Below, piece by piece: positions 1 through 64,000 of a DNA stretch of 64,000 nt (position 1 is the first letter of the stretch; each line of letters opens with the position of its first letter). The notes beneath the pieces were generated by a model, which saw only the letters and a list, made by a program, of their open reading frames with translations, did no database searches and was not told the DNA's origin. A program made the translations under genes and the position numbers. The DNA is from Halichondria panicea (taxonomy: Eukaryota; Porifera; Demospongiae; Suberitida; Halichondriidae), in the NCBI RefSeq assembly GCF_963675165.1, contig NC_087388.1, positions 5,985,651-6,049,650 of the forward strand. The letters run 5' to 3'.

Positions 1-7
1 TACATAA

Positions 8-1979
8 TTATAGTATATACAACAGTATCTTAGCAACTACCATGAAGTTGAATATTGCACACACCAAAGCAAATAAGTTTGGAGTGCTCCGTTTGCCATT
101 GCTGACACTCACACCAATTACACTAGTAAGATTAACAGGAAATACTATAGCAACAACACACAGTTCATCATTGTCCTCAGTCATAGTGATACTAGTAGAT
201 AGTGAAATGGTACATTGCTTGATGTTATTGTCATATAAAATGAAGCAGGATTTCTCACTAATCACATGGATATTATACTGGTGAGAAATTCCAGAGATGC
301 GTAGATTGATGGTAGTAGGTACAATAGTAGTACAGATCACCAGACCAGCGTATAAATAGGAGTTTTTATCGACCACTATTTTTGTAGACAGCTCGTCTCG
401 ATTGAAGCAAAAGTCAACGATAAAACCAGTTTGTATACCAGTTTTAAGAAACTCGGTATATATTTCCAGGTCATCATATATCACTAGAATAACTGGGCAA
501 TCACATGAGCTGGACACAATATCTTGAGATGAGGTAATTGAATATGTTAGACTGGACCCATTCAAATAATAACCTTCATCAACGTGTTGTATTGGTCTAG
601 TTACATTCAGGGAGATCGATTTATCCACAGCAATACGGTCAACATCCAGTTCTTGACAATCTTTGACTGTGAAGACAATGAGAGATCCGTGAGAAAACCG
701 GATTTTTTCGAATACAGTGAAAGTTATTGAGTCGTATGCATGCTTGATAAACGAGTTAACAAAGATTATATACCCCCCAGGCAGTTCGTATATGCTGTTT
801 ACAGTGATGTTTAGGTTTTTTTCTGATACAGGAAGGACAGTAGTCATGTCTGTTACAGCAATTGCAGGAAACACTAAAGAATCGTCAGAAACATTAGTGG
901 GCGGAGTTGATGTTGTCCATGGAGATTCAGAAACAGTGGTGTATACGATGGGTGGAGGTGAAGTTGACTTATCAGTATGAGATAGTTCTAGTGTGAGAAC
1001 AGGCAGTAAGACTGCTAAGACCACCACTGTTAGTACCACAATGATGACCAATAAGATTATTATCGTCAACAGCCACGACCATTTGCAACGCCTTGAATGA
1101 TGATGAAAAAGGTTGAATACATGTATACATTCAAGTTTAGGCTTACCATTGTCACCAGAGACTGATCGCCAGTGCTGGATATTTCCCCATGATTGGATGT
1201 TTTAGCTTGGCTTGCGTGATCTGCATACATCAGTGCATGTTGTAAATAGAATTGGTCCCTCGGTGCATTAACTTACCTTTGGTGGGATCAAGCTGACTTC
1301 TCTGATCCATCTCACTGATGTTGGTCATTTCCATTATGCTACCAGACCCTTAATAATTATGATCAAAATTATTGCTTATACATGCAGGTACCACTAACCA
1401 TTTGTTGAACTCAGCCTGTACCCTTTAGATACTGTATGTCCAGCATGTCCACTAAGACGTCTTTCGACCACCTTAGCGAGATCACTGTGCTCGACACTAG
1501 AGCGTGAGAGAGCCTTAAATACGTCTGTCCAGCTTCTCTCTTCACCTTTTAGCCACTCTGATAGACCCTCAAGATAGCAGTTATCAGGATCTTGACGACA
1601 TCTTATGTTGATAGTTTCAATGTTAACTTGCAAAGCTAACAACATTATGCATACCTGCTGAGTTTGCTTGATCCACAGCTTCTAATTTCTTCTGTAAGCA
1701 CGGAGATGAGGAGGTCATCATGTCGCTCATTCTTTTCCTGAAGTATTGTAATGAATTTATCATAAGAAAACTTTTTACTTTTGCTTGCAATTCTAGCACT
1801 AGCATCCTGGCTTTATCCGTATTTATCGTGATAAGCTGATTGATTTTATGATTCATTTCGTCTGATATCAGATGGTTTTGAAACAAAACTCCAGCATTTC
1901 GTTTTAAATCGAAAGCGGTGAGTAACTATATCTTCTCGTTGCAACTCACCAATACATTGTAACCAATATTTGTTGTCAT
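8..1979 (-). pseudogene. Death-domain two-transmembrane receptor, damaged copy
   Basis: Minus-strand member of the receptor family. The last exon (about 1100-8) is fully open: a transmembrane segment rich in I, L and V, a Thr/Ser/Pro stalk, an ectodomain with several N-glycosylation sequons, CPVILVIYDDLEIY and SYLYAGL motifs, and a hydrophobic C-terminus with no charged tail. Upstream exons are 1348-1277 and 1220-1147 (linker) and about 1645-1399 (second half of a Death domain with LEGLSEWLKGEERSW). A CARD-like exon lies at 1979-1655. Three lesions show: the CARD reading frame stops at 1928-1926, 17 codons after its ATG; the first half of the Death domain seen in the paralogue at 13169 is absent; and the last-exon acceptor that reads cagcattcaagg in the paralogue near 12520 reads catcattcaagg here. 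The ectodomain may still be expressed from another start, but the whole gene looks broken. Confidence 0.75.
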
Positions 1980-2029
1980 ATTGCACCTCTTATACAGACC
2001 TGCCATGCAATAAAGTCTGTTAGCAACTG

Positions 2030-2757
2030 GACGAGTCAATCCTAGAAAAGGTAGCTCACGCGATCATACATACTCAGAATTGCTTGCAATGAATCAGCTC
2101 CAACCACAACCGCAAGATTACGATGGCTCAGCTCTTCAAATGGTGACCCAGTTTGCAGAGTGCATGGAGGGTAGCAATTATGTTCGCCAACCGTTCACTT
2201 TTTATTGCTTTTGCTTGCATAAAATGCTCCATAAGATATTGAAGAATCGTGATCAAGTTACAATCGCTGGAATATTAGATCGCATTAAAGAGAACGTGTT
2301 ACCTCTTCCAGGAAAACCTGATGAGATTTACGATTTGCTTACTGGTATTCAAAGCCTATCGGACGAGTTTGACATACGTGGGGAGCATACTAATGTTGCG
2401 GATATTCGAATAAGAAAGAAAGGTAATTAGTGAGTAGCTAATTATAATATTATACTGTGCTTGTGTAAGCACATAATTAATTACTCCACAGGAGATATAT
2501 CTTTAACAGAAGTCTTTCAACGTGGAATTGAAGATGAAAAAGCACCTGGCGACTGCTCTAATACAAGCGACATACCACCTTCATTATATATGCTGGTATA
2601 AAATTATACTGTACGAAAGATGTACACTAAGTAAAGTACTATACTGTACCCTCAGAATGTCACGGTTCCAGCAGATATTGAAGATAAGGTGACACCTGAC
2701 TACTCTAGTGCAAGTGAGGTACTACCGATTTTGCAACCTTCAGATACTGAACATGAG
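2030..2757 (+). pseudogene. Orphan 3' fragment of a CARD-ankyrin receptor
   Basis: It starts inside the third ankyrin repeat (GRVNPRKGSS) and continues through the conserved helical segment after the repeats (HKMLHKILKN, IKENVLPLPG, IQSLSDEFDIRGEHTNV), ending at a donor at 2423. Two stalk exons follow: 2492 onward and 2656-2718, each with the ADxED...DYSSASE-type repeat also seen in the intact gene at 50555. The donor after the first stalk exon, AG/GTACTACC in paralogues, is ATACCACC here. No CARD, no complete ankyrin repeats and no transmembrane exon remain. The fragment begins about 50 bases from the ATG of the opposite-strand CARD at 1979, so the boundary looks like a rearrangement junction. 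Non-functional remnant is the best call. Confidence 0.75.
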
Positions 2758-2766
2758 GTTTATAAT

Positions 2767-2907
2767 ACCGTAATCGTTCTAATTATAGAACCAATAAAAA
2801 ATAATTATTTTTCTACAATGTACGCAAAAAATTGATTTTATATGGTAGTATACGGGCGTTATAAAAAACCTAACCAAGGCTGGTTCTATAATTAGAACGC
2901 CTACGGT
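2767..2907. mobile_element. Small foldback element (MITE-like)
   Basis: The ends 2767-2793 and 2881-2907 are inverted copies of 27 bases with two mismatches, beginning ACCGTA and containing TTCTAATTATAGAACC. The middle is AT-rich with no coding potential. It lies at the point where the receptor fragment to its left loses its transmembrane exon. No target-site duplication was identified. Confidence 0.6.
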
Positions 2908-3382
2908 AGGCAGTTTTTCGCATCAAGGAATTCATTAACCACTAATTGCATGACGTCACGGCTGGGGTACATTCCAGCGCCATTTTTTAACCACTAACAA
3001 TAAGTAAAAGTTCATCAACTTCTGCGCAATGGACAATGTTCTAATAAAGCGAATGGGGCCAGTAAGTTTTTAAAATCTTGGCTGAAAACTAGGTGTCATA
3101 AACGAGCATGTTGGCATTAATTATCGGATTAGAAACTTCCGGATCTCGGAGCGAGTTGTGAGTATAATAATAGCTGCTCAGGACGCAACCTTTGACCCCG
3201 AAATTTTCTTAGTAACGAGCTCTTATTTTCTCTTGCGCAAAAGCGCTCAGAACCCATTCATACACACCGTGAACACTAAAAAAAATACACAGAGATTCCA
3301 AAATGTTAATGATCTAAATAAATTCTATTTTGGAGCAACTCTATTCGTTTTTTCTTGATTTACTTTTATATCAATGTCAGTT
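2908..3382. other. Intergenic, nothing recognised
   Basis: Noncoding sequence between the foldback element and the 3' end of the next minus-strand receptor. The short open frame at 3158-3358 starts with GTG and has no family resemblance. It is taken as chance. Confidence 0.5.
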
Positions 3383-6300
3383 CTAAAGTTTTGTATATTC
3401 ACGTCGATTGGGGAACGCAACTGATCCCTCTGAGTCTTTTTTCAGTTTCGTACAGTACTTCAGTTTCTTACAGCAATTGTAGAAAAATGGCACTAAAAGC
3501 CACAGAAGAAATAATGTAATTAGTAGTAGCCACAAACCAAGCAAAAATAATAATGCCGTTGATGACAATATTGAATACGAATACTGGATTTCTGCTTTCC
3601 TTACTACATCACTGGCATTTCGTTTGGGAACAACTCCTACGATACAGAACTCTGGTGTGTCCACAAAACTATTGAAATTGTGATTACACTCTGTTGTAGT
3701 TGTGGATGTTATTGAGCAAAAGCTTGTGAAGGAGCTAGTTGAGTTTTCCTCATTCCAACCATTGATACGATAAGTTATGTTTCCCATGACATGTGAGTTG
3801 GCTTCAAAGTGAACGCCAAAAAAATAATAACTGTTTCCTGCAAGTATGATACTGATCGAGAAATTATTATTTTTGATGCAGTGCTCCATATAGGTGAACG
3901 TCCAAGATCCATTGAGCAAAAAGGATTCGTATTCGTCAACATTGTCATAAACTACCAAAACAACTGGGCATTCTGAGCTGTTATAGTCTGCTGATACTTG
4001 AATTTGCAACCTCAGAGAGGCGATATATTGTGTGTAGAGCTCATAAATTGGAGTATTTTCTTCTGGAGTGAGTATTCCTTCCTCGTGTATTGTGGTATTT
4101 TCTTTTCTGATATCATCACAATTGCTAATGTTGAAGTAAATTGGGATAATCTGAGTATTTGGGGTCTCAGTGAATGTTAGCTGCTTTACATTCGGTCTGA
4201 CTCGAGCTATAGGTAGTACTGACTGCTGGATCAGTTGAGTGATATGTACTGAACCATGATTGGATTCTTGGTGTATTGATATTATCGTGGAGGATAATGC
4301 AGAAGCAGTACACATTGCGAAGAAAATAATGATATAAAAGAAGAAGAACATGTTACATTTTCTCTTTAGTGTAGTCGGAATACAGCATCGACAAAGTATC
4401 TATAAAGAAAAAGGGATTTACATTAATGAGGTTATAATATCTCAAACACTGCTGCATGCAATAGCTACGTAATTACCTTGGACATCCAAACGTCACTGTG
4501 ATTGTTAACAAAGTCGAGGCATCTGACCTTTGTGGTATCCCGCTGCATGTGCAGTTTTAGAGATATCACCATCATTTTAGGATAGTACAGTACAAGTACA
4601 GTGTACAGTTTAGGTCATTGTCGCAATTCGATAGATCACAACAAAGAATCATAAAAAAATACCATGAACTGAGACTAATTAATTGTGGAAGAACCACGAA
4701 AATTTACTATAGCTACCTCATTACCTTATATTCTTGTTTTGAGTTTGAATCATTGGGTGGTGTGCAGAGTTCGTTTATGACTTCTGAACCTCGCAATAAG
4801 GTAGTAGATTGCAGCTGGAGAGACTTTGCAGGAGAACGAACATGCGGAGAACAAGGAGCCAAACTATTGTATGTGGGAGAAGGAATTATTGACAGTCTAG
4901 GATTTTTAATGCACTCTGATTCAGAAGAAGCTTTAGAATCTGTTGTCTCATCAATTGTAGTACACTGTTGATTTGGCTCTGAATTATCACTCCGAAGATT
5001 TCTTGATCGTATGGCACAGCCATGCCTTTCAGCCCGGCTTTGATCTGTGTATGCATGTGCACGAATATAATAATGTAACACAGTGTGTACACAGTAAAAA
5101 CACATTCATTACAGTAACATAAAACATCATGCACTCAAACTGTGAGTATGTATGTTGATCAATCTACATAACAAGCTGGCAATTAATAGCCTGAGCTTCT
5201 GGATCTCGGGGTGAGGTTGTAGCTGTTGAGTGGTGTTATTTGTGGGAGAACAAACAATAATGAGCAGCTAAATTCACTATTATTATAATCAAGAAGACCT
5301 TGCACAGGCAAAAATGAACAAATTAATATACTCATGGTTACCTGTGATGCTATCAGCCAAATTGATGAGCCCCACTGTAGGATTTTTGAGAGCGTCTGAC
5401 AGGAGACTCCATGTTACGTGTTGTGTACTCAGGAGTGTAGCCAACATTTCACGCAAGCATGACATATTAGATGTGTCGTGATGCTTCCTATTGATGTCGG
5501 TGAGAACATGATAAGATAGATCTAGAGCCAATCCCAGATCGAACCAGTGAGAGCTTGCACTTTCATGAAGTTGCTCAAAAACGTGCTGTAGATCGTTAAT
5601 TGTCAAAGCCTGTATAAAAGCAACAATCAACAGAGTTTCGTTTGGTGGGGAGGAGAAAATTACCCCTCTCGGAAATAATTCATAGAATAAAATTGAGTGA
5701 TACTGGTGACATTTCTTATATGTAAGTATCTACTGGGATGCATGCCACAAACCCTCTAGATACATGTATGTCACCCCCCTCTATACATAATTATTATGCA
5801 TCATTAGCCTCCCTTAATAAAACTAAAGGCAGCTAGGATGATAAAACTAATTACTGACTATATACCTTGTCCAGGTGAGAAGATTTATCCACTAATAGGA
5901 TGATGTCACTCTCAGGGATTTCTGGATTGAGTTGTTGGTCCCTCACTCCAGTCTTCTTACACACATCTTCCATTACTGTAACAGAGGACAATTCATCTGA
6001 AGAAAGTGTTAAGCACTAGATCAATGTTTCATTAAAATATTTGCGTAGAGTTTAGCCACAGTGCATGTCAATTTAGCTTCGCAGGAACTTCTGCATGGTT
6101 AAAACTTTTTACCTCTAAAGCATATTAAAGCATAATTATGGACAATACAAAAGTGCCTTTATTTTAAGGAATCCGTGTAAAGGTATACGAAGTATATTAT
6201 GAGGGCAAACTCAACGCAAATAGACCTTAAAATAACCTGTTAGAACTTCTCTACTACTATAGCATCATTCTTACACATGCTCCATTACATAATCCTATTA

Positions 6301-9300
6301 AAAAGTGATACAGCTTACCAGATGTAATGCGCTGATCATGAACATGACTTTGTACTTCCGTATTCAAGCACACATCTTCCATTACAGAATTACCTGAGGA
6401 AAAGCAGACACAGCAGTTACGCTCACGTAGTACGTTTGTCAAGTAACATGCTCACTCAAAGAAGGCTGTTGATCATGCATGGGTTTAGGTTTTTATAACC
6501 GTTTCTTGTGCATTACTATGAAGTGCGTGGGAGTCGGATATATATACTGATATTACATTGTATGCTATAAGTATACTTCATAGTGATAGTGTATGTAACC
6601 TACATGTTAAGCTGGTACTCAATGCTGATGAGGCACCTTCCACTGTAGATGCACTAGTCATTGAATTCCAACCGTCCTCTTGAGTGCTTGTGGATTCATC
6701 TGTGAGCACAATATACATGCATGCATGTGCGGTCAAAATCATTGACGTATGTTTTACCTGCACTGGGAGACATTGGCAATGTATCTGAGTCACTGCTTGT
6801 CCCATGTATGGGTTCGTCTGACTGAGAATCGTCGTGAGTGCTGATTATTGGAACGCTTATTATTGGAATGTTGGCAAATATTTCATCGCACTCGACCAAC
6901 ACTCTCAAAACTTCTTGATGTTGCTTTTGATCTGCAATGTCAAAGGCAGTTAACCCAACATTGTTTCTAGCGTTGGCATCACTGAGCTCAAGAAGATATT
7001 CCGCAGCTCCTCTGTTGTTGAATCGAGCAGCTATGTGAAGAGGTGTGTCTCCATCCTCATTCACAACTGAGACATTATGATGGTGTGTTTCGACCAATTG
7101 GGTGACTAAGAGTCCCCATTTTGACCAATCCCAGCGACAGGCAAGATGGAGGAGGGTCATTCCATCACTGTCCCTGATTGAACTGACATCAACTGTCGGA
7201 TCAAGCCCTATCAGTAAGGTTAAGGCAGAAGTCGGGTCACCACCATCTTGGCCAAACGCTTTTAGCAGTTTCTTTGTTGAATTATCTTCTGCCTGTAAAG
7301 TGTGCGTGTTAGAATAGAATACGGATACATTGTTTAGAAGTACAGCTAGCTGCATCAGAGTATAAAACAAGATACCTACCACTTTATACAAGTCTAACGT
7401 GAATATGATTATTACCTTCAATATTACTTGTTGACCAATTTTGACCTCAATGAATGCATTTTCTTTCAGGTGCTGCATCTGTTCAAGACTCAACTGGCCA
7501 TAAATATGCTTAAAATAAGCTGGAACTCGAAACACCAGCTCTGTACAGCCTTCTCGAACATTCTTCAAATTCAAAACTTGGTGTGGTATTATTTGTTCCC
7601 AGCATTTCATAAAAACTAGCTCCAATTTTTGAATTTGATCAAAAGTGATTGTTTGAAAGTCAACATCAATCTTACATGTTATCTCCACTGATTCAATGTG
7701 AGACGGTTGAGGGCCAAAGTCATCAACAAATAAGAAACATCGTCGATTAACATATTGCCGAAACAAATGCTCGTATCTCAGTAATGCTTGATCATTTTCA
7801 TATGGGAAAAGAAATTCTTCTCGCATTACGGAAATCAGTGAGTAATTGAACCAAGAGCAGAAATTATTCTGTAGGAAGACTGACAATTCGCTAAAGCTGG
7901 TAACATCACGGAACAGAATCTGTTCAGAAGGTCTACGATAAATTGGGTTGAAATACGATTCTTGTGGTGTTAAAAGCGCCTGGACGTACTGCTTCACTTT
8001 AGTGATGTCATATTGTTTTTCCAGATTCATAATCGTGTTTGTGAGTAAGCTACAAAACTTCGAATGAATGTGTCGTGTTTCATCACGTAGGGCTGTCATG
8101 AACATTTTATAAGAGATTTCTGTGGCTGATACTGTATCACTACAAGGAGTATCACGAGTGCATCTTTTAATTTGAGGTGGCTTGGAGCTTAAGCACTTAT
8201 CTCTGCCAGTGACATGACCCAAGATAGTACACTTTCCACAGTCACATTGGAAGCTAAAGAATTTAGAATCAGGTGCCGTGAGTGATGCAAATCCAGATAA
8301 GCTTGTACTGACGGATCTTGGTTGTAACTCTTCACCTGCCTGACCTTCGTTATCTGCTATAACGAGGTGACAATTTATTGGCTCACTATCATGCATGGTG
8401 TGGTACAAACTACTGGATCAGTATAAATTATCTGATATATTTATTGGCTCACTATAATTATTACGCATGTTGTATATAAATTATCTTATTCATCAGCCAT
8501 GACAAGCCCAAACGGCTGGGGAAGGGTTGTAGCAGGTTTATTGGATAGCTCTCATATCTTGTTAATCATGCAAAATCAGTGAATGCTTTGCACACACTTA
8601 AGTATATGCGACCCTTTTTACTCACGTGAAATGCAACCTTTACAAGCCTTATTAAAGTCAACCACTACCGTATAAATGTTCGCGGTTTTCGCGGATTGAG
8701 CCTCTACCGCGAAAATTTATACCCACAAAAATTTATATGAATAGTAGGCGTGTTCAGTATTATTGACCACACCTATCGACAATAAAAGGTGCCTCACCGT
8801 TATAGGCTAGGCCTGGATTCGAGGGTAACGGTGTGGAGGTACAGCTAGCTGCATGTTGATGTGCGCATGCGCCAAAAGGCTGGAACTCAGACCACGAAAA
8901 TAAAATCCGCAAAATCCTTTGTTATGGTCCATCCGCCAAAATTTATACCCTCGAAATATACCCGCTATACGGTATATACAGTGTGCACAGTGACATTGCT
9001 CTCCTGATTCTTTCTTTGATACATTTTTGCGGAAATGCCTTTAGAAAGGTTTTCGTGGATTTAATGTTCGTGAAATAGCAGCCTTTTGCAGCATGCATGC
9101 ATGCATGGGATATTAAGTTCGTGGTTATAACTGTTCGTGGTCCAGCTTAATCTGCAAAAACCACAAACATTTATACCCTCGAAATATACCCGCTATACGA
9201 TACATAGTGCAATACATGAGTTGAGTTTTCATAAAGCAATCTAGGATTTATATTTATACAACCTACCTCCTATTCTTTGAGTTTGATCGCACTGTTGATG

Positions 9301-9609
9301 TTGTCTCTGTAATGCATCAATGAGTTTTTGCACTGTAGCTTTCGTAAAACTACCAGCTTCTTCAAGAGCACTAACGAATGAATGAAAAACCAGTGGATTG
9401 TTTTTTATCTGGAGCAGCACAGATTCCATTATTCTTCGTGCTTTGTCACCAGCATCATGAGTGTCATTCCTAAGATAATCTCGATCGTTTGGTGCTAAGA
9501 TCTCAAAACGGAGTAAATGATCGCTGACATCTTTAGGAGACTGCTTGATGCAAGTAAGAAGGCTGCTGTGACAGTCCTTGATTGCTTTGTACTCTGCTGA
9601 CTCAGACAT
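3383..9609 (-). CDS. CARD-domain X-ankyrin-Death two-transmembrane receptor, intact
   Basis: Ten exons read in one phase: 9609-9267, 8353-7416, 7292-6758, 6699-6604, 6393-6319, 5996-5866, 5609-5342, 5044-4725, 4542-4477, 4399-3383; about 1262 aa. Order: CARD-like domain (residues 1-110, ATG in context of MSESAEYKA), domain X (115-427), ankyrin repeats (about 465-560, DGMTLLHLAC and DGDTPLHIAA), Ser/Thr linker, Death domain (about 707-795, LTINDLQHVFEQL to NPTVGLINLAD), acidic linker, transmembrane 1 (about 943-965), ectodomain with CPVVLVVYDNVDEY, SYYFFG and FCIVGVVP, transmembrane 2 (about 1204-1229) and a basic tail of about 33 residues. N-terminal half should be cytosolic, ectodomain outside. 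The intron 7415-7293 is a multiple of three without stops, so it could be retained. CARD and Death domains bind like domains in apoptotic and innate immune signalling; the ligand is unknown. Exon borders are inferred by eye. Confidence 0.8.
7416..8353 (-). other. Domain X: conserved module between CARD and ankyrin repeats
   Basis: About 312 residues in one exon. It opens with a Cys cluster (CDCGKC, then GHVTGRDKC), and the core carries FCSWFNYSLI, YVNRRCFLFVDDFGP, VEITCKIDVD, EGCTELVFRVPAYF and KENAFIEVKIG. Three other copies occur in the window (57767-56848 intact, 20920-19950 broken, 22505-22334 fragment). The pattern of an invariant WF-Y, an RR-F and an EGC-EL-F-VP motif recalls a domain I remember as common next to Death and ankyrin modules in invertebrate proteins; I cannot name a database family for it. 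The Cys cluster could bind zinc, but this is inference. Confidence 0.65.
8668..9206. repeat. Two decayed repeat copies in an intron
   Basis: The first intron of the large receptor holds two segments ending in nearly the same sequence: CCTCGAAATATACCCGCTAT occurs near 8950 and again near 9178. A related end (CCGTATAAATGTTCGCGG) lies at about 8670. This looks like tandem decayed MITEs. No open frame. Confidence 0.5.
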
Positions 9610-9699
9610 GATGCTTGACAGTAAATGAAGAATAAGCTTTAAGAATGAAACTTTAAAGAAGCAGTATCCCATGTCACATGGCACACCTGCCACACTCTA

Positions 9700-10014
9700 C
9701 CATACCTAGCATTGTGTATCATGGTTGTAGAGTAATACAAATTAGTCGACAAACAAGTTCCCCAAAACGATAAATATTAGTTTAAGGACTGTTAGAATTG
9801 TGAGATGGCTATGTGGTACAACCATATTCTACACAGTAGTTTTAATCAAACAATATGACTATTCTACTCATCTGATCACGAGCACTATGATTATAATTAT
9901 GAACACACTGTCAGCAAAGTAAGCCATTAACCCTACACACACTGTATATACATGTAAGTATAGACAGTAAATGTACTCACACACACATCTCCGAGTCACC
10001 TGATCATGTTAGCG
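9700..10014. other. Intergenic upstream of the large receptor, likely promoter region
   Basis: AT-rich noncoding sequence 5' of the CARD exon at 9609. It should contain the promoter, but no TATA box or defined site can be assigned with confidence. Confidence 0.35.
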
Positions 10015-10669
10015 TAGAGTGTGATGAGTGCTTGTCTCAGGTACTGTATTGTGGGAGGTGTGAGGAGACCATTCTCCAGGAGTGTGAGGAGGGGGGTGCT
10101 CCGATGAGTGTTGTGGGACCTCTGGAACCGTTGGACCGAGGAGAAGGTGGAGTCAGAGTAGAGTCCGTCCAATCGATGGCTACTGCTCAGATAGTTGAGG
10201 TGTTAGAGGAACAGCTATATGTGTGTGTGCATGGGTCATTTCAATTCCTGTAAACACCACACATACCCGCCCCCCCCGTACCTCCTAAAAAGTAGTGTCA
10301 GCAATGACAGCCAGTTCCAATGGAGTGGGGGAACAGGAGAGTCTGTTGAGGGAATCCCCCACTTCCCTCAGGGGTCCAGAGAAAACAGAAAAGAGTGTCA
10401 TTACAGCTAATGTTGAAGTAGAGGCTAACAGGTTTGGAAGTGTATACAGTGTAACAATTTCACTGAGACAATGTGGTAAAAGAATGTACAAGGTCCTGCA
10501 TGGCATGGTACATTATTTTAAGCTCAGAGTCCCCCCCTATATAAGTAGATACTTCATAGCTGTCACTGAGTTGAACAAAATGTTACTATACTTTTTCCTT
10601 CATGCACTGTTGGGTTGGAGGTGAGTCCACTGGACTGGTGGAAGCCCCCATTGAACGGGGAGTCAATCT
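10015..10669 (-). other. Possible exons of a helical-repeat protein, unidentified
   Basis: Three exon-like blocks on the minus strand. Block 10669-10596 is flanked by an acceptor-like ctctggtgtag and a gtatag donor and reads DSPFNGGFHQSSGLTSNPTV. Block about 10500-10290 reads a helix-rich frame with LASTSTLAVMTLFSVFSGPL followed by REVGDSLNRL. Block about 10200-10015 reads TPLLTLLENGLLTPPTIQYL and more helix-like sequence. The middle block vaguely resembles ARM-repeat proteins of the CIP2A type, but I would not assign it. An in-frame stop sits close to the end of the middle block, so the join is not proven. Degenerate copies of the first block occur at 19126-19212 and 22010-22110, so this may be part of a dispersed repeat. 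Confidence 0.3.
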
Positions 10670-11044
10670 ACACCAGAGAGAGAACACGTCAATGCTAGTA
10701 GTCACCGCCTTGCATATAAAGGTATAGTTGTGCACACACCGAGGCTGAATTGAATGTACATTGTGCTCAATAAGGAAAGTAATAGATACTGGCCTATAGT
10801 ACACACATACAGGTGCATGCATATCATTGTTATACGTACCCTGTACTGTAAATGTTAGTACCGTTATGACAATGCTAGTATAGCACCCAGGACAATGCCT
10901 TGCATAGAGTAATTGTGCACACCGAAGGCTGAGCTTCAAATGTTAGTACCCCTCTTCCCCCCTATGCAATGAGTCCCCATCATTCCCACAAAATGTGACA
11001 TAATAATTATAAACAAAATTAAGACGTATATAGACATAAGACGG
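10670..11044. other. Intergenic, nothing recognised
   Basis: Noncoding. A short stretch ending in CACACCGA(A/G)GCTGA is repeated at about 10735 and 10917, suggesting a local duplication of about 180 bases. No gene was supported. Confidence 0.4.
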
Positions 11045-11163
11045 CAATCTTCTATTGAAGATCCACTATCAATGAAACATTCAATCAATAATTATTATTG
11101 TGTTAAGGTTACAGAAGATTGTGATTATTCCACTTGTAATAGTGGATTTCCAATAGAAGATTG
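11045..11163. mobile_element. Hairpin MITE
   Basis: Inverted repeat 11045-11069 and 11139-11163 (25 bases, two mismatches), starting CAATCTTCTATTG, around a 69-base AT-rich loop. It has no coding capacity. Confidence 0.6.
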
Positions 11164-11591
11164 ATCTTTACCAAAAATGGACTAATTATTTATGCTAAAA
11201 TTGCATAATTTATCAGTATAGTCCTACTGTTGAGCGTAACGATGTAGCCGAGAAAATTGAAGACAAATATGTGAGGACATGCATGTACCGTAACTATGTA
11301 GTTGCTATGTAAGTCTATAGCGGATCAACAAATTAAAACAGTTATAACAGTTAGAACCACTGTGAAGAGTATTGGCATGTAACACAATGTGACATTTCCT
11401 TGTATAAATCATTGACTCACATGGCATGAAAATCTCTACATAATATAATAATTTGGAGTGCTCTGTTTGCCACCGCTGACATCATTAGGAAGTAGATGTA
11501 CACTTTGTACAAAAGGAGATACTATAGCAACAACACACAATTCATCGTTGTCCTCAGTCATAGTGATACTAGTAGATAGTGAAATGGTACA
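11164..11591. other. 3' flank of the Death receptor pseudogene
   Basis: The segment 11450-11591 is homologous on the minus strand to the ectodomain C-terminus of the copy at 8-300 (TMTEDNDELCVVAIV), but it lies after a premature stop. The rest is AT-rich noncoding sequence. Confidence 0.6.
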
Positions 11592-13169
11592 TTACTTGAT
11601 GTTATTGTCATAAAAAATGACAGTGCACCTACTTATGGATTTATCTGAAATCGCACGAATATTATACTGGTGAGAAATTCCAGAGATGCGTAGATTGATG
11701 GTAGTAGGTACAATAGTAGTACAGATCACCAGACCAGCGTATAAATAGGAGTTTTTATTGAGCACTATTTTTATAGACAGCTCGTCTCGATTAAAGCAAA
11801 AGTCAACGATAAAACCAGCTTGTATACCAGTTTTAAGAAACTCAGTATATATTTCCAGGTCATCATATATCACTAGAATAACCGGGCAATCACATGAGCT
11901 GGACACAATATCTTGAGATGGGGTAATTGAATATGTTAGACTGGACCCATCCAAATAATAGCCTTCGTCAACGTGTTGTATTGGTCTAGTTATGCTCAAG
12001 GAGATCGGTTTATTCACAGCAATACGGTCAACATCCAGTTCTTGACAATCATTGACTGTGAAGACAATGAGAAGTTCATGAGAAAACTGGATTTTTTCGA
12101 ATACAGTGAAAGTTATCGAGTCGTATGCATGCTCGATAAACGAGTTAACAAAGATTATATACCCTCCAGGCAGTTCGTATATGCTGTTTACAGTGATGTT
12201 TATTACAGGAAGGACTGTAGTCATGTTTGTTACAGCAATTGTAGGAAACACTAAAGAATCGTCAGGAACAGTAGTGGGCAGAGTTGACGTTGTCCATGGA
12301 TATTCAGAAACAGTAGTAGTTGGAGTTGATGTTGTCCATGGAGATTCAGAAACAGTAATGTATATGATGGGTGGAGGTGAAGTTGACGTATCAGAATGAG
12401 ATAGCTCTAGTTTGAGAACAGGCAGTAAGACTGCTAAGACCACCACTGTTAGTACCACAATGATGACCAATAAGATTATTATCGTCAACAGCCACGACCA
12501 TTTGCAACGCCTTGAATGCTGTTGAAAAAGTTGAATTAATAATACATTCAATGTAATGCTAGTTAAGGCTTACCGTTGTTACTAGAGACTGATCGCCAGT
12601 GCTGGATATTTCCCCATGATTGGTGTCAGTTTGGCTTGTGTGATCTGCATACATCAGTGCATGTTGTAAAGAAAAGTGTCTTAGAGTTAATATACCGTTG
12701 GTGGGCTCAACGGAGCTTCTCTGCTTCACTGAATTGATGCTGGTCATTTCCATTATGTCGCTATCAGACCCTTAATAGAGTATAATATAATGATTGTAAT
12801 TGCGAGCATGCAGGTATAGCACTAACCATTAGTTGCCAGCTGCAGTGAAAAGGAACTCTCTGTATTTCCGGTAGCTTTAGTAAGACGTCTTTCGACCACC
12901 TTAGCGAGATCACTGTGCCCAACACTAGAGCGTGAGAGAGCCTTAAATACGTCTGTTCAGTTTCTCTCTTCACCTTTTAGCCACTCTGATAGACCCTCAA
13001 GATAGCAGTTATCAGGATCTTCACGACATCTTATATTGATAGTTTCAATAGTAGTATTATTAACTTGCAGAGCTAACAACATCTGCTTCCATTTGGCTCT
13101 AGCTTGATATGTTGCTTCATAGACTGCACTAAGATCATCTAAACTTATTGAGAGTTTGGAGTCGGCCAT
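11592..13169 (-). pseudogene. Death-domain two-transmembrane receptor with two nonsense codons
   Basis: Exons: 13169-12827 (Death domain, ATG at 13169), 12770-12696, 12644-12574 and 12518-11592. The Death domain reads LSISLDDLSAVYEATYQARA to LEGLSEWLKGEER. The linker, transmembrane segment and ectodomain are about 90 percent alike with the copy at 8-1979. Two point lesions: a Trp codon TGG in the paralogue is TGA here (just after GEERN, near 12957), and CAA is TAA at 11594-11592 in the ectodomain, removing the last 60 or so residues including the C-terminal hydrophobic segment. Splice sites and phases are otherwise good, including the cag/cattcaagg acceptor. A shortened stalk repeat (SEYPWTTSTLPTT) is duplicated relative to the paralogue. 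The reading frame is otherwise preserved, so the damage looks recent, or reflects assembly or allelic error. Confidence 0.75.
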
Positions 13170-13289
13170 AACAGCTAATGTTTGAGTTACAAAAGGTTTA
13201 CTGTTTCTCACATAGTTTTTTTGGAATGATTGTGGTTGGCTCACTGTACACAAAGCATGTACACAAAAGGGTATCAGGTACAACACCAA

Positions 13290-13850
13290 TTAAGGCACAA
13301 CCAGTATATATACAGTGGCCCAGATGGTCATCTGCCACTGCTATGGCCACCACCAATTGTACACTATGGCAACCCCTTATTTCCTGGCGGTACCAGTCAG
13401 GTGTTGACATCAATCAAGTTAACGCTGTATACTTTACTTTGTCTTACTTGCCATGCAGGGAATGTTCTGAAGCCTGCTAAGGTAGTCATACTTTTAAATA
13501 AATAAATCTAGTTAATGTACTACTGCTACATAATATGTATCCAATCACTTATTGCATAAGATAGCGTGGGAGTCAGCACACGCGGGGGGTGGGGTTATTT
13601 ATTTTATGTACCGGTATTATGTATTATAGTCTATAGATAAGCAAAACAGTTCGTGAAACCACTTATATAAGAGTATTAATCATGAGGATATTGGATATAT
13701 AACTTGAAGTTGTTGCTAAGTCACTGACTCACATTGTTAAAAGCAAATCGCTAAAAGTTATACGTACAACTATAGTATAATTATGAGCTATATCCAATTA
13801 TAACTATTAATTAAACTGTACATTATTGCGGGTACCAAAACAAAGAAATT
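13290..13850. other. Intergenic between two Death receptor copies
   Basis: No supported gene. The overlapping open frames at 13178-13505 on the plus strand and 13413-13198 on the minus strand lack any family signature. Confidence 0.4.
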
Positions 13851-13859
13851 AGCAGTGCA

Positions 13860-16108
13860 CTGTTTACCATTGTTAGGGGGAGTACAAGTAGGAGCAAGAG
13901 GAGATAGTCTCAGAGATACCAGAGCAACAACACACAGTTCATTATTTTCCTGGTACACATTAGAGAGTGAATTTTAAGTACATGTGTTGATGTAGTGTTG
14001 GATAACGGTGCACCTGCTCAAGGATTTCTCCGCAATCGCAAGGATATTATATTTCCAGAGATACGTAGATTGATGGTAGCAGGTACAATAGTGGTACAGA
14101 TCACCAGACCAGCGTATAAATAGGAGTTTTTATCAACAATTATTTTTGTAGACAGCTCGTCTCGATTGAAGCAAAAGTCAAAGATAAAACCAGTTTGTAT
14201 ACCAGTTTTCTGATTCAGAAACTCGGTATATATTTCCAGGTAATCATATATCATATCACTATAGTAACTGGGCAATCACATGAGCTGGACACAATATCTT
14301 GAGACGGGGTAATAGAATATGTTAGACTGGACCCATCCAAATAATAACCTTCGTCAACATGTTGTATTGGTCCAGTCACATCAAATTATTCACTAATGTA
14401 TGGTCAACATCTAATTTTTGACAATCGTTGATCGTGAAGTCAATGAAAGCCCCTCGAGGAAGCCAGCTCCCTTCGAATATAGATAAAATTAAGGAATCAA
14501 AGGTATGTTTGGTCAACGAAGATTGCTGACACTTTAGGCAGTTGATATATGCTGTTTAAATTGATGGGTATAGGTCTGATGCAGGATTAATTAGAGTTGT
14601 GCCACCTGCTACGGTGACGTCTATTGTATAGCTGTAGGAAATGTGCTCTCTGAACTAATTGTCCATGGGTATTCAGAAAAAGTAGTGGGCGGAGTTGCTG
14701 TTGGCAATATAATTATATGGGTGGAGGTGAAGTTGACGTATCAGAATGAGATAGTTCTAGTTTGAGAACAGGCAGTAAGACTGCTAAGACCACCACTGTT
14801 AGTACCACAATGACAACCAATAAGATTATTATCGTCAACAGCCACGACCATTTGCAACACCTTGAATGCTGATGAAGAAAGGGAATTTCGCATTCACACG
14901 AAAATGTATAGCTCAGTCAATTGGCTGTCCTGCATGCACAGCCACATGAGAGTAACTTACCATTGTCACCAGATATTGATTCTCAATGCTGGTGTGCATG
15001 CATGTCAGCTTGTTTTCATGATCTGCGATAATAATAGAGTTAACTTATGTTTTTTGAGAGTTAACTTACTTGTATATGTGATATCAAGCTGACTTCTCTG
15101 ATCCACCTCACTGATGTTGGTCATTTCCATTATGCCGCTATCAGATCCTGAGATATAATTGCATGCAGGTATATATAATACTAGCCTCGATTCAAGGCCG
15201 ATTAAAATACGGCCTGGTACCTATTGCAGGGGTGATAGTGCGCATGCGCTTCAAATTACCCAGAATATGGGTAATCGTACCACGAACGTAAAACCTTAGT
15301 AAATTATACCGGAAATTAATCCGTTTACTAAAATATGTTCCGTAATACTTTATCTCTATGACTGAGTTCTGTGAAGCTGTGGCTTATGCGGTCTATAGCG
15401 TTGGTCTAGAAGGCTTGAACACTAGTTTTAAGACAAAAGATGCTCTCATTTACGTCTAGGACTGTCCTATAGCCGGGTTGTCTTCGCGAGTAGCAGTTTG
15501 AGGCACCATACACTTCCCATAGCCTGTACAGATCCATGGTAAGACATCCTGACCATACAACCGTCATAGAGGTAGATGAGAGCCTCTCCTGGCTTCAGAC
15601 TAGTGTGAAAGCCTTCTGGAACAACGCAATAGAGAGCTAAGCTGATGTTTACAAAGATAGAAAATAGATGAGGGAAGAAAAAGGGGAAAAACTAACGCAT
15701 GCGCACTATCACCCCTGCAATATGTACCAGGCCGTATTTTAATTGGCCTGGAATCGAGGCTAATATAATACATGCATCCATGGACTAACCATTAATAGCC
15801 AGTGAAGATGAAATCAGTCTGTACTCTGTATTTCCGGTAGCTTTAGTACGACGTCTTTCGACCACCTTAGCGAGATCATTGTGCCCAACACTAGAGCGTG
15901 AGAGAGCCTCAAACACGTACTGTCCAGCTTCTCTCGCAACCTTTTAACCACTCTGATAGACCCTCAAGATAGCAGTTATCAGGATCTTCACGACATCTAT
16001 ATATTGATAGTTTCAAATAGTAGCATTGTTAACTTGCAGAGCTAAGAACATCTGCTTCCATTTGGCTCTAGCTTGAAATGTTGCTTCATAGACTGCACGA
16101 AGATTATT
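13860..16108 (-). pseudogene. Third Death receptor copy, heavily decayed
   Basis: Minus-strand relics in the same order as the copy at 11592-13169: Death domain pieces at 16108-15825, first linker exon at about 15148-15085, second linker at about 15020-14960, transmembrane exon from 14864 with the same I/V/L-rich segment, and ectodomain pieces to about 13870 (DLEIYTEFL and SYLYAGLVIC readable at 14275-14018). Small insertions and deletions shift the frame repeatedly, including an added NQ in TEFLNQKTG and lost segments of the ectodomain. A Mutator-like element is inserted between the Death and linker exons at 15182-15762. Clearly non-functional. Confidence 0.75.
15182..15762. mobile_element. 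Mutator-like MITE with long inverted ends
   Basis: 581 bases. The two ends (15182-15248 and 15696-15762) are inverted copies of about 67 bases with roughly three mismatches, starting TAGCCTCGATTC. Flanks carry a perfect 9-base duplication ATATAATAC at 15173-15181 and 15763-15771. Long terminal inverted repeats plus a 9-base target duplication are the hallmark of Mutator-like elements. No transposase frame inside, so non-autonomous. Its insertion splits the Death receptor pseudogene. Confidence 0.8.
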
Positions 16109-16476
16109 GGAATCATTGATTATTTATATCTATAGCTACAAACTGATCCTTTGCATGTGAATGCATGTGTTGCAATTGACCCAGTATAAACAGAGCCCTA
16201 ATTAAAAACACAACACAAGCCACACAACCATAATGCAAATCATTTTTTGCCCCCAGCGGTGGGAGTTAGCTTCGATTACAGGCCACCGGCGCTGCAGTCC
16301 GCGCGCGTAGCCTCGAATCCAGGCTGATTATTTTTTAATCGGCCTGGATTCTCTTTTTTACTCCATTATTTGACACGCCCACTTTCTAAGGTCTTCTCTA
16401 CTGCAGCACGAGCCCCACCCCCAAAAGTTAATTAAATGTTTGTTTGTCTATTAAAGTTGATCTACTACCACAATTT
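16109..16476. other. Upstream region of the CARD receptor
   Basis: Contains a short relic of the Mutator-like terminus (GTAGCCTCGAATCCAGGC near 16308) with an adjacent inverted copy (AATCGGCCTGGATTC). The rest should include the promoter of the gene starting at 16477. No clear TATA box was assigned. Confidence 0.4.
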
Positions 16477-18965
16477 ATGGCCCAATTGAACATAGGTTAT
16501 GAAGCTCTTGTGAGCTGTCATGAAAAGCTGGTCTCCGAAATTGCTCAAGACCCAAAGCAGATGGCTGTCTCATTATTCCAGCATCGCTTTATATTCGAAG
16601 ATACGAAAGCTAAAATCAATGAGCTAGACCGAACCAGAAGAGATAAAGCTATATTACTAGTGGACGACATTGAAAGCAAAGTCAAGTGTTATCCAGAATT
16701 CTACGAAAAATTTCTGCTAATTCTCGGTAAAAATGAATTGCTGTATTGCGACCTTGTGAAGTCGCTCCGGGAGGAGTATGAAAAGATTGAAGCTGAGTCT
16801 AAATACGGTGATTTGATTGCCTACCATCACATGCCTGTATACTATGCGTCTACTTCATATAGCTATACAGTCATTTTAGTAAAACTTGCAATATTTTGTG
16901 TAACTTGGCTGCAACCACAGTAGTAACCACAGAAAGGACATGATTATGAATATAATTAAACCATGCAGTAGCAAGACCAAGTCAAATATCAGTTATGTAA
17001 CAGCAAGCATACGTTGAATGACTTCAGCACAGCCTCAGAAAACAGCTCCATATGCCAATAAAACTCGTTGAGAATGGTTATGTTATACCCATTATAATTA
17101 TTTTGCGAGTTTCCCTATAATTATATACATCGCAGGGTGGCAATGTCAGTGTTGTAGGCTAGTAGAAAAGGGAAGCAACATGCATTACAGCATGCTGAAA
17201 ATAAGTTACATGGGTATATAATTATAGTGTTATCTCGAAATTAATGAGAACCCTGGACACTTATACAACATTCTCTTCATTGGCATGTTTGAGCTGTTCT
17301 CTGAGGCCGTGCGAAGTCATTTTATGGTGTACAGTGTACATGCAGTGCAGAAAAACTAGTGCTTGCAGTTAGACTTTCCATGCTTAATCTATGTGGTTAC
17401 AACTGTGGTTACAGCAAAGTTTATCAGAATATTGCAAGTTTTACTAAAATGACTGTAGACTACAGTGTGTATAGCTACTACTGAGCTCACTAGATTATCA
17501 CTAATCAATTTTAGCCCCAGTGTATATCACACATTTATGCAGGATACGAAAGCTATCCATTGAGCCTGCTACAACCATTACCTGGGTTTGTCATGGCTGA
17601 GGGAACTGGTACAGGTATTTTCGCTATTATTATTATGATAAAAGTCATAAATGCAGAACTCAGCATTATTTCTTGTAGGCCTTCCTGAGTTACCCTCCAG
17701 GGACGATGATGATGGAGATAAACTAATCAGAGCAGCTGCAACAAGTCAGCAAGGAGCCCTTACTGGTATGATGTGCAGTATACTTGCTATTGATGACCCT
17801 GGTAATATTATAGATGAGGGAGGACCTGACCACAACACCGATACAAGTTATTCAGACCCTCATCTGCATAGGTATGGTAATTCAGTGTAACTGATGATAA
17901 TCCAGTATCTAATTAATCTCCAGCATTAACAGGGAGTTCAACATCCAAGTAAACGTGAAAATAAGAAGCCAAACAAAACCTCAACAAAAGCGTGAAATTA
18001 CAAAGCCAAAAGAAAAGCTAACCCATAAAAACAAATGTTACAATTGTTTCTTAAGCTTATTTGTTGGATTCTTGTTCTTGTTTGTACTGGGCTTTTTAGG
18101 TTCACTATTGTACGATGGCTATTCACTCATTAATACTACAATTGTGGCACAAATTCACCGGCAATCTATGCCACTAATTGGAATACTCGACAATCCATCC
18201 ACTTTTGATAGTCTTAGATTCTCAGAACCAACCAACGGAACAGACTTTGTCCCCATTAGCTTCTATACATTGAGGAATTGTTCTTCTTCAGCTGCGTTCA
18301 TAGATGTTGATATCAATGAGATTGTGACTGCAAGCTTTGACTCTCTGACTGAAAAGAGCAAGGCTGTTACTGAGTTGTATCTGGCAAGTAATACTACACT
18401 TACTGTAGATATCACCACTGAAGTCCTCTCAAACTATTCAGTCGGTCATTGTAATGCATTTCTCCTCGTTTTTGATGATTTTAACAATTTCTTAAACTTC
18501 ATTTCAAGCTCTTCTTTAGTCGAAAGTTTCTATTACAAAGGATGTATTGAGAACAACAAATCACAAGCTATGATCATGACATTCGACAAACCATCATACT
18601 ACTATATCGGTGTGTACACAGACATTCCGATTGAAGCTACTACTTTCTCTTTACACTTTCTCGGAACATATCTTCAATACAACATTTCAAACGAGAATGC
18701 TGGTTGCTCTATAGACTCTCGTGACGATTTAAGTTGTGAAATAAAATTATATCCGAATACCAACCAGCAAACCTGTATTGTTGGTTCTATACCACCTAGT
18801 GCTACATTACTTGGAATAAAAGTAACAGCTGTAGACTTTTACGCCGCTGTTAACTCAGACACCAGCATTAATTTTTATTTTTATCTTCCTCTAATATTCC
18901 TTACGATTGTTATTTGTATTGTGTTTTTTGTTTACTGCTATCCAAAGTTTAGGCTTTTGCACTAA
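16477..18965 (+). CDS. CARD two-transmembrane receptor without ankyrin repeats, intact
   Basis: Five exons in one phase: 16477-16807, 17543-17614, 17679-17765, 17814-17871, 17924-18965; about 529 aa. The ATG at 16477 aligns with the CARD start of the paralogue at 58383. CARD-like domain at 1-105 (IGYEALVSCHEKLVSEIAQD, then DKAILLVDDIESKVKCYPEF). The linker carries the LLQPLPGF and acidic DDDDGD motifs shared with the CARD-ankyrin gene at 50555. Transmembrane 1 about 226-248; ectodomain 250-495 with CNAFLLVFDDFNNF, SYYYIGVYTD and TCIVGSIPP; transmembrane 2 about 497-520 and a short tail. About 15 NxS/T sequons. This is a compact version of the family: the same cassette linked to CARD with no ankyrin region. 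It probably signals through CARD-CARD contacts, by analogy only. Confidence 0.8.
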
Positions 18966-19735
18966 CTGTCCATTATCATGCACTTTATGTTAATTGGTTT
19001 AAATTGGTTCATATTGAGAAAAATATACATTTGCATCTATAGTGAATTAAGTCATAGTTGCAGCTAATTTAGCTACTATATATATACGGCTGTACTGTCA
19101 CTAAGTTAAACGAAAATTAATTTCTCCTTCATGCACTGTTGGGGTTGGAGGTGAGTCCACTGGACTAATGAAAGCCCCCATTGCATGGGTAGTCAATCTA
19201 CAGCAGAGAGATAATATACTTATAGGAGAGTAGCTGTGCAATAACAATTATACAAATGCGGATAGATCTCTGTATACTGATTATAGTATATAATACTAGC
19301 TGTTCTATATATAATTATAGTGTACAGGTGGATGTGTACTGACTGGTGTATGTACACACATACCTCTTCTTGCTTGATCTGGAAATCAATTCCTGGGCTG
19401 GATTTGAGCAGTTCTGATAATTCCTCTGTGCCCCCCAACACTGGAGACCAAGAGTCACTGAGCCTGCAGAGCCTGAGGGGGAGAGTATTGCATGAGCCTA
19501 ATTATAATAATAATTATAGCAAGACCATGCATGTGGTACAAGATTGATACATGCATGGCTATTACTATATATATACAGATAAATTGTGAAGTTGAAAATT
19601 GCAGTTTAACTATATAATTTTTATAGAGCATTATAGCTATAAGTGCTAAATAAAGTGATCTGCTGATCACCAGTATAATTATGGCTCACTCAGAGCTTGA
19701 CTTGCTGTCTGTGAATCTGGGTTGAGAGGGAACGT
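18966..19735. other. Intergenic with a dispersed repeat
   Basis: 19126-19212 is a decayed copy (in-frame stop) of the exon-like block at 10596-10669. On the minus strand about 19500-19360 there is a readable piece, GGTEELSELLKSSPGIDFQI, with an adjacent possible donor; it has no recognised family. The rest is AT-rich. Confidence 0.35.
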
Positions 19736-19739
19736 GTGC

Positions 19740-21524
19740 ACGAGCTGTCGGATCAAGCCCTCTCAGTAAGGCTGAGGCAGAAATCGGGTCACCACCATCT
19801 TGGCCAAATGCTTTTAGCAACTTGTTTGTTGAATTATACCTTCTGCCTGTATTAAAATGTACGAGTTAGACTACGAATACATTGTATAAAAGTACAGCTA
19901 GCTGCACAGGAAAGCAATTAATTAAGTACCACTTTAGTATTGTAAATGAGTCTATATAGTTATTACCTTCAGTAATACTTTTTGACCAATTTTGACTTCA
20001 ATGAATGCATTTTCTTTCAGGTACTGCATCTGTTCAGGACTCAACTGGCCGTAAATATGACTAAAATATGCTGGAACTCGAAACACCAGCTCAGTACAGC
20101 CTTCTCGAACATTCTTCAATTTCAGAGCGTGTTGTGGCATTATTTGTTCCCAGCATTTTATAAAAACTAGCTCCAATTGTTGAAGGTGATTGTTTAATAG
20201 TCAACATCAACCTTACATGTTATCTCCACTGATTCAATGTGAGGGTCAAAGTCATCAACAAATAGAAAACATCGCCGATTAACATATTGCTGAAATAAAT
20301 GCTCGTATTTCTGTAGTATTTGATCATCCTCCGGGAAAAGAAACTGTTTTCGTATTGCGGAAATGAGTGAATAATTGAACCAAGAGCAGAAATTATTCAG
20401 TAGGAAGACTGACAATTTGCTAAAGCTGGTAACATCACGGAATGCATGGAATCTGTTCAGAAGGGCTAAGATAAATTGGTTTGTAATACGATCCTCCTGG
20501 TGTTAAAAGCATCTGGACGAACTGCTTTACTTCAGTAACATCACACTGTTTTTCCAGATTTGTAATTGTGTTTGCGAGTAAGCTACAAAACTTCGTATGA
20601 ATGTGTTGTGTTTTAACACCTAGGGCCGTCTTGAATTTACTATAAGAGATTTCTGTGGGTGATACTCTGTTTTTACTACAAGCAGTATCACGAGTGAATC
20701 TTTTAATTTGCGGTGGCTTGGAGCTTAAACACTTATCTCTGCCAGTGATATGACCCAAGATGGTACACTCTCCACAGCCATATTTGAAGCTAACGAAATC
20801 ATTTGATACTGTGTTAACTCTCCACCTGCTTGACCTTTGTAGTCCGCTAAATGATAGCGTATCTGTGTTAACTCTCCATCTGCTTTACCGCTAAATGATA
20901 GTGACAGAATGCATTTTGTCAATCATAAAATTATTAAAGAATGTAGAGGCATGTAAAATACAGTCATTATAGAGGGGGTCTCTCACAATTTATATAGATG
21001 CACTCACTGGTTGCAAGAATCCTCTGCCCTTTTACCGGGCTTTCCAGATCTTCAGTTGTTTCTGCATGCAATTGCAAGCAACATTATTAATGTGTGTATA
21101 ATTAAAAGCCAGGTTTTGGCTCACTCATGCACATGTATGCATAATTATAGGTACCGGGTGCAGCTAGTATTATTATATACCTGTTGAGTTTGCTTCATCC
21201 ACAGCTTCTAACTCCTTGTACTTATCTGTATAAGTACTGATAAGAGGGGGTCATTATGTCTCTCATTCCTTTCTCGAAGTACTTCGATGAATTTACCATA
21301 AGTTTCCGGAAAACTTTTGACTTTTGTCTGCAATTCTACCACTATAGCCTCCTGGCTTTATCCGTGTTTGTCTATTCAAGCTGATTGATTTTCTGATTAG
21401 TTTCCTCTGATATCAGACCGTTCTGAAACATAACTCCAGCATTTCCTTTAGGATTTGAAGCGAGGTGAGCAACTAGCTTCTCGTTGCAGCTCACCAATAC
21501 GTTGTAAACAATATTTGTTGTCAT
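19740..21524 (-). pseudogene. CARD-domain X-ankyrin receptor pseudogene, truncated
   Basis: Minus-strand relics: CARD-like exon from an ATG at 21524 (TTNIVYNVLVSCNEKLVAHL), frame lost after NQKINQLE at about 21372; domain X at about 20920-19950 in three frames (FCSWFNYSLISAIRKQFLFP, YVNRRCFLFVDDFDP, EGCTELVFRVPAYFSH); and the start of the ankyrin exon at about 19855-19740. It ends abruptly before the first full ankyrin repeat, where unrelated sequence begins. Several small deletions relative to 57767-56848 shift the frame. Confidence 0.75.
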
Positions 21525-22333
21525 ATTGCACCTCTCATAGACCTGCCATGCAAGTGTAGCATTCAAAGCAATGAGTATAATTATAACATACCTATGCAAT
21601 CTGGTTTCCAGAATGTAAAATAGCTTTAAGTTGCAGTTAATCTTACTCCAGTACAACACACCTGACTCTTCTATATATGATATGATATTTATGAGAAAAC
21701 TAAGTACATGTGACTGAGAGCTTGTTTACTACACCATGCATGCATTGCACTAGCCTCGATTCCAGGCCGCTGGAGTAGAGGCTAGCATTGCACTATAAAG
21801 TTACATTCAATATAAATTGCATGCACAATTCAATAACACACAAATACAACAGTAAAAAAACAAATGCTAAATTCTTTAATGTTATTCTGATTGGCACATG
21901 TGAAGTCATATAATTATATAGTTGCAGATAACTTAGCTACTATATATATAGCATATAGCTGCCAGTGAGTTGAACGAAAATTAATGTCATTATGTATAAT
22001 AATTATGTTCTCCATCATGCATGCACTGTGCATGGGGTTGGAGGTGAGCCCACAATTGCAATATATATATAGCTGAACTGATGGAAATCCCCATGGAACG
22101 GGATAATAAGCAGTACCTTACACCTAAACGGTACTGGCCACACCGCTTTTTTAATATACTTTTATGTTCTGGCTCTATATCTAAGATGGTGTTGTTCTCA
22201 CAAATAATTGAGAGTGACAAACGTAGTATTAATTGTATTAATGTGGTGTTGTATTAGCGTTATTATAGCTATACAACAATAAAGCATACGGCATATGTAT
22301 ACGTACAAAGCAGTAAAAGTCAACATCATACAG
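21525..22333. other. Intergenic with dispersed-repeat pieces
   Basis: A short palindrome CTAGCCTCGATTCCAGG...GAGGCTAG at about 21752-21788 is a minimal pair of Mutator-like termini. 22010-22110 is a decayed copy of the block at 10596-10669. No gene. Confidence 0.4.
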
Positions 22334-22505
22334 ATTTGTAATCGTGTTTGTGAGTAAGCTACAAAACCTTGTTATGCTTGTATGAATGTGTTATGTTTCT
22401 TCCACGTAGTTCTGTCACGAACATATACCAGTATAAGAGATTTCTGTGGCTGATATTCTGTTTTCACCACAAACAGTGTCACTATAATTATAGTGCATCT
22501 TTTAC
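22334..22505 (-). pseudogene. Domain X fragment
   Basis: About 170 bases matching, on the minus strand, the early part of domain X in the intact gene (8020-8170), including the stretch encoding NTIMNLEKQ-like and SATEISYKMF-like sequence. Frameshifts and insertions are visible. No other exon accompanies it. Confidence 0.6.
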
Positions 22506-23634
22506 ATGCAATTGCAAGTGACAATATTAATGTGTGTAGATCTATAATTAATTAGCCAAACTTGTTTACCGAGTGTTGCTACTCTACTTAGTAGTTAGCT
22601 CTGCACTAGAACGCTAGCTATTGGTAGTTTCAAGAGTGAGAAGAGAGCTGCAAGGCTCTGCTGACTTGCAGCCGTTAATTTTAGACTTGAACTTTTGGCA
22701 TCGATCGTTTTTAACAATTCGATCATTACCCACTCTTTGAGTTTCCCTGGATTTTGCATATTATAGAGTAAAATTAATCATGATAATTATAATCGTGTGT
22801 ATAAAAGCTAGCTTGTAGCTTTATGTTATGTAGCTTTGGCACCCTCCACCGAGGCATCAGCACCTGCGGTGCTTTCATTATTATGGTACCAATAAAAAGT
22901 GACGACCTACCTTTCTTAATAAGTGCCTTTATCCGTGATAATCTCAAACAGTATAATTATGCTACTACATTTTGTTGTCTCCACTTTCTTTTCCATTAAG
23001 AGTATTTGCTTTAGAGCTGCAATTTTTGTTGCCTTTATTTCTTTTTGTTTGAATGGCTGCTGGGTTCAATGGAAACACCAAATGATGGGAAGTATCAACT
23101 CATGTACATGAATGTGTGCTGGACAGCCCACTTTGCGTATGCGTGTACCATGCATGGAGACTATAGATGTTGAAGTTTGTCCCTTAAAGTATACTGCTGA
23201 CCAAACTACTGCTTTCGCGCGGAATGCTCAAAACAATAAATCAGTGGGATGCCATTGAATCAATGAAGGATTCCAAAACACCGTATACATGTTCTTAATA
23301 ATTTTAACTTACTGTCATTACTTACTTTGGTAACAATGGGAGTCTGTTTTCATCGTCCACATGCACCTGCACCTTGCTTACTGAAGTCCTGGTACCAATG
23401 TACTCATAGTACAGTCAGCTGTCCAGCCCTAGGAGGCATTCAACATCATCCACTACTCCTCCATATGTTGACCCTATTGTTGTGCCCAGTTTGCCTTCCC
23501 TGCAACTGCTAAAGAATTTGCAGGGTGTGTTGTGGTTAAATTTAACTCCCGTTCCTGGCATCGAGTGAACAACTAATTCTACACTAAGACTCCCGGTGGT
23601 ATTGTGTATTATACCATAGATAATAGAGCATAAT
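22506..23634. other. Intergenic, nothing recognised
   Basis: No family member or transposon end could be supported here. Short open frames at 22923, 23327 and 23657 (minus) have no recognisable content. Confidence 0.4.
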
Positions 23635-23720
23635 ATTACACCAGGGATATCACACACACAGCAACTCTATTACACCAGGGATATCACACACACAGCAACT
23701 CTATTACACCAGGGATATCC
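23635..23720. repeat. 34-base minisatellite, 2.5 copies
   Basis: Unit ATTACACCAGGGATATCACA plus 14 more bases, at 23635-23668 and 23669-23702, with a partial third copy to 23720. The first two copies are identical. Confidence 0.8.
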
Positions 23721-23727
23721 TTCAATA

Positions 23728-25785
23728 GTTAGATACTGTTTACACAGCCAAAAATCCACGGGTCCGTTTCAGGCCGTTAGTTGAAAACGGGCCGTTACGG
23801 GCCCGTGAACGGCCTGTATACAGGATGTAGCCCACCCACGTCCTGTATACAGGCCGTTCTCACGGGCTGTAAACAGGACGTTAGCCCACGTCCTGTTTAC
23901 AGCCCGTGGATACAGGCCTGTATCAGGGCGTAGCACCCACGTCCTGTATACAGGCTGTTGCAGCTGTAGCTTATGCGCATGCGCTAGCTTGGGGCAGGAT
24001 GACGTCACCTGACTACAAAAAGAGAATGAGACAGACAGAGCTCTAAGAAAAAATCCTGCTGCTTGTCACAAGAGGAGCTGCTGGTCCAAAAAGACAACTT
24101 GAAGAGGACTATACAGTCCATTACTATTAGTCTACCTGTGAACAGAAAAAGGTGAAGCTGTAGCAGCATGTTATTATAACAGTTATATTATTTTTATTGA
24201 ACTTTCTCATAGCAGTTTGTGTTCCTCTAGTTCCACAACTATTTCAAATCTGTAGTGAATTTGACCTCTAGTGTAGTTGGCAGCAAAGGTCTGTAAATTT
24301 CACCTCTACTGTATGTTTATAAATTCAGGTTTGCACGTTGTTATGGACTTTTGAAGCTGGAACACCGGCCAATTTTACAAGGTAAACGTTTCGTTTTGCT
24401 TCCTTTTTGAAATAATCCTCCTCATCGTAGGCTCCCATCTGAAGTTTTTTCACTTTTGATAAAGAGGTGTTGAAGAATGCTCCCAGGTTTGTTATTCTCT
24501 TTCACTAGCATTCACATATTAAACATGCGATCAAATTGACTTTAGATAATGCTGCCGAGTTGAAGTCTGGACTAATTACGTAAGTGCCACTGTTCTATTG
24601 TGTTTTGTGATACGTTATTGCTTCTGTAGACACTAGATGTTGTCAGAAGAATGAACTAAAAATAAAGCAACAGTTTCCTGGTAAGAAAATTCAGCAACTA
24701 TGTAATCTGTGTGAATAGCGTATTGGTGTACAGTTGCGAGATATCTTCGAGATGAAAAAGAGCCCTTGTAATGTGTACAGCACACTGTAAGCTGTTGACT
24801 GACTTCATAGTACGCCGGTAAGATTATTCACAGTGGTGTGTTCTTCTTTTAATCTCCTAACTCTTATTCAGATGTTGCAAAACTCAAGGTTTGTTTATTG
24901 TTTTCATCTTTAGCACTCGTTACACATGTTATTTAATAGATTTCTTTATTGGCATGCCGAGTTGGAGTCTGGATGTGTTAGGTAAGTGCCATTATTTTGT
25001 ATGTGTTTGGTGATGCATTATATGCCTCATAGATTGAAGTTTTTAGACGAATGATAAAGAGAATGCAACAATTGCCTGGTAAGCAACTTAGTTTAATCTA
25101 TGTGAATAAGTATTATTAGTGTACAGCTGGCGAGCTATCTCGGAGATGAAGAACGGCCCTTCAAGCTGACTTCATAGTACGCCGGTAAGCAGTGGTGTAT
25201 TTTTTGTACAATTCCCAGCCTCTTCTCCTCAGAGTCTATCTTTGTGTATCTGCACAAAAACAAGACGAATATAAATACAGTAAGTTAGTATACTTATGTG
25301 GCGTTAACGTACGGTTCAACTGGTTGTTTTTATCTGCAGTGCCACCGTGGGATGTGAAGACACGGACATGATAATGAGAGACATAATTATATAATGTAGC
25401 TGAACAGAAATTAATATATCTTGTTCTTGTCTTCTTTGTCTTTGAATTGTGACCTTTTGAAGCATGATATACTAGCTTATTAAATTGTGCATGAGAACAG
25501 TATGATACAGGCTGAATACAGGCCGTTTGTACGGGCTGTTTACAGGCTGTATGTGAACGGCCTGTTTAGTAGTGTCTACCCAACGGTTCCGTATCAGGAT
25601 GTGGTAAACGTCCTGTAACGGACATGTAACGGACCTGACACGCCCTGTGGATTTTTGGCTGTGTAGGAGGTATCTATGGGAATTATAAGCCCAAAGGCCT
25701 GCTGTAGTATCCCGAGCAAAGCGAGGGTACTACGAGTGCCTGCGGGCTTATAATTCCCATAGATACCGACTAAACAGTATCTAAC
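23728..25785. mobile_element. Palindromic element split by a nested transposon
   Basis: Outer inverted repeat: GTTAGATACTGTTTA at 23728-23742 and its complement at 25771-25785. An inner pair (GGTATCTATGGGAATTATAA at about 25669 and its complement ending near 25767) continues the same palindrome. Removing 23743-25664 and one TA joins the arms into one hairpin of roughly 135 bases, so a MITE-like palindrome existed first and was later interrupted. Confidence 0.65.
23743..25664. mobile_element. TA-targeted DNA transposon, non-autonomous, about 1.9 kb
   Basis: Begins CACAGCCAAAAATCCAC and ends with its exact complement (17 bases), flanked on both sides by TA (23741-23742 and 25665-25666). TA duplication points to the Tc1/mariner group or another TA-targeting superfamily. 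Next to each terminus lie GC-rich repeats built on CCTGTATACAGG and ACGGGC(C/T)G words. The interior has no long open frame but shows an internal direct duplication: about 24547-24840 and 24955-25200 share the order GCCGAGTTG(A/G)AGTCTGGA, GTAAGTGCC, CCTGGTAAG, GAGAT(G)AA and ACTTCATAGTACGCCGGTAA. Confidence 0.65.
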
Positions 25786-25799
25786 GAGTTTAGTTGCTA

Positions 25800-26430
25800 G
25801 GTTCATTTCAAAAACTAACCGAAAGAATGGACGCGGACGAAGACCTAGGCCTAGACAAGCTCTTTCTGAAGAAGTACTCAGCATAATAATGACCGAGCCC
25901 ATAGACCCCGCCCTCTATGACATAAATGTGGAGGCGGAGCTGGCTACTCTTTCTACAGAACAAAGAAAGGAGGAGGAGCTGGACAAGCCAACAGAACCTG
26001 CACAATCTTCTCTACCTAACTCATCGAATGAAGCAAAGTGTCTGCAGGCCTCTTATCACGGCAGGTGCAGTGTACAGTTTGGATATAGTGATGTCTGCAT
26101 AAGGTGAATAATTAGAATGGAAATCCCGGGATTGACCTGTTCAAGGATGCTTGTTTTGCTGACTTTCGAGTGTGCCTAGACTCCGAAATGAAGCGCTTGC
26201 AGAGAGCTGGACTAGGGTCACAAAAGAAGGCTGAACCTCTAATACATACTCCGTGCAACTGCTGCTACTAGACTCTACAACGCTGGAGTGGACGAACAAA
26301 TGATAATGGAAACAACTGGACACCGAAGCTTGGAAGGAGTTTGCAGCTACAAGAGAACTTCTGAGTGTCAAAAGAAGTCAGTTTCAGACATCCTCAACGT
26401 AAAGCCAATTAACATACTGGCACACACTGA
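25800..26430 (+). pseudogene. Crypton-type tyrosine recombinase remnant
   Basis: Two pieces of the recombinase family related to Crypton elements (Pfam DUF3504 type) are readable. The N-terminal part at about 26120-26235 reads DACFADFRVCLDSEMKRLQR then AGLGSQKKAEPL. The C-terminal catalytic part at about 26280-26400 reads AGVDEQMIMETTGHRSLEGV then CSYKRTSE, with the HR and Y positions expected in tyrosine recombinases. The middle domain is missing between them and stops interrupt the frame, so this is an internally deleted copy. The upstream stretch 25889-26010 may encode its acidic N-terminus. Confidence 0.65.
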
Positions 26431-27562
26431 TCACTCACAGATGGCAGTGCAACAGAAATCACAAACCAACTGCTGTCAATTTATGCCTCCAAACTTTAAC
26501 TTTAGTGCCTGCAACGTTATACCATCAATCTCTCTATATGCCTACATCCAACAACCAACGTACAGCGACTGAACATTATAATTTTTTGTCATTACCAAAA
26601 CAAAACAGTTACTTCTCATTGTTTTTTATAATACAATAATTATACAAAAAACATGTTTGAAAAACACAAAAATTAATAATGAATGGTTGTTGTGAACATG
26701 AAAATTACAGGTTTATATGAGAATTTACAGGTTAATATGGGAAATATAAACCCTGTACTGACCAATCAGATTGCTGGATTCTGGGCTACTAGTAACTAAT
26801 AGTATTTATATCCCGTTGCTACGTTGTTGCCAAGTATTTATATCCCGTTGCTACGTTGTTGCCAAGTGCAATATGAAGCATATTGCACTGCTGAAAGTCA
26901 TATTGCACTGACCGCAAAACGCCCCTCTGGCAATTAGAGTAAGTCGCCAAACTCCGTCAGACATCAAATTGTGTCAGGTAAAAGGGCGTGTAACGCACAA
27001 ACAAAATAAGACTGACTCAAACTAATTACACACACTAACAGATGGCCATGGGCCTATTGTCCAGCGAAAACTTGGATAGGCCAAGTCGCTTCCAGTCCGA
27101 GCAGTAATAACTTGAAAAAAACCACCGAATTTTTCGATTTTTGTCAGAACCTACCTATCGCCGTTTTTGCCAAACTACACAGCTAGAGCTAACTGACACA
27201 AGCTGAGTACAATCTAGATAGAGTGCAGTACAGAGTGGAGCAATTCCCAGAATCAGGCGACCCTGCAAAGCGGAGCTACACTTGTTTCTTTGTGAGGGTT
27301 GTAAGTGCTGAGTCAGCAATATTCTAGCTATAAGCGCTAGTATATAGCGCCTGTAGTTATAAGCGCTATATATTTTGGCTGTGTAACTTACAAGCCACAA
27401 ACAGAATTGTTATGTAACCACAAGGAAATTTACTCACTATGATGCAAAACCACAATTACATCATTTGAAGCCAAATTTGTAGTCTTAGTGTAGACGTAGA
27501 CTGAGTACCTAAGATTGGGGGTGGGGTTCACTCACCTAAAAGCTCACTTACTGTCAAGCGTC
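26431..27562. other. Intergenic with a 32-base direct repeat
   Basis: The unit starting AGTATTTATATCCCGTTGCT occurs twice in tandem (26801-26832 and 26833-26864). A short palindrome GCAATATGAAGCATATTGC follows at about 26869. The rest has no supported gene. The last 200 bases should hold the upstream region of the next CARD gene. Confidence 0.5.
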
Positions 27563-28900
27563 ATGTCTGAGTCAGCGGAGTACAAAGCAATCAAGGACTG
27601 TAACAGCAGTCTTCTTACTTGTATTAAGCAGTCTCCCAAAGATATCAGCGATCATTTAGAGATCCTTGCACCAGACGATCGAGATTATCTCAAGAATGAC
27701 ACTCATGATGCTGGTGACAAAGCACGAAGAATACTTGATGCTGTGCTGCTCCAGATAGAAAACAATCCAAAGGTTTTCGATTCATTCATTAGTGCTCTCA
27801 AAGCAGCTGGTAGTTTTACGAAGGCTGCAGTGCAAAAACTTAACGGTGCATTACAGAGACGAAAGAGCGATCAAACTCAAAGAATGGAAGATGATGGTGA
27901 GTTGTAACAGCTTAGAAAACCCAACTCATGGTCAATCCGCCATGTATATCTGGATGACCTTGTATAGACCTCTTTTATGTCATCAAAGGTTGTATAAAAA
28001 TATTTCAAGAAGGGATCTCTTTAGTGCACGCGATTCATACATTTACTTACAAGTCATCCAATAATCTTTGCAGGATATGAGAACGATTCAATGATTCTAC
28101 TACAACCATTACTCAGGCCAGTGATGACTGAAGAAACTGGGTCAGGTATAATTATAGTCAATGTCTATATCAGTATATAGTCATAATAATAATAATTATA
28201 TAGTCATATACTTGCTTTTCTTGTATATAGTTCTTGAGTTACCTACCATGGACGATGGAGGGACAACTGTTAAGCTTCTATCCCAAGCTGAAAGTCAGTC
28301 CATTGATCTGAGAGGTGTGTCTGATGCAGACGGCAAAATTCTGCTTCATCTTGCATGTCGCAAAAACTGGGTGGAATGGTATCATAATATTTTTATTGTG
28401 TATAGTCTCATCGATAATCACCATTGCGATGTTGCAGCAGTGGATAAAGACGGGAACACGCCCCTTATGAAGCATATTATGAAGCATATCAATGCGGCAA
28501 TATCCCAATAGTAAAGTACCTGCTTAGCTTACCGATTTGTAATCCTGATGCCCTTAACAAGCACGAGTACACTGTACTGGGATTGGCCCTTGAGTTAAAT
28601 GACAAACCAACTGTGATAGATCTTCTATATATAGTGTCAGGGCGAGTCGATCCTAGAAAAGGTAGCTCACACGGTCATATACTTACTCAGAATTGCTTGC
28701 AATGAATCAACTCCAACCACAACTACAAAATTACGATGGCTCATCAGCTATTCAAATGGTGACCCAGTTTGCAGAGTGCATGGAGAGTAGCAATCATGTT
28801 TGGCCGCCGTTTACTTTTTATTACTCGTTAAAAGCAGTTCACAACATCTTAAAGAAATTTCAATCGCTGGAATAGTAGGTCACATTAAAGAGAACATGTT
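27563..28900 (+). pseudogene. CARD-ankyrin receptor pseudogene, 3' truncated
   Basis: Exon 27563-27896 encodes a complete CARD-like domain (MSESAEYKAIKDCNSSLLTC; DRDYLKNDTHDAGDKARRIL), exon 28073-28145 the YENDSMILLQPLL linker. The next exon, from about 28232, fuses two exons of the intact gene by a deletion between ELPTMDDGG and the ankyrin region. The first ankyrin repeat is readable (DADGKILLHLACRKNWVEWY), then a short duplicated stretch encoding MKHI shifts the frame and creates a stop at about 28508. Homology resumes in another frame (DPRKGSS, NQLQPQLQNYDGS) and stops for good at about 28900 (KENMLPL). The transmembrane and ectodomain exons are absent. The CARD exon alone is intact and could give a CARD-only product. 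Confidence 0.75.
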
Positions 28901-28983
28901 GCCTCTTCTTGTTGGCAGGAGATCTAATGCCTCGGTAGACTGGAAACCACTCCCCTTCTCTCAGGAGAAAGGGACTGGCAAGC

Positions 28984-29208
28984 TAGCCTCGATACCAGCC
29001 ATTCGTTATCTGAAAGAACGCATGGTCAAGTTCCAATGTACAACTCGCCTAGCTGAGTCAGCGGTTTACAGCATCATAATGATATATTCATGGGTAATAC
29101 ACCTTAATTGTGCGGGCAATTATCGGTCCAAGAAATTCCTGGACCAGTTGTACATTGGAACTTGACCAGGCGTTCTTTCAGACAACGAACGGCCTGGTCT
29201 TGAGGCTA
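28984..29208. mobile_element. Mutator-like MITE, 225 bases
   Basis: The ends are inverted copies of about 62 bases, starting TAGCCTC and containing CTGAAAGAACGC and GGTCAAGTTCCAATGTACAA. Flanks: CTGGCAAGC at 28975-28983 and CTGCCAAGC at 29209-29217, a 9-base target duplication with one change. It lies about 80 bases past the point where the CARD-ankyrin pseudogene loses homology. Confidence 0.75.
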
Positions 29209-29217
29209 CTGCCAAGC

Positions 29218-30286
29218 TGCTGTGTTGACCAGTGCATGAAGAATGTCACGCTGCCACAAGAATGTAAATGTCACAAATACTCATGTGCCACCGCCCACAC
29301 TCTAACTACATGCGCTATGCATGACCGTATTTATATAGCCTCGAATCCAGGCCGATTAATTGGCCTGGTCTAGAGGCTAGTATTTATACTGCACAAAATA
29401 TTATCGGCCTCGAGTACAAGTACATCACTGGCGGTCTGTTACCGAGGCTGAAATAATATCACCCACTCATTACGCATTTTGTGGTTTGTTCTAATTGCAT
29501 TCCAACGGGACAACTCTCAACACAGCAACTTTCCAGTCCCAGAGCCCAGAGCGAAGGGAGTAGTTTTCAGTCTAATGCCTCTATTAGATTAGCTAGGTCA
29601 GACGGACAGAGGTTCAGATAACAACAAATCGGAATCAGTAAACACACAGAGACACACAATGCTATTTATACAAATCGGAAAACCAGAAGAAATTTCTAAT
29701 ACAGAACTTACTAAATAAGGTCATGCAACTAAAGCTACCACTAGAACTAACAAGAATATAGTGACAGTGCAAAAAGGCCTGCACTTAAGGGCCACAGCAT
29801 GATCCTTTTTTCTTCTTGTGAGTCTCATGTCTGACAATTCCACATCTGTGGTAATCTTTTCCTGTTTTCCTTTCATTCCGTGACCTGGGGGTTTGTACCC
29901 AAGCATATAGTATCGCATTCCTCAGTATACTCAGAAAAAGCATATATGACACAGTTTACTCTTTAAAGCGTTTACTGATGTAAAAACTTCCTTCATGTTG
30001 ATATCATTGACCAGTACTTCACCTCCTTTGTTCTTTGGATTAATGATTCAATACGTATATGTAGCAAAACCACCACTATAGCACTGTCATCAGCTGATGA
30101 AATCTGCACACAAACAAGACAATCACGCAACTTTAGAGTATTTAATTGTTGGGAGGGGTGGTGTGGAGTATGGTATATAGCATTGATATTAACCTCATCA
30201 ATAGCTAATGAGGAGTATAGACCATAATAGATCCTCTACTGTCTATGAATAAATCAGTAAAGCGTAAAAACTATCATTTTTAACTA
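29218..30286. other. Intergenic with small repeat termini
   Basis: 29338-29382 is a minimal pair of Mutator-like ends (TAGCCTCGAATCCAGGCCG and the inverted copy). A minus-strand frame at 29918-29721 ends in a hydrophobic run (TVTIFLLVLVVALVA) but has no partner exons that I can recognise, so no gene is called. Confidence 0.4.
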
Positions 30287-30295
30287 GGCGTCTAG

Positions 30296-30919
30296 TAGTC
30301 TCGCGAGCAGCTGTCAAAGGGGGAAGGACGTCTGGTTGAACCCACCGCTTTTCCGTGATACTCAGGAATGTGACATGTGTATAAATATCATTATTATTGT
30401 TGTCATACCACGTCACTATAATTGATTAATGTTAAGTATTGTCAGAGCACGTCATAATAAATATTGAACAAAGAAAAACACAGTATTTTAATAGTCTGCA
30501 AAGAGTATTATTCTCTAAAAGAATGGCTACAGAACACATATTTCCCTCAAGAGCTGTTCCCAGACAAACAAGTTTCTAGGTACCATTCCACAACATTCTT
30601 CACAAAATCTTTTATCAACACTTTTACAGCAAGCTTTTGATTGGGTTTGAGCTCCTTATAACCTAGCTTTATGGCAGCAACACTGTCACGAATAGCAGCA
30701 GCTGACTCTTTTGTGCAGAGTAATCTAGCTTCTAGGCTTCTGATCTAGCTGCTTATCTTTATAGCACACACTTCCTTTCTACAGGTTACGTAAAACCACA
30801 CCCTTAATTATTAGAAATCTGGCAATCTGATTGGTGCGACAGCATTCCGAAACAGGGCCATGGAAAGCGGCGGGTTCGACCAGGCGTCCTTCCCCCTTCG
30901 ACGGCTGCTCGCGAGACTA
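30296..30919. mobile_element. Mutator-like element carrying a RecQ-like fragment
   Basis: 624 bases. The ends are inverted copies of at least 55 bases starting TAGTCTCGCGAGCAGC. A perfect 9-base duplication GGCGTCTAG flanks it (30287-30295 and 30920-30928). On the minus strand, about 30720-30547, a frame reads DSVAAIKLGYKELKPNQKLA, similar to the region just before the helicase core in RecQ-like proteins, and ends at a stop. Capture of a host gene piece inside Mutator-like ends would make this a Pack-MULE. The alternative is that the fragment belonged to the element's ancestor. Confidence 0.7.
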
Positions 30920-30928
30920 GGCGTCTAG

Positions 30929-31339
30929 CTAATAATTAGAACACAATAGCTTTAGTCACCTTGATTTCCTCATTTTCAAAAGAGACTTCAGTATTTCACT
31001 TTGCTGCACAGAAACACTTGCTGAGTTAACAGAACACGCTACACGGCCAGACGTTAAGACTGAGAAATGACAAGTCTATACAAGCAGAACTGAAGATTGG
31101 CTTTCCTCAGCGAAGAATTCAGCTATTGATGACAATAGCAAGAAAAAGTAAGGCCTGGGAACGAGGCTAGTGACTATCAACGTTGCGCCCAAAATGTTGC
31201 GAAAGTAATTCAGGAAAAAGGGTATGATCACCAGTGTTGCGGATAATTATCACACAACTAGCTCAGCCACCTACGCAAACTTAATTTCAATCACAACTGC
31301 TGCAAAACTTAAAGATGTCCGAGTCTGGAGCTAGCTGTC
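30929..31339. other. Intergenic, nothing recognised
   Basis: Noncoding sequence between the Mutator-like element and the RecQ-like fragment. No transposon ends or exons could be supported. Confidence 0.35.
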
Positions 31340-31541
31340 ACCTGGATGTACCGAGTTCTTGTCTTGCCTGTGGCAATGATACCACTGTAAATAGAATCCC
31401 ATCAAATATTGCTGGAAATAGGGCAAAGCAAAGGGACTTGCCATAACCAGTTGGCAGAGAGACAAAATATACATCTCTGTCACTAACAAAGTTCACAAAA
31501 GCTTCTGTCTGTTCTTTTTGCAGTGCCTTGTAGCCAGCCAA
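31340..31541 (-). pseudogene. RecQ-like helicase N-terminal fragment
   Basis: A frame reads GYKALQKEQTEAFVNFVSDR then DVYFVSLPTGYGKSLCFALF. TGYGKS is the Walker A motif and the preceding Gln region fits motif 0 of RecQ-type helicases. The match ends after GIL, and the rest of the helicase is missing. RecQ-like fragments of this kind are common in sponge and cnidarian genomes, by recollection. Fragment only. Confidence 0.6.
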
Positions 31542-31820
31542 GTTAGCTTCTTGCAGAGTAACTCAGTTTAGCAATTGATTCTTGAAAGTACTGGTAGACA
31601 ACTTATCCAAGTAGACTTATCCAAACAGCTTCTTGTATATATCTTATGGTAGTAGCCATATAATTTATACTGGCAGTGCTGTACAGCTATTAGCCTACAT
31701 GTACTCGAAAAAAATCAAATTTATGTTTAGTGTGCAATAATTGTGATTTAAATTTCTCCCACGCATTCATGCCACACTACATTCCAAACATTCCTTTGGG
31801 ACGAGTCGTTGGTAGTCACC

Positions 31821-31962
31821 CAGAGGAGGTACGACAGGCGCGGTGCAGCTCAAGCAATAGCTTTTGATTGAGCAATAATTATCCGCCCACGTCGTATGTT
31901 TTTGCTGAGAGTAATCAGAGGCTAATTACTTGAGCTGCACCGCGCCTGTTGGACCTCCTCTG
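31821..31962. mobile_element. Hairpin MITE
   Basis: Inverted arms of about 40 bases: CAGAGGAGGTACGACAGGCG at the left, matched by its near-complement at 31922-31962, with GGTGCAGCTCAAG well conserved. It directly abuts the next Mutator-like element. Confidence 0.6.
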
Positions 31963-32284
31963 TAGTCTCGCGCAGCCAGCCCCGGATGTTTTCTATTTGA
32001 ACGCTAGGTCGATAACATGGGTCTGGTGAACTTCCTATGTACAAGTTGTGTCGACACGCCGAAGATTTCTTGGCGTGTTAACTGCTGCGGTCAATTGGAG
32101 GCAAAAAGAAGGAAAAGAAGTTATGCAAAGCAGCCTCTTGTTGCCCAACTTGCTACAGTTTCCAGCTACAATAATGGCTTATTTATGTTATAAGACTATC
32201 CCAGAAGATCACAGAAAGAGAGAGAAGTGTCATGGGTAGTTGGTTTTCACATTATTGTAACCACTTAGGGCTGGTGCGAGACTA
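31963..32284. mobile_element. Mutator-like MITE, 322 bases
   Basis: Ends TAGTCTCGCGCAGCC and, inverted, TAGTCTCGCACCAGCCC. Flanked by CCTCCTCTG (31954-31962) and CCTCCTCTA (32285-32293), a 9-base duplication with one change. It shares the TAGTCTCGCG terminus with the element at 30296. Confidence 0.6.
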
Positions 32285-32427
32285 CCTCCTCTAGTAGTCA
32301 CCTGGCCAGTCTCTTTCCCTAAAGAAAGGGGCGTGATTTCCAGTCTAAGCACGAGATTGGGAAATTAACAGTACACAGCTTCACTCGTGCGTGTGCGCAC
32401 ATTGGATATTATTGGCTCAGTATAGTG

Positions 32428-33876
32428 CAGGGCGTAGCCAGGGGGGTGCTCGAGCACCCTTAACCAGCCTGAGTCCAGTATACAAATCACAGAGAAATGT
32501 ATCTGATTATCCAGCTGAGCACCCCTTCTCTTCCAGATTTTCTCCCTTTTCTCTGATTGGACGGGGGCGGGAGAAAAGGGACTTGGGCTACAGCTTATGT
32601 AAATCAGGAATGAATAATGTCACGTGCAAATTATATTCTGATGCGTCAAAGTAGAGTCAAAGTTAAAGACAAGTACACAGATCTATCTAGCCAGCCTTTT
32701 GATATTATAGATCCTTGTACCACAGTATCTGTTGTGCCACAACTTGTGGATTAGCATGGAACAGCTGATGAACGTAGAAATTTTGACAGTCCTTTTTTGT
32801 AGTCTCATAGACCAGCCAATATGTTTAATATTGTCTGGCAAATTACACATTAGCTACTTGTGCAGCGGTCTAAGTGGCTGTTTGCATTGATAAGTGGTTA
32901 GTGGGTGGAGGACAGATGTGTGAAACCAGATTTGCCAAATCTATTTTAGCTAGCGGTGCAGCTGTGCGGTTTCATAACTTACTACAAACACTTATCAGCC
33001 ACTTAGAGCGCCACAATATTTGTGGTGCGGTCAACACAACTCTGTACGGTGAAATTCACCTGACCCTTATTCAGGGTCTGGATCCGCGAGACTACCTTTT
33101 TTGAACCGAGGAGTGGCAGCCTGAAAACTACTCCATGGCTGTCTCAATTTAACTGCTGCCCTCTGCCATTATCTGTATTGTATTAATTGTACAGGTTATT
33201 AAAAGCCTTGGGCAACCAATGTAACACACTGACTTTCGGGTGCCAGTTCACATCATATAGAACTGAAACACAGCTAATCTCTGCTGGTCTCTTATGACTA
33301 TATCCTAGCTGAATGCCTGATGTGTTGTTACTCTTTAATCTTCTCTTTTCTAGCACTAACATCCATTCTCAAACTGTAGCTAAGAGGCCCGCGAGCATTT
33401 TTGCAGGCTACGCAATTCTATTTAACCTCACGCAATTTTTGAATCACGTGGAAAAACCAATGAATAATCTCTACCCAAATTCTGGTAGAGACAGAAGGCT
33501 CAAGCTGTAGCCCAGAGTCACTAGTCCCGTTTCTCTCGCCCCCGTCCAATAGAGAAAAGGGAGTGGCTTGCGAGTCTAATTTTGCTGCAGTTAGGCTGTT
33601 ATAGCAAAGAAAACGATTCAGTCTCTAAACTGTGAGCTATTCTGGCTTAAATCGTTCCTCTTTTGTGATCGTGGCCAGCTTCTCTTAGGCAAATAAAGGT
33701 TCAGCCAGCCCAATTTGACAGATAAGTTAATTATAACGTCATTATAAGAGGTGTGGCTTCTGGTTAACCAAGTTTCAAAAGTCAAATTTCGGCGCTGTGC
33801 GGCTAAAAATTGGGTGCTTCGCGTCCTCTTTCATCTATACATGCACCCCTTTCTCCAAAATCCTGACTACGCCCCT
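32428..33876. mobile_element. Candidate hAT-like element, decayed
   Basis: The left end CAGGGCGTAGCCAGG and the right end CCTGACTACGCCCCT are approximate inverted copies of the CAGGGGCGTAGC terminus also seen at 49833-50419. The 8-base target duplication expected for hAT elements is not clear. No transposase frame was recognised inside. A TAGTCTCGCG-type terminus lies at about 33090-33099 inside it, so it is composite. Confidence 0.4.
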
Positions 33877-34120
33877 TAGTGCCTTTGCCCTTGGGGCCGG
33901 GCCTAAGTCACTTACTGAGTCAATATATCCCATGTGGCATTCGTGTGTGTCACAACTATTACACAAAGCAAAATAATTACCTCTTCTAATACTTTTAAGC
34001 GAAAGCGAAACATGGTGAGAGACATTAGCACAGCGCAGCTTGCAGCACTCGTAGTGTAAGAGTGTCCGTAATTTTATAATTATAGTGACATTTTATTGTT
34101 TTTGTATCATACCCATGCAG

Positions 34121-35716
34121 GCCAAGAACTAAATGAGTCACCCCGGTGTTGTAACTGTTGTACTCGTATTAGTGTAACTTTCAGTGTTACATTGATTGGC
34201 TTAATTGCCCTTGCTGTCTACTGTTTCACTCCACAAAAAGGTGAGTGTGCATGGATGGTACAATGTACATGTACGTACAGCGGTTTTCAGAGTTCTCGCA
34301 TCTCAATGTCTAGAGCGGAAGTACCTGTCACGTGATATTTTTGTAACAGTACATCACACTAACATTAATATTGCTGAGTCAGGCAAGTGTTTTTACTCTG
34401 ACTTGTAAATTTTCGATCTATTTAGTACTAACTAGAGACTACTGAAAATAGGAGTGTAGCTTCCCAGTATTAAAGAACTGTTTGAAGTGGCTTTACCCGG
34501 CCTGTCCGCTCATTTTGTTTTGCTGCAAGCTATTAAATGAGAGTCATATGGACATCAAAATCTGTCTTAGCTCCAGACGTCCAGTCCTGTGTGTCTAGTA
34601 GTAGTAGCTCACAAAACTATTGGAACTGCTCAAAGATATAACTTTCAGCTTCAGCTAGCTAGAGCTAGCTGTGGCGCAAAGATTTGCAAAGCCTTCCTAG
34701 ATCGATTTTCTCCCAGCTTAACGCAAATCGAGAAAACTTGGTTTTGAATGACTAGTGTATTATGTAACCATTCACGTGACAGGTACTTCTGCTCTAGACA
34801 CTGAAATGCAAGAACTCTGAAAACCGCTGTATGTCCTGATATAAATTATAATTGGGGGTGGGGGCAATAGTATCTATTGTAGAGCAGTGTTTACCAGAGG
34901 AGGAAGGACTCATTTGACCTTATAGGCACTAATTTATTGTAACAGTTTAATGAACTTCTTTGAGCGTTTCATCTTTTTTCTTTATAAATCCACGTGTTGG
35001 ACACATATTTCCATCTTATTTCGATTATGGATGTTTCTTTAGCCTTTGCAGATCCTCCACCTCTTGAAATGGCCACAATCCCTCCCAGATATTTTACCAC
35101 TGCAGACCCGCCTAAAACCACACCCTCTGTAATACCAGCCTACACTGGCAAGCTAACAGGCACTATCATTACTAGAGGTATGCAATTGCAGTATAACCTT
35201 CCATTCAACTTAATAGCATCTTGATATTTACGAGCGTAATGATAGCCCATGGTATACATTTCAATACATCACCTTCATCAGATCTCCCATGCACTCCTTA
35301 GCTCTTTCACTCGGAGTACTCTATTTTTCACAACTGCTATAATTATAGTATTAATTCTTGCACTGTGTTCTATTATACATGTAGGTGATCGTCCTAAAAT
35401 GACACAGCTTCGTAGCTTCAAACTGAGGACTGGAAAAACAATCGATTTCGCCTCCAATATTGCCCTTGACTACAGAAAAGTGGGCCAACTTTTGCTTGAA
35501 GGATCCAATGACGTTGATATTCTAGAAATGAGTCATCATCATGAAACCAAGGATATTGCTGATAGAATTCTAGTGGACTGGCTGAGTGCAAAAGGCAAAC
35601 TCCCTGTTACATGGGGAACATTGATTGACGTTATAAAAGAGTCTGGTTTGAGTAGTTTAGTATATGATATTGAAGGTCAGTTGTCAGATCTACATAGAGA
35701 TCATGATGAATTGTAG
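34121..35716 (+). CDS. Small membrane protein with C-terminal Death domain (5' end unresolved)
   Basis: Three exons join in phase: 34121-34240, 35052-35177 and 35385-35716. Exon 1 gives a Cys-rich juxtamembrane stretch (RCCNCCTR) and a transmembrane helix (VTLIGLIALAVYCF); exon 2 a Pro/Thr-rich stalk (PPPLEMATIPPRYFTTADPP); exon 3 a Death domain (IDFASNIALDYRKVGQLLLE, ETKDIADRILVDWLSAKGKL, TWGTLIDVIKESGLSSLVYD) and a stop. The first exon with the start codon was not identified: 34121 begins in phase 1 and the ATG at 34014 does not join in phase. If the Death domain is cytosolic, the N-terminus faces out, opposite to the neighbouring receptors. It could be the 3' part of a larger receptor or an adaptor tethered to a membrane. 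Confidence 0.6.
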
Positions 35717-36990
35717 GCTTTTGTATACGTATATATATAGAACAATGTTTATGTGCAAATTATAATTATGGCCAAATACCTATCTACGTAGGTATATCTT
35801 AATAATTAGTGAGTCAGGGCCATGTAGTGACAGACGCGCAGTTGGAGCCAAAGAGATCAGCCATAGTTTCTAAAATTCAATCTGTGAAAAATTAATTACT
35901 ACATCAGCTGCTCATGATAAGCTGATGTGTGTGAAGGCAAGTTTAAATTTGCAAATATATAGAAACTATAACTGCAGACCATAATTACATTTAGGGGGGA
36001 GAGGATTATTAAGAGGGCAGCGTATAGGGAATGTTTTGAAGCCTGCAAAGGTAGTCATGCCTTGAGGCTTAAATGCGATTATGTGACCAAGAGGCATTAA
36101 TAACCATCCCTACGGTAGATGAATACAGCATGCATGTAGCCACCAAGATATAGCGTGGGAGTCATGCAATAGATGCAGGGATTCATTTACTATTCATGTG
36201 TGTTACACAGGGGCGTACACAGGGTGGTGCTTAGGGTGCTCCAGCACCCCCATCCAGACTCTGGTGCTCCAGCACCCTATCCAGACTCAGACTGAGAAGC
36301 TCAAGTAGATAGTTCAACCATCACTGGCTGGCTAGAAGGAAGCTACACTTACTGCAGCTATCTACAGCTTAATAGTGATAGTTACAATAACTTTATACCA
36401 GTTAGATCTAGCTAGCTAGCTAAGCTGGCCTAAAAAACTTACTTTTCTTCGATCGTTACTGGGATATCCATGGGAACTAGTAAAGAGTGGGGAGGGGCTC
36501 AATAATAAGGCTAGGCAGCAGGAAGTGGTTTGCTGTATCAAACACATGCAACACTGAGCTTGCTTCACAACATGCAGCACAACAAGGTCCTTGGATCCAG
36601 GTACATGAGGTACATGAATGTATAGTATAATTATATAATTAAGCCTACATGTATGTACAATAAATTAATAATAATCAATGTTTGCAATGTAAACTACAAA
36701 GTCTCTTTTCCTCAACATCAAGGTACTGGTGGTCATACTTTGTACGCTGCCTGTCACCTCCTGGTAAGGTGATCAATCTTTTAGTGGCCTGAAAAGAAAA
36801 GAATCAAGACTGTCGTCAGATCAAGCAAAGGAACAAACGTTTATCATCACTTACACTTCTACATTTACACAGAGACTAGACTAGACATGATTGCATTGAC
36901 ATTTGACATACCTTAAGAAGAGTTGGCTAGAGTTTGCCATCCCAGGCTAATTGTTATAGTGGGTAATCGGTTAGAGTAATAAAACAGTAA
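35717..36990. other. Intergenic with hAT-like terminus remnants
   Basis: At about 36210-36290 there is a GGGGCGTACACAGGG-type terminus followed by a short local duplication (GGTGCTCCAGCACCC twice), a remnant of the hAT-like family. No gene was supported. Confidence 0.4.
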
Positions 36991-37000
36991 TCTTGTGCAG

Positions 37001-38696
37001 ATAGTGACCCAGTTTGCAGAATGTATGGAGGGTAGCAATCATGTTCGCCAACCGTTCACTTCTTATTGCTTGCATAAAATGCTTCACAAGATCCTGAAGA
37101 ATCGTAATCAAGTTACAATTCCTAGAATAGTAGACCGTATTAAAGAGAACATGTTACCTCTTCCAGAAGAACCTGATGAGATTCATGATTTGCTTACTGG
37201 TATTCAAAGCCTGTCAGACGAGTTTGAGTTTGTATGTGGGGAGCATACTAATGTTGCAGATATTCAAATAAGAAAGAAAGGTAAGTGAGTAGCTATACTG
37301 TACGTGCAAAGTGTCACATTACTCTACAGGATCGAGAGACAGAAGTCTTTCAACAACAAGAAAGTATAAACGTCCCTCAGAATGTTACAGTTCCAGCTGA
37401 TACTGAAGATCAGGAAACATCCGATTACTCTAATGCAAGTGAGGTACTACCAAATTTGTTTTATATTGTAAGAAAAGTGTACAGTAAAGTACTATTACTA
37501 AACACCCCTCAGAATTTTGTGATTCCAGCAGATAATGAAAAACTGGAAATACCTGGCTACCACTCTAATTAATGCAAGCAGCAATAAACTACCGTTTTTG
37601 CAAACATCACGTACAGAGGTATACTGCATGTAATGTATGATGCATGTGCACATTAGTATAGGCAAGAATGTAGTTTTTTTATAATACGATAATTATGTGC
37701 ATTCAGTTATGTTCTTCTTTGATCTTAAACAGGTGCAGAATACAACACAAAACTATGAGACAAATGAATGTTACCAAATTACATTGGGAGCATGCTTTTG
37801 CAGTTGCTGTTGTTGTTTTATTGTCTCCTTAATCCTCGGAATATGTGGTGCAGTATTGTACGATAGATATTTACTCGTTGGTACTACTGATGTGGTACAA
37901 ATTCACCGGCAATCTGTACCACTAATCGCAATACAGGATCCATCGACTAACTTTGTTAGGCTATCCGAAATTAGTGGAACAGACTTAGTTACCATTATCT
38001 TCTATAAGTTAAGCGATTGCTCTTCTTCAGCTGCATTCATGGACGTTGAGTTCAATGAGATGGTGAATGTAAGCTTTAGCTCTCCAACTATCAAGAGCAA
38101 GGCTGTTACTGAGTTGTATCTGGCAGAAAACACTACACTTACTGTAAATATCACCACCAATGTGCCCTCAACAAATTCTTGTTTTATAGCTCTCGTTGTT
38201 TTTGACGATTTTACCAATTACTTAAACTTCATTTCAAGCTCTTCGTTGGGCAATTACTATTTTATGGATTGCATTGCTAACGAAAAATCACGAACAAAGA
38301 TTTTAATGTTCAACAGACCATCGTACTACTATATTGGTGTTTATACAGATTTTCCAACTGAAGCTACTACTTTCTCTTTACACTTGGTTGGTTGGGACAT
38401 ATCTTCAATATGACACTTCAGAAGGGACCCCTGTCTGCTTTATAAGCTCTCTTGAGGATTTAAGTTGTGAGTTTTCTCCGAGCACCAACCAGGAATTTTG
38501 TATTGTTGGCTTTGTGCCACCTGCTAATCAGCAATTTGGAATAAGAGGAACAACTGTAGAATATTACACTGCTGATAACTCAGATACAGCAATAAACACA
38601 TTTTTTTTTATTCCTCTAATTTGCTCTGTTTTTGGGTGTTGTCTTCTGCTATGTTTTATTAGTTGTACAATGTATAGACCAGACCAACGCCAGTGA
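37001..38696 (+). pseudogene. CARD-ankyrin receptor, 5' truncated and frameshifted
   Basis: Starts after a tgtgcag acceptor with the post-ankyrin helical segment (IVTQFAECMEGSNHVRQPF; exon 37001-37280). Stalk exons follow at 37330-37443 and from 37513; the latter has an in-frame stop (HSN then TAA). The transmembrane-ectodomain exon 37733-38696 keeps CCCCFIVSLILGICGAVLYD, SYYYIGVYTD and FCIVGFVPP, but a 4-base tandem addition at about 38388 (ttgg three times in a row) shifts the frame at the position where the intact paralogue reads HFRGRILQYD. CARD and ankyrin exons are missing. Sequence is otherwise very close to 52342-53802. Confidence 0.8.
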
Positions 38697-39180
38697 AGCT
38701 CAATGTTTAATTATTGTTTGATCTTGTTAATTACAGTACACTCTCGTCACCCTTGGGTATGAGGCAGCAGCTTGGCCGCAATATATTTTAGAAAATAGCC
38801 ATGGCTAAATAGCTGGTCCTACCTATAGTCTCAATTCAAGGCCGATTAAAATATGGCCTGGGGGTGATAGTGCGCATGCGCTTCAAATTACCTAAGTAAT
38901 AAATCAGTTGTTGACTGGTTGCCTAGTAAATTATAGTCAACCAGTCAATAATAACATGCATGTACATCAGTAAAAGGAATTATTGGTACAAACGGCGCCC
39001 CATAGTTGCCAGCCCCTGCATGGCAATAATTATAATAAACAAATTCATTTCCATATAAACAGAAAGAGAGCATGCAACTGTATAGCTACAGAAATTCTAT
39101 ATAGGCATGCATGCACAAAACAATTCATCTGCAACACAAAACTGACTACATACATATAACCATGCACTTTTACATAATAA
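38697..39180. other. Intergenic with a Mutator-like half element
   Basis: At about 38831-38890 a single terminus (TCAATTCAAGGCCGATTAAA followed by GGTGATAGTGCGCATGCGCT) matches the left end of the element at 15182. No matching right end was found, so this is a solo or truncated end. No gene. Confidence 0.55.
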
Positions 39181-40766
39181 TTATAACAAAATAAATACTG
39201 ATATCAAACTTAAAAATATTAGAAGTGTAGTGCAAGCCATCGATCTTACAGCAGCTGCTTCAACTACAGCAAGAAGACAAAATTCAGTTGAAGTTGAAGC
39301 CTCCAATATCTCTAGTTGAATTGTACAATTGTCCACAGAGTTATAGGTTTCACATTTACCATACAAATTATTCCTAAGTTTCTTGATATCATATTTATAC
39401 ACAGTTCCAGAAATCTTAATATTAAAGGTGAATTCGTTTGTAGATGTATAAACGTACAGACCAGTAGAGTAGTACGAATTCTTCTTAAATATTACTGTTT
39501 TGGATGTTTTATAGTCATTAATGCAGATCACACTGAGCGAGTTATATTATGTACTCCAGCATCAAAAAACTCCAAATAAAGTTCTTGATCATCGAATATT
39601 ACTAGACTGACAGCTAGACAGTCTGAAGAATTTTTAGGGATACTAGAAGTACTAAATGATGTATGAAACACAGTAATACTGTACGACAGAGTAGTCCCAC
39701 TCAAATAATATGCTTGATCTATATGTTTGCTTGAGGTTAGTTCTGAATATGTTGTCTTCACTTTAACCATGTTGATGTCATCACCTTGACAGCCAGTAAG
39801 AAAGAATACCATGATAAATCCGTAGTAAATAATCACAACATTTGGATGATTATCCCAACTTTCCGATAAAATAACTCGTATGTCTAACGAGTCATATGCA
39901 CCACTTAGGGTTAATTTTTGAACAAAGATCACAGATATAGGGCTGGCAGTGGATATACACCAGTATATCTTATAGTATATCTATCTGGCATGCCCTTGGT
40001 ATTCAAAGCACATAGTTCTGTTCGAATAATCCCTTTTATCATCTGCTGATACTCAGTACTCGGTTCTATTAGAATAATCTTCGGCTGATACTCGGTACTC
40101 GAAGTACTCGGTTCTGTTTGAATAATCTTCTGCTGATACTCAGAGGGTTTTAATGTTGTACCCTGTGTGGTAGCCAAAAAAAAAAGCCCAACTAGGATAA
40201 AGATGAAAAATAGCAAACAAATATTGTTATCGACCTCCAGCTTAATAATAGGTTGATTGATTCCTGCTTTGATTCCTGCTACGTTGACCTATATATATAT
40301 ACATTATGTTGAAATGCAGTTAATTTATAGTATAATTATACTGAAACATAAAACAAGTCTGTCTACATGTCATCCCATAATTATAACTACTATCTATCGT
40401 TGACAATCTACAAGTTAGATTCTGGGATTGATTATACAACTCACATTGTTCTAATTGATTTTGTCTCTGTATAAATGCATCATCGAGTTTTTGCACTGTA
40501 AACTCCGTAAAATCACCAGCTGTTTTAAGAGCACTAACGAATGAATGGAATACCTGTGGATTATTTTCTATCTGACTTGCCACAGCATCAAGTATTAATC
40601 GTGCTTTGTCACCAACATCATGAGTGTCATTCCTAACATATTCTTGATTGGCTGGTGCTAGGAACTCTAATATCTTATCACTGACATCTTTAGGAGACTG
40701 CTTGATGCAAATAAGAAGACTACTGCGACAGTCATTGAATGCTTTGCACTCTGCTGACTTAGACAT
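39181..40766 (-). pseudogene. CARD two-transmembrane receptor with two frameshifts
   Basis: CARD exon 40766-40445 (ATG at 40766, KSAECKAFNDCRSSLLICI) ends at an aacaat/gtgagt donor. The membrane exon, from about 40245, encodes LLFFIFILVGLFFLATT, a stalk with three copies of a STEYQ(P/Q)KII-type repeat, and the ectodomain. The frame is lost at about 39935 (PLPALYL then stop, with homology resuming at IFVQKLTLSGAYDSL) and again at about 39530 (HNITRSV then stop, resuming at CINDYKTSKTV). The C-terminus (MACTTLLIFLSLISVFILL) is hydrophobic and lacks a tail, as in GPI-anchored proteins. There is no ankyrin exon. Without the two shifts it would be a minimal CARD-cassette receptor. Sequencing error at both sites cannot be excluded. 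Confidence 0.7.
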
Positions 40767-40799
40767 AATGCTTCTTGATAGTAAGGCCACACAAAGTCA

Positions 40800-40960
40800 A
40801 TTTGTAGTTTTAAAATAATAATGATATTCATATAATTTTTAATTGAAACACACCCCCAACTTCCTCAATAAGCGGAAGTGCATAATTATTTTTCTGTGAT
40901 CTCTCATTATCTACTTGATAGAGCAAAACAATCTCTTCTTTTATCTATGCTTCAGTGTAT
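40800..40960. other. 5' flank of the CARD receptor pseudogene
   Basis: AT-rich noncoding sequence upstream of the minus-strand ATG at 40766. No promoter element assigned. Confidence 0.35.
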
Positions 40961-40964
40961 TTCT

Positions 40965-41430
40965 GAAATTTGAAAGCCATGGTATACATGGCGACTTAAT
41001 TGCTGAAGTGGTTTCAGGCCTTTCTAATGAATAATAGGGCATGCATAAATCACTGCTACTCACAATGGTCCAGCGTCACATCTGGGGTTCCCCAGGACTC
41101 AATCGTAGGCCTACTAACTAGTATACATTAATGATACGTAACATCCAAGGCCAGGCTGTTTGCAGACGATTATGAGAAGTCAAAACACTGGCCATGCAGT
41201 GACTCCAAATTACTTCAAAGTGACCTCAACAAATTGGTCTAACAGATGGCAACTCACCAAAATTACAGTACGTGTGTATTTCCAATAACAAACCACCACT
41301 TATCAATACCTCAACAATGCCAACCTTGAATGGCTTCAAGCATTCCTTCGCCTTCACCGCCCTTGTACTCCCACACCTGGAGTTCTCAGCCCCAGTCTGC
41401 ATGCATGGTCGCCACACTTGAAAAAACATT
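40965..41430 (+). pseudogene. Non-LTR reverse transcriptase fragment
   Basis: In shifting frames the plus strand reads KFESHGIHGDLI, WSSVTSGVPQDS, a YIND-like piece, FADDYE (the polymerase ADD box) and LQSDLNKL then W-QLT. These are consecutive conserved blocks of LINE reverse transcriptases of the Jockey/CR1/L2 style. Stops and indels show it is long dead. No ends could be defined. Confidence 0.7.
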
Positions 41431-43056
41431 TGAGCACAAGCATGAAACGGTGCCCAAAGCTATCGCTCTATAGTGTAGACTAGAGCTAGCTAACTATATA
41501 TATATATATATATATAATATACACTATTGTAAGTAGAATAGCAACCTCCTACTGACAAACAGCTATTATTGATTTTGGAGAGAATCTGAGACTGCAATAG
41601 CGTTCAATGTACTATAGTAAGTAGTCTTTGCTCGAGAAAAAGCTTTTGTTTGCAAGATAGCATTGCTAAAATCACTTAGCTATACAATAGACTCTCGCTA
41701 ATCCGGCTCTAGGTTTTAAGTTAAGTGCCTGCAGCTGATCAAATCATGATCTAACCGTGTACCCAGCCTTCTCAAATAGTACAATGCATATTACTCATAT
41801 ACTGACCTATAACTGAATTCAATGCAATATAGGGGGGAGGTTGAACTAGGGGGATATCCCCCTTCTCTCTCCCTGTATGAAGGGGCGTTTCTAGAAATTG
41901 AAACAGAGGGTGCTCAGGGGCAGATCGGGTTCTAAAAGCGTTACTGAGAATTTGCTAAAAGTGGTCAACTGCCTATAATTATAGCTACAGGCTTGTGACG
42001 GTCAAGATTGTTCTTTTGGATGACTAATTAGACGACAGAAGGAAGTCACTGCACTATACATGTACATGTACATAATAACATTGCCAATGCTGATTGTGCA
42101 TACTCAATTAGGCGTAGTCATGGACTTATAACACGAGCCAATGCAGTTTGATGTGCATCAGTCTAGAATTCGAGAGACAACTGCTAGACCAGTACTACTG
42201 ATAGCTATAGATTAGTCACATGGTTGTCTGGGAGGCCATGGGGTGCTCAAGCCCCATTAGATCGATTGACACGCCACTGCTGTAATACTGTACTTTCGTG
42301 CCATGTACACCCTGATTGCAATTACAGACAGCGCATGCAACTGTTTGCAATTTGCAAGCAGTTGCATGCGCTGTCTGTAATCAGTGGACTGGACTACTGG
42401 ACTGAACTTTGACCTGACATAACAAGACCACAATGACAAAATGGTTGTAAACATAAAACACATACTTTTACCACATAGATATCTAGCTATACATTACAAA
42501 CATACCCAATAACACAATGATAAGCAGCATTCTTGCTTGCATGGACAATTGTTTATAGGCTCAAAGTAGGGGAAATTACACAAACACAGGAAACGTTACA
42601 GGTAGATCTACAGTGAGTAAACATTTCCCAAGTGTGCCTTTTTCAAACCCCTTCTGAAACAGCACCCCCTTTTTCAAGTGATTTTCCTTGTACAGGAACA
42701 TCCTTTGTATCTACTACGACCGGATCTGATACAAATAGTGAGGGGGATGCTCATCCGTCTTGTTTGTGGTTTATAGTTTACTAGAAAAGATAAGTGTGTA
42801 TGTGCAACGGCTTCATGGAAAGTATGACAGCAGTATGCACACAGCTAGAGCATGCACATAGACTCGATCTTCGTACACCTACGTTTGAGCCTAAAAGCAA
42901 CAGTTCTATACAATTGTGGTTCAATTAAAGCAAGAATGCATCATGGCAGCTAAGCCCCAGTTACCTGTCCTCCTATACAGAAAGCTAAACATGCTCTTCC
43001 ATCATCATGCAAACCTAAAGACAAGCATTACTTTTTGTTCTTGCAACAGTAGGTGT
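41431..43056. other. Intergenic with (TA)n and a long hairpin
   Basis: A TA dinucleotide run lies at about 41494-41518. At about 41880-42290 there are degraded hAT-like ends (GGGGCG and ACACGCC with GGTGCTCAAGC). The perfect hairpin at 42321-42381 is listed separately. No gene was supported. Confidence 0.4.
42321..42381. repeat. Perfect 23-base inverted repeat
   Basis: ATTACAGACAGCGCATGCAA plus CTG at 42321-42343 and its exact complement at 42359-42381, with a 15-base loop. The right flank to about 42445 is repeated, inverted, at about 44960-45050 (CATTGTGGTCTTGTTAT and GGTCAAAG(T)TCAGTCCA words), so it is part of a dispersed element. Confidence 0.75.
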
Positions 43057-44391
43057 TTTGTAATGTAGCTTTTTTTTTTTTTTTTTTGGGAGTAAACAAC
43101 ACCTTTATGGTGGAAGCAAGTAAATAATAGTATAATAAAATAATAAAACAAAGAACAGTGTATGTAAAATAGTGTGTACATGAGGTGAACAGTTAGTTTG
43201 TTATTTTTGCTGCAAGCTGGCCTCTGCTATAACCAGGTCCACAGGTGACATCTTCATAGCGTGGCCTCTTGATGAACGAGCGCCACGTATGCATTGAATG
43301 GCGGACCTGAGCAGGCTGAAAGAGAGGGAGCATCTCAGCCAGTGCAGGGTGGTGCTGTAGGGTTGGTCCCATTTCTCTGCTAGCAGGGAGGCCAGTCGTT
43401 TGTAGAAGTTTGTAGCTTGTTTTGAAAGGCCGCCAGTCGCAGACATCACAATGGGGACGAAAGTAGCATGCTCCACTTCTCTCACCCTTTGTCCGTATGC
43501 ACGGATTTTTTCCCTCTCGTGCTTCCTGAAGCATTGGTCTAGGGTTGTGTTGCGATTTGAGGGAGCAAAAGGGTTGAAGACTCTGACGTCCATCAGGGTT
43601 CTCTCGCGTCTGCCTCCCCAGAGACCACTGGCAGCAACATCAAGCCTAGCACCTATGGTGGTATTTGCGCTTCTCCCGGACATGGTCTCTGTGGTGATCT
43701 CCTGAAGCTCTGGTTCAATTTGCACATCATTGCATACTTCAGTTAAGAGTCTCGCTGTTAAATCTCTTATTTCATTGTGACGCAGGGAAGGAAACCCACC
43801 GCGTGGGCAAGAAAGTATATGATCCACAACAAACGCAGCGCCACAGGCACAGTGTGTGGGGGTCTTGATGGGTGTCCAGCCGTAGCGTAGGGCCATGGCA
43901 TCAACAAAGGCACCCTTGTGGAGACAGAAGCCATGTTCCTTGATTGGCAGAGAAGTCAGCCAGCTCGAGGCACCTGATTGGCTTGCGAGGTCCATAGCTT
44001 TAGAGAGCTCAGGGGTTACTTCCTCTTGTAGGGTGGATGCAGCTTGCGTCATGTGCTCCCTTCGGTCACGCTGGATCTCGCGTTTGGCAGTTATCTGGTC
44101 CGCAAAGGCTTTGTAGGTGGGTTCACTACCCCTTAGGTTTATCAGAGGGGTGGTGATCTTGATGGAAGCATCCTGAGCGGGAGGAGGCGTCTGGTATTCC
44201 TAATCCACCTAGCCTTGCGGGTAGTGCCAGCAATTTTCTCATAGAGTCGTTTGGTGGTGGATGACCCGTGATGGATGGTAAAAATTCAGAGCGGATAGTG
44301 TCCTCTAGACTTCGTAGGTGGTTGCTTACATTGGGGACCGTACGGGAGATGTATGACCACTTGCTCGCCATGCCATGTTTGTAATGTAGCT
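43057..44391 (-). mobile_element. 5'-truncated non-LTR retrotransposon with 14-base target duplication
   Basis: The insertion is 43071-44377, flanked by the identical TTTGTAATGTAGCT at 43057-43070 and 44378-44391. Its 3' end, on the minus strand, is a run of 17 A (T at 43071-43087). The coding part is only the ORF's C-terminal end. No polymerase domain remains, as expected of 5' truncation during reverse transcription. Perfect duplications and a clean tail indicate a fairly recent insertion. Confidence 0.85.
43201..44371 (-). pseudogene. C-terminal part of a retrotransposon ORF, CCHC plus endonuclease-like domain
   Basis: Frame 1 (44371 to about 44190) contains LLALPARLGGLGIPDAS. After a frameshift at about 44180, frame 2 runs to 43201 with SSWLTSLPIKEHGFCLHKGA, then CACGAAFVVDHILSC (C-x-C-x7-H-x3-C), RHNEIRDLTARLL, RLDVAASGLWGG and RTLMDVRVFNP. 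The order of a CCHC knuckle followed by D...DV fits a restriction-like endonuclease domain of R2/Utopia-type non-LTR elements; this is the best family guess, not proven. The upstream reverse transcriptase is missing through truncation. Confidence 0.65.
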
Positions 44392-45141
44392 AGATGTACT
44401 GTTTGCACAGACATTGCAAAATACTAAATCATTTACTGCATTACCACAAACCACCATACAATGTTGCTAAGTATAAATACATGTACATGCATTCATGTAA
44501 AAATAAAAGAGCAATGATGGCTTCTAGACTAGACTATGGGAACTCATAGAACAGTAGGGATCTACCAATTAACGCTTTATGCTGAGACTTGCATGCTGTT
44601 CAGTCTTCACACTGCTTTCCATACATGCAGTGGACGGTATAATTATCTGCTGGTATATGCAAGCTAGTCCCAGCTCATTCTCCGCTTTAAATCCTCACCA
44701 TAATTTGTATGTGAGTTTCCATACCACCAAGAGTAGATAAGAGCATCTACCATTGATACTACCTTATATATAGCGGGTAATTTTTGAGGGTCTAATTTTA
44801 TCTCGCAGATCAGCCATTTTTGTTATTAGCCCTCAAAGGTTCTATAGAAGCCATCATTGCTCAGGACTACATGTTGTTTGCATATTGTATGGTGATTTTG
44901 TGTAATCAGTGAGCTGATTTAGCAAGGTCTATGCAAACAGCTATACATGTGTCCAATCATTTGTCATTGTGGTCTTGTTATATATGAGGAAAAGGAATGT
45001 AATTGGTGTTGCAATAGTCAGGTCAAAGTCCAGTCCACTGATTACAGACAGCCTGCTAGTTGCATGCCCTCTTCTCCTTTATGGTGATACATTAATTTAT
45101 TCATGAGTTGGGTTTTCACTAACGGACTATTAGTCTGTAGT
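44392..45141. other. Intergenic with a copy of the 42.3 kb repeat
   Basis: About 44960-45065 is an inverted relative of 42350-42445, including CCAGTCCACTGATTACAGAC. The rest is AT-rich with no supported gene. Confidence 0.45.
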
Positions 45142-45477
45142 CTACAACTCATGACATATTTTACACATTCCTCTCAGCAATGCATTGTTGAGTATTTGCG
45201 CGGCAGCCTTCGGAAATCCATCAGTTGCTTCAAGTGCACTAACGAATGAATGAAAAACCAGTGGATCATATTCTATCTGAAGCAGCACAACATCAAGTAT
45301 TCGTCGTGCTTTGTCACCGTCATCATGAGTGTCATTCCTATGATCTCGATCGGCTCGTGCTAAGATCTTAAAAGGGAGTAAATGATCACTGACATCTTTA
45401 GGAGACTGCTTAATACAAGTAAAAAGACTGCTGTGACAGTCGTTGAATGCTTTGTACTCCGCTGACTTTATAGACAA
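45142..45477 (-). pseudogene. CARD-only copy, start codon lost
   Basis: A single CARD-like domain on the minus strand: SAEYKAFNDCHSSLFTCIKQ, then DHRNDTHDDGDKARRILDVV and FHSFVSALEAT, with a stop at about 45142. The position of the family's ATG reads TTG (ttgtctataaagtcagcg), and the usual YLKND is shortened to HRND. No ankyrin, linker or membrane exons follow. Divergent neighbour of the CARD gene at 45640, with about 160 bases between the two starts. Confidence 0.6.
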
Positions 45478-45639
45478 TCTATGTTTTAGATCTAGATCTA
45501 TCTACATGCAGTCATGCATGCAGGAAGTGAAATAATTAATATGTGTAATTGAGAGGTGTGTGCTTAGCCTTTGTCTTTGGTCAGATATATGAAAGGGAGT
45601 GGTTTCCAGTCTATAGATCTATTTACTGGCATATGCATC

Positions 45640-45966
45640 ATGTCTGAGACAGCCCAGTACAAAGCCTTCAAGGACTGTCACAGCAGCCTTCTTACTTGTG
45701 TTAAGCAGTCTCCCAAAGATGTCAGCGATCATTTACTCCCATTTGAGATCCTAGCACCAAACGATCGAGATTATCTCAAGAATGACACTCATGATGATGG
45801 TGACAAAGCACGAAGAATACTTGATGCTGTGCTGCTCCAGATAGAAAACGATCCACGGGTTTTCCAATCATTCATTAGTGCTCTCAAAGCAGCTGGTAGT
45901 TTTACGAAGGCTGCAGTACAAAAACTCGACTCTGCACTACAGAGACGAAGTCGGTGTGGTGGATAG
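45640..45966 (+). CDS. CARD-only protein
   Basis: 108 residues from an ATG at 45640: MSETAQYKAFKDCHSSLLTC, then FEILAPNDRDYLKNDTHDDG, DKARRILDAVLLQIENDPRV and KAAVQKLDSALQRRS, ending CGG and stop. It matches the CARD of the receptor at 50555 at most positions and covers the whole domain. Where paralogues have a splice donor (gtgagttg), this copy reads on to a stop, and no linker or membrane exon follows before 47 kb. A free CARD could act as a decoy or an adaptor for the membrane receptors, as small CARD-only proteins do in vertebrates; that is inference. It could also be a 5' fragment of a duplicated receptor. Confidence 0.6.
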   Translation: MSETAQYKAFKDCHSSLLTCVKQSPKDVSDHLLPFEILAPNDRDYLKNDTHDDGDKARRILDAVLLQIENDPRVFQSFISALKAAGSFTKAAVQKLDSALQRRSRCGG

Positions 45967-46938
45967 TGCACAGCCACTTAACTTGTACTTAACTTTGATT
46001 GCATGTGTAGAATATTATTATAGCTGCCTGTTAATTAATGACACTTGTTTAGTATTAATTGGAGTTTATTAGCTATTTTTGTGTTTTGTAGATTTGGCCC
46101 TATATATAATTATATAGACATATATGGCCTAACTTGGAGTAAGTAATCTAGTTAATAAACTTTGTGCTTAATAATATACTCATTGTTGTAAAGAGGGCCT
46201 GCGCATCTCTGTTCCTATACCAGTGCATGCATTGCATGTTCTTTGTGATTCAGTGTGTGTTTCTCTGTGATCTCTCATTATCTACTTGCTTGTTGTGCTT
46301 ACTCTAGCTATATATATAATATAGCTATTCCTGGACAGGCCATGCACTGACCCTGATGAACAGACAGACGTGAAAGAAGCATATTATAGCAATATTCTGG
46401 CAATCATGTGGAGTGCTTGGTGATCTGGATTTTTATAGAGACCATCGTCAGGATTGATCTTGATATTAATAATATCGACACATTGCAAGCAACACAGTAT
46501 AGTTTTACAAAGCATCAGTAAAGTAAAAAGTCTTATTATATTTATTGTGACATTTGTTCATCAGTACTAGCAGTGAGGTTGAGATGGAGCGTGTGGGGGC
46601 GGGTAGTGTGTGAGCGTGGAGTAGGTTATGATGGAACAGTGACCGTACAATCCATTGGCTGCTTGAGTGGTATGAAGTTGGGTTGAATTGTCGACAGTGG
46701 ATGGGCTGATGAAGGAGAGATGGTGAAGATTGATGAGATAATCACATGTGGCCTTCCTCTGATCACTAACAATGAGGAGCTGAACATCTTTCATGGGCAG
46801 GTTCTAATGGTAAAGATCGTCATGCTAGGCTGCACTTTGGGGGTGGGGCTCATGAAGCAGAGTCTGACACACATCTCCAACTTGTGTAAAAGTAAAACAA
46901 AAGGAACAGACTCCGGAGAGGCAAAACAACAATTTGAG

Positions 46939-46969
<31 letters not shown>

Positions 46970-47983
46970 TGTGAACTTTACAGCTATGCACAAAAGAAAT
47001 TAAGTGAAAATATTGGGTGAGAGGAAATAGCTGACAAACTTACTCCAACATTGGAGCAGCTGATGTATATTATATAATCTATAGAGTGATAAGTATAGTT
47101 AACAGAGGATCCTATATATGACATTTAGAGCATGGGCAAACCATATGAAATGAACATAAGTTATATGTGTCAAAGTTTTCTAGAAAATTTGACACTAAAA
47201 AGTCCGAAGTCTTTTTCTTGATTGTTCCTAGAGATGAATCTAGATTTATTTTATGATGAGTCTATCTTAGATGATTGAGCACCAGTGTGGCTACTTACCA
47301 CACCACCAGGTGCAATGCTCCATCTATTACCACTCTATGCAGCTACAGTGGTTTTCCATACCCTTTGCAGGCTATACTCCAAGAGCACAGCAACCACAAT
47401 GTAGTGATTACCTGTCTGTGTTATTTTAGTCCACCCACACATCACAAAAATCAATGATGGGTAAAATACTGGCTATTGCAGACTTTTCACACAACTCAAG
47501 GGGTTACTACTCTACTTTCACAGCACTCCTTCTATAATTATAATGCTTGAGGTCAACAAGCTGCTTTCGGAAATATCCAATTTTGAGCCTAGTAAATATA
47601 GTCCCTCCTCCGCTGCTATACATACAAGTTTTAGCTCATATCATTTTGCCACAATGAACCGAGCAACAAGTTAGCTGAGCTACCATCAGAGCTACCATCA
47701 CTTCAGTCAGACAAAATATGAGACACCTGGAACATTTAGCGGCTATTATAATTATTTGGCGAGTGAGCTATTAGACTTTGGCGATTTTAATTTGACTCTT
47801 AGGCTACTACAGCAATTAGGTCCACTAATTTTGCAGTTTTGAAATTGCCAAATTAAAACCAGATACAGTTTGCATTTTGCAGGCCATACATATAGCAAGT
47901 AATTTTGTTGGCTTGTTACTAACAATCATAACAGAAGCCAACCAAAATACTACACTGTGGTTGCAGCTCTTGCAGTATAGCCT
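45967..47983. other. Intergenic with a duplicated segment and ATT microsatellite
   Basis: 46566-46680 shares about 115 bases with 59415-59535 (CAGTGAGGTTGAGATGGAGC to GGCTGCTTGAGTGGTATGAA). An ATT repeat of about 10 units lies near 46941-46971. No other gene-like content was recognised. Confidence 0.5.
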
Positions 47984-47992
47984 GCAAAGGTA

Positions 47993-48597
47993 TAGCCTCC
48001 TTCACTGGCCTCCCTTGAAGAGAAGGCCTGCTAACTGACTGCTTGCGCATGCGCGAAATTATTGGATATATTTTCCCGTAAAATGCCCTATAATACTAAA
48101 TAATACTGAATTTATCACGAAAATATCCTGACAAAGTATTGAAAGTCATACACAGAGCTATTATAGCTAGCTAGCTAGCTAGAGACAGAGCTGTAGGTTT
48201 GTTGTACAGCTATTTTCTTTCTGATAGAGTCAGTAGCAGTAGTATAGTAGACTTTTCACCAAGTTAGTATTTGATGGGCGTGGCCTGTCCATATAGGCTC
48301 TTGTCAGCTTTCACTCTGTTCAGACGATTGTCATCCACACTGTTGCTGGCTGTGAGTCTTTTGTTAACATAGCAGGCTAAGGGTAGCTATCAGAATACTA
48401 TCAGATGAGCTAGAAACCTTCAATGGAACCTTCTATCTACTTCCTTTAATCCACTTCCGTTTGTTGTGACGTCACTGTTTTACTGACCATAAACGTTGTT
48501 ATCCGGATCCGCCAGATACCGGCGGAAGATTAGGGCATGCGCAAGCAGTCGATACCAGGCCCACTCTTCGAGGAAGTGCGGCCTGGGATCGAGGCTA
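47993..48597. mobile_element. Mutator-like MITE, 605 bases
   Basis: The ends are approximate inverted copies of about 60 bases (TAGCCTCC... at left, and inverted TAGCCTCGATCCCAGGCCGC at right), with GCTTGCGCATGCGC conserved. Perfect 9-base target duplication GCAAAGGTA at 47984-47992 and 48598-48606. Non-coding inside. Confidence 0.75.
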
Positions 48598-48606
48598 GCA
48601 AAGGTA

Positions 48607-49507
48607 AGGAAAACCACTGTACCATGATCGCACTGGTGAGTATGAGGCATTAACAACATATTATATAGATTGGGTGATCAAAATGTCTTGCAGTAATTTG
48701 AGGGAGCAAACTATTGTGTTCATGATGACATAATTTTATAACTGAATCATGTTTGTGGCGTAATTACCATCATCATAATCATAGAAATCATGCATGCATA
48801 CCTAGGACACAGGTGTGCCAGAGGCCAGGAGATTGGTCATGACTCATGTTTTACAACTCATGTTTTACGGAGGAATGTGCGTAAATGGAGAATATAAAAA
48901 ATTAATTAATATACAGAAACTTACAGAGAAAGGTAGCTATTCTAGATAAGCTAACATACTGCAAATGATTGTAGCCCTCTATGATGCTAACAATGTGACA
49001 CTAGAAAGTGAGTAGCATAGTTGTACTACAGAAGAAGTACAACACGCGTGCCTCGATTTAGCAATTATCCTCTGCAATATCGTTGAGCGTGGGCGGAATT
49101 ATGCCTCGATTATCCGCCCACGCTCAACGTTATTGCAGAGGCTAATTGCTAAAGGCACGCGTGTTAAACTACTACGACTCATAAACTAACAGGAGATGTT
49201 ATACAAGAGAGATAAATGTTTGAGAGTAGATAAAAAATGCCCACTCAGCGAAACATAGGCGCACATACATGACTCTTAATCGTGACAACCTCCTCTGCAG
49301 GTGTGCCTTGTTGTATGAGATATTAGACATAATCGTACCACCGCATTGCCAAAGATCTATAATGCTTCAGTGTGTAAGGTACAGCTAATATAACGTTAGC
49401 CAGTAGCCACATTGTCTGACCACTATTGTGAGAATTATACACCATGCCTTCAATTTATGAGCCACGTCATTGGTATATAGCTAAATATAGCAACTAGAGT
49501 ATTCATA
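48607..49507. other. Intergenic holding one hairpin MITE
   Basis: Apart from the hairpin element at 49041-49165, no feature could be supported in this stretch. Confidence 0.4.
49041..49165. mobile_element. Hairpin MITE, 125 bases
   Basis: Nearly perfect foldback: AACACGCGTGCCTCGATTTA at the left, and the complementary arm ends at GGCACGCGTGTT. GCGTGGGCGGA near the centre pairs with TCCGCCCACGC. The loop is about 10 bases. The arms are about 55 bases long. Confidence 0.7.
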
Positions 49508-49517
49508 GACTTTATCC

Positions 49518-50465
49518 TAGTCTGGGGGCCAGACCTAATAGCTCGGGGGCAAAATCAAGAGAGCTAGGATTAGGTTTGGAGACTCTTGCAGCATTTCCGT
49601 GTGCTCTAGCGGAATGTGGCCAGAGCCAATGAAATGCATATCCTATGTCATGTGATTTTTAATCCAATGAAATGCGAGTATTGCCTTTGTGGAATTTGGA
49701 TTACAGCCAATGAAATGAAAGTATTGCTACATCTACTCTTCTTTATAACCTCCAATATCACAGTCTCCTCCCTATTGACATTCCAAGAGCACACGGAAGT
49801 GCTGCAAGAGTCTCCAGACCTCTTTCTCTCTTCAGGGGCGTAGCTACCATTGTTTCCTGGTTGCCCAGAAACCCCCCCCAGGAGCTGCTGAGAAAATTGG
49901 GCAGGGCTCCCTATAATTGAAATCATGCAGCCCTGCCCATCTTTTCACACGTGGCTGCAAATCAATAATCAGAGCAGCACCGTGAAGCGTTTCACTTTGG
50001 CTTTGTCTCAGCTAGTTAGTCTCAGCTAGCTAGCTACCTCAAACAAAGAAGACTAAGACTTAAGTTCTAGATCTAGTATCAATCCTGAATGCTCCAGTAT
50101 TCTCAGACTCAGCTCTAAGCACAACTTTATTCAGGAAGTGTACAAGTTTAGAACAATCTCAGCCACATGAAACCTCTCAGGTAAATGACATTTAATTGTT
50201 GCTCAGCTAGACTAGCAATACACAATTGGCACCTGCATGCCTAGTATGTTACGTCTATAGCTAGCTAGCTTCTCACAAACATGTAAAAAAAGTCATGAAC
50301 AATAGATAGTCAATAACAGTAGGTGTGGTACCGGAAGTGGGCGTGGCCACAAAATTTCGCTATCGCGCCGCTGATTTTTCTGCAGAAACCCCTGTCTCAA
50401 AAGTCTGGCTACGCCCCTGACTCTTCCCCCTCCCCCCTCTGAGAAAGAGGTCTGGCCCCAGACTA
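49518..50465. mobile_element. Mutator-like element with a nested hAT-like insertion
   Basis: The outer ends TAGTCTGGGGGCCAGACC and, inverted, TAGTCTGGGGCCAGACC are flanked by a perfect 10-base duplication GACTTTATCC (49508-49517 and 50466-50475). An inner inverted pair, GAGACTCTTGCAGCA(T/C)TTCC, sits at about 49579 and 49797. The hAT-like element at 49833-50419 lies inside. Confidence 0.7.
49833..50419. mobile_element. hAT-like MITE
   Basis: 587 bases with CAGGGGCGTAGC at the left end and its exact complement GCTACGCCCCTG at the right. CAGGGGCG-type ends are typical of hAT elements. The expected 8-base target duplication is not evident (TCTCTCTT against ACTCTTCC), so the superfamily is tentative. 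Confidence 0.55.
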
Positions 50466-50554
50466 GACTTTATCCATACAAGCGACTTCCTGTGCATGAC
50501 GGCTGTGTTTGTTTAGTTATACAAAATTAGTATGTGTTCTCACTGTAAAGTATA

Positions 50555-53500
50555 ATGTGTGAATCAGCTGAGTACAAAGCATTCAAGGACTGTCACAGCA
50601 GTCTTCTTACTTGTATTAAGCAGTCCCCTAAAGATGTCTGTGATCATTTACTCCCTTTCGAGATCCTAGCACCGGATGATCGCGATTATCTTAGGAATGA
50701 CACTCATGATGCTGGTGACAAAGCCCGACGAATACTTGATGCTGTGCTACTTCAGATAAAAAATGATCCACAGGTTTTCCATTCATTCGTTAGTGCTCTT
50801 GAAGCAGCTGGTGGCTTTACGAAGGCTGGTGTACAAGAACTCAAGGATGCATTACAGAGACAACATCAGCAGTGCGATCAAAGTCAAAGAATGGAAGAGA
50901 ACCGTGAGTTGTAATGCCCCCCAAAAAACCCAACTCATGGTCCATTTGATTGCCATGTGATATTAGCCAGTACATGCATGGATGACATCGTAGATATTGA
51001 GTTACATCATGTAGGACCAGCTGCAGGAAGTTATGTGGCCAATTATGGCTTCATATGCTTTATGTGGTTGCATAACTTTTACCTGGTTGAAGTTTAATAT
51101 CGCCTCTAAAGCATAACTTTTAATAGTACTTAACAACATTATTATGGAGGCCTAACTCAACTCATGGTTCTAAAATCTTTGCAGGCTATGAGAACAGTCC
51201 AATGAGCCTACTACAGCCATTACCCGAGTTAGCTGTGACTGAAGAAGCTGGGTCAGGTATTATAACTATCTCAAACCAAGTGTTAGAGTCCATTCTTTTC
51301 TTCTTGTGTAGTTTTTGAGTTACCTACCATGGACGATGGAGATGGAGGAACACTACCTGATCCATTAGAGCACCCTCCTGATGACACTGAAGTGGGAGCG
51401 GACCTCAGAGCAGCTGCAACAAGTCGACAAGTAGCACCCACTGGTATGTGATACATTTAATATGATTATAACAATTATGACTGACTGATGTATTATTATA
51501 CAGCTGATTCATTTGGAGGACGATTGCTACAAACTTTCCAAAGTGGAGAAATTGAACAAGTCATTGAGCTTTTATCCCAGGCTAAAAGTCAGTCCATTGA
51601 TCTGAGAGGTGTGTCTGATGCAGACGGCAAAACTCTCCTTCATCTTGTTTGTCGCAAAAACTGGGTGGACTGGTACCACATTGTGAGTAGCCTTGTCGAA
51701 AATCACTATTGTGATGTTGCAGCAGTGGATGAAGATGGGAACACACCCCTTCATGAGGCATATCAATGTGGCAATCTCCCATCCGTAGAGTACCTACTTA
51801 GTCTACCGAGTTGTAATCCTGACGCAATCAACAAGTACGAGTACACTGTACTGAGAATGGCCCTTGAGAAAAATGACAAACAAACTGTGGCACAACTTCT
51901 AGCAACAGGACGAGTTGATCCTAGAAAAGGTAGCTCATGCGGTCATACATACTCAGAATTGCTTGCAATGAATCAGCTCCAACCACAACCACAAGATTAC
52001 GATGGCTCAGCTCTTCAAATGGTGATCCAGTTTGCAGAATGCATGGAGGGTAACAATCACGTTCGCCAACCGTTCACTTCTTATTGCTTGCATAAAATGC
52101 TTCACAAGATATTGAAGAATCGTAATCAAGTTACAATTACTAGAATAGTAGACCGCATTAAAGAAAACATGTTACCTCTTCCAAAAGAACCTGATAAGAT
52201 TCATAATTTGATTATTGATATTCAAAGCCTGTCAGACGAGTTTGACATACGTGGGGAGCCCACTAATGTTGTGGATATTCAAATAAGAAAGAAAGGTAAG
52301 TGAGTAGCTAATTATACGTGTTAAGTGTCATTACTCCACAGAAGGTAGAGAAATCTTTCAACGTGATATTCAACAAGAGAGCATAAACACAACTCAGAAT
52401 GTTACTGTTCCAGCTGATGTTGAAGATCAGGAAACATCCGACTACTCTAATGCAAGTGATGTACTACCAAATGTTCAACATTCATAATTATACTGAGATA
52501 TTTTATATCGTAAGAAAGGTGCATGTACGGTTATTACTTGATGCAGGAGAGTATGGGAAATACCCTAGGGCTTCAGAATTTCGTAATTCTAGCAGATAAT
52601 GAAGAACAGGAAATACCTGACTACTACTCTAATGCAAGCGATGAACTACCGATGTTGCAACCTTCACATACAGAGGTACACTGTACTGCATGTAATGCAT
52701 GATACTTTAGAAAAGGAATTAATGCAAGAATTAATTCATATAAAATTATGCTATAATTATAATAGCTACATTATGTAGTTTTTTTATGACACAATAATTT
52801 ATGTTCTTCTTTGATCTTAAACAGGAGCAGAATACAACACAAAATGATGAGTGTTGCGAAAATACATATATAGTATGTGTATGCAGTTGCTGTTGTTGTT
52901 TTATTGTCTCTTTAATTCTTGGAATATGCGGTGCAGTATTGTACGATGGCTATTCACTTGTTGGTACTACTGATGTGGTACAAATTCACCGGCAATCCAT
53001 TCCACTAATCGCAATACAGGATCCATCGACTAACTTCGTTAGGCTCTCAGAAATAATTACTAGTGGAACAGACTTAGTTACCATTATCTTCTATAAGTTA
53101 AGCGATTGTTCTTCTTCAACTGCCTTTATAGGCGTCGAGATCAATGAGATAATGACTGTAAACTTTGGCTCTCCAACTATCAAGAGCAAGCCTGTTACTG
53201 AGTTATATCTGGTAGGAAACACTACACTTACTGTAGATATCACCACCAATGTGCCCTCAACAAATTCTTTTACGGCTCTCGTTGTTTTTGACAATCTTAG
53301 AAACTACTTAAATTTCATTTCAAGCTCTTCGTTGGACAATTACTATTTTATGGATTTCATTGCTAACGGAAAATCACAAACTAAGATCAGTTTAATTTTC
53401 AACAAAACATCGTACTACTATATTGGTTTGTACACAGACATTCCGACTGAAGTTACTACTTTTACTGTACACTTTCGTGGGAGAATTCTTCAATATGACA

Positions 53501-53802
53501 TTACAAAAGGAAACACTTTCTGCTTTATAAGCTCTCTTGATGATTTAAGTTGTGAATTTTCTCCGAATTCCAACCAGCAAACTTGTATTGTTGGTTCTGT
53601 GCCACCTATATATACTGATACACCATTTGGAATAAGAAGAGCAACTGTAGAGTATTCCACTGCTCTCAACTCAGATACAGCAACCAACACTTTATTTTTT
53701 ATTCCTTTAATGTTATCTTGTTTATGGGTTTGTTTTCTGAGCTGTTTTCTATGGGTTTATGGTAGTTTACCACCTCAGCAGCATCAGGCAGCACACAACT
53801 AA
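50555..53802 (+). CDS. CARD-ankyrin two-transmembrane receptor, intact
   Basis: Seven exons in one phase: 50555-50903, 51185-51256, 51312-51443, 51504-52295, 52342-52460, 52577-52675, 52825-53802; about 846 aa. Order: CARD-like domain (1-105, MCESAEYKAFKDCHSSLLTC), acidic linker, three ankyrin repeats (about 215-320: DGKTLLHLVC, DGNTPLHEAYQCGNLPSVEY, YTVLRMALEKND), a conserved helical segment (FTSYCLHKMLHKILKN to IQSLSDEFDIRG), two stalk exons with a repeated ADxExQExxDYxSNAS motif, a Cys-rich transmembrane 1 (about 536-562), an ectodomain with FTALVVFDNLRNYL, SYYYIGLYTD and TCIVGSVPP, transmembrane 2 and a short tail. It is the template by which the broken copies at 2030, 27563 and 37001 can be read. 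An ATG at 52801 lies just before the last acceptor and could allow a start that skips the cytosolic part. Confidence 0.82.
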
Positions 53803-54430
53803 TTACGTCATACTTATGATTGCTATTTTTTATCTTTTTACTATAACGATTGATCAAGCCGCAGTGCAAAATGCCCGGGTCAAGCACATGTTGCTTCGCT
53901 CACAAAGTATTACGTTAGAAAGAGGTTACTATAAAGTTTGAGGTGTAAATTATAATTATAGGGAAAATTACTGAATTATGCGATCATTAGTTTGAACCAA
54001 AACTTTAACTCAAGAGTGTTATGGAAGAGAAATGGAAGAGAAGAAGAGAAGGTTAATGGAAACAAAAGTAGCTAGAGATCATGTTGGATGGATTTTAGAG
54101 TGTAGCCTACATTTCCTGTCATAGCCACGTCCCCAGGCCGATTTTATAAGACTTTTGTTTCCATTAACCTCCTCTTCCATTTCTCTTCCGTAACACTCTT
54201 GAGCTAAAGTTAAAAAAAAAAATGGAGAATGTGACAACTACCATGTGTTCAACATGCACTTTGTGAAATAACTATGAGGAGATCCACTGTGGCAAAATAT
54301 TCTAGAATTCTACACAAAACATTTAAAAAATTTCGTGGTAACTATATACTAGGTTACACTAGTAATCTAATAGGACAACTCAACACCACACACAGATACT
54401 ACAATACAGATCTTGTTCAAACCATAGATA
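53803..54430. other. Convergent 3' ends with a foldback element
   Basis: 54001-54069 and about 54146-54211 are inverted copies of about 65 bases (AACTTTAACTCAAGAGTGTT at the left; AACACTCTTGAGCTAAAGTT at the right): a MITE-like hairpin between the convergent 3' ends of two receptor genes. The rest is noncoding. Confidence 0.65.
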
Positions 54431-57400
54431 CTAAATTTGTGACTCGAATGAATTTGAATTCCGAAAGCTACGATGTCGCTTGGGACTGATTTGAAGTGAG
54501 TTTGTTGTGAACTTGGTGTTGGTTTTTATTTTGTACAAGACTAGAAAGACTAGCACTAATAACCACAGAAGAAGGATTAGAGATAAACTTATCAAGAGTA
54601 AAATTATCAGTTCTTCTGTATATAGGAAGTTCGAGTACGAATACAGTATTTCCACTTCCCTTACTCCATTGTTAAAATTGCGTTTTAGCACAATTCCTAT
54701 GATACACAACTCCGGTGTTACAGGAATGTGTCTATCAAATACGACATTACATACTGTTGTGGATGATATCATAGAGCAAAGGCTTGTAAAAGAATTTTTT
54801 GAATTTTCCTTATTCCAGCCATTAATACGATATGATATGCTGTTGATGACGTTCAAATTTTCTTCTATGTGGACTCTAATAAAATAATAACTACTCTTTT
54901 GGAGCGAGATGCTTATTGAGAAATTATCGTTCTTGATGCAGTACTCCATATAGGTAAACATCCAGGTTCCATTGTTCAAAAATGATTTATATTCATCAAC
55001 ATTGTCAAAAACTACCAAAACAACCGGGCATTCTGAGCTGTTATAGTCCGCTGATAAGTGAATTTGTAGCCTCAGAGAGACGTTATATTCTGTGTAGAGC
55101 TCATAAACCCAATTGCTGATGTTGAAGTGAATTGAGATGTTAGTATTAGTGATCTCGTTAATTGTTAGTTGCTTTACATTCGGTCCGACTCGAGCTATAG
55201 GTAGTATTGATTGCTGGATAAGTTGAGTGATATGTACTAAACCACCAAAAGGTTTTGATTCTTGGTCGTTGAGTATCGTGAAGGAGAGTGCACAAGCAAA
55301 AATTACCATTGTGAATAACACACTCATAACAAAGCACAAACATTTAGAAGCTGTTTTCCTCTCACTGATATTCAGAGTATGTCATTGACATATCTGTATA
55401 GGTTCAAATGTGATACGTTATAAGTTATACACCAGACACTGCATGCAATAGCCATTAGCTCTTGTATTCACCTTGAAGCAAACATGACAGAGGCAGCTGG
55501 CCTTCATGGTATCCCACTGCAATAACAGTTTTAATTATAGAGATACCACAATAACAGTTTTAAGATACCACTAGAATTAATTTAGCTAATAGTAGATCAA
55601 GCAAGCATAGACTATAGTAAGATTATAGCTATAGTTAGCAATCACAGCAAGGTGTCTAACAAATCAACGACCAGTGGTCTTATAACTACAATACACATAA
55701 TAAATGCTACTTCTTACCTGATGTTTTCGTTTTGAATTTATAAGGCCATCCAAGTCTGAATCGTTGGGTTGTGTGTGGAGATCGGGAATGGAACCTCGGG
55801 GTATAGATTGCCGTTGAAGAGAAGTCTTTGCTGGAGAACGAGGTGGATTGTATGTGGGAGGATTTTTTTCAGGAATTGTAGGATTTTTAATGCACTCTGA
55901 AGCTTTAGAATTTTTTGTCTGATCAATTGAAGTATACTGTTGATCTGGCTCTGAATCATCACTCCGAAGATTTCTTGATCGTATGGTATGGCCATACCTT
56001 TCAGCCCGGCTTTGATCTGTGTATGCATGTGCATGCAATTATTATATCACAGTGTGTATAATGAGCTGTGAGTATGTATGTCAACCTACGTGGTAAACTG
56101 ACACTGATTGCTGGTGAGGTACGTTCCACTGTTGATACACCAGTCGTTGAATTGCAACTGTCCTCTTCAGTACTTGTGGATTCATCTGTAAGCATAATAT
56201 ACATGCATGAATGCATGTGCAGTCAAAATCATTTTACCTGCACTTAGAGCCATTGGCAATGCATCTGTCAGTGAGTTAATGCTTGTCCTGTGAATATCCT
56301 CTAAAATTCCCCATTGGAATGTTGGCAAATATTTCATCGCACTCGACCAGCACTCTCAAAACGTTTTGATGTTGCTTTTGATGTGCAATGTTAAAGGCAG
56401 TTAATCCATCGTTATTTCTAGCGTTGACATCACTGAGCTCAAGAAGATATTCGGCAGCTCCTTCATTGTTGAATCGAGCAGCTATGTGAAGAGGTGTGTC
56501 TCCATCTTCATTCACAACTGAGACTTTATGGTGGTGTGTTTCGACCAATTGGGTGACTAAGAGTCCCCAGTTTGACCAGTCCCAGCGACAGGCAAGATGG
56601 AGGAGGGTCATTCCATTATTGTCCCTGATTGAACTCACATCAACTGTCGGATCAAACCCTATCAGTGAGGCTAAGGCAGAAGTCGGGTCACCACCATCTT
56701 GGCTAAACGCTTTTAGCAGCTTCTTTGTTGAATTACTTTCTGCCTGTAAAGTGTACGTGTTAGAATACGAACACATTGTTTAGCTAGCTGTATAGGGTAC
56801 AAACACCATGCAATTTAGTACGAGTCTAACATGAATATAGTTATCACCTTCAGTAATACTTGTTGACCAATTTTGACCTCAATGAATGCATTTTCTTTCA
56901 GGTGCTGCATCTGTTTAGGACTCAATTGGCTGTATAAATGACTAAAACATGCTGGAACTCGGAACACCAGCTCTGTACAGCCTTCTCGAACATGCTTCAA
57001 ATTAAGAACTTGGTGTGGTAGTTCTTGTTCCCAGCATTCTATAAATACTAACTTCAATTCTTGAATTTGATCGTAGGTGATTGTATGAAAATCAACATCA
57101 ACCTTACATGTTATCTCCACTGATTCAATGTGAGACGGTTCAGGGCCAAAGTCATCAACAAATAGAAAACATCGTCGATTAACATATTGCTGAAACAAAC
57201 GCTCATATTTGTGTAATGCTTCATTATCCTCATATGGGAAAAGATTTTCTTTTCGTATTTCGGATATTAGTGAGTAATTGAACCAAGAGCAGAAATTATT
57301 CTGTAGAAACTCAATTAAATCATTAAAGCTGATAGCATCACAGAGCAAAATCTGTTCAGAAGGGCTACGATAAATTTGGCTAAAATATGAACCTTGTGGT

Positions 57401-58383
57401 GTTAACAACTTCTGAACGTATTGCGTGAGATCATATTGTTCTTGTTTTTCAAGATTTATAATCGTGTTTGTAAGTAAGCTACAAAATTTCGAATGGATTT
57501 TGCGAGTTTCTTTATTTAGGGCTTTCATGAAGAAGCTTACAGAAATTTCTGTCGGTGATACTGTATCACTACAAGCAGTATCACGAGTGCATCTTTTAAT
57601 TTGAGGTGGCTTGGAGCTTAAACACTTATCTCTGCCAGTGACATGACCCAAGATGGTACACTCTCCACAGCCGCATTGGAAGTTAAAAAATGTCAGATGA
57701 TCAGAAGTCGTGAGTGATCCAGTTCCAGATGAGCTTGTACTGGCAGATCTTGGTATTAACTCTCCACCTGCTTAAGCGAACATTTATTGGAGGCACATGT
57801 AATTAAATCTCACTCCAAGATAATTATGTACAATGGTATAACTTTATATTATTATAGTTGCATTTATAGCAACAATCCTCTGTAGTTCTACTGGAACTTC
57901 AGTTTCTGCATGCAATTGCAATACAAGTGTGTTTTTGGCTTACGGTATACGCATGCACATTTTATAGCATAAACTACTGGTTACAGCTACTGCATGGATC
58001 ACACACACATATACATATATACCTGCTGAGTTTGCTTCATCAACTGTCTGATGTCTGTCTGTTACAGCTTCTAACTCCTTGTACTTATCTGTAAGTACTG
58101 AGAGAAGCTCGTCATCATGTCGCTCATTCCTTTCCCGAAGTATTGTAATGAATTTATCGTAAGTTCCCGGAAAACTTTTTACTTTTGCCTGCAATACAAC
58201 CACTAGCATCCTGGCTTTATCCGTATTCGTCTTGTCAAGCTGAATGATTTTCTGATTTGTTTCGTCTGATATCAGATGGTTTTGAAACATAACTCCAGCG
58301 AGTCCTCCTGGATCTGAAGCAAAGTCAGCAACTAGCTGCTCGTTGCAGCTCACTAATACATCGTAACCAATATTTGTTGTCAT
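54431..58383 (-). CDS. CARD-domain X-ankyrin two-transmembrane receptor, possible frameshift
   Basis: Exons: 58383-58023 (CARD-like; TTNIGYDVLVSCNEQLVADF), 57767-56848 (domain X), 56743-56238 (ankyrin; DNNGMTLLHLACRWDW, DGDTPLHIAARFNN), 56185-56090, 56016-55718, 55516-55472, 55364-54431 (transmembrane 1, ectodomain with CPVVLVVFDNVDEY and LCIIGIVLKR, transmembrane 2, basic tail). It matches the gene at 9609-3383 but has the other CARD subtype and no Death domain. The ankyrin exon is 506 bases; the paralogue's phase would need 3n+1. A deletion between IFANIP and the linker makes the frame stop at 56278-56276. As read, the protein is a soluble CARD-X-ankyrin of about 580 aa; with a one-base assembly error it would be a full receptor. 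The ectodomain exon stays fully open, which argues against an old lesion. Confidence 0.65.
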
Positions 58384-59190
58384 ATTGCACCTCTCACAGA
58401 CCTGCCATGCAAGTGAAGCATTCTTGTATTTATCAAAATAATGTTGTCTCAATAATATAAATACCTTACTCACTTGCATACAGTCTTTGCCAGATTGATA
58501 TAGAGATTCTAATGGAGTAGCTAGCTCCAATGCACACTATTAGTATATCCCAAAAAGAGTATAGTATATTCATTACAGGGGATTGTCAATACATGTCATG
58601 CAGTCATGAGATTGACTCTGAGAGCTTATTCACTGCTACACCTGCACTGCACATGCATGTTGCATAAAGGCTCCATGTGGAATGCACAATTCAATAAAAT
58701 AGTTAGGACATGTCTCACAGTATCACTAATACTCCTAGCTATAGCTGACAACGTCCAATCAGATTGTTCGATTCTTGGAACTCTTCTGTACACACTCTTT
58801 AAGTTTTAAATAGAGACGTCAGTTGAGGTGGGGTCCAAGTTCACTCCGACTGAATTTCTCTGTCGATGATATTAATTATACAGACACCGAGGTGCTTGTC
58901 AAGACCGGAACTGTGCAGATAACTTGCTACAGCAGATGCCACACCTGCATGCTTAGAATGACATTCATTAGCTGAACACAAACACTACTCCTCCATAACC
59001 ACTACAATATTATCAGGGCCTATAATTATGTATGTGCAGTCAAGTGTTCCAGCCTCCTCTGACTACAAGCTAGGGAAATCCCCTACAGTCAAGCATCATG
59101 CAATTTATTGCCTCAATGTGACGGATTGTAATTACATGTACATGAAAGCTGGTGGACTTGCTGTATTATACCTCATCACAAATACATCAG
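58384..59190. other. Upstream region of the minus-strand receptor
   Basis: The open frame continues upstream of the ATG at 58383 to 58530, but its first part runs through gtgagtaag, a likely splice donor, so 58440-58530 may be a 5' untranslated exon. Beyond that no gene was supported. Confidence 0.4.
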
Positions 59191-59192
59191 AA

Positions 59193-59560
59193 TCAGTATA
59201 ATTGTAGAGGGCATCCGAGTGATTGTTTCCTTTCTATAAATATGCAAGTTTCCAATCCTCTGACCATTTGTACGGCCATATCTGTTGAGAGTATACCCAA
59301 GTTTTCACCCGTTTCGTCTATAACCAGAACTTCTTTGTCTTCTCTTTGATTCTCTTGCCTCTTTGGTTCGTCTTCTTGATCAGTCAAGATTTGCCGACAT
59401 CTCCTCTGTTTGTTACTAGCAGTGAGGTTGAGATGGAGCGTGTGGAGGCGAGTAGTGTGTGGGCGTGGAGTGGGTTATGATGGAACAGTGAACAGTGACC
59501 GTATGATCCATCGGCTGCTTGAGTGGTATGAAGTTGTAAATAACAGCAATTCTTAATAAT
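59193..59560 (-). pseudogene. Possible mitochondrial IF-3 N-terminal fragment
   Basis: On the minus strand a frame reads EDKEVLVIDETGENLGILST then DMAVQMV, resembling the N-terminal domain of translation initiation factor 3 (the pattern VxxID..GENLG..S...A). Just upstream, in another frame, LASTSTRSIST-like sequence (LLASTRSISTSLL) could be a mitochondrial presequence; a one-base shift or short splice would join the two. The upstream 115 bases are duplicated at 46566-46680. No C-terminal IF-3 domain was found, so this is probably a displaced gene fragment. Confidence 0.35.
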
Positions 59561-59669
59561 TCTATAAAAATGGTACAAATCCTACATGTACAAATAATTT
59601 TGAAGCAACTCCATTCGTTTTTTCTTGAGTTAATTTTATATCAATGTCAGTTCTATATACTCACGTTAA

Positions 59670-61922
59670 TTACATGACACGAACTCTATTGCTACTTTTT
59701 AGCTTCTTAATGTATAAGATTGCCACGGGCACTAAAAGCAACAGAACAAATACTGTAATCAGTAGTATCAGTAGTAGCCACAAAGCAAATGATGAGAATA
59801 TTGAATACGAATACTGGATTTCTGATTTCCTTACTACATCACTAGTGTTTCGTTTGGGAACAACTCCTATGATACACAATTCTGGTCTGTTCACAAAACT
59901 GTCGAAGTTGTGATTGCACTCTGTTATAGTTGTTATTGAGCAAAGGCTTGTAAACGAGCTAGTTGAGTATTCCTCATTCCGACCATTGATACGATATGTT
60001 ATGTTGCTCATGACATGTGAGTTGGCTTTAAAATGGACGCCAAAAAAATAATAACTATTTTCTGCAAGCATGATACCGATCGGGTAATTATCATTTTTAA
60101 TGCAGTACTCCATATAGGTGAACATCCAAGATCCATTGTGCAAAAAGGATTTGTATTCATCGACATTGTCAAAAACTACCAAAACAACTGGGCATTCCGA
60201 GCTTTTATAGTCTGCTGCTACTTGAATTTGCAACCTCAGAGAAACGTTATATGGTGCATAGAGCTCATAAATTGGAGTATTTTCTTCTGGAGTGAGTATT
60301 CCTTCCTCGTATATTGTGGTATTTTCTTTTCTGATATCATCACAATTGTTGATGTTGAAGTGAATTGAGATGTTAGTATTAGTGATCTCATTGATTGCTA
60401 GCTGCTTTACATTCGGTCCGACTCGAGCTATAGGTAGTACTGATTGCTGGATCAGTTGAGTGATATGTACTGAACCATCAAAACTTTCTGATTCTTGGTC
60501 TATGAGTATTGTGGTGAAGATTGTTGTAACAGCAAAAATGAGTGTGAAGATAGTAATCATATAAAAGAAAAACAATTTATTATATTTTCTCCTCTCCTTG
60601 CTAGTAAAAAATGAGCGACGTGGAGTTGGATGATTCTTATCGAATGATGGATGGATTGTAGTCGGAGTGCAGCATCGACACAGTATCTATATAATAGTAT
60701 AGTCCAATGAAAGGGAATGTACATTATTATAAATGAGGTTAGCCTCAGACACTGCATGCGTGCAATAGCTATAATTATGTAATTACCTTGGACATCCAAA
60801 CGTCACTGTGGTTGTTAACAAAGTCGAGGCATCTGGCCTTTATGGTATCCTGCTGCATGTACAGTTAATAGAGTATCACCAGTATTATTATACTGGCTAC
60901 TAAAGTTTAGATCATAATTATTTGTCACACATCAGTTGTGCAATTAATTGTGGGAGAACCGCAAACATTTATCTACTACATCTTACCTGCTTTGAATCAG
61001 TAATTATAAGACCATCCTTATCAGAGTTTGAATCATTGAATTGTGTGCGGAGTTCATTTATGACTTCTGAACCTCGCGGCAAGGTAGTAGAGTTCTTTAC
61101 AGGAGAACAAACATGTGGAGGATCCTTTCTAGGATTTGTAATGTACTCGGAATCTGTTGTCTCATCAATAATTATTGGTTGACTTGACTCTGAATCATCA
61201 CCCCGAACATTTCTTGATCGTATGGTACGGCCATGCAGTTTAGCCCGGCTTTGATCTGCATGCATGCACGAATATACATTATCAAGGGCATATAAAAGAA
61301 GAGAGGGCAGCAATAGCGAAACAGCGTGGGCGGATGAATGTGCACTATAGATAGTGAGCTGCTCTCTTATAATTATACGCCTTTGGTATTATACCAGTGA
61401 GCATATCAACCTACATAATAAGCTGGAATTGGGAGCATCCACTGTAGATGCATCAGTTGTTGAATTTCCACCATCTTTTTGAGTACTGGTGGATTCATCT
61501 GCGAGCACGATGTTATACATGCATGCATGCATGTGCGGTCAAAATCATTGAGGAATGTTTTACCTACACTTGGTGACATTGCATCTGTTATCCTGTGTAT
61601 GTGTTCATCTGACTGAGAAATTAGACAAACGTTGATTGTTGGAATGTTGGCAAATATTTCATCGCACTCGACCAGCACTCTCAACACTTCTTGATGTTGC
61701 TTTTGATATGCAATGTCAAAGGCAGTTAATCCAACGTTATTTCTAGCGTTGACATCACTGATCATGAGCTTAAGAAGATATTCGGCAGCTCCTTCGTTGT
61801 TGAATCGAGCAGCTATGTGAAGAGGTGTGTCTCCATCTTCATTCACAACTGAGATATTATGATGGTGTGTTTCGACCAATTGGGTGACTAAGAGTCCCCA
61901 CTTTGACCAGTCCCAGCGACAG
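59670..61922 (-). pseudogene. Ankyrin two-transmembrane receptor, 5' truncated
   Basis: Exons: 61922-61564 (ankyrin, starting in mid-repeat at CCRWDWSKWGLLVTQ), 61498-61415 (linker), 61255-60987 (linker), 60852-60787 (22 codons, DTIKARCLDFVNNHSDVWMS), 60686-59670 (transmembrane 1, ectodomain with CPVVLVVFDNVDEY, SYYFFG and LCIIGVVPKR, transmembrane 2, short basic tail). All phases fit those of the gene at 9609-3383, and no stop interrupts them. The 5' break falls inside the first ankyrin repeat where the paralogue continues HLACRWDW; here a TTTTTACAG sequence precedes it, usable as an acceptor. No CARD, domain X or start was found up to 64000. The last exon has a 23-residue insertion relative to the paralogue before transmembrane 1. 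It may survive as part of a chimeric gene with exons beyond the window. Confidence 0.65.
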
Positions 61923-64000
61923 CACTGTAAAAACAAACGTGTTACCGTAACACACGTGTAGCGTGTCACATGTGTGCTAAATTGCTCTACGTATGTCAAA
62001 TCAGCACATTAGTAAGTATATGCGTGCTATTTTAGCCCACTGGTACCACTTTAACCCATGTGTATGTGTGTTACACATGTGCTAATTGACCCAACGTGTG
62101 TTATATAAGCACAGTAGTAAACTACATGTGTGCTATTTCAGCACTGGTATTACAGCAATAGAATGTGGTATATTACGGTTTATAATCAAGTGTAGTGATA
62201 ATTGTAGTGATATTTGAGCCATTTCTGAGAGTGAGTAGCATCACTAACTTGATTAGTAAATTATTATGGCATGTGAGCACTGATCTAAGTCAACATAAGA
62301 AAGTTTGGATCATGTCTAATTATAGATATCTTGCTGACAGGTGGTACAGTCTTTATCCTTCATAAAAGAGCAAGAGAAGACCATTGAGTTCTCATTTATA
62401 AAGTATTTTGTTTGTTGGCTGTTTTAAATCTTTTTTTAGCTTTTCTATATAAAGCCCAGTGCAGAAGTTGCTACGCGCATGCGCAGTTTCTAGTTGCTAT
62501 AGCTCCTTCGCAGCTGGATTCTAGAACAAAAGCAGAAGAGTCAAAAGCAGTCTAAAGGATACCACCAAGGACCAAGAGTTGTTTAAAAGCTGAAAGAGCT
62601 GAAAGAGGATGGTGCCAAGACCAGGGTAGCAAGTGGTGAGTTTCTCCAGACAGTTGTTCTGGCTAGCTGTACACAACAGTACAAAAATAATAATACCTAT
62701 ATTTATACTTCGCAGCTGCAGCTTGTAGCCTATACTACTAAGATACTACTAGGAGACTACACTATAGAGTGTCTAAAATAAGGAGGGACCAGGAGTTAGT
62801 TAAAAGCTGAAAGAGGATTGTTTCATGACCAGACTCGACTGCATGGAGTAAAGCAAGTGTTTTTCTAGGTGAGTTTCTCCAGGCAGTTGTTCTGGCTATA
62901 GCTGTTGACTGAAAATGATAATACCTACCTGTTTGTATTAATGGCAGGCATTGACGGAAAAAGGCTATGGTTATTTGTGGATGACTTTGACGAGCTGTAT
63001 ATATAGTTCCAACCCAGTGGACAGGCTTCAGCACCTTGTTCATGTTCACACCCAACTGTACTTCGGCACTCAACTAGATATGGTAAATCATTCTATTTGT
63101 ACTATAAAATTAGCGACCCATTCCATAGCAGTGCATATATCCATTCCACGTGGCTATAATAAAATTAATTGTACAGCTCCAATGGTAGAACTATAATTAT
63201 ACTTGCCAGTTTTAAAGCATTCCCTTTTGAATACGTTTGCGTAGCTGATTAGTTAGCATGTGTGTGTGAGCGACCATAACCAACCAACAAGCTAAAATGT
63301 ATGCTGCTACTGCTGATACATATTGGGTACAGATATATAATAGATAGATCACAATTAGTCTTGGCTCTATAACAGTAATATTCGAGGCAACCAGGTCACT
63401 GTAGCGTTGTTAGCTCCACCCTATTCTAAGAACTATAAACACTCTTTTAGAATAATTATTCTAACAATTGTATAGCCTCGATTTCATGCCGCGCGTTGTA
63501 ATTCTAACCTAAGCGCCAGAAAATATGTACCGTGTGAGGTGCAAAATTTTGTGTTTTTCGAGGCCAAGTAAAAACTGCACCCACTGGTATTTCATTCTTG
63601 GTAGGTGGTTTCCTGTCATTGAAACATTACAACTGCGAGCATCTATTCTGAAGGCAAATAGCACTCGCGAAATGTTCTCGATATACATGTACGGTACTCG
63701 GTGCTCAAATTGAGCAAAGCAAAAATTGGGACTTGCCCCTTTATTGTAGGTAGTAGGGAGACACTGTGTGTAATTATTATGTGCCTTTTATTTAAACAAA
63801 AGGTGATTGCGTATGTTTTGATAGCCCATAATTATGACATAAACAACAATTGGAGTGGCATGGTCATCACATCAATATACATAATTATGTTGCATGGTCT
63901 TCATTTGTCTCCATTTCGATCCTTTGTAGGCATGGCTCTATCCTGAAATTTCATCACCGAAGACGATTGCCAAGAAGGCCGTACCTGCCTCTGCATGTTG
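61923..64000. repeat. Repeat region with duplicated exon-like units
   Basis: 61925-62150 is rich in ACACATGTGTGCTA words. 62520-62690 and 62755-62910 are diverged direct repeats sharing GACCA(A/G)GAGTT, AAAAGCTGAAAGAGGAT and GTGAGTTTCTCCAG(A/G)CAG, with a possible GTGAGT donor after each. They recall the duplicated units in the transposon at 23743. No protein-coding gene was recognised to the end of the window. Confidence 0.45.

Follow-up and report, generated by a model that had tools for sequence, protein, structure and literature searches.

In the genome of the sponge Halichondria panicea, about 50 related gene copies, some of them broken, form a cluster in which death-fold modules are joined to a membrane cassette. 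We favour, at a probability of roughly 60%, the reading that the modules belong to single genes encoding two-pass membrane proteins, in which a putative outward-facing ectodomain is coupled to cytosolic CARD or Death signalling. The predicted proteins start with an N-terminal CARD or Death domain, optionally followed by a TRADD-N-like domain X and/or ankyrin repeats, and continue with a linker, a first transmembrane segment (TM), the ectodomain and a second TM.

Genome searches placed 48 copies of the TM-ectodomain-TM cassette in one 305-kb cluster on contig C12, which includes the window (the whole 64,000-nucleotide stretch analysed here), and a divergent singleton on contig C6; a further divergent relative, adjoining the cluster, escaped those searches. 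The ten cassettes that a preliminary description had counted in the window were recovered, with ectodomains on the minus strand at 11-1099, 3446-4366, 11439-12518, 14054-14868, 39244-39830, 54515-55363 and 59673-60596, and on the plus strand at 18039-18941, 37766-38681 and 52849-53799. The frame is open through the cassette in six of them, including the one at 54515-55363, which carries an internal in-frame deletion, and stops or frame changes break four of the ten ectodomains. Similarity of the best cassette pairs (E 1.1e-146 within the window, 8e-219 genome-wide) is far beyond chance. Between the cassettes lie CARD-like, Death-like, X and ankyrin modules, and several of the window copies are pseudogenes. 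The family grows by tandem and block duplication within the cluster.

Splice models were built with a simple in-house model in which module matches received a bonus. Within the window, cassettes are preceded by eight different cytosolic arrangements, in agreement with the at least six described earlier. Models without an internal break have the arrangements CARD-X-ankyrin(-Death), CARD-X-ankyrin, CARD-ankyrin and CARD alone; each of the others includes at least one broken exon. Window genes have an ATG at or near the start of the N-terminal CARD or Death exon.

Gene A (3386..9609, minus strand) gives a model with module matches and no internal stop, comprising CARD (9267-9609), X (about 7380-8353), ankyrin (6758-7292), linker (4725-5044) and TM-ectodomain-TM (3386-4399) exons. 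An internal Death exon is possible (frame 5292-5729, domain from 5609), but its inclusion is uncertain because the acceptor at 5609 is good (score 6.7) and no in-frame donor scores above 0.8. The final exon of the model (3250-3275) is probably spurious, since the frame stops right after 3386. Gene B (54434..58383, minus strand) consists of CARD (58023-58383), X (56848-57767), ankyrin (56343-56743), linker (55718-56016) and TM-ectodomain-TM (54434-55350) exons; its model reads through the natural stop that follows 54434 and is otherwise open. Gene C (50555..53799, plus strand) is an 860-aa model without a stop, with a CARD exon (50555-50903), two short phase 1-1 exons, an ankyrin and helical region (51504-52295), linker exons (52342-52675) and TM-ectodomain-TM (52825-53799), and its paralogue at C12:5871866-5875139 has an identical exon layout. 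Gene D (16477..18962, plus strand) lacks X and ankyrin; its 517-aa model, also without a stop, joins CARD (16477-16807) through short exons to TM-ectodomain-TM (17933-18962), and two close relatives yield 509-aa models of the same kind.

The remaining cassettes belong to damaged or partial genes. Gene E (35399..38693, plus strand) has a Death exon (35399-35712; DeathD, a Death domain by transitive match), the C-terminal part of an ankyrin region (36989-37285), a linker and an ectodomain split between two frames (37766-38681). Gene F (11..2063, minus strand) retains a CARD remnant (1671-1976), part of a Death module (1427-1651) and TM-ectodomain-TM (11-1099). Two minus-strand pseudogenes follow, Gene G (11439..13184), with in-frame stops in both the Death exon and the ectodomain, and Gene H (13812..16108), with Death pieces and an ectodomain in five pieces. 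Gene I (39184..40766, minus strand) is broken, with a CARD (40446-40766) and a divergent ectodomain in two frames, and in Gene J (59673..61927, minus strand) an ankyrin piece (61640-61927), a linker (61002-61259) and an open TM-ectodomain-TM (59673-60596) are present, the 5' part being missing or unmodelled. Loci without an ectodomain comprise a broken CARD-X-ankyrin gene (19743..21521, minus strand) whose X copy has 12 internal stops, a CARD and ankyrin in shifted frames (27563..28857, plus strand) with a duplicate 108.9 kb away at C12:5904343, and two lone CARD exons (45172-45468 on the minus and 45640-45951 on the plus strand, region 45172..45951).

The proposed single-chain architecture stands on several lines of evidence. 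Of 32 cassettes in the DNA retrieved, 30 are immediately preceded by CARD/Death, X or ankyrin exons in the same orientation. Among 20 models, 16 have phase 1 at the end of the first death-fold exon and 15 have phase 0 on entry into the ectodomain exon. The singleton on contig C6, whose ectodomain is 29% identical to the query from the window, belongs to a gene ordered Death-X-ankyrin-linker-TM-ectodomain-TM, and its intron phases (phase 1 following the death fold and the ankyrin region, phase 0 following X and ahead of the ectodomain) are those of the X-bearing genes in the cluster. Because this gene keeps the module order with matching phases, the cytosolic modules and the cassette very probably form single genes. 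At a neighbouring locus (C12:5852212-5853714) X, TM, a lumenal stretch and a second TM are even fused in one uninterrupted 501-aa frame, which contains no methionine from X to the first TM. A methionine within 40 residues ahead of the first TM is present in only 6 of the 20 cassettes that have two predicted TMs (26 examined). That cytosolic and membrane genes are separate neighbours is extremely improbable; it could be entertained inasmuch as the splice sites derive from the in-house model and genomic sequence only, but we reject it because strand and order are shared, phases are conserved, the C6 copy is unlinked and one locus shows the fusion in a single frame.

Within the cassette, the first TM can act as a signal anchor and is followed by an ectodomain of 225-306 residues with conserved cysteines, the second TM and a tail that is short or, in two copies of the ECTOm2 subfamily, absent, so that these end with the second TM. 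Across 20 copies, mean net charge is +1.35 before and -0.75 after the first TM, and +0.05 before and +1.35 after the second. The suggested topology, with both termini inside and the ectodomain outside, is thus upheld as a mean charge bias, the charge ahead of the first TM being negative in 7 of the 20. N-glycosylation sequons number 96 over 18 ectodomains, versus 62 +/- 7 in shuffles. No enrichment occurs in X, in ankyrins or in the ECTOm2 subfamily (7 versus 10 expected from shuffles); CARDA, which should be cytosolic, is enriched (16 versus 8, about one site per copy).

The fold of the ectodomain was not captured by AlphaFold (mean pLDDT 42), sequence comparison with the PDB (best E 0.04, an unrelated enzyme) or Pfam. 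Searched against Pfam, 18 ectodomains matched no TNFR family at E<=1. Bacterial and viral contigs gave no relatives in scans that detect close relatives only, with a single protein of one subfamily as query. One of the 18 ectodomains matches the middle domain of APD1-4 proteins below threshold (E 8.6e-4, 19.9 bits against a cut-off of 25). Plant APD1-4 proteins have the order TM-lumen-TM-RING, and proteins of this type (PF16040/PF16041) share the TM-ectodomain-TM layout. Homology, however, would rest on that one member and is not significant in profile-profile comparison (hhalign, E 0.048, probability 1.1%), and the APD1-4 copies on contigs C8 and C17 of this genome lack a death fold in the exons read. 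An HMM run with --max against these loci scored no higher than 14.6 bits among the matches listed. The APD1-4 link is kept as a lead only.

These data bear on whether the proteins might instead be endomembrane sensors or adaptors, with the cassette facing the lumen of an internal compartment at which death-fold signalling begins. A two-TM hairpin leaves the membrane unspecified, and both the tailless ECTOm2 copies and the single APD1-4 match would suit such a location, but the APD link fails in profile-profile comparison. None of the features analysed speaks directly against an internal membrane; we regard such a site as unlikely.

The assignment of the cytosolic modules as CARD, Death, ankyrin and X held in part. 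CARD matches PF00619 at E<=0.01 in 11 of 16 members (best 1.3e-5), and that at window:9244-9696 attains the curated cut-off (23.9 bits), but none of the 10 Death-like window modules in alignment A9 (seven DeathC, one DeathE, two DeathD) matches Pfam Death (PF00531) directly at E<=1. DeathD and DeathE qualify as Death domains only transitively, each through a 46% relative that is overlapped by a Pfam-positive match (C11:2563664 and C14:4989966, respectively); DeathC is without such support. DeathE also has relatives of 74-78% identity on contigs C10 and C13, and a 36% relative lies in the same 1663-aa frame as a NACHT. On contig C12 itself NACHT is absent, as had been proposed, among the matches listed (0 of 102 scored, from 265 candidates genome-wide).

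Domain X probably represents a TRADD-N-type module, a reading drawn from the literature and from two weak matches in distant relatives. Two of eight such relatives match the same part of PF20694 (TRADD-like_N) below cut-off (E 0.023 and 0.0066), one of them also matching an unrelated family (E 0.0013), and none of the eight members of alignment A8 does so. The PF13820 profile found no match in this genome, nor in any control genome, and the PDB gave nothing better than E 0.63 in this comparison. Cluster members of X have no convincing Pfam or PDB match, and the AlphaFold model is poor (mean pLDDT 35). A Roc-GTPase context was found among relatives of X.

Nearly identical gene bodies bear different N-terminal CARD exons, joined via a phase-1 intron. 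Gene B and its paralogue at C12:5875700-5880700 are 89-95% identical in DNA from the X exon onward, while the CARD exon is unmatched, with the breakpoint in the intron preceding X. Selection on the ectodomain is mostly purifying; median dN/dS is 0.17-0.60 across module groups and 0.40-0.60 for ectodomains, computed among intact copies, a choice that favours values below 1. Pervasive positive selection on the ectodomain, as expected for a recognition locus, was not found: no pair exceeds 1, and only local windows do so. The broken ectodomains and the several death-fold/ankyrin genes without a cassette could suggest a decaying multigene family of no present function, but among intact copies dN/dS stays under 1 for every module group, and the window contains four gene models that are open, which makes this very unlikely.

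Death receptors of the TNF-receptor type are type I proteins with one TM, Cys-rich TNFR repeats and a Death domain C-terminal to the TM. They likewise combine an ectodomain and a death-fold domain in one chain, but here there are two TMs, the death fold is N-terminal and no TNFR repeats were matched. The Hydractinia Alr and Botryllus fuhc loci resemble the present one in that membrane proteins (here predicted) are encoded at one locus, clustered or single; their domains are different.

Closer parallels exist for the cytosolic half. TRADD-N death-fold proteins have 1-3 Death-like domains ahead of an RRM-like TRADD-N and a variable C-terminus, most commonly ankyrin, and in Amphimedon the NCOA6 clade has undergone a lineage-specific expansion of Death/TRADD-N/ankyrin proteins of many architectures (Kaur et al. 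2021, PMC8195603). Provided that X is TRADD-N, the layout of 1-3 Death-like domains, X and ankyrin recurs here in the X-bearing genes only; many cassettes have no X. The Amphimedon proteins thus share the Death-like N-terminus, the TRADD-N(-like) middle, the ankyrins behind it and the large expansion, but here the cassette follows the ankyrins in one clustered locus, and the available text of PMC8195603 does not mention a TM-ectodomain-TM unit in Amphimedon. About 50 receptor-like DED-TRADD-N proteins of Crassostrea virginica, with an N-terminal ectodomain and one TM before DED-TRADD-N (same source, in the part available), also unite a cysteine-bearing extracellular domain (here predicted), a death fold and TRADD-N(-like) module in one chain; their orientation is the opposite, since the proteins predicted here begin with the death fold and carry the ectodomain towards the C-terminus, flanked by two TMs. 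Sponge NLRs share the N-terminal CARD or Death, and, in the accessible part of the source, some are clustered and some have TM segments and are putatively membrane-bound (PMC12909245); they differ in their NACHT. The claim of an undescribed family therefore needs narrowing on the cytosolic side, given these resemblances, and holds for the cassette behind the ankyrins. That position, the clustering of the cassette and the attachment of differing CARD exons to genes that are otherwise 89-95% identical are new here. No description of the whole architecture was found in a literature search by title and abstract start, with most subscription journals outside its scope.

We infer a receptor function from sequence features. 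The ectodomain would face outside and bind a ligand on a microbial, symbiont or neighbouring-cell surface; its clustering would draw the cytosolic CARD or Death domains together, and these might seed signalling of the adaptor/caspase or NF-kB type, in which X and the ankyrins would serve as switch and scaffold. Exchange of the death fold would re-route the same sensor into another pathway.

Sponges reject non-self tissue and host a dense microbiota; no locus at which clustered surface receptors themselves carry death-fold signalling is known to be established in these animals. A search for silicatein in the present genome gave 30 cathepsin-family matches; the three inspected all have a cysteine at the active site, and the one compared further lies nearest to enzymes of the cathepsin L type, with silicatein ranking lower. 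One duplicated, pseudogene-bearing cluster of surface-like proteins with cell-death domains could point specifically to a self/non-self (allorecognition) system, but the ectodomains lack pervasive diversifying selection and receptors for pathogens or symbionts would look alike, so this narrower role is improbable. Rather doubtful, too, is the conjecture of a sponge histocompatibility or immune locus of some 50 two-pass surface sensors, whose sensor and death-fold halves are recombined via the common phase-1 intron and which would turn non-self recognition into cell death, requiring neither a NACHT nor a kinase nor a separate adaptor.

If the favoured reading of two-pass receptors is true, membrane sensing and CARD/Death signalling would be united in a single chain whose orientation differs from that of the death receptors of vertebrates and the TRADD-N receptors of oysters, and exchange of death-fold exons at a phase-1 intron would provide a concrete route by which a sensor could be re-wired to a different death pathway. 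The cluster would then be a defined locus for studies of polymorphism and rejection, and the family looks like a surface-recognition system that may be wired directly to cell-death signalling.

Within the window (C12:5985651-6049650, in an assembly of 131 Mb and 39 contigs), related ORFs form groups of ectodomain exons, of CARD-like (two types), Death-like (three) and ankyrin modules (two), and of a domain X, 280 aa long. The preliminary description had claimed ten copies of the TM-ectodomain-TM cassette and at least six cytosolic architectures; ten ectodomain places were indeed counted, and eight arrangements lie ahead of a cassette, broken copies included. The cassette frame is open in six of the ten places (one with an in-frame deletion) and broken in four. 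Four splice models are open to the cassette end, although two of them have a spurious final piece that lies past the natural stop codon: CARD-X-ANK-(Death)-linker-cassette (Gene A, 3386-9609, minus strand), CARD-X-ANK-linker-cassette (Gene B, 54434-58383, minus), CARD-ANK-linker-cassette (50555-53799, plus) and CARD-cassette (16477-18962, plus). The Death exon of Gene A has a strong acceptor at 5609 (score 6.7) and no in-frame donor above 0.8, so its splicing-in is uncertain and the exon may be skipped.

A DYSNASE-like tyrosine motif (YxN), noticed by eye, recurs in short linker exons (e.g., 52342-52675 and 37285-37569) and could be a candidate docking site for SH2 proteins. A fragment at 26243-26569 (plus strand) resembles the C-terminus of a tyrosine recombinase (Phage_integrase, E 6.7e-6, just under the cut-off) and is likely a mobile-element remnant. 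The 332-aa ORF at 43204-44199 (minus strand) has no Pfam match; its Cys-containing stretch SCPRGGFPS-RHNEIRDLTA reappears in similar form in L034, a locus outside the window, and the ORF is perhaps a repeated retroelement ORF.

The whole genome was searched with three ectodomain queries, each a single protein of one subfamily. Merged matches occupy 48 places within 305 kb of C12 (5874201-6179452), 19 on the plus and 29 on the minus strand, and a single place outside this cluster, on contig C6. The figure of 48 is a lower bound, since divergent copies escape subfamily queries: a further copy at C12:5835550-5836374, preceded on the same strand by CARD-like and X exons, was missed by all three (21.4 bits versus 5.7 for the next frame, with a composition bias equal in size to the score). 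Block duplication is seen between 27.5-45.9 kb of the window and C12:5904343-5921442, with a module-by-module spacing of 108.7-110.2 kb. Elsewhere on the same contig, C12:1.04-2.08 Mb holds over 20 giant ankyrin ORFs, each in a single frame and the largest of 4555 aa, together with about 30 Pfam Death matches, and is a second large ankyrin/Death cluster.

The cytosolic and membrane parts might be thought to belong to separate, neighbouring genes. Linkage was read in 234 kb of the cluster region including the window (5,000 positions being N) and in 20 kb around the C6 copy, a set of 32 cassettes outside which 17 of the 48 cluster places lie. A cytosolic module stands directly upstream on the same strand in 30 of the 32 (within 2.6 kb, with no opposite-strand module between). 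Of the two exceptions, one is a pseudogene in five pieces that has a further cassette as its nearest neighbour, and the other has its ankyrin exon 3.7 kb upstream, past the 2.6-kb limit. Of 20 simple splice models, 16 end the first death-fold exon in phase 1 and 15 enter the ectodomain exon in phase 0; the models favour module matches and give no reward to phase, and the copies are related, so that the counts are non-independent. The C6 ectodomain shares 29% identity with the window query, and its gene has the order Death, X, ankyrin, linker, cassette, with phase 1 after the death fold, 0 after X, 1 after the ankyrins and 0 before the ectodomain (the model begins at the frame start, the ATG not being fixed, and includes small extra exons). 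As modelled, the C6 copy is an independent case for the single-gene architecture. In addition, 20 kb ahead of the cluster, one 501-aa frame at C12:5852212-5853714 runs from X through a TM segment (308-326) and a short lumenal stretch into further hydrophobic stretches; a CARD-like exon precedes it (L050:2120-4214 covers both), and Met is absent between residues 261 and 479. This predicted protein shows that fusion of X to a membrane part occurs, but with a different, short ectodomain, for which no relation to the main ectodomain was found by profile. Because of the strand and order counts, the exon phases, the C6 copy and this single-frame fusion, separate genes are very unlikely.

The identity of the cytosolic modules is supported to differing degrees. 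The CARD profile PF00619 is matched by 11 of 16 CARD members at E<=0.01. None of the 10 Death-like members has a direct Pfam Death match. DeathE has relatives on C10 and C13 that are 74-78% identical (among the best 150 scored), a 46% relative overlapping the Pfam-positive Death match C14:4989966, and a 36% relative that shares a 1663-aa frame with a NACHT domain; at least 102 NACHT matches were scored in the genome. A 46% relative of DeathD overlaps the Pfam-positive match C11:2563664, and for DeathC the sole pointers are its position and, in the C6 copy, a DeathE match of 20.8 bits. First-look candidates genome-wide number about 500 each for DeathE and for the Death profile PF00531. Such numbers of NACHT and Death-type genes suit a sponge-like animal, and a sponge is the probable source.

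Domain X has 54 matches genome-wide. At all four examined loci with an X relative outside the cluster (L038-L041), X is followed by a long GTPase-type exon that contains a P-loop stretch; in L038, the one of these exons scanned, Roc is over and COR-A below the cut-off. A weak kinase-like match also lies immediately behind X in L038. The Death-like exons scanned at the four loci gave no Pfam match (0/4) and one is matched by the profile of our Death-like alignment; three of the four stretches have Pfam-positive Death matches (C10:1202758, C1:3101101, C6:731163) at most about 3 kb further downstream. By eye, the last 100 aa of X show the pattern beta-alpha-beta-beta-alpha-beta, and in this part two of eight distant relatives matched TRADD-like_N below threshold (E 0.0066 and 0.023); since an unrelated family came up at 0.0013 in the same scan, these E-values are weak by themselves. 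A genome search with the TRADD-N-related profile PF13820 gave no match, and none in control genomes either. In Amphimedon, 357 proteins of the NCOA6 clade of TRADD-N are described (Kaur et al. 2021, PMC8195603); most of their architectures begin with Death-like domains, and ankyrin repeats are one of the most frequent C-terminal parts. Based on this architecture and the two sub-threshold matches, X is probably a TRADD-N-type module.

The ectodomain alignment has 12 invariant columns, four of them cysteine. Among the Pfam matches listed for 18 ectodomains no family exceeded its cut-off, and no convincing PDB match was found by sequence; structure prediction, which the preliminary description had proposed, gave a poor model (AlphaFold, mean pLDDT 42, from eight window sequences). 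On these comparisons the ectodomain appears to have no known domain. One member matches the middle domain of APD1-4, known from plant TM-lumen-TM proteins, below the cut-off; the profile-profile comparison is not significant. True APD1-4-type TM-ectodomain-TM exons are found on C8 (5.48-5.61 Mb) and C17 (1.90-1.92 Mb), with 12 APD1-4_M matches over the cut-off (loci L028-L037); several on C8 have glycine-rich N-termini, and no RING was seen in the C8 and C17 exons read.

At least two TMs are predicted in 20 of 26 cassettes examined. In these 20, net charge averages +1.35 on the N-terminal side of the first TM (negative there in 7 of the 20) and -0.75 on its C-terminal side, with +0.05 and +1.35 on the corresponding sides of the last TM, a bias from which an N-in, ectodomain-out, C-in topology is predicted. 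Sequons in 18 trimmed ectodomains number 96 versus 62 +/- 7 expected (0/500 shuffles as high), with enrichment in the subfamilies ECTOm1 (0/300 shuffles as high) and ECTOp (6/300) and none found in the subfamily ECTOm2 (274/300). The same shuffle test found no enrichment in X, both ankyrin types or CARDB; CARDA is enriched (16 versus 8 expected, about one extra site per copy).

Gene B and a paralogue at C12:5875700-5880700 have 89-95% DNA identity, including the introns behind X, over the part that begins roughly with the X exon and runs to the end of the gene; upstream of X the two share no match, one carrying CARDB and the other CARDA (15% identical to each other). Gene A and the same paralogue are 97.9% identical over the CARD exon with its 5' flank and 87% identical over the X-ANK part that follows; at a point where the paralogue shows 35 bases, Gene A contains a 1.5-kb segment with a Death exon of NLR type, which reflects insertion in one copy or loss in the other. 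N-terminal death-fold exons have thus been swapped, with the breakpoint in the intron ahead of X. Median dN/dS (NG86) is 0.17-0.60 in ten module sets (those of CARDB and CARDB2 overlap for the most part), and a single pair, in DeathC, exceeds 1; the use of intact copies alone biases these values downwards. Local pN/pS exceeds 1 in ECTOp (1.65 and 1.13, alignment columns 256-300) and in the three copies of ECTOm2 (1.12, 1.03 and 1.17). Diversifying selection on the ectodomain is seen in such local windows alone.

The family had been called undescribed. This holds for a TM-ectodomain-TM cassette behind ankyrins, of which no description was found in the available portion of PMC8195603 or in titles and abstract openings of the literature searched, but less so for the cytosolic half, which resembles the Death-like/TRADD-N/ankyrin type known from Amphimedon (PMC8195603). 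In C. virginica, proteins are described that combine an extracellular domain with TM, DED and TRADD-N (Kaur et al. 2021, PMC8195603), and sponge NLRs bearing TM segments have been reported (PMC12909245). Given these precedents, the receptor-like family extends a known kind and is not categorically new. Most likely, a ligand or contact would cluster the ectodomains and bring the N-terminal CARD or Death domains together under the membrane, where they would seed a death-fold assembly, with X and the ankyrins serving as switch and scaffold.
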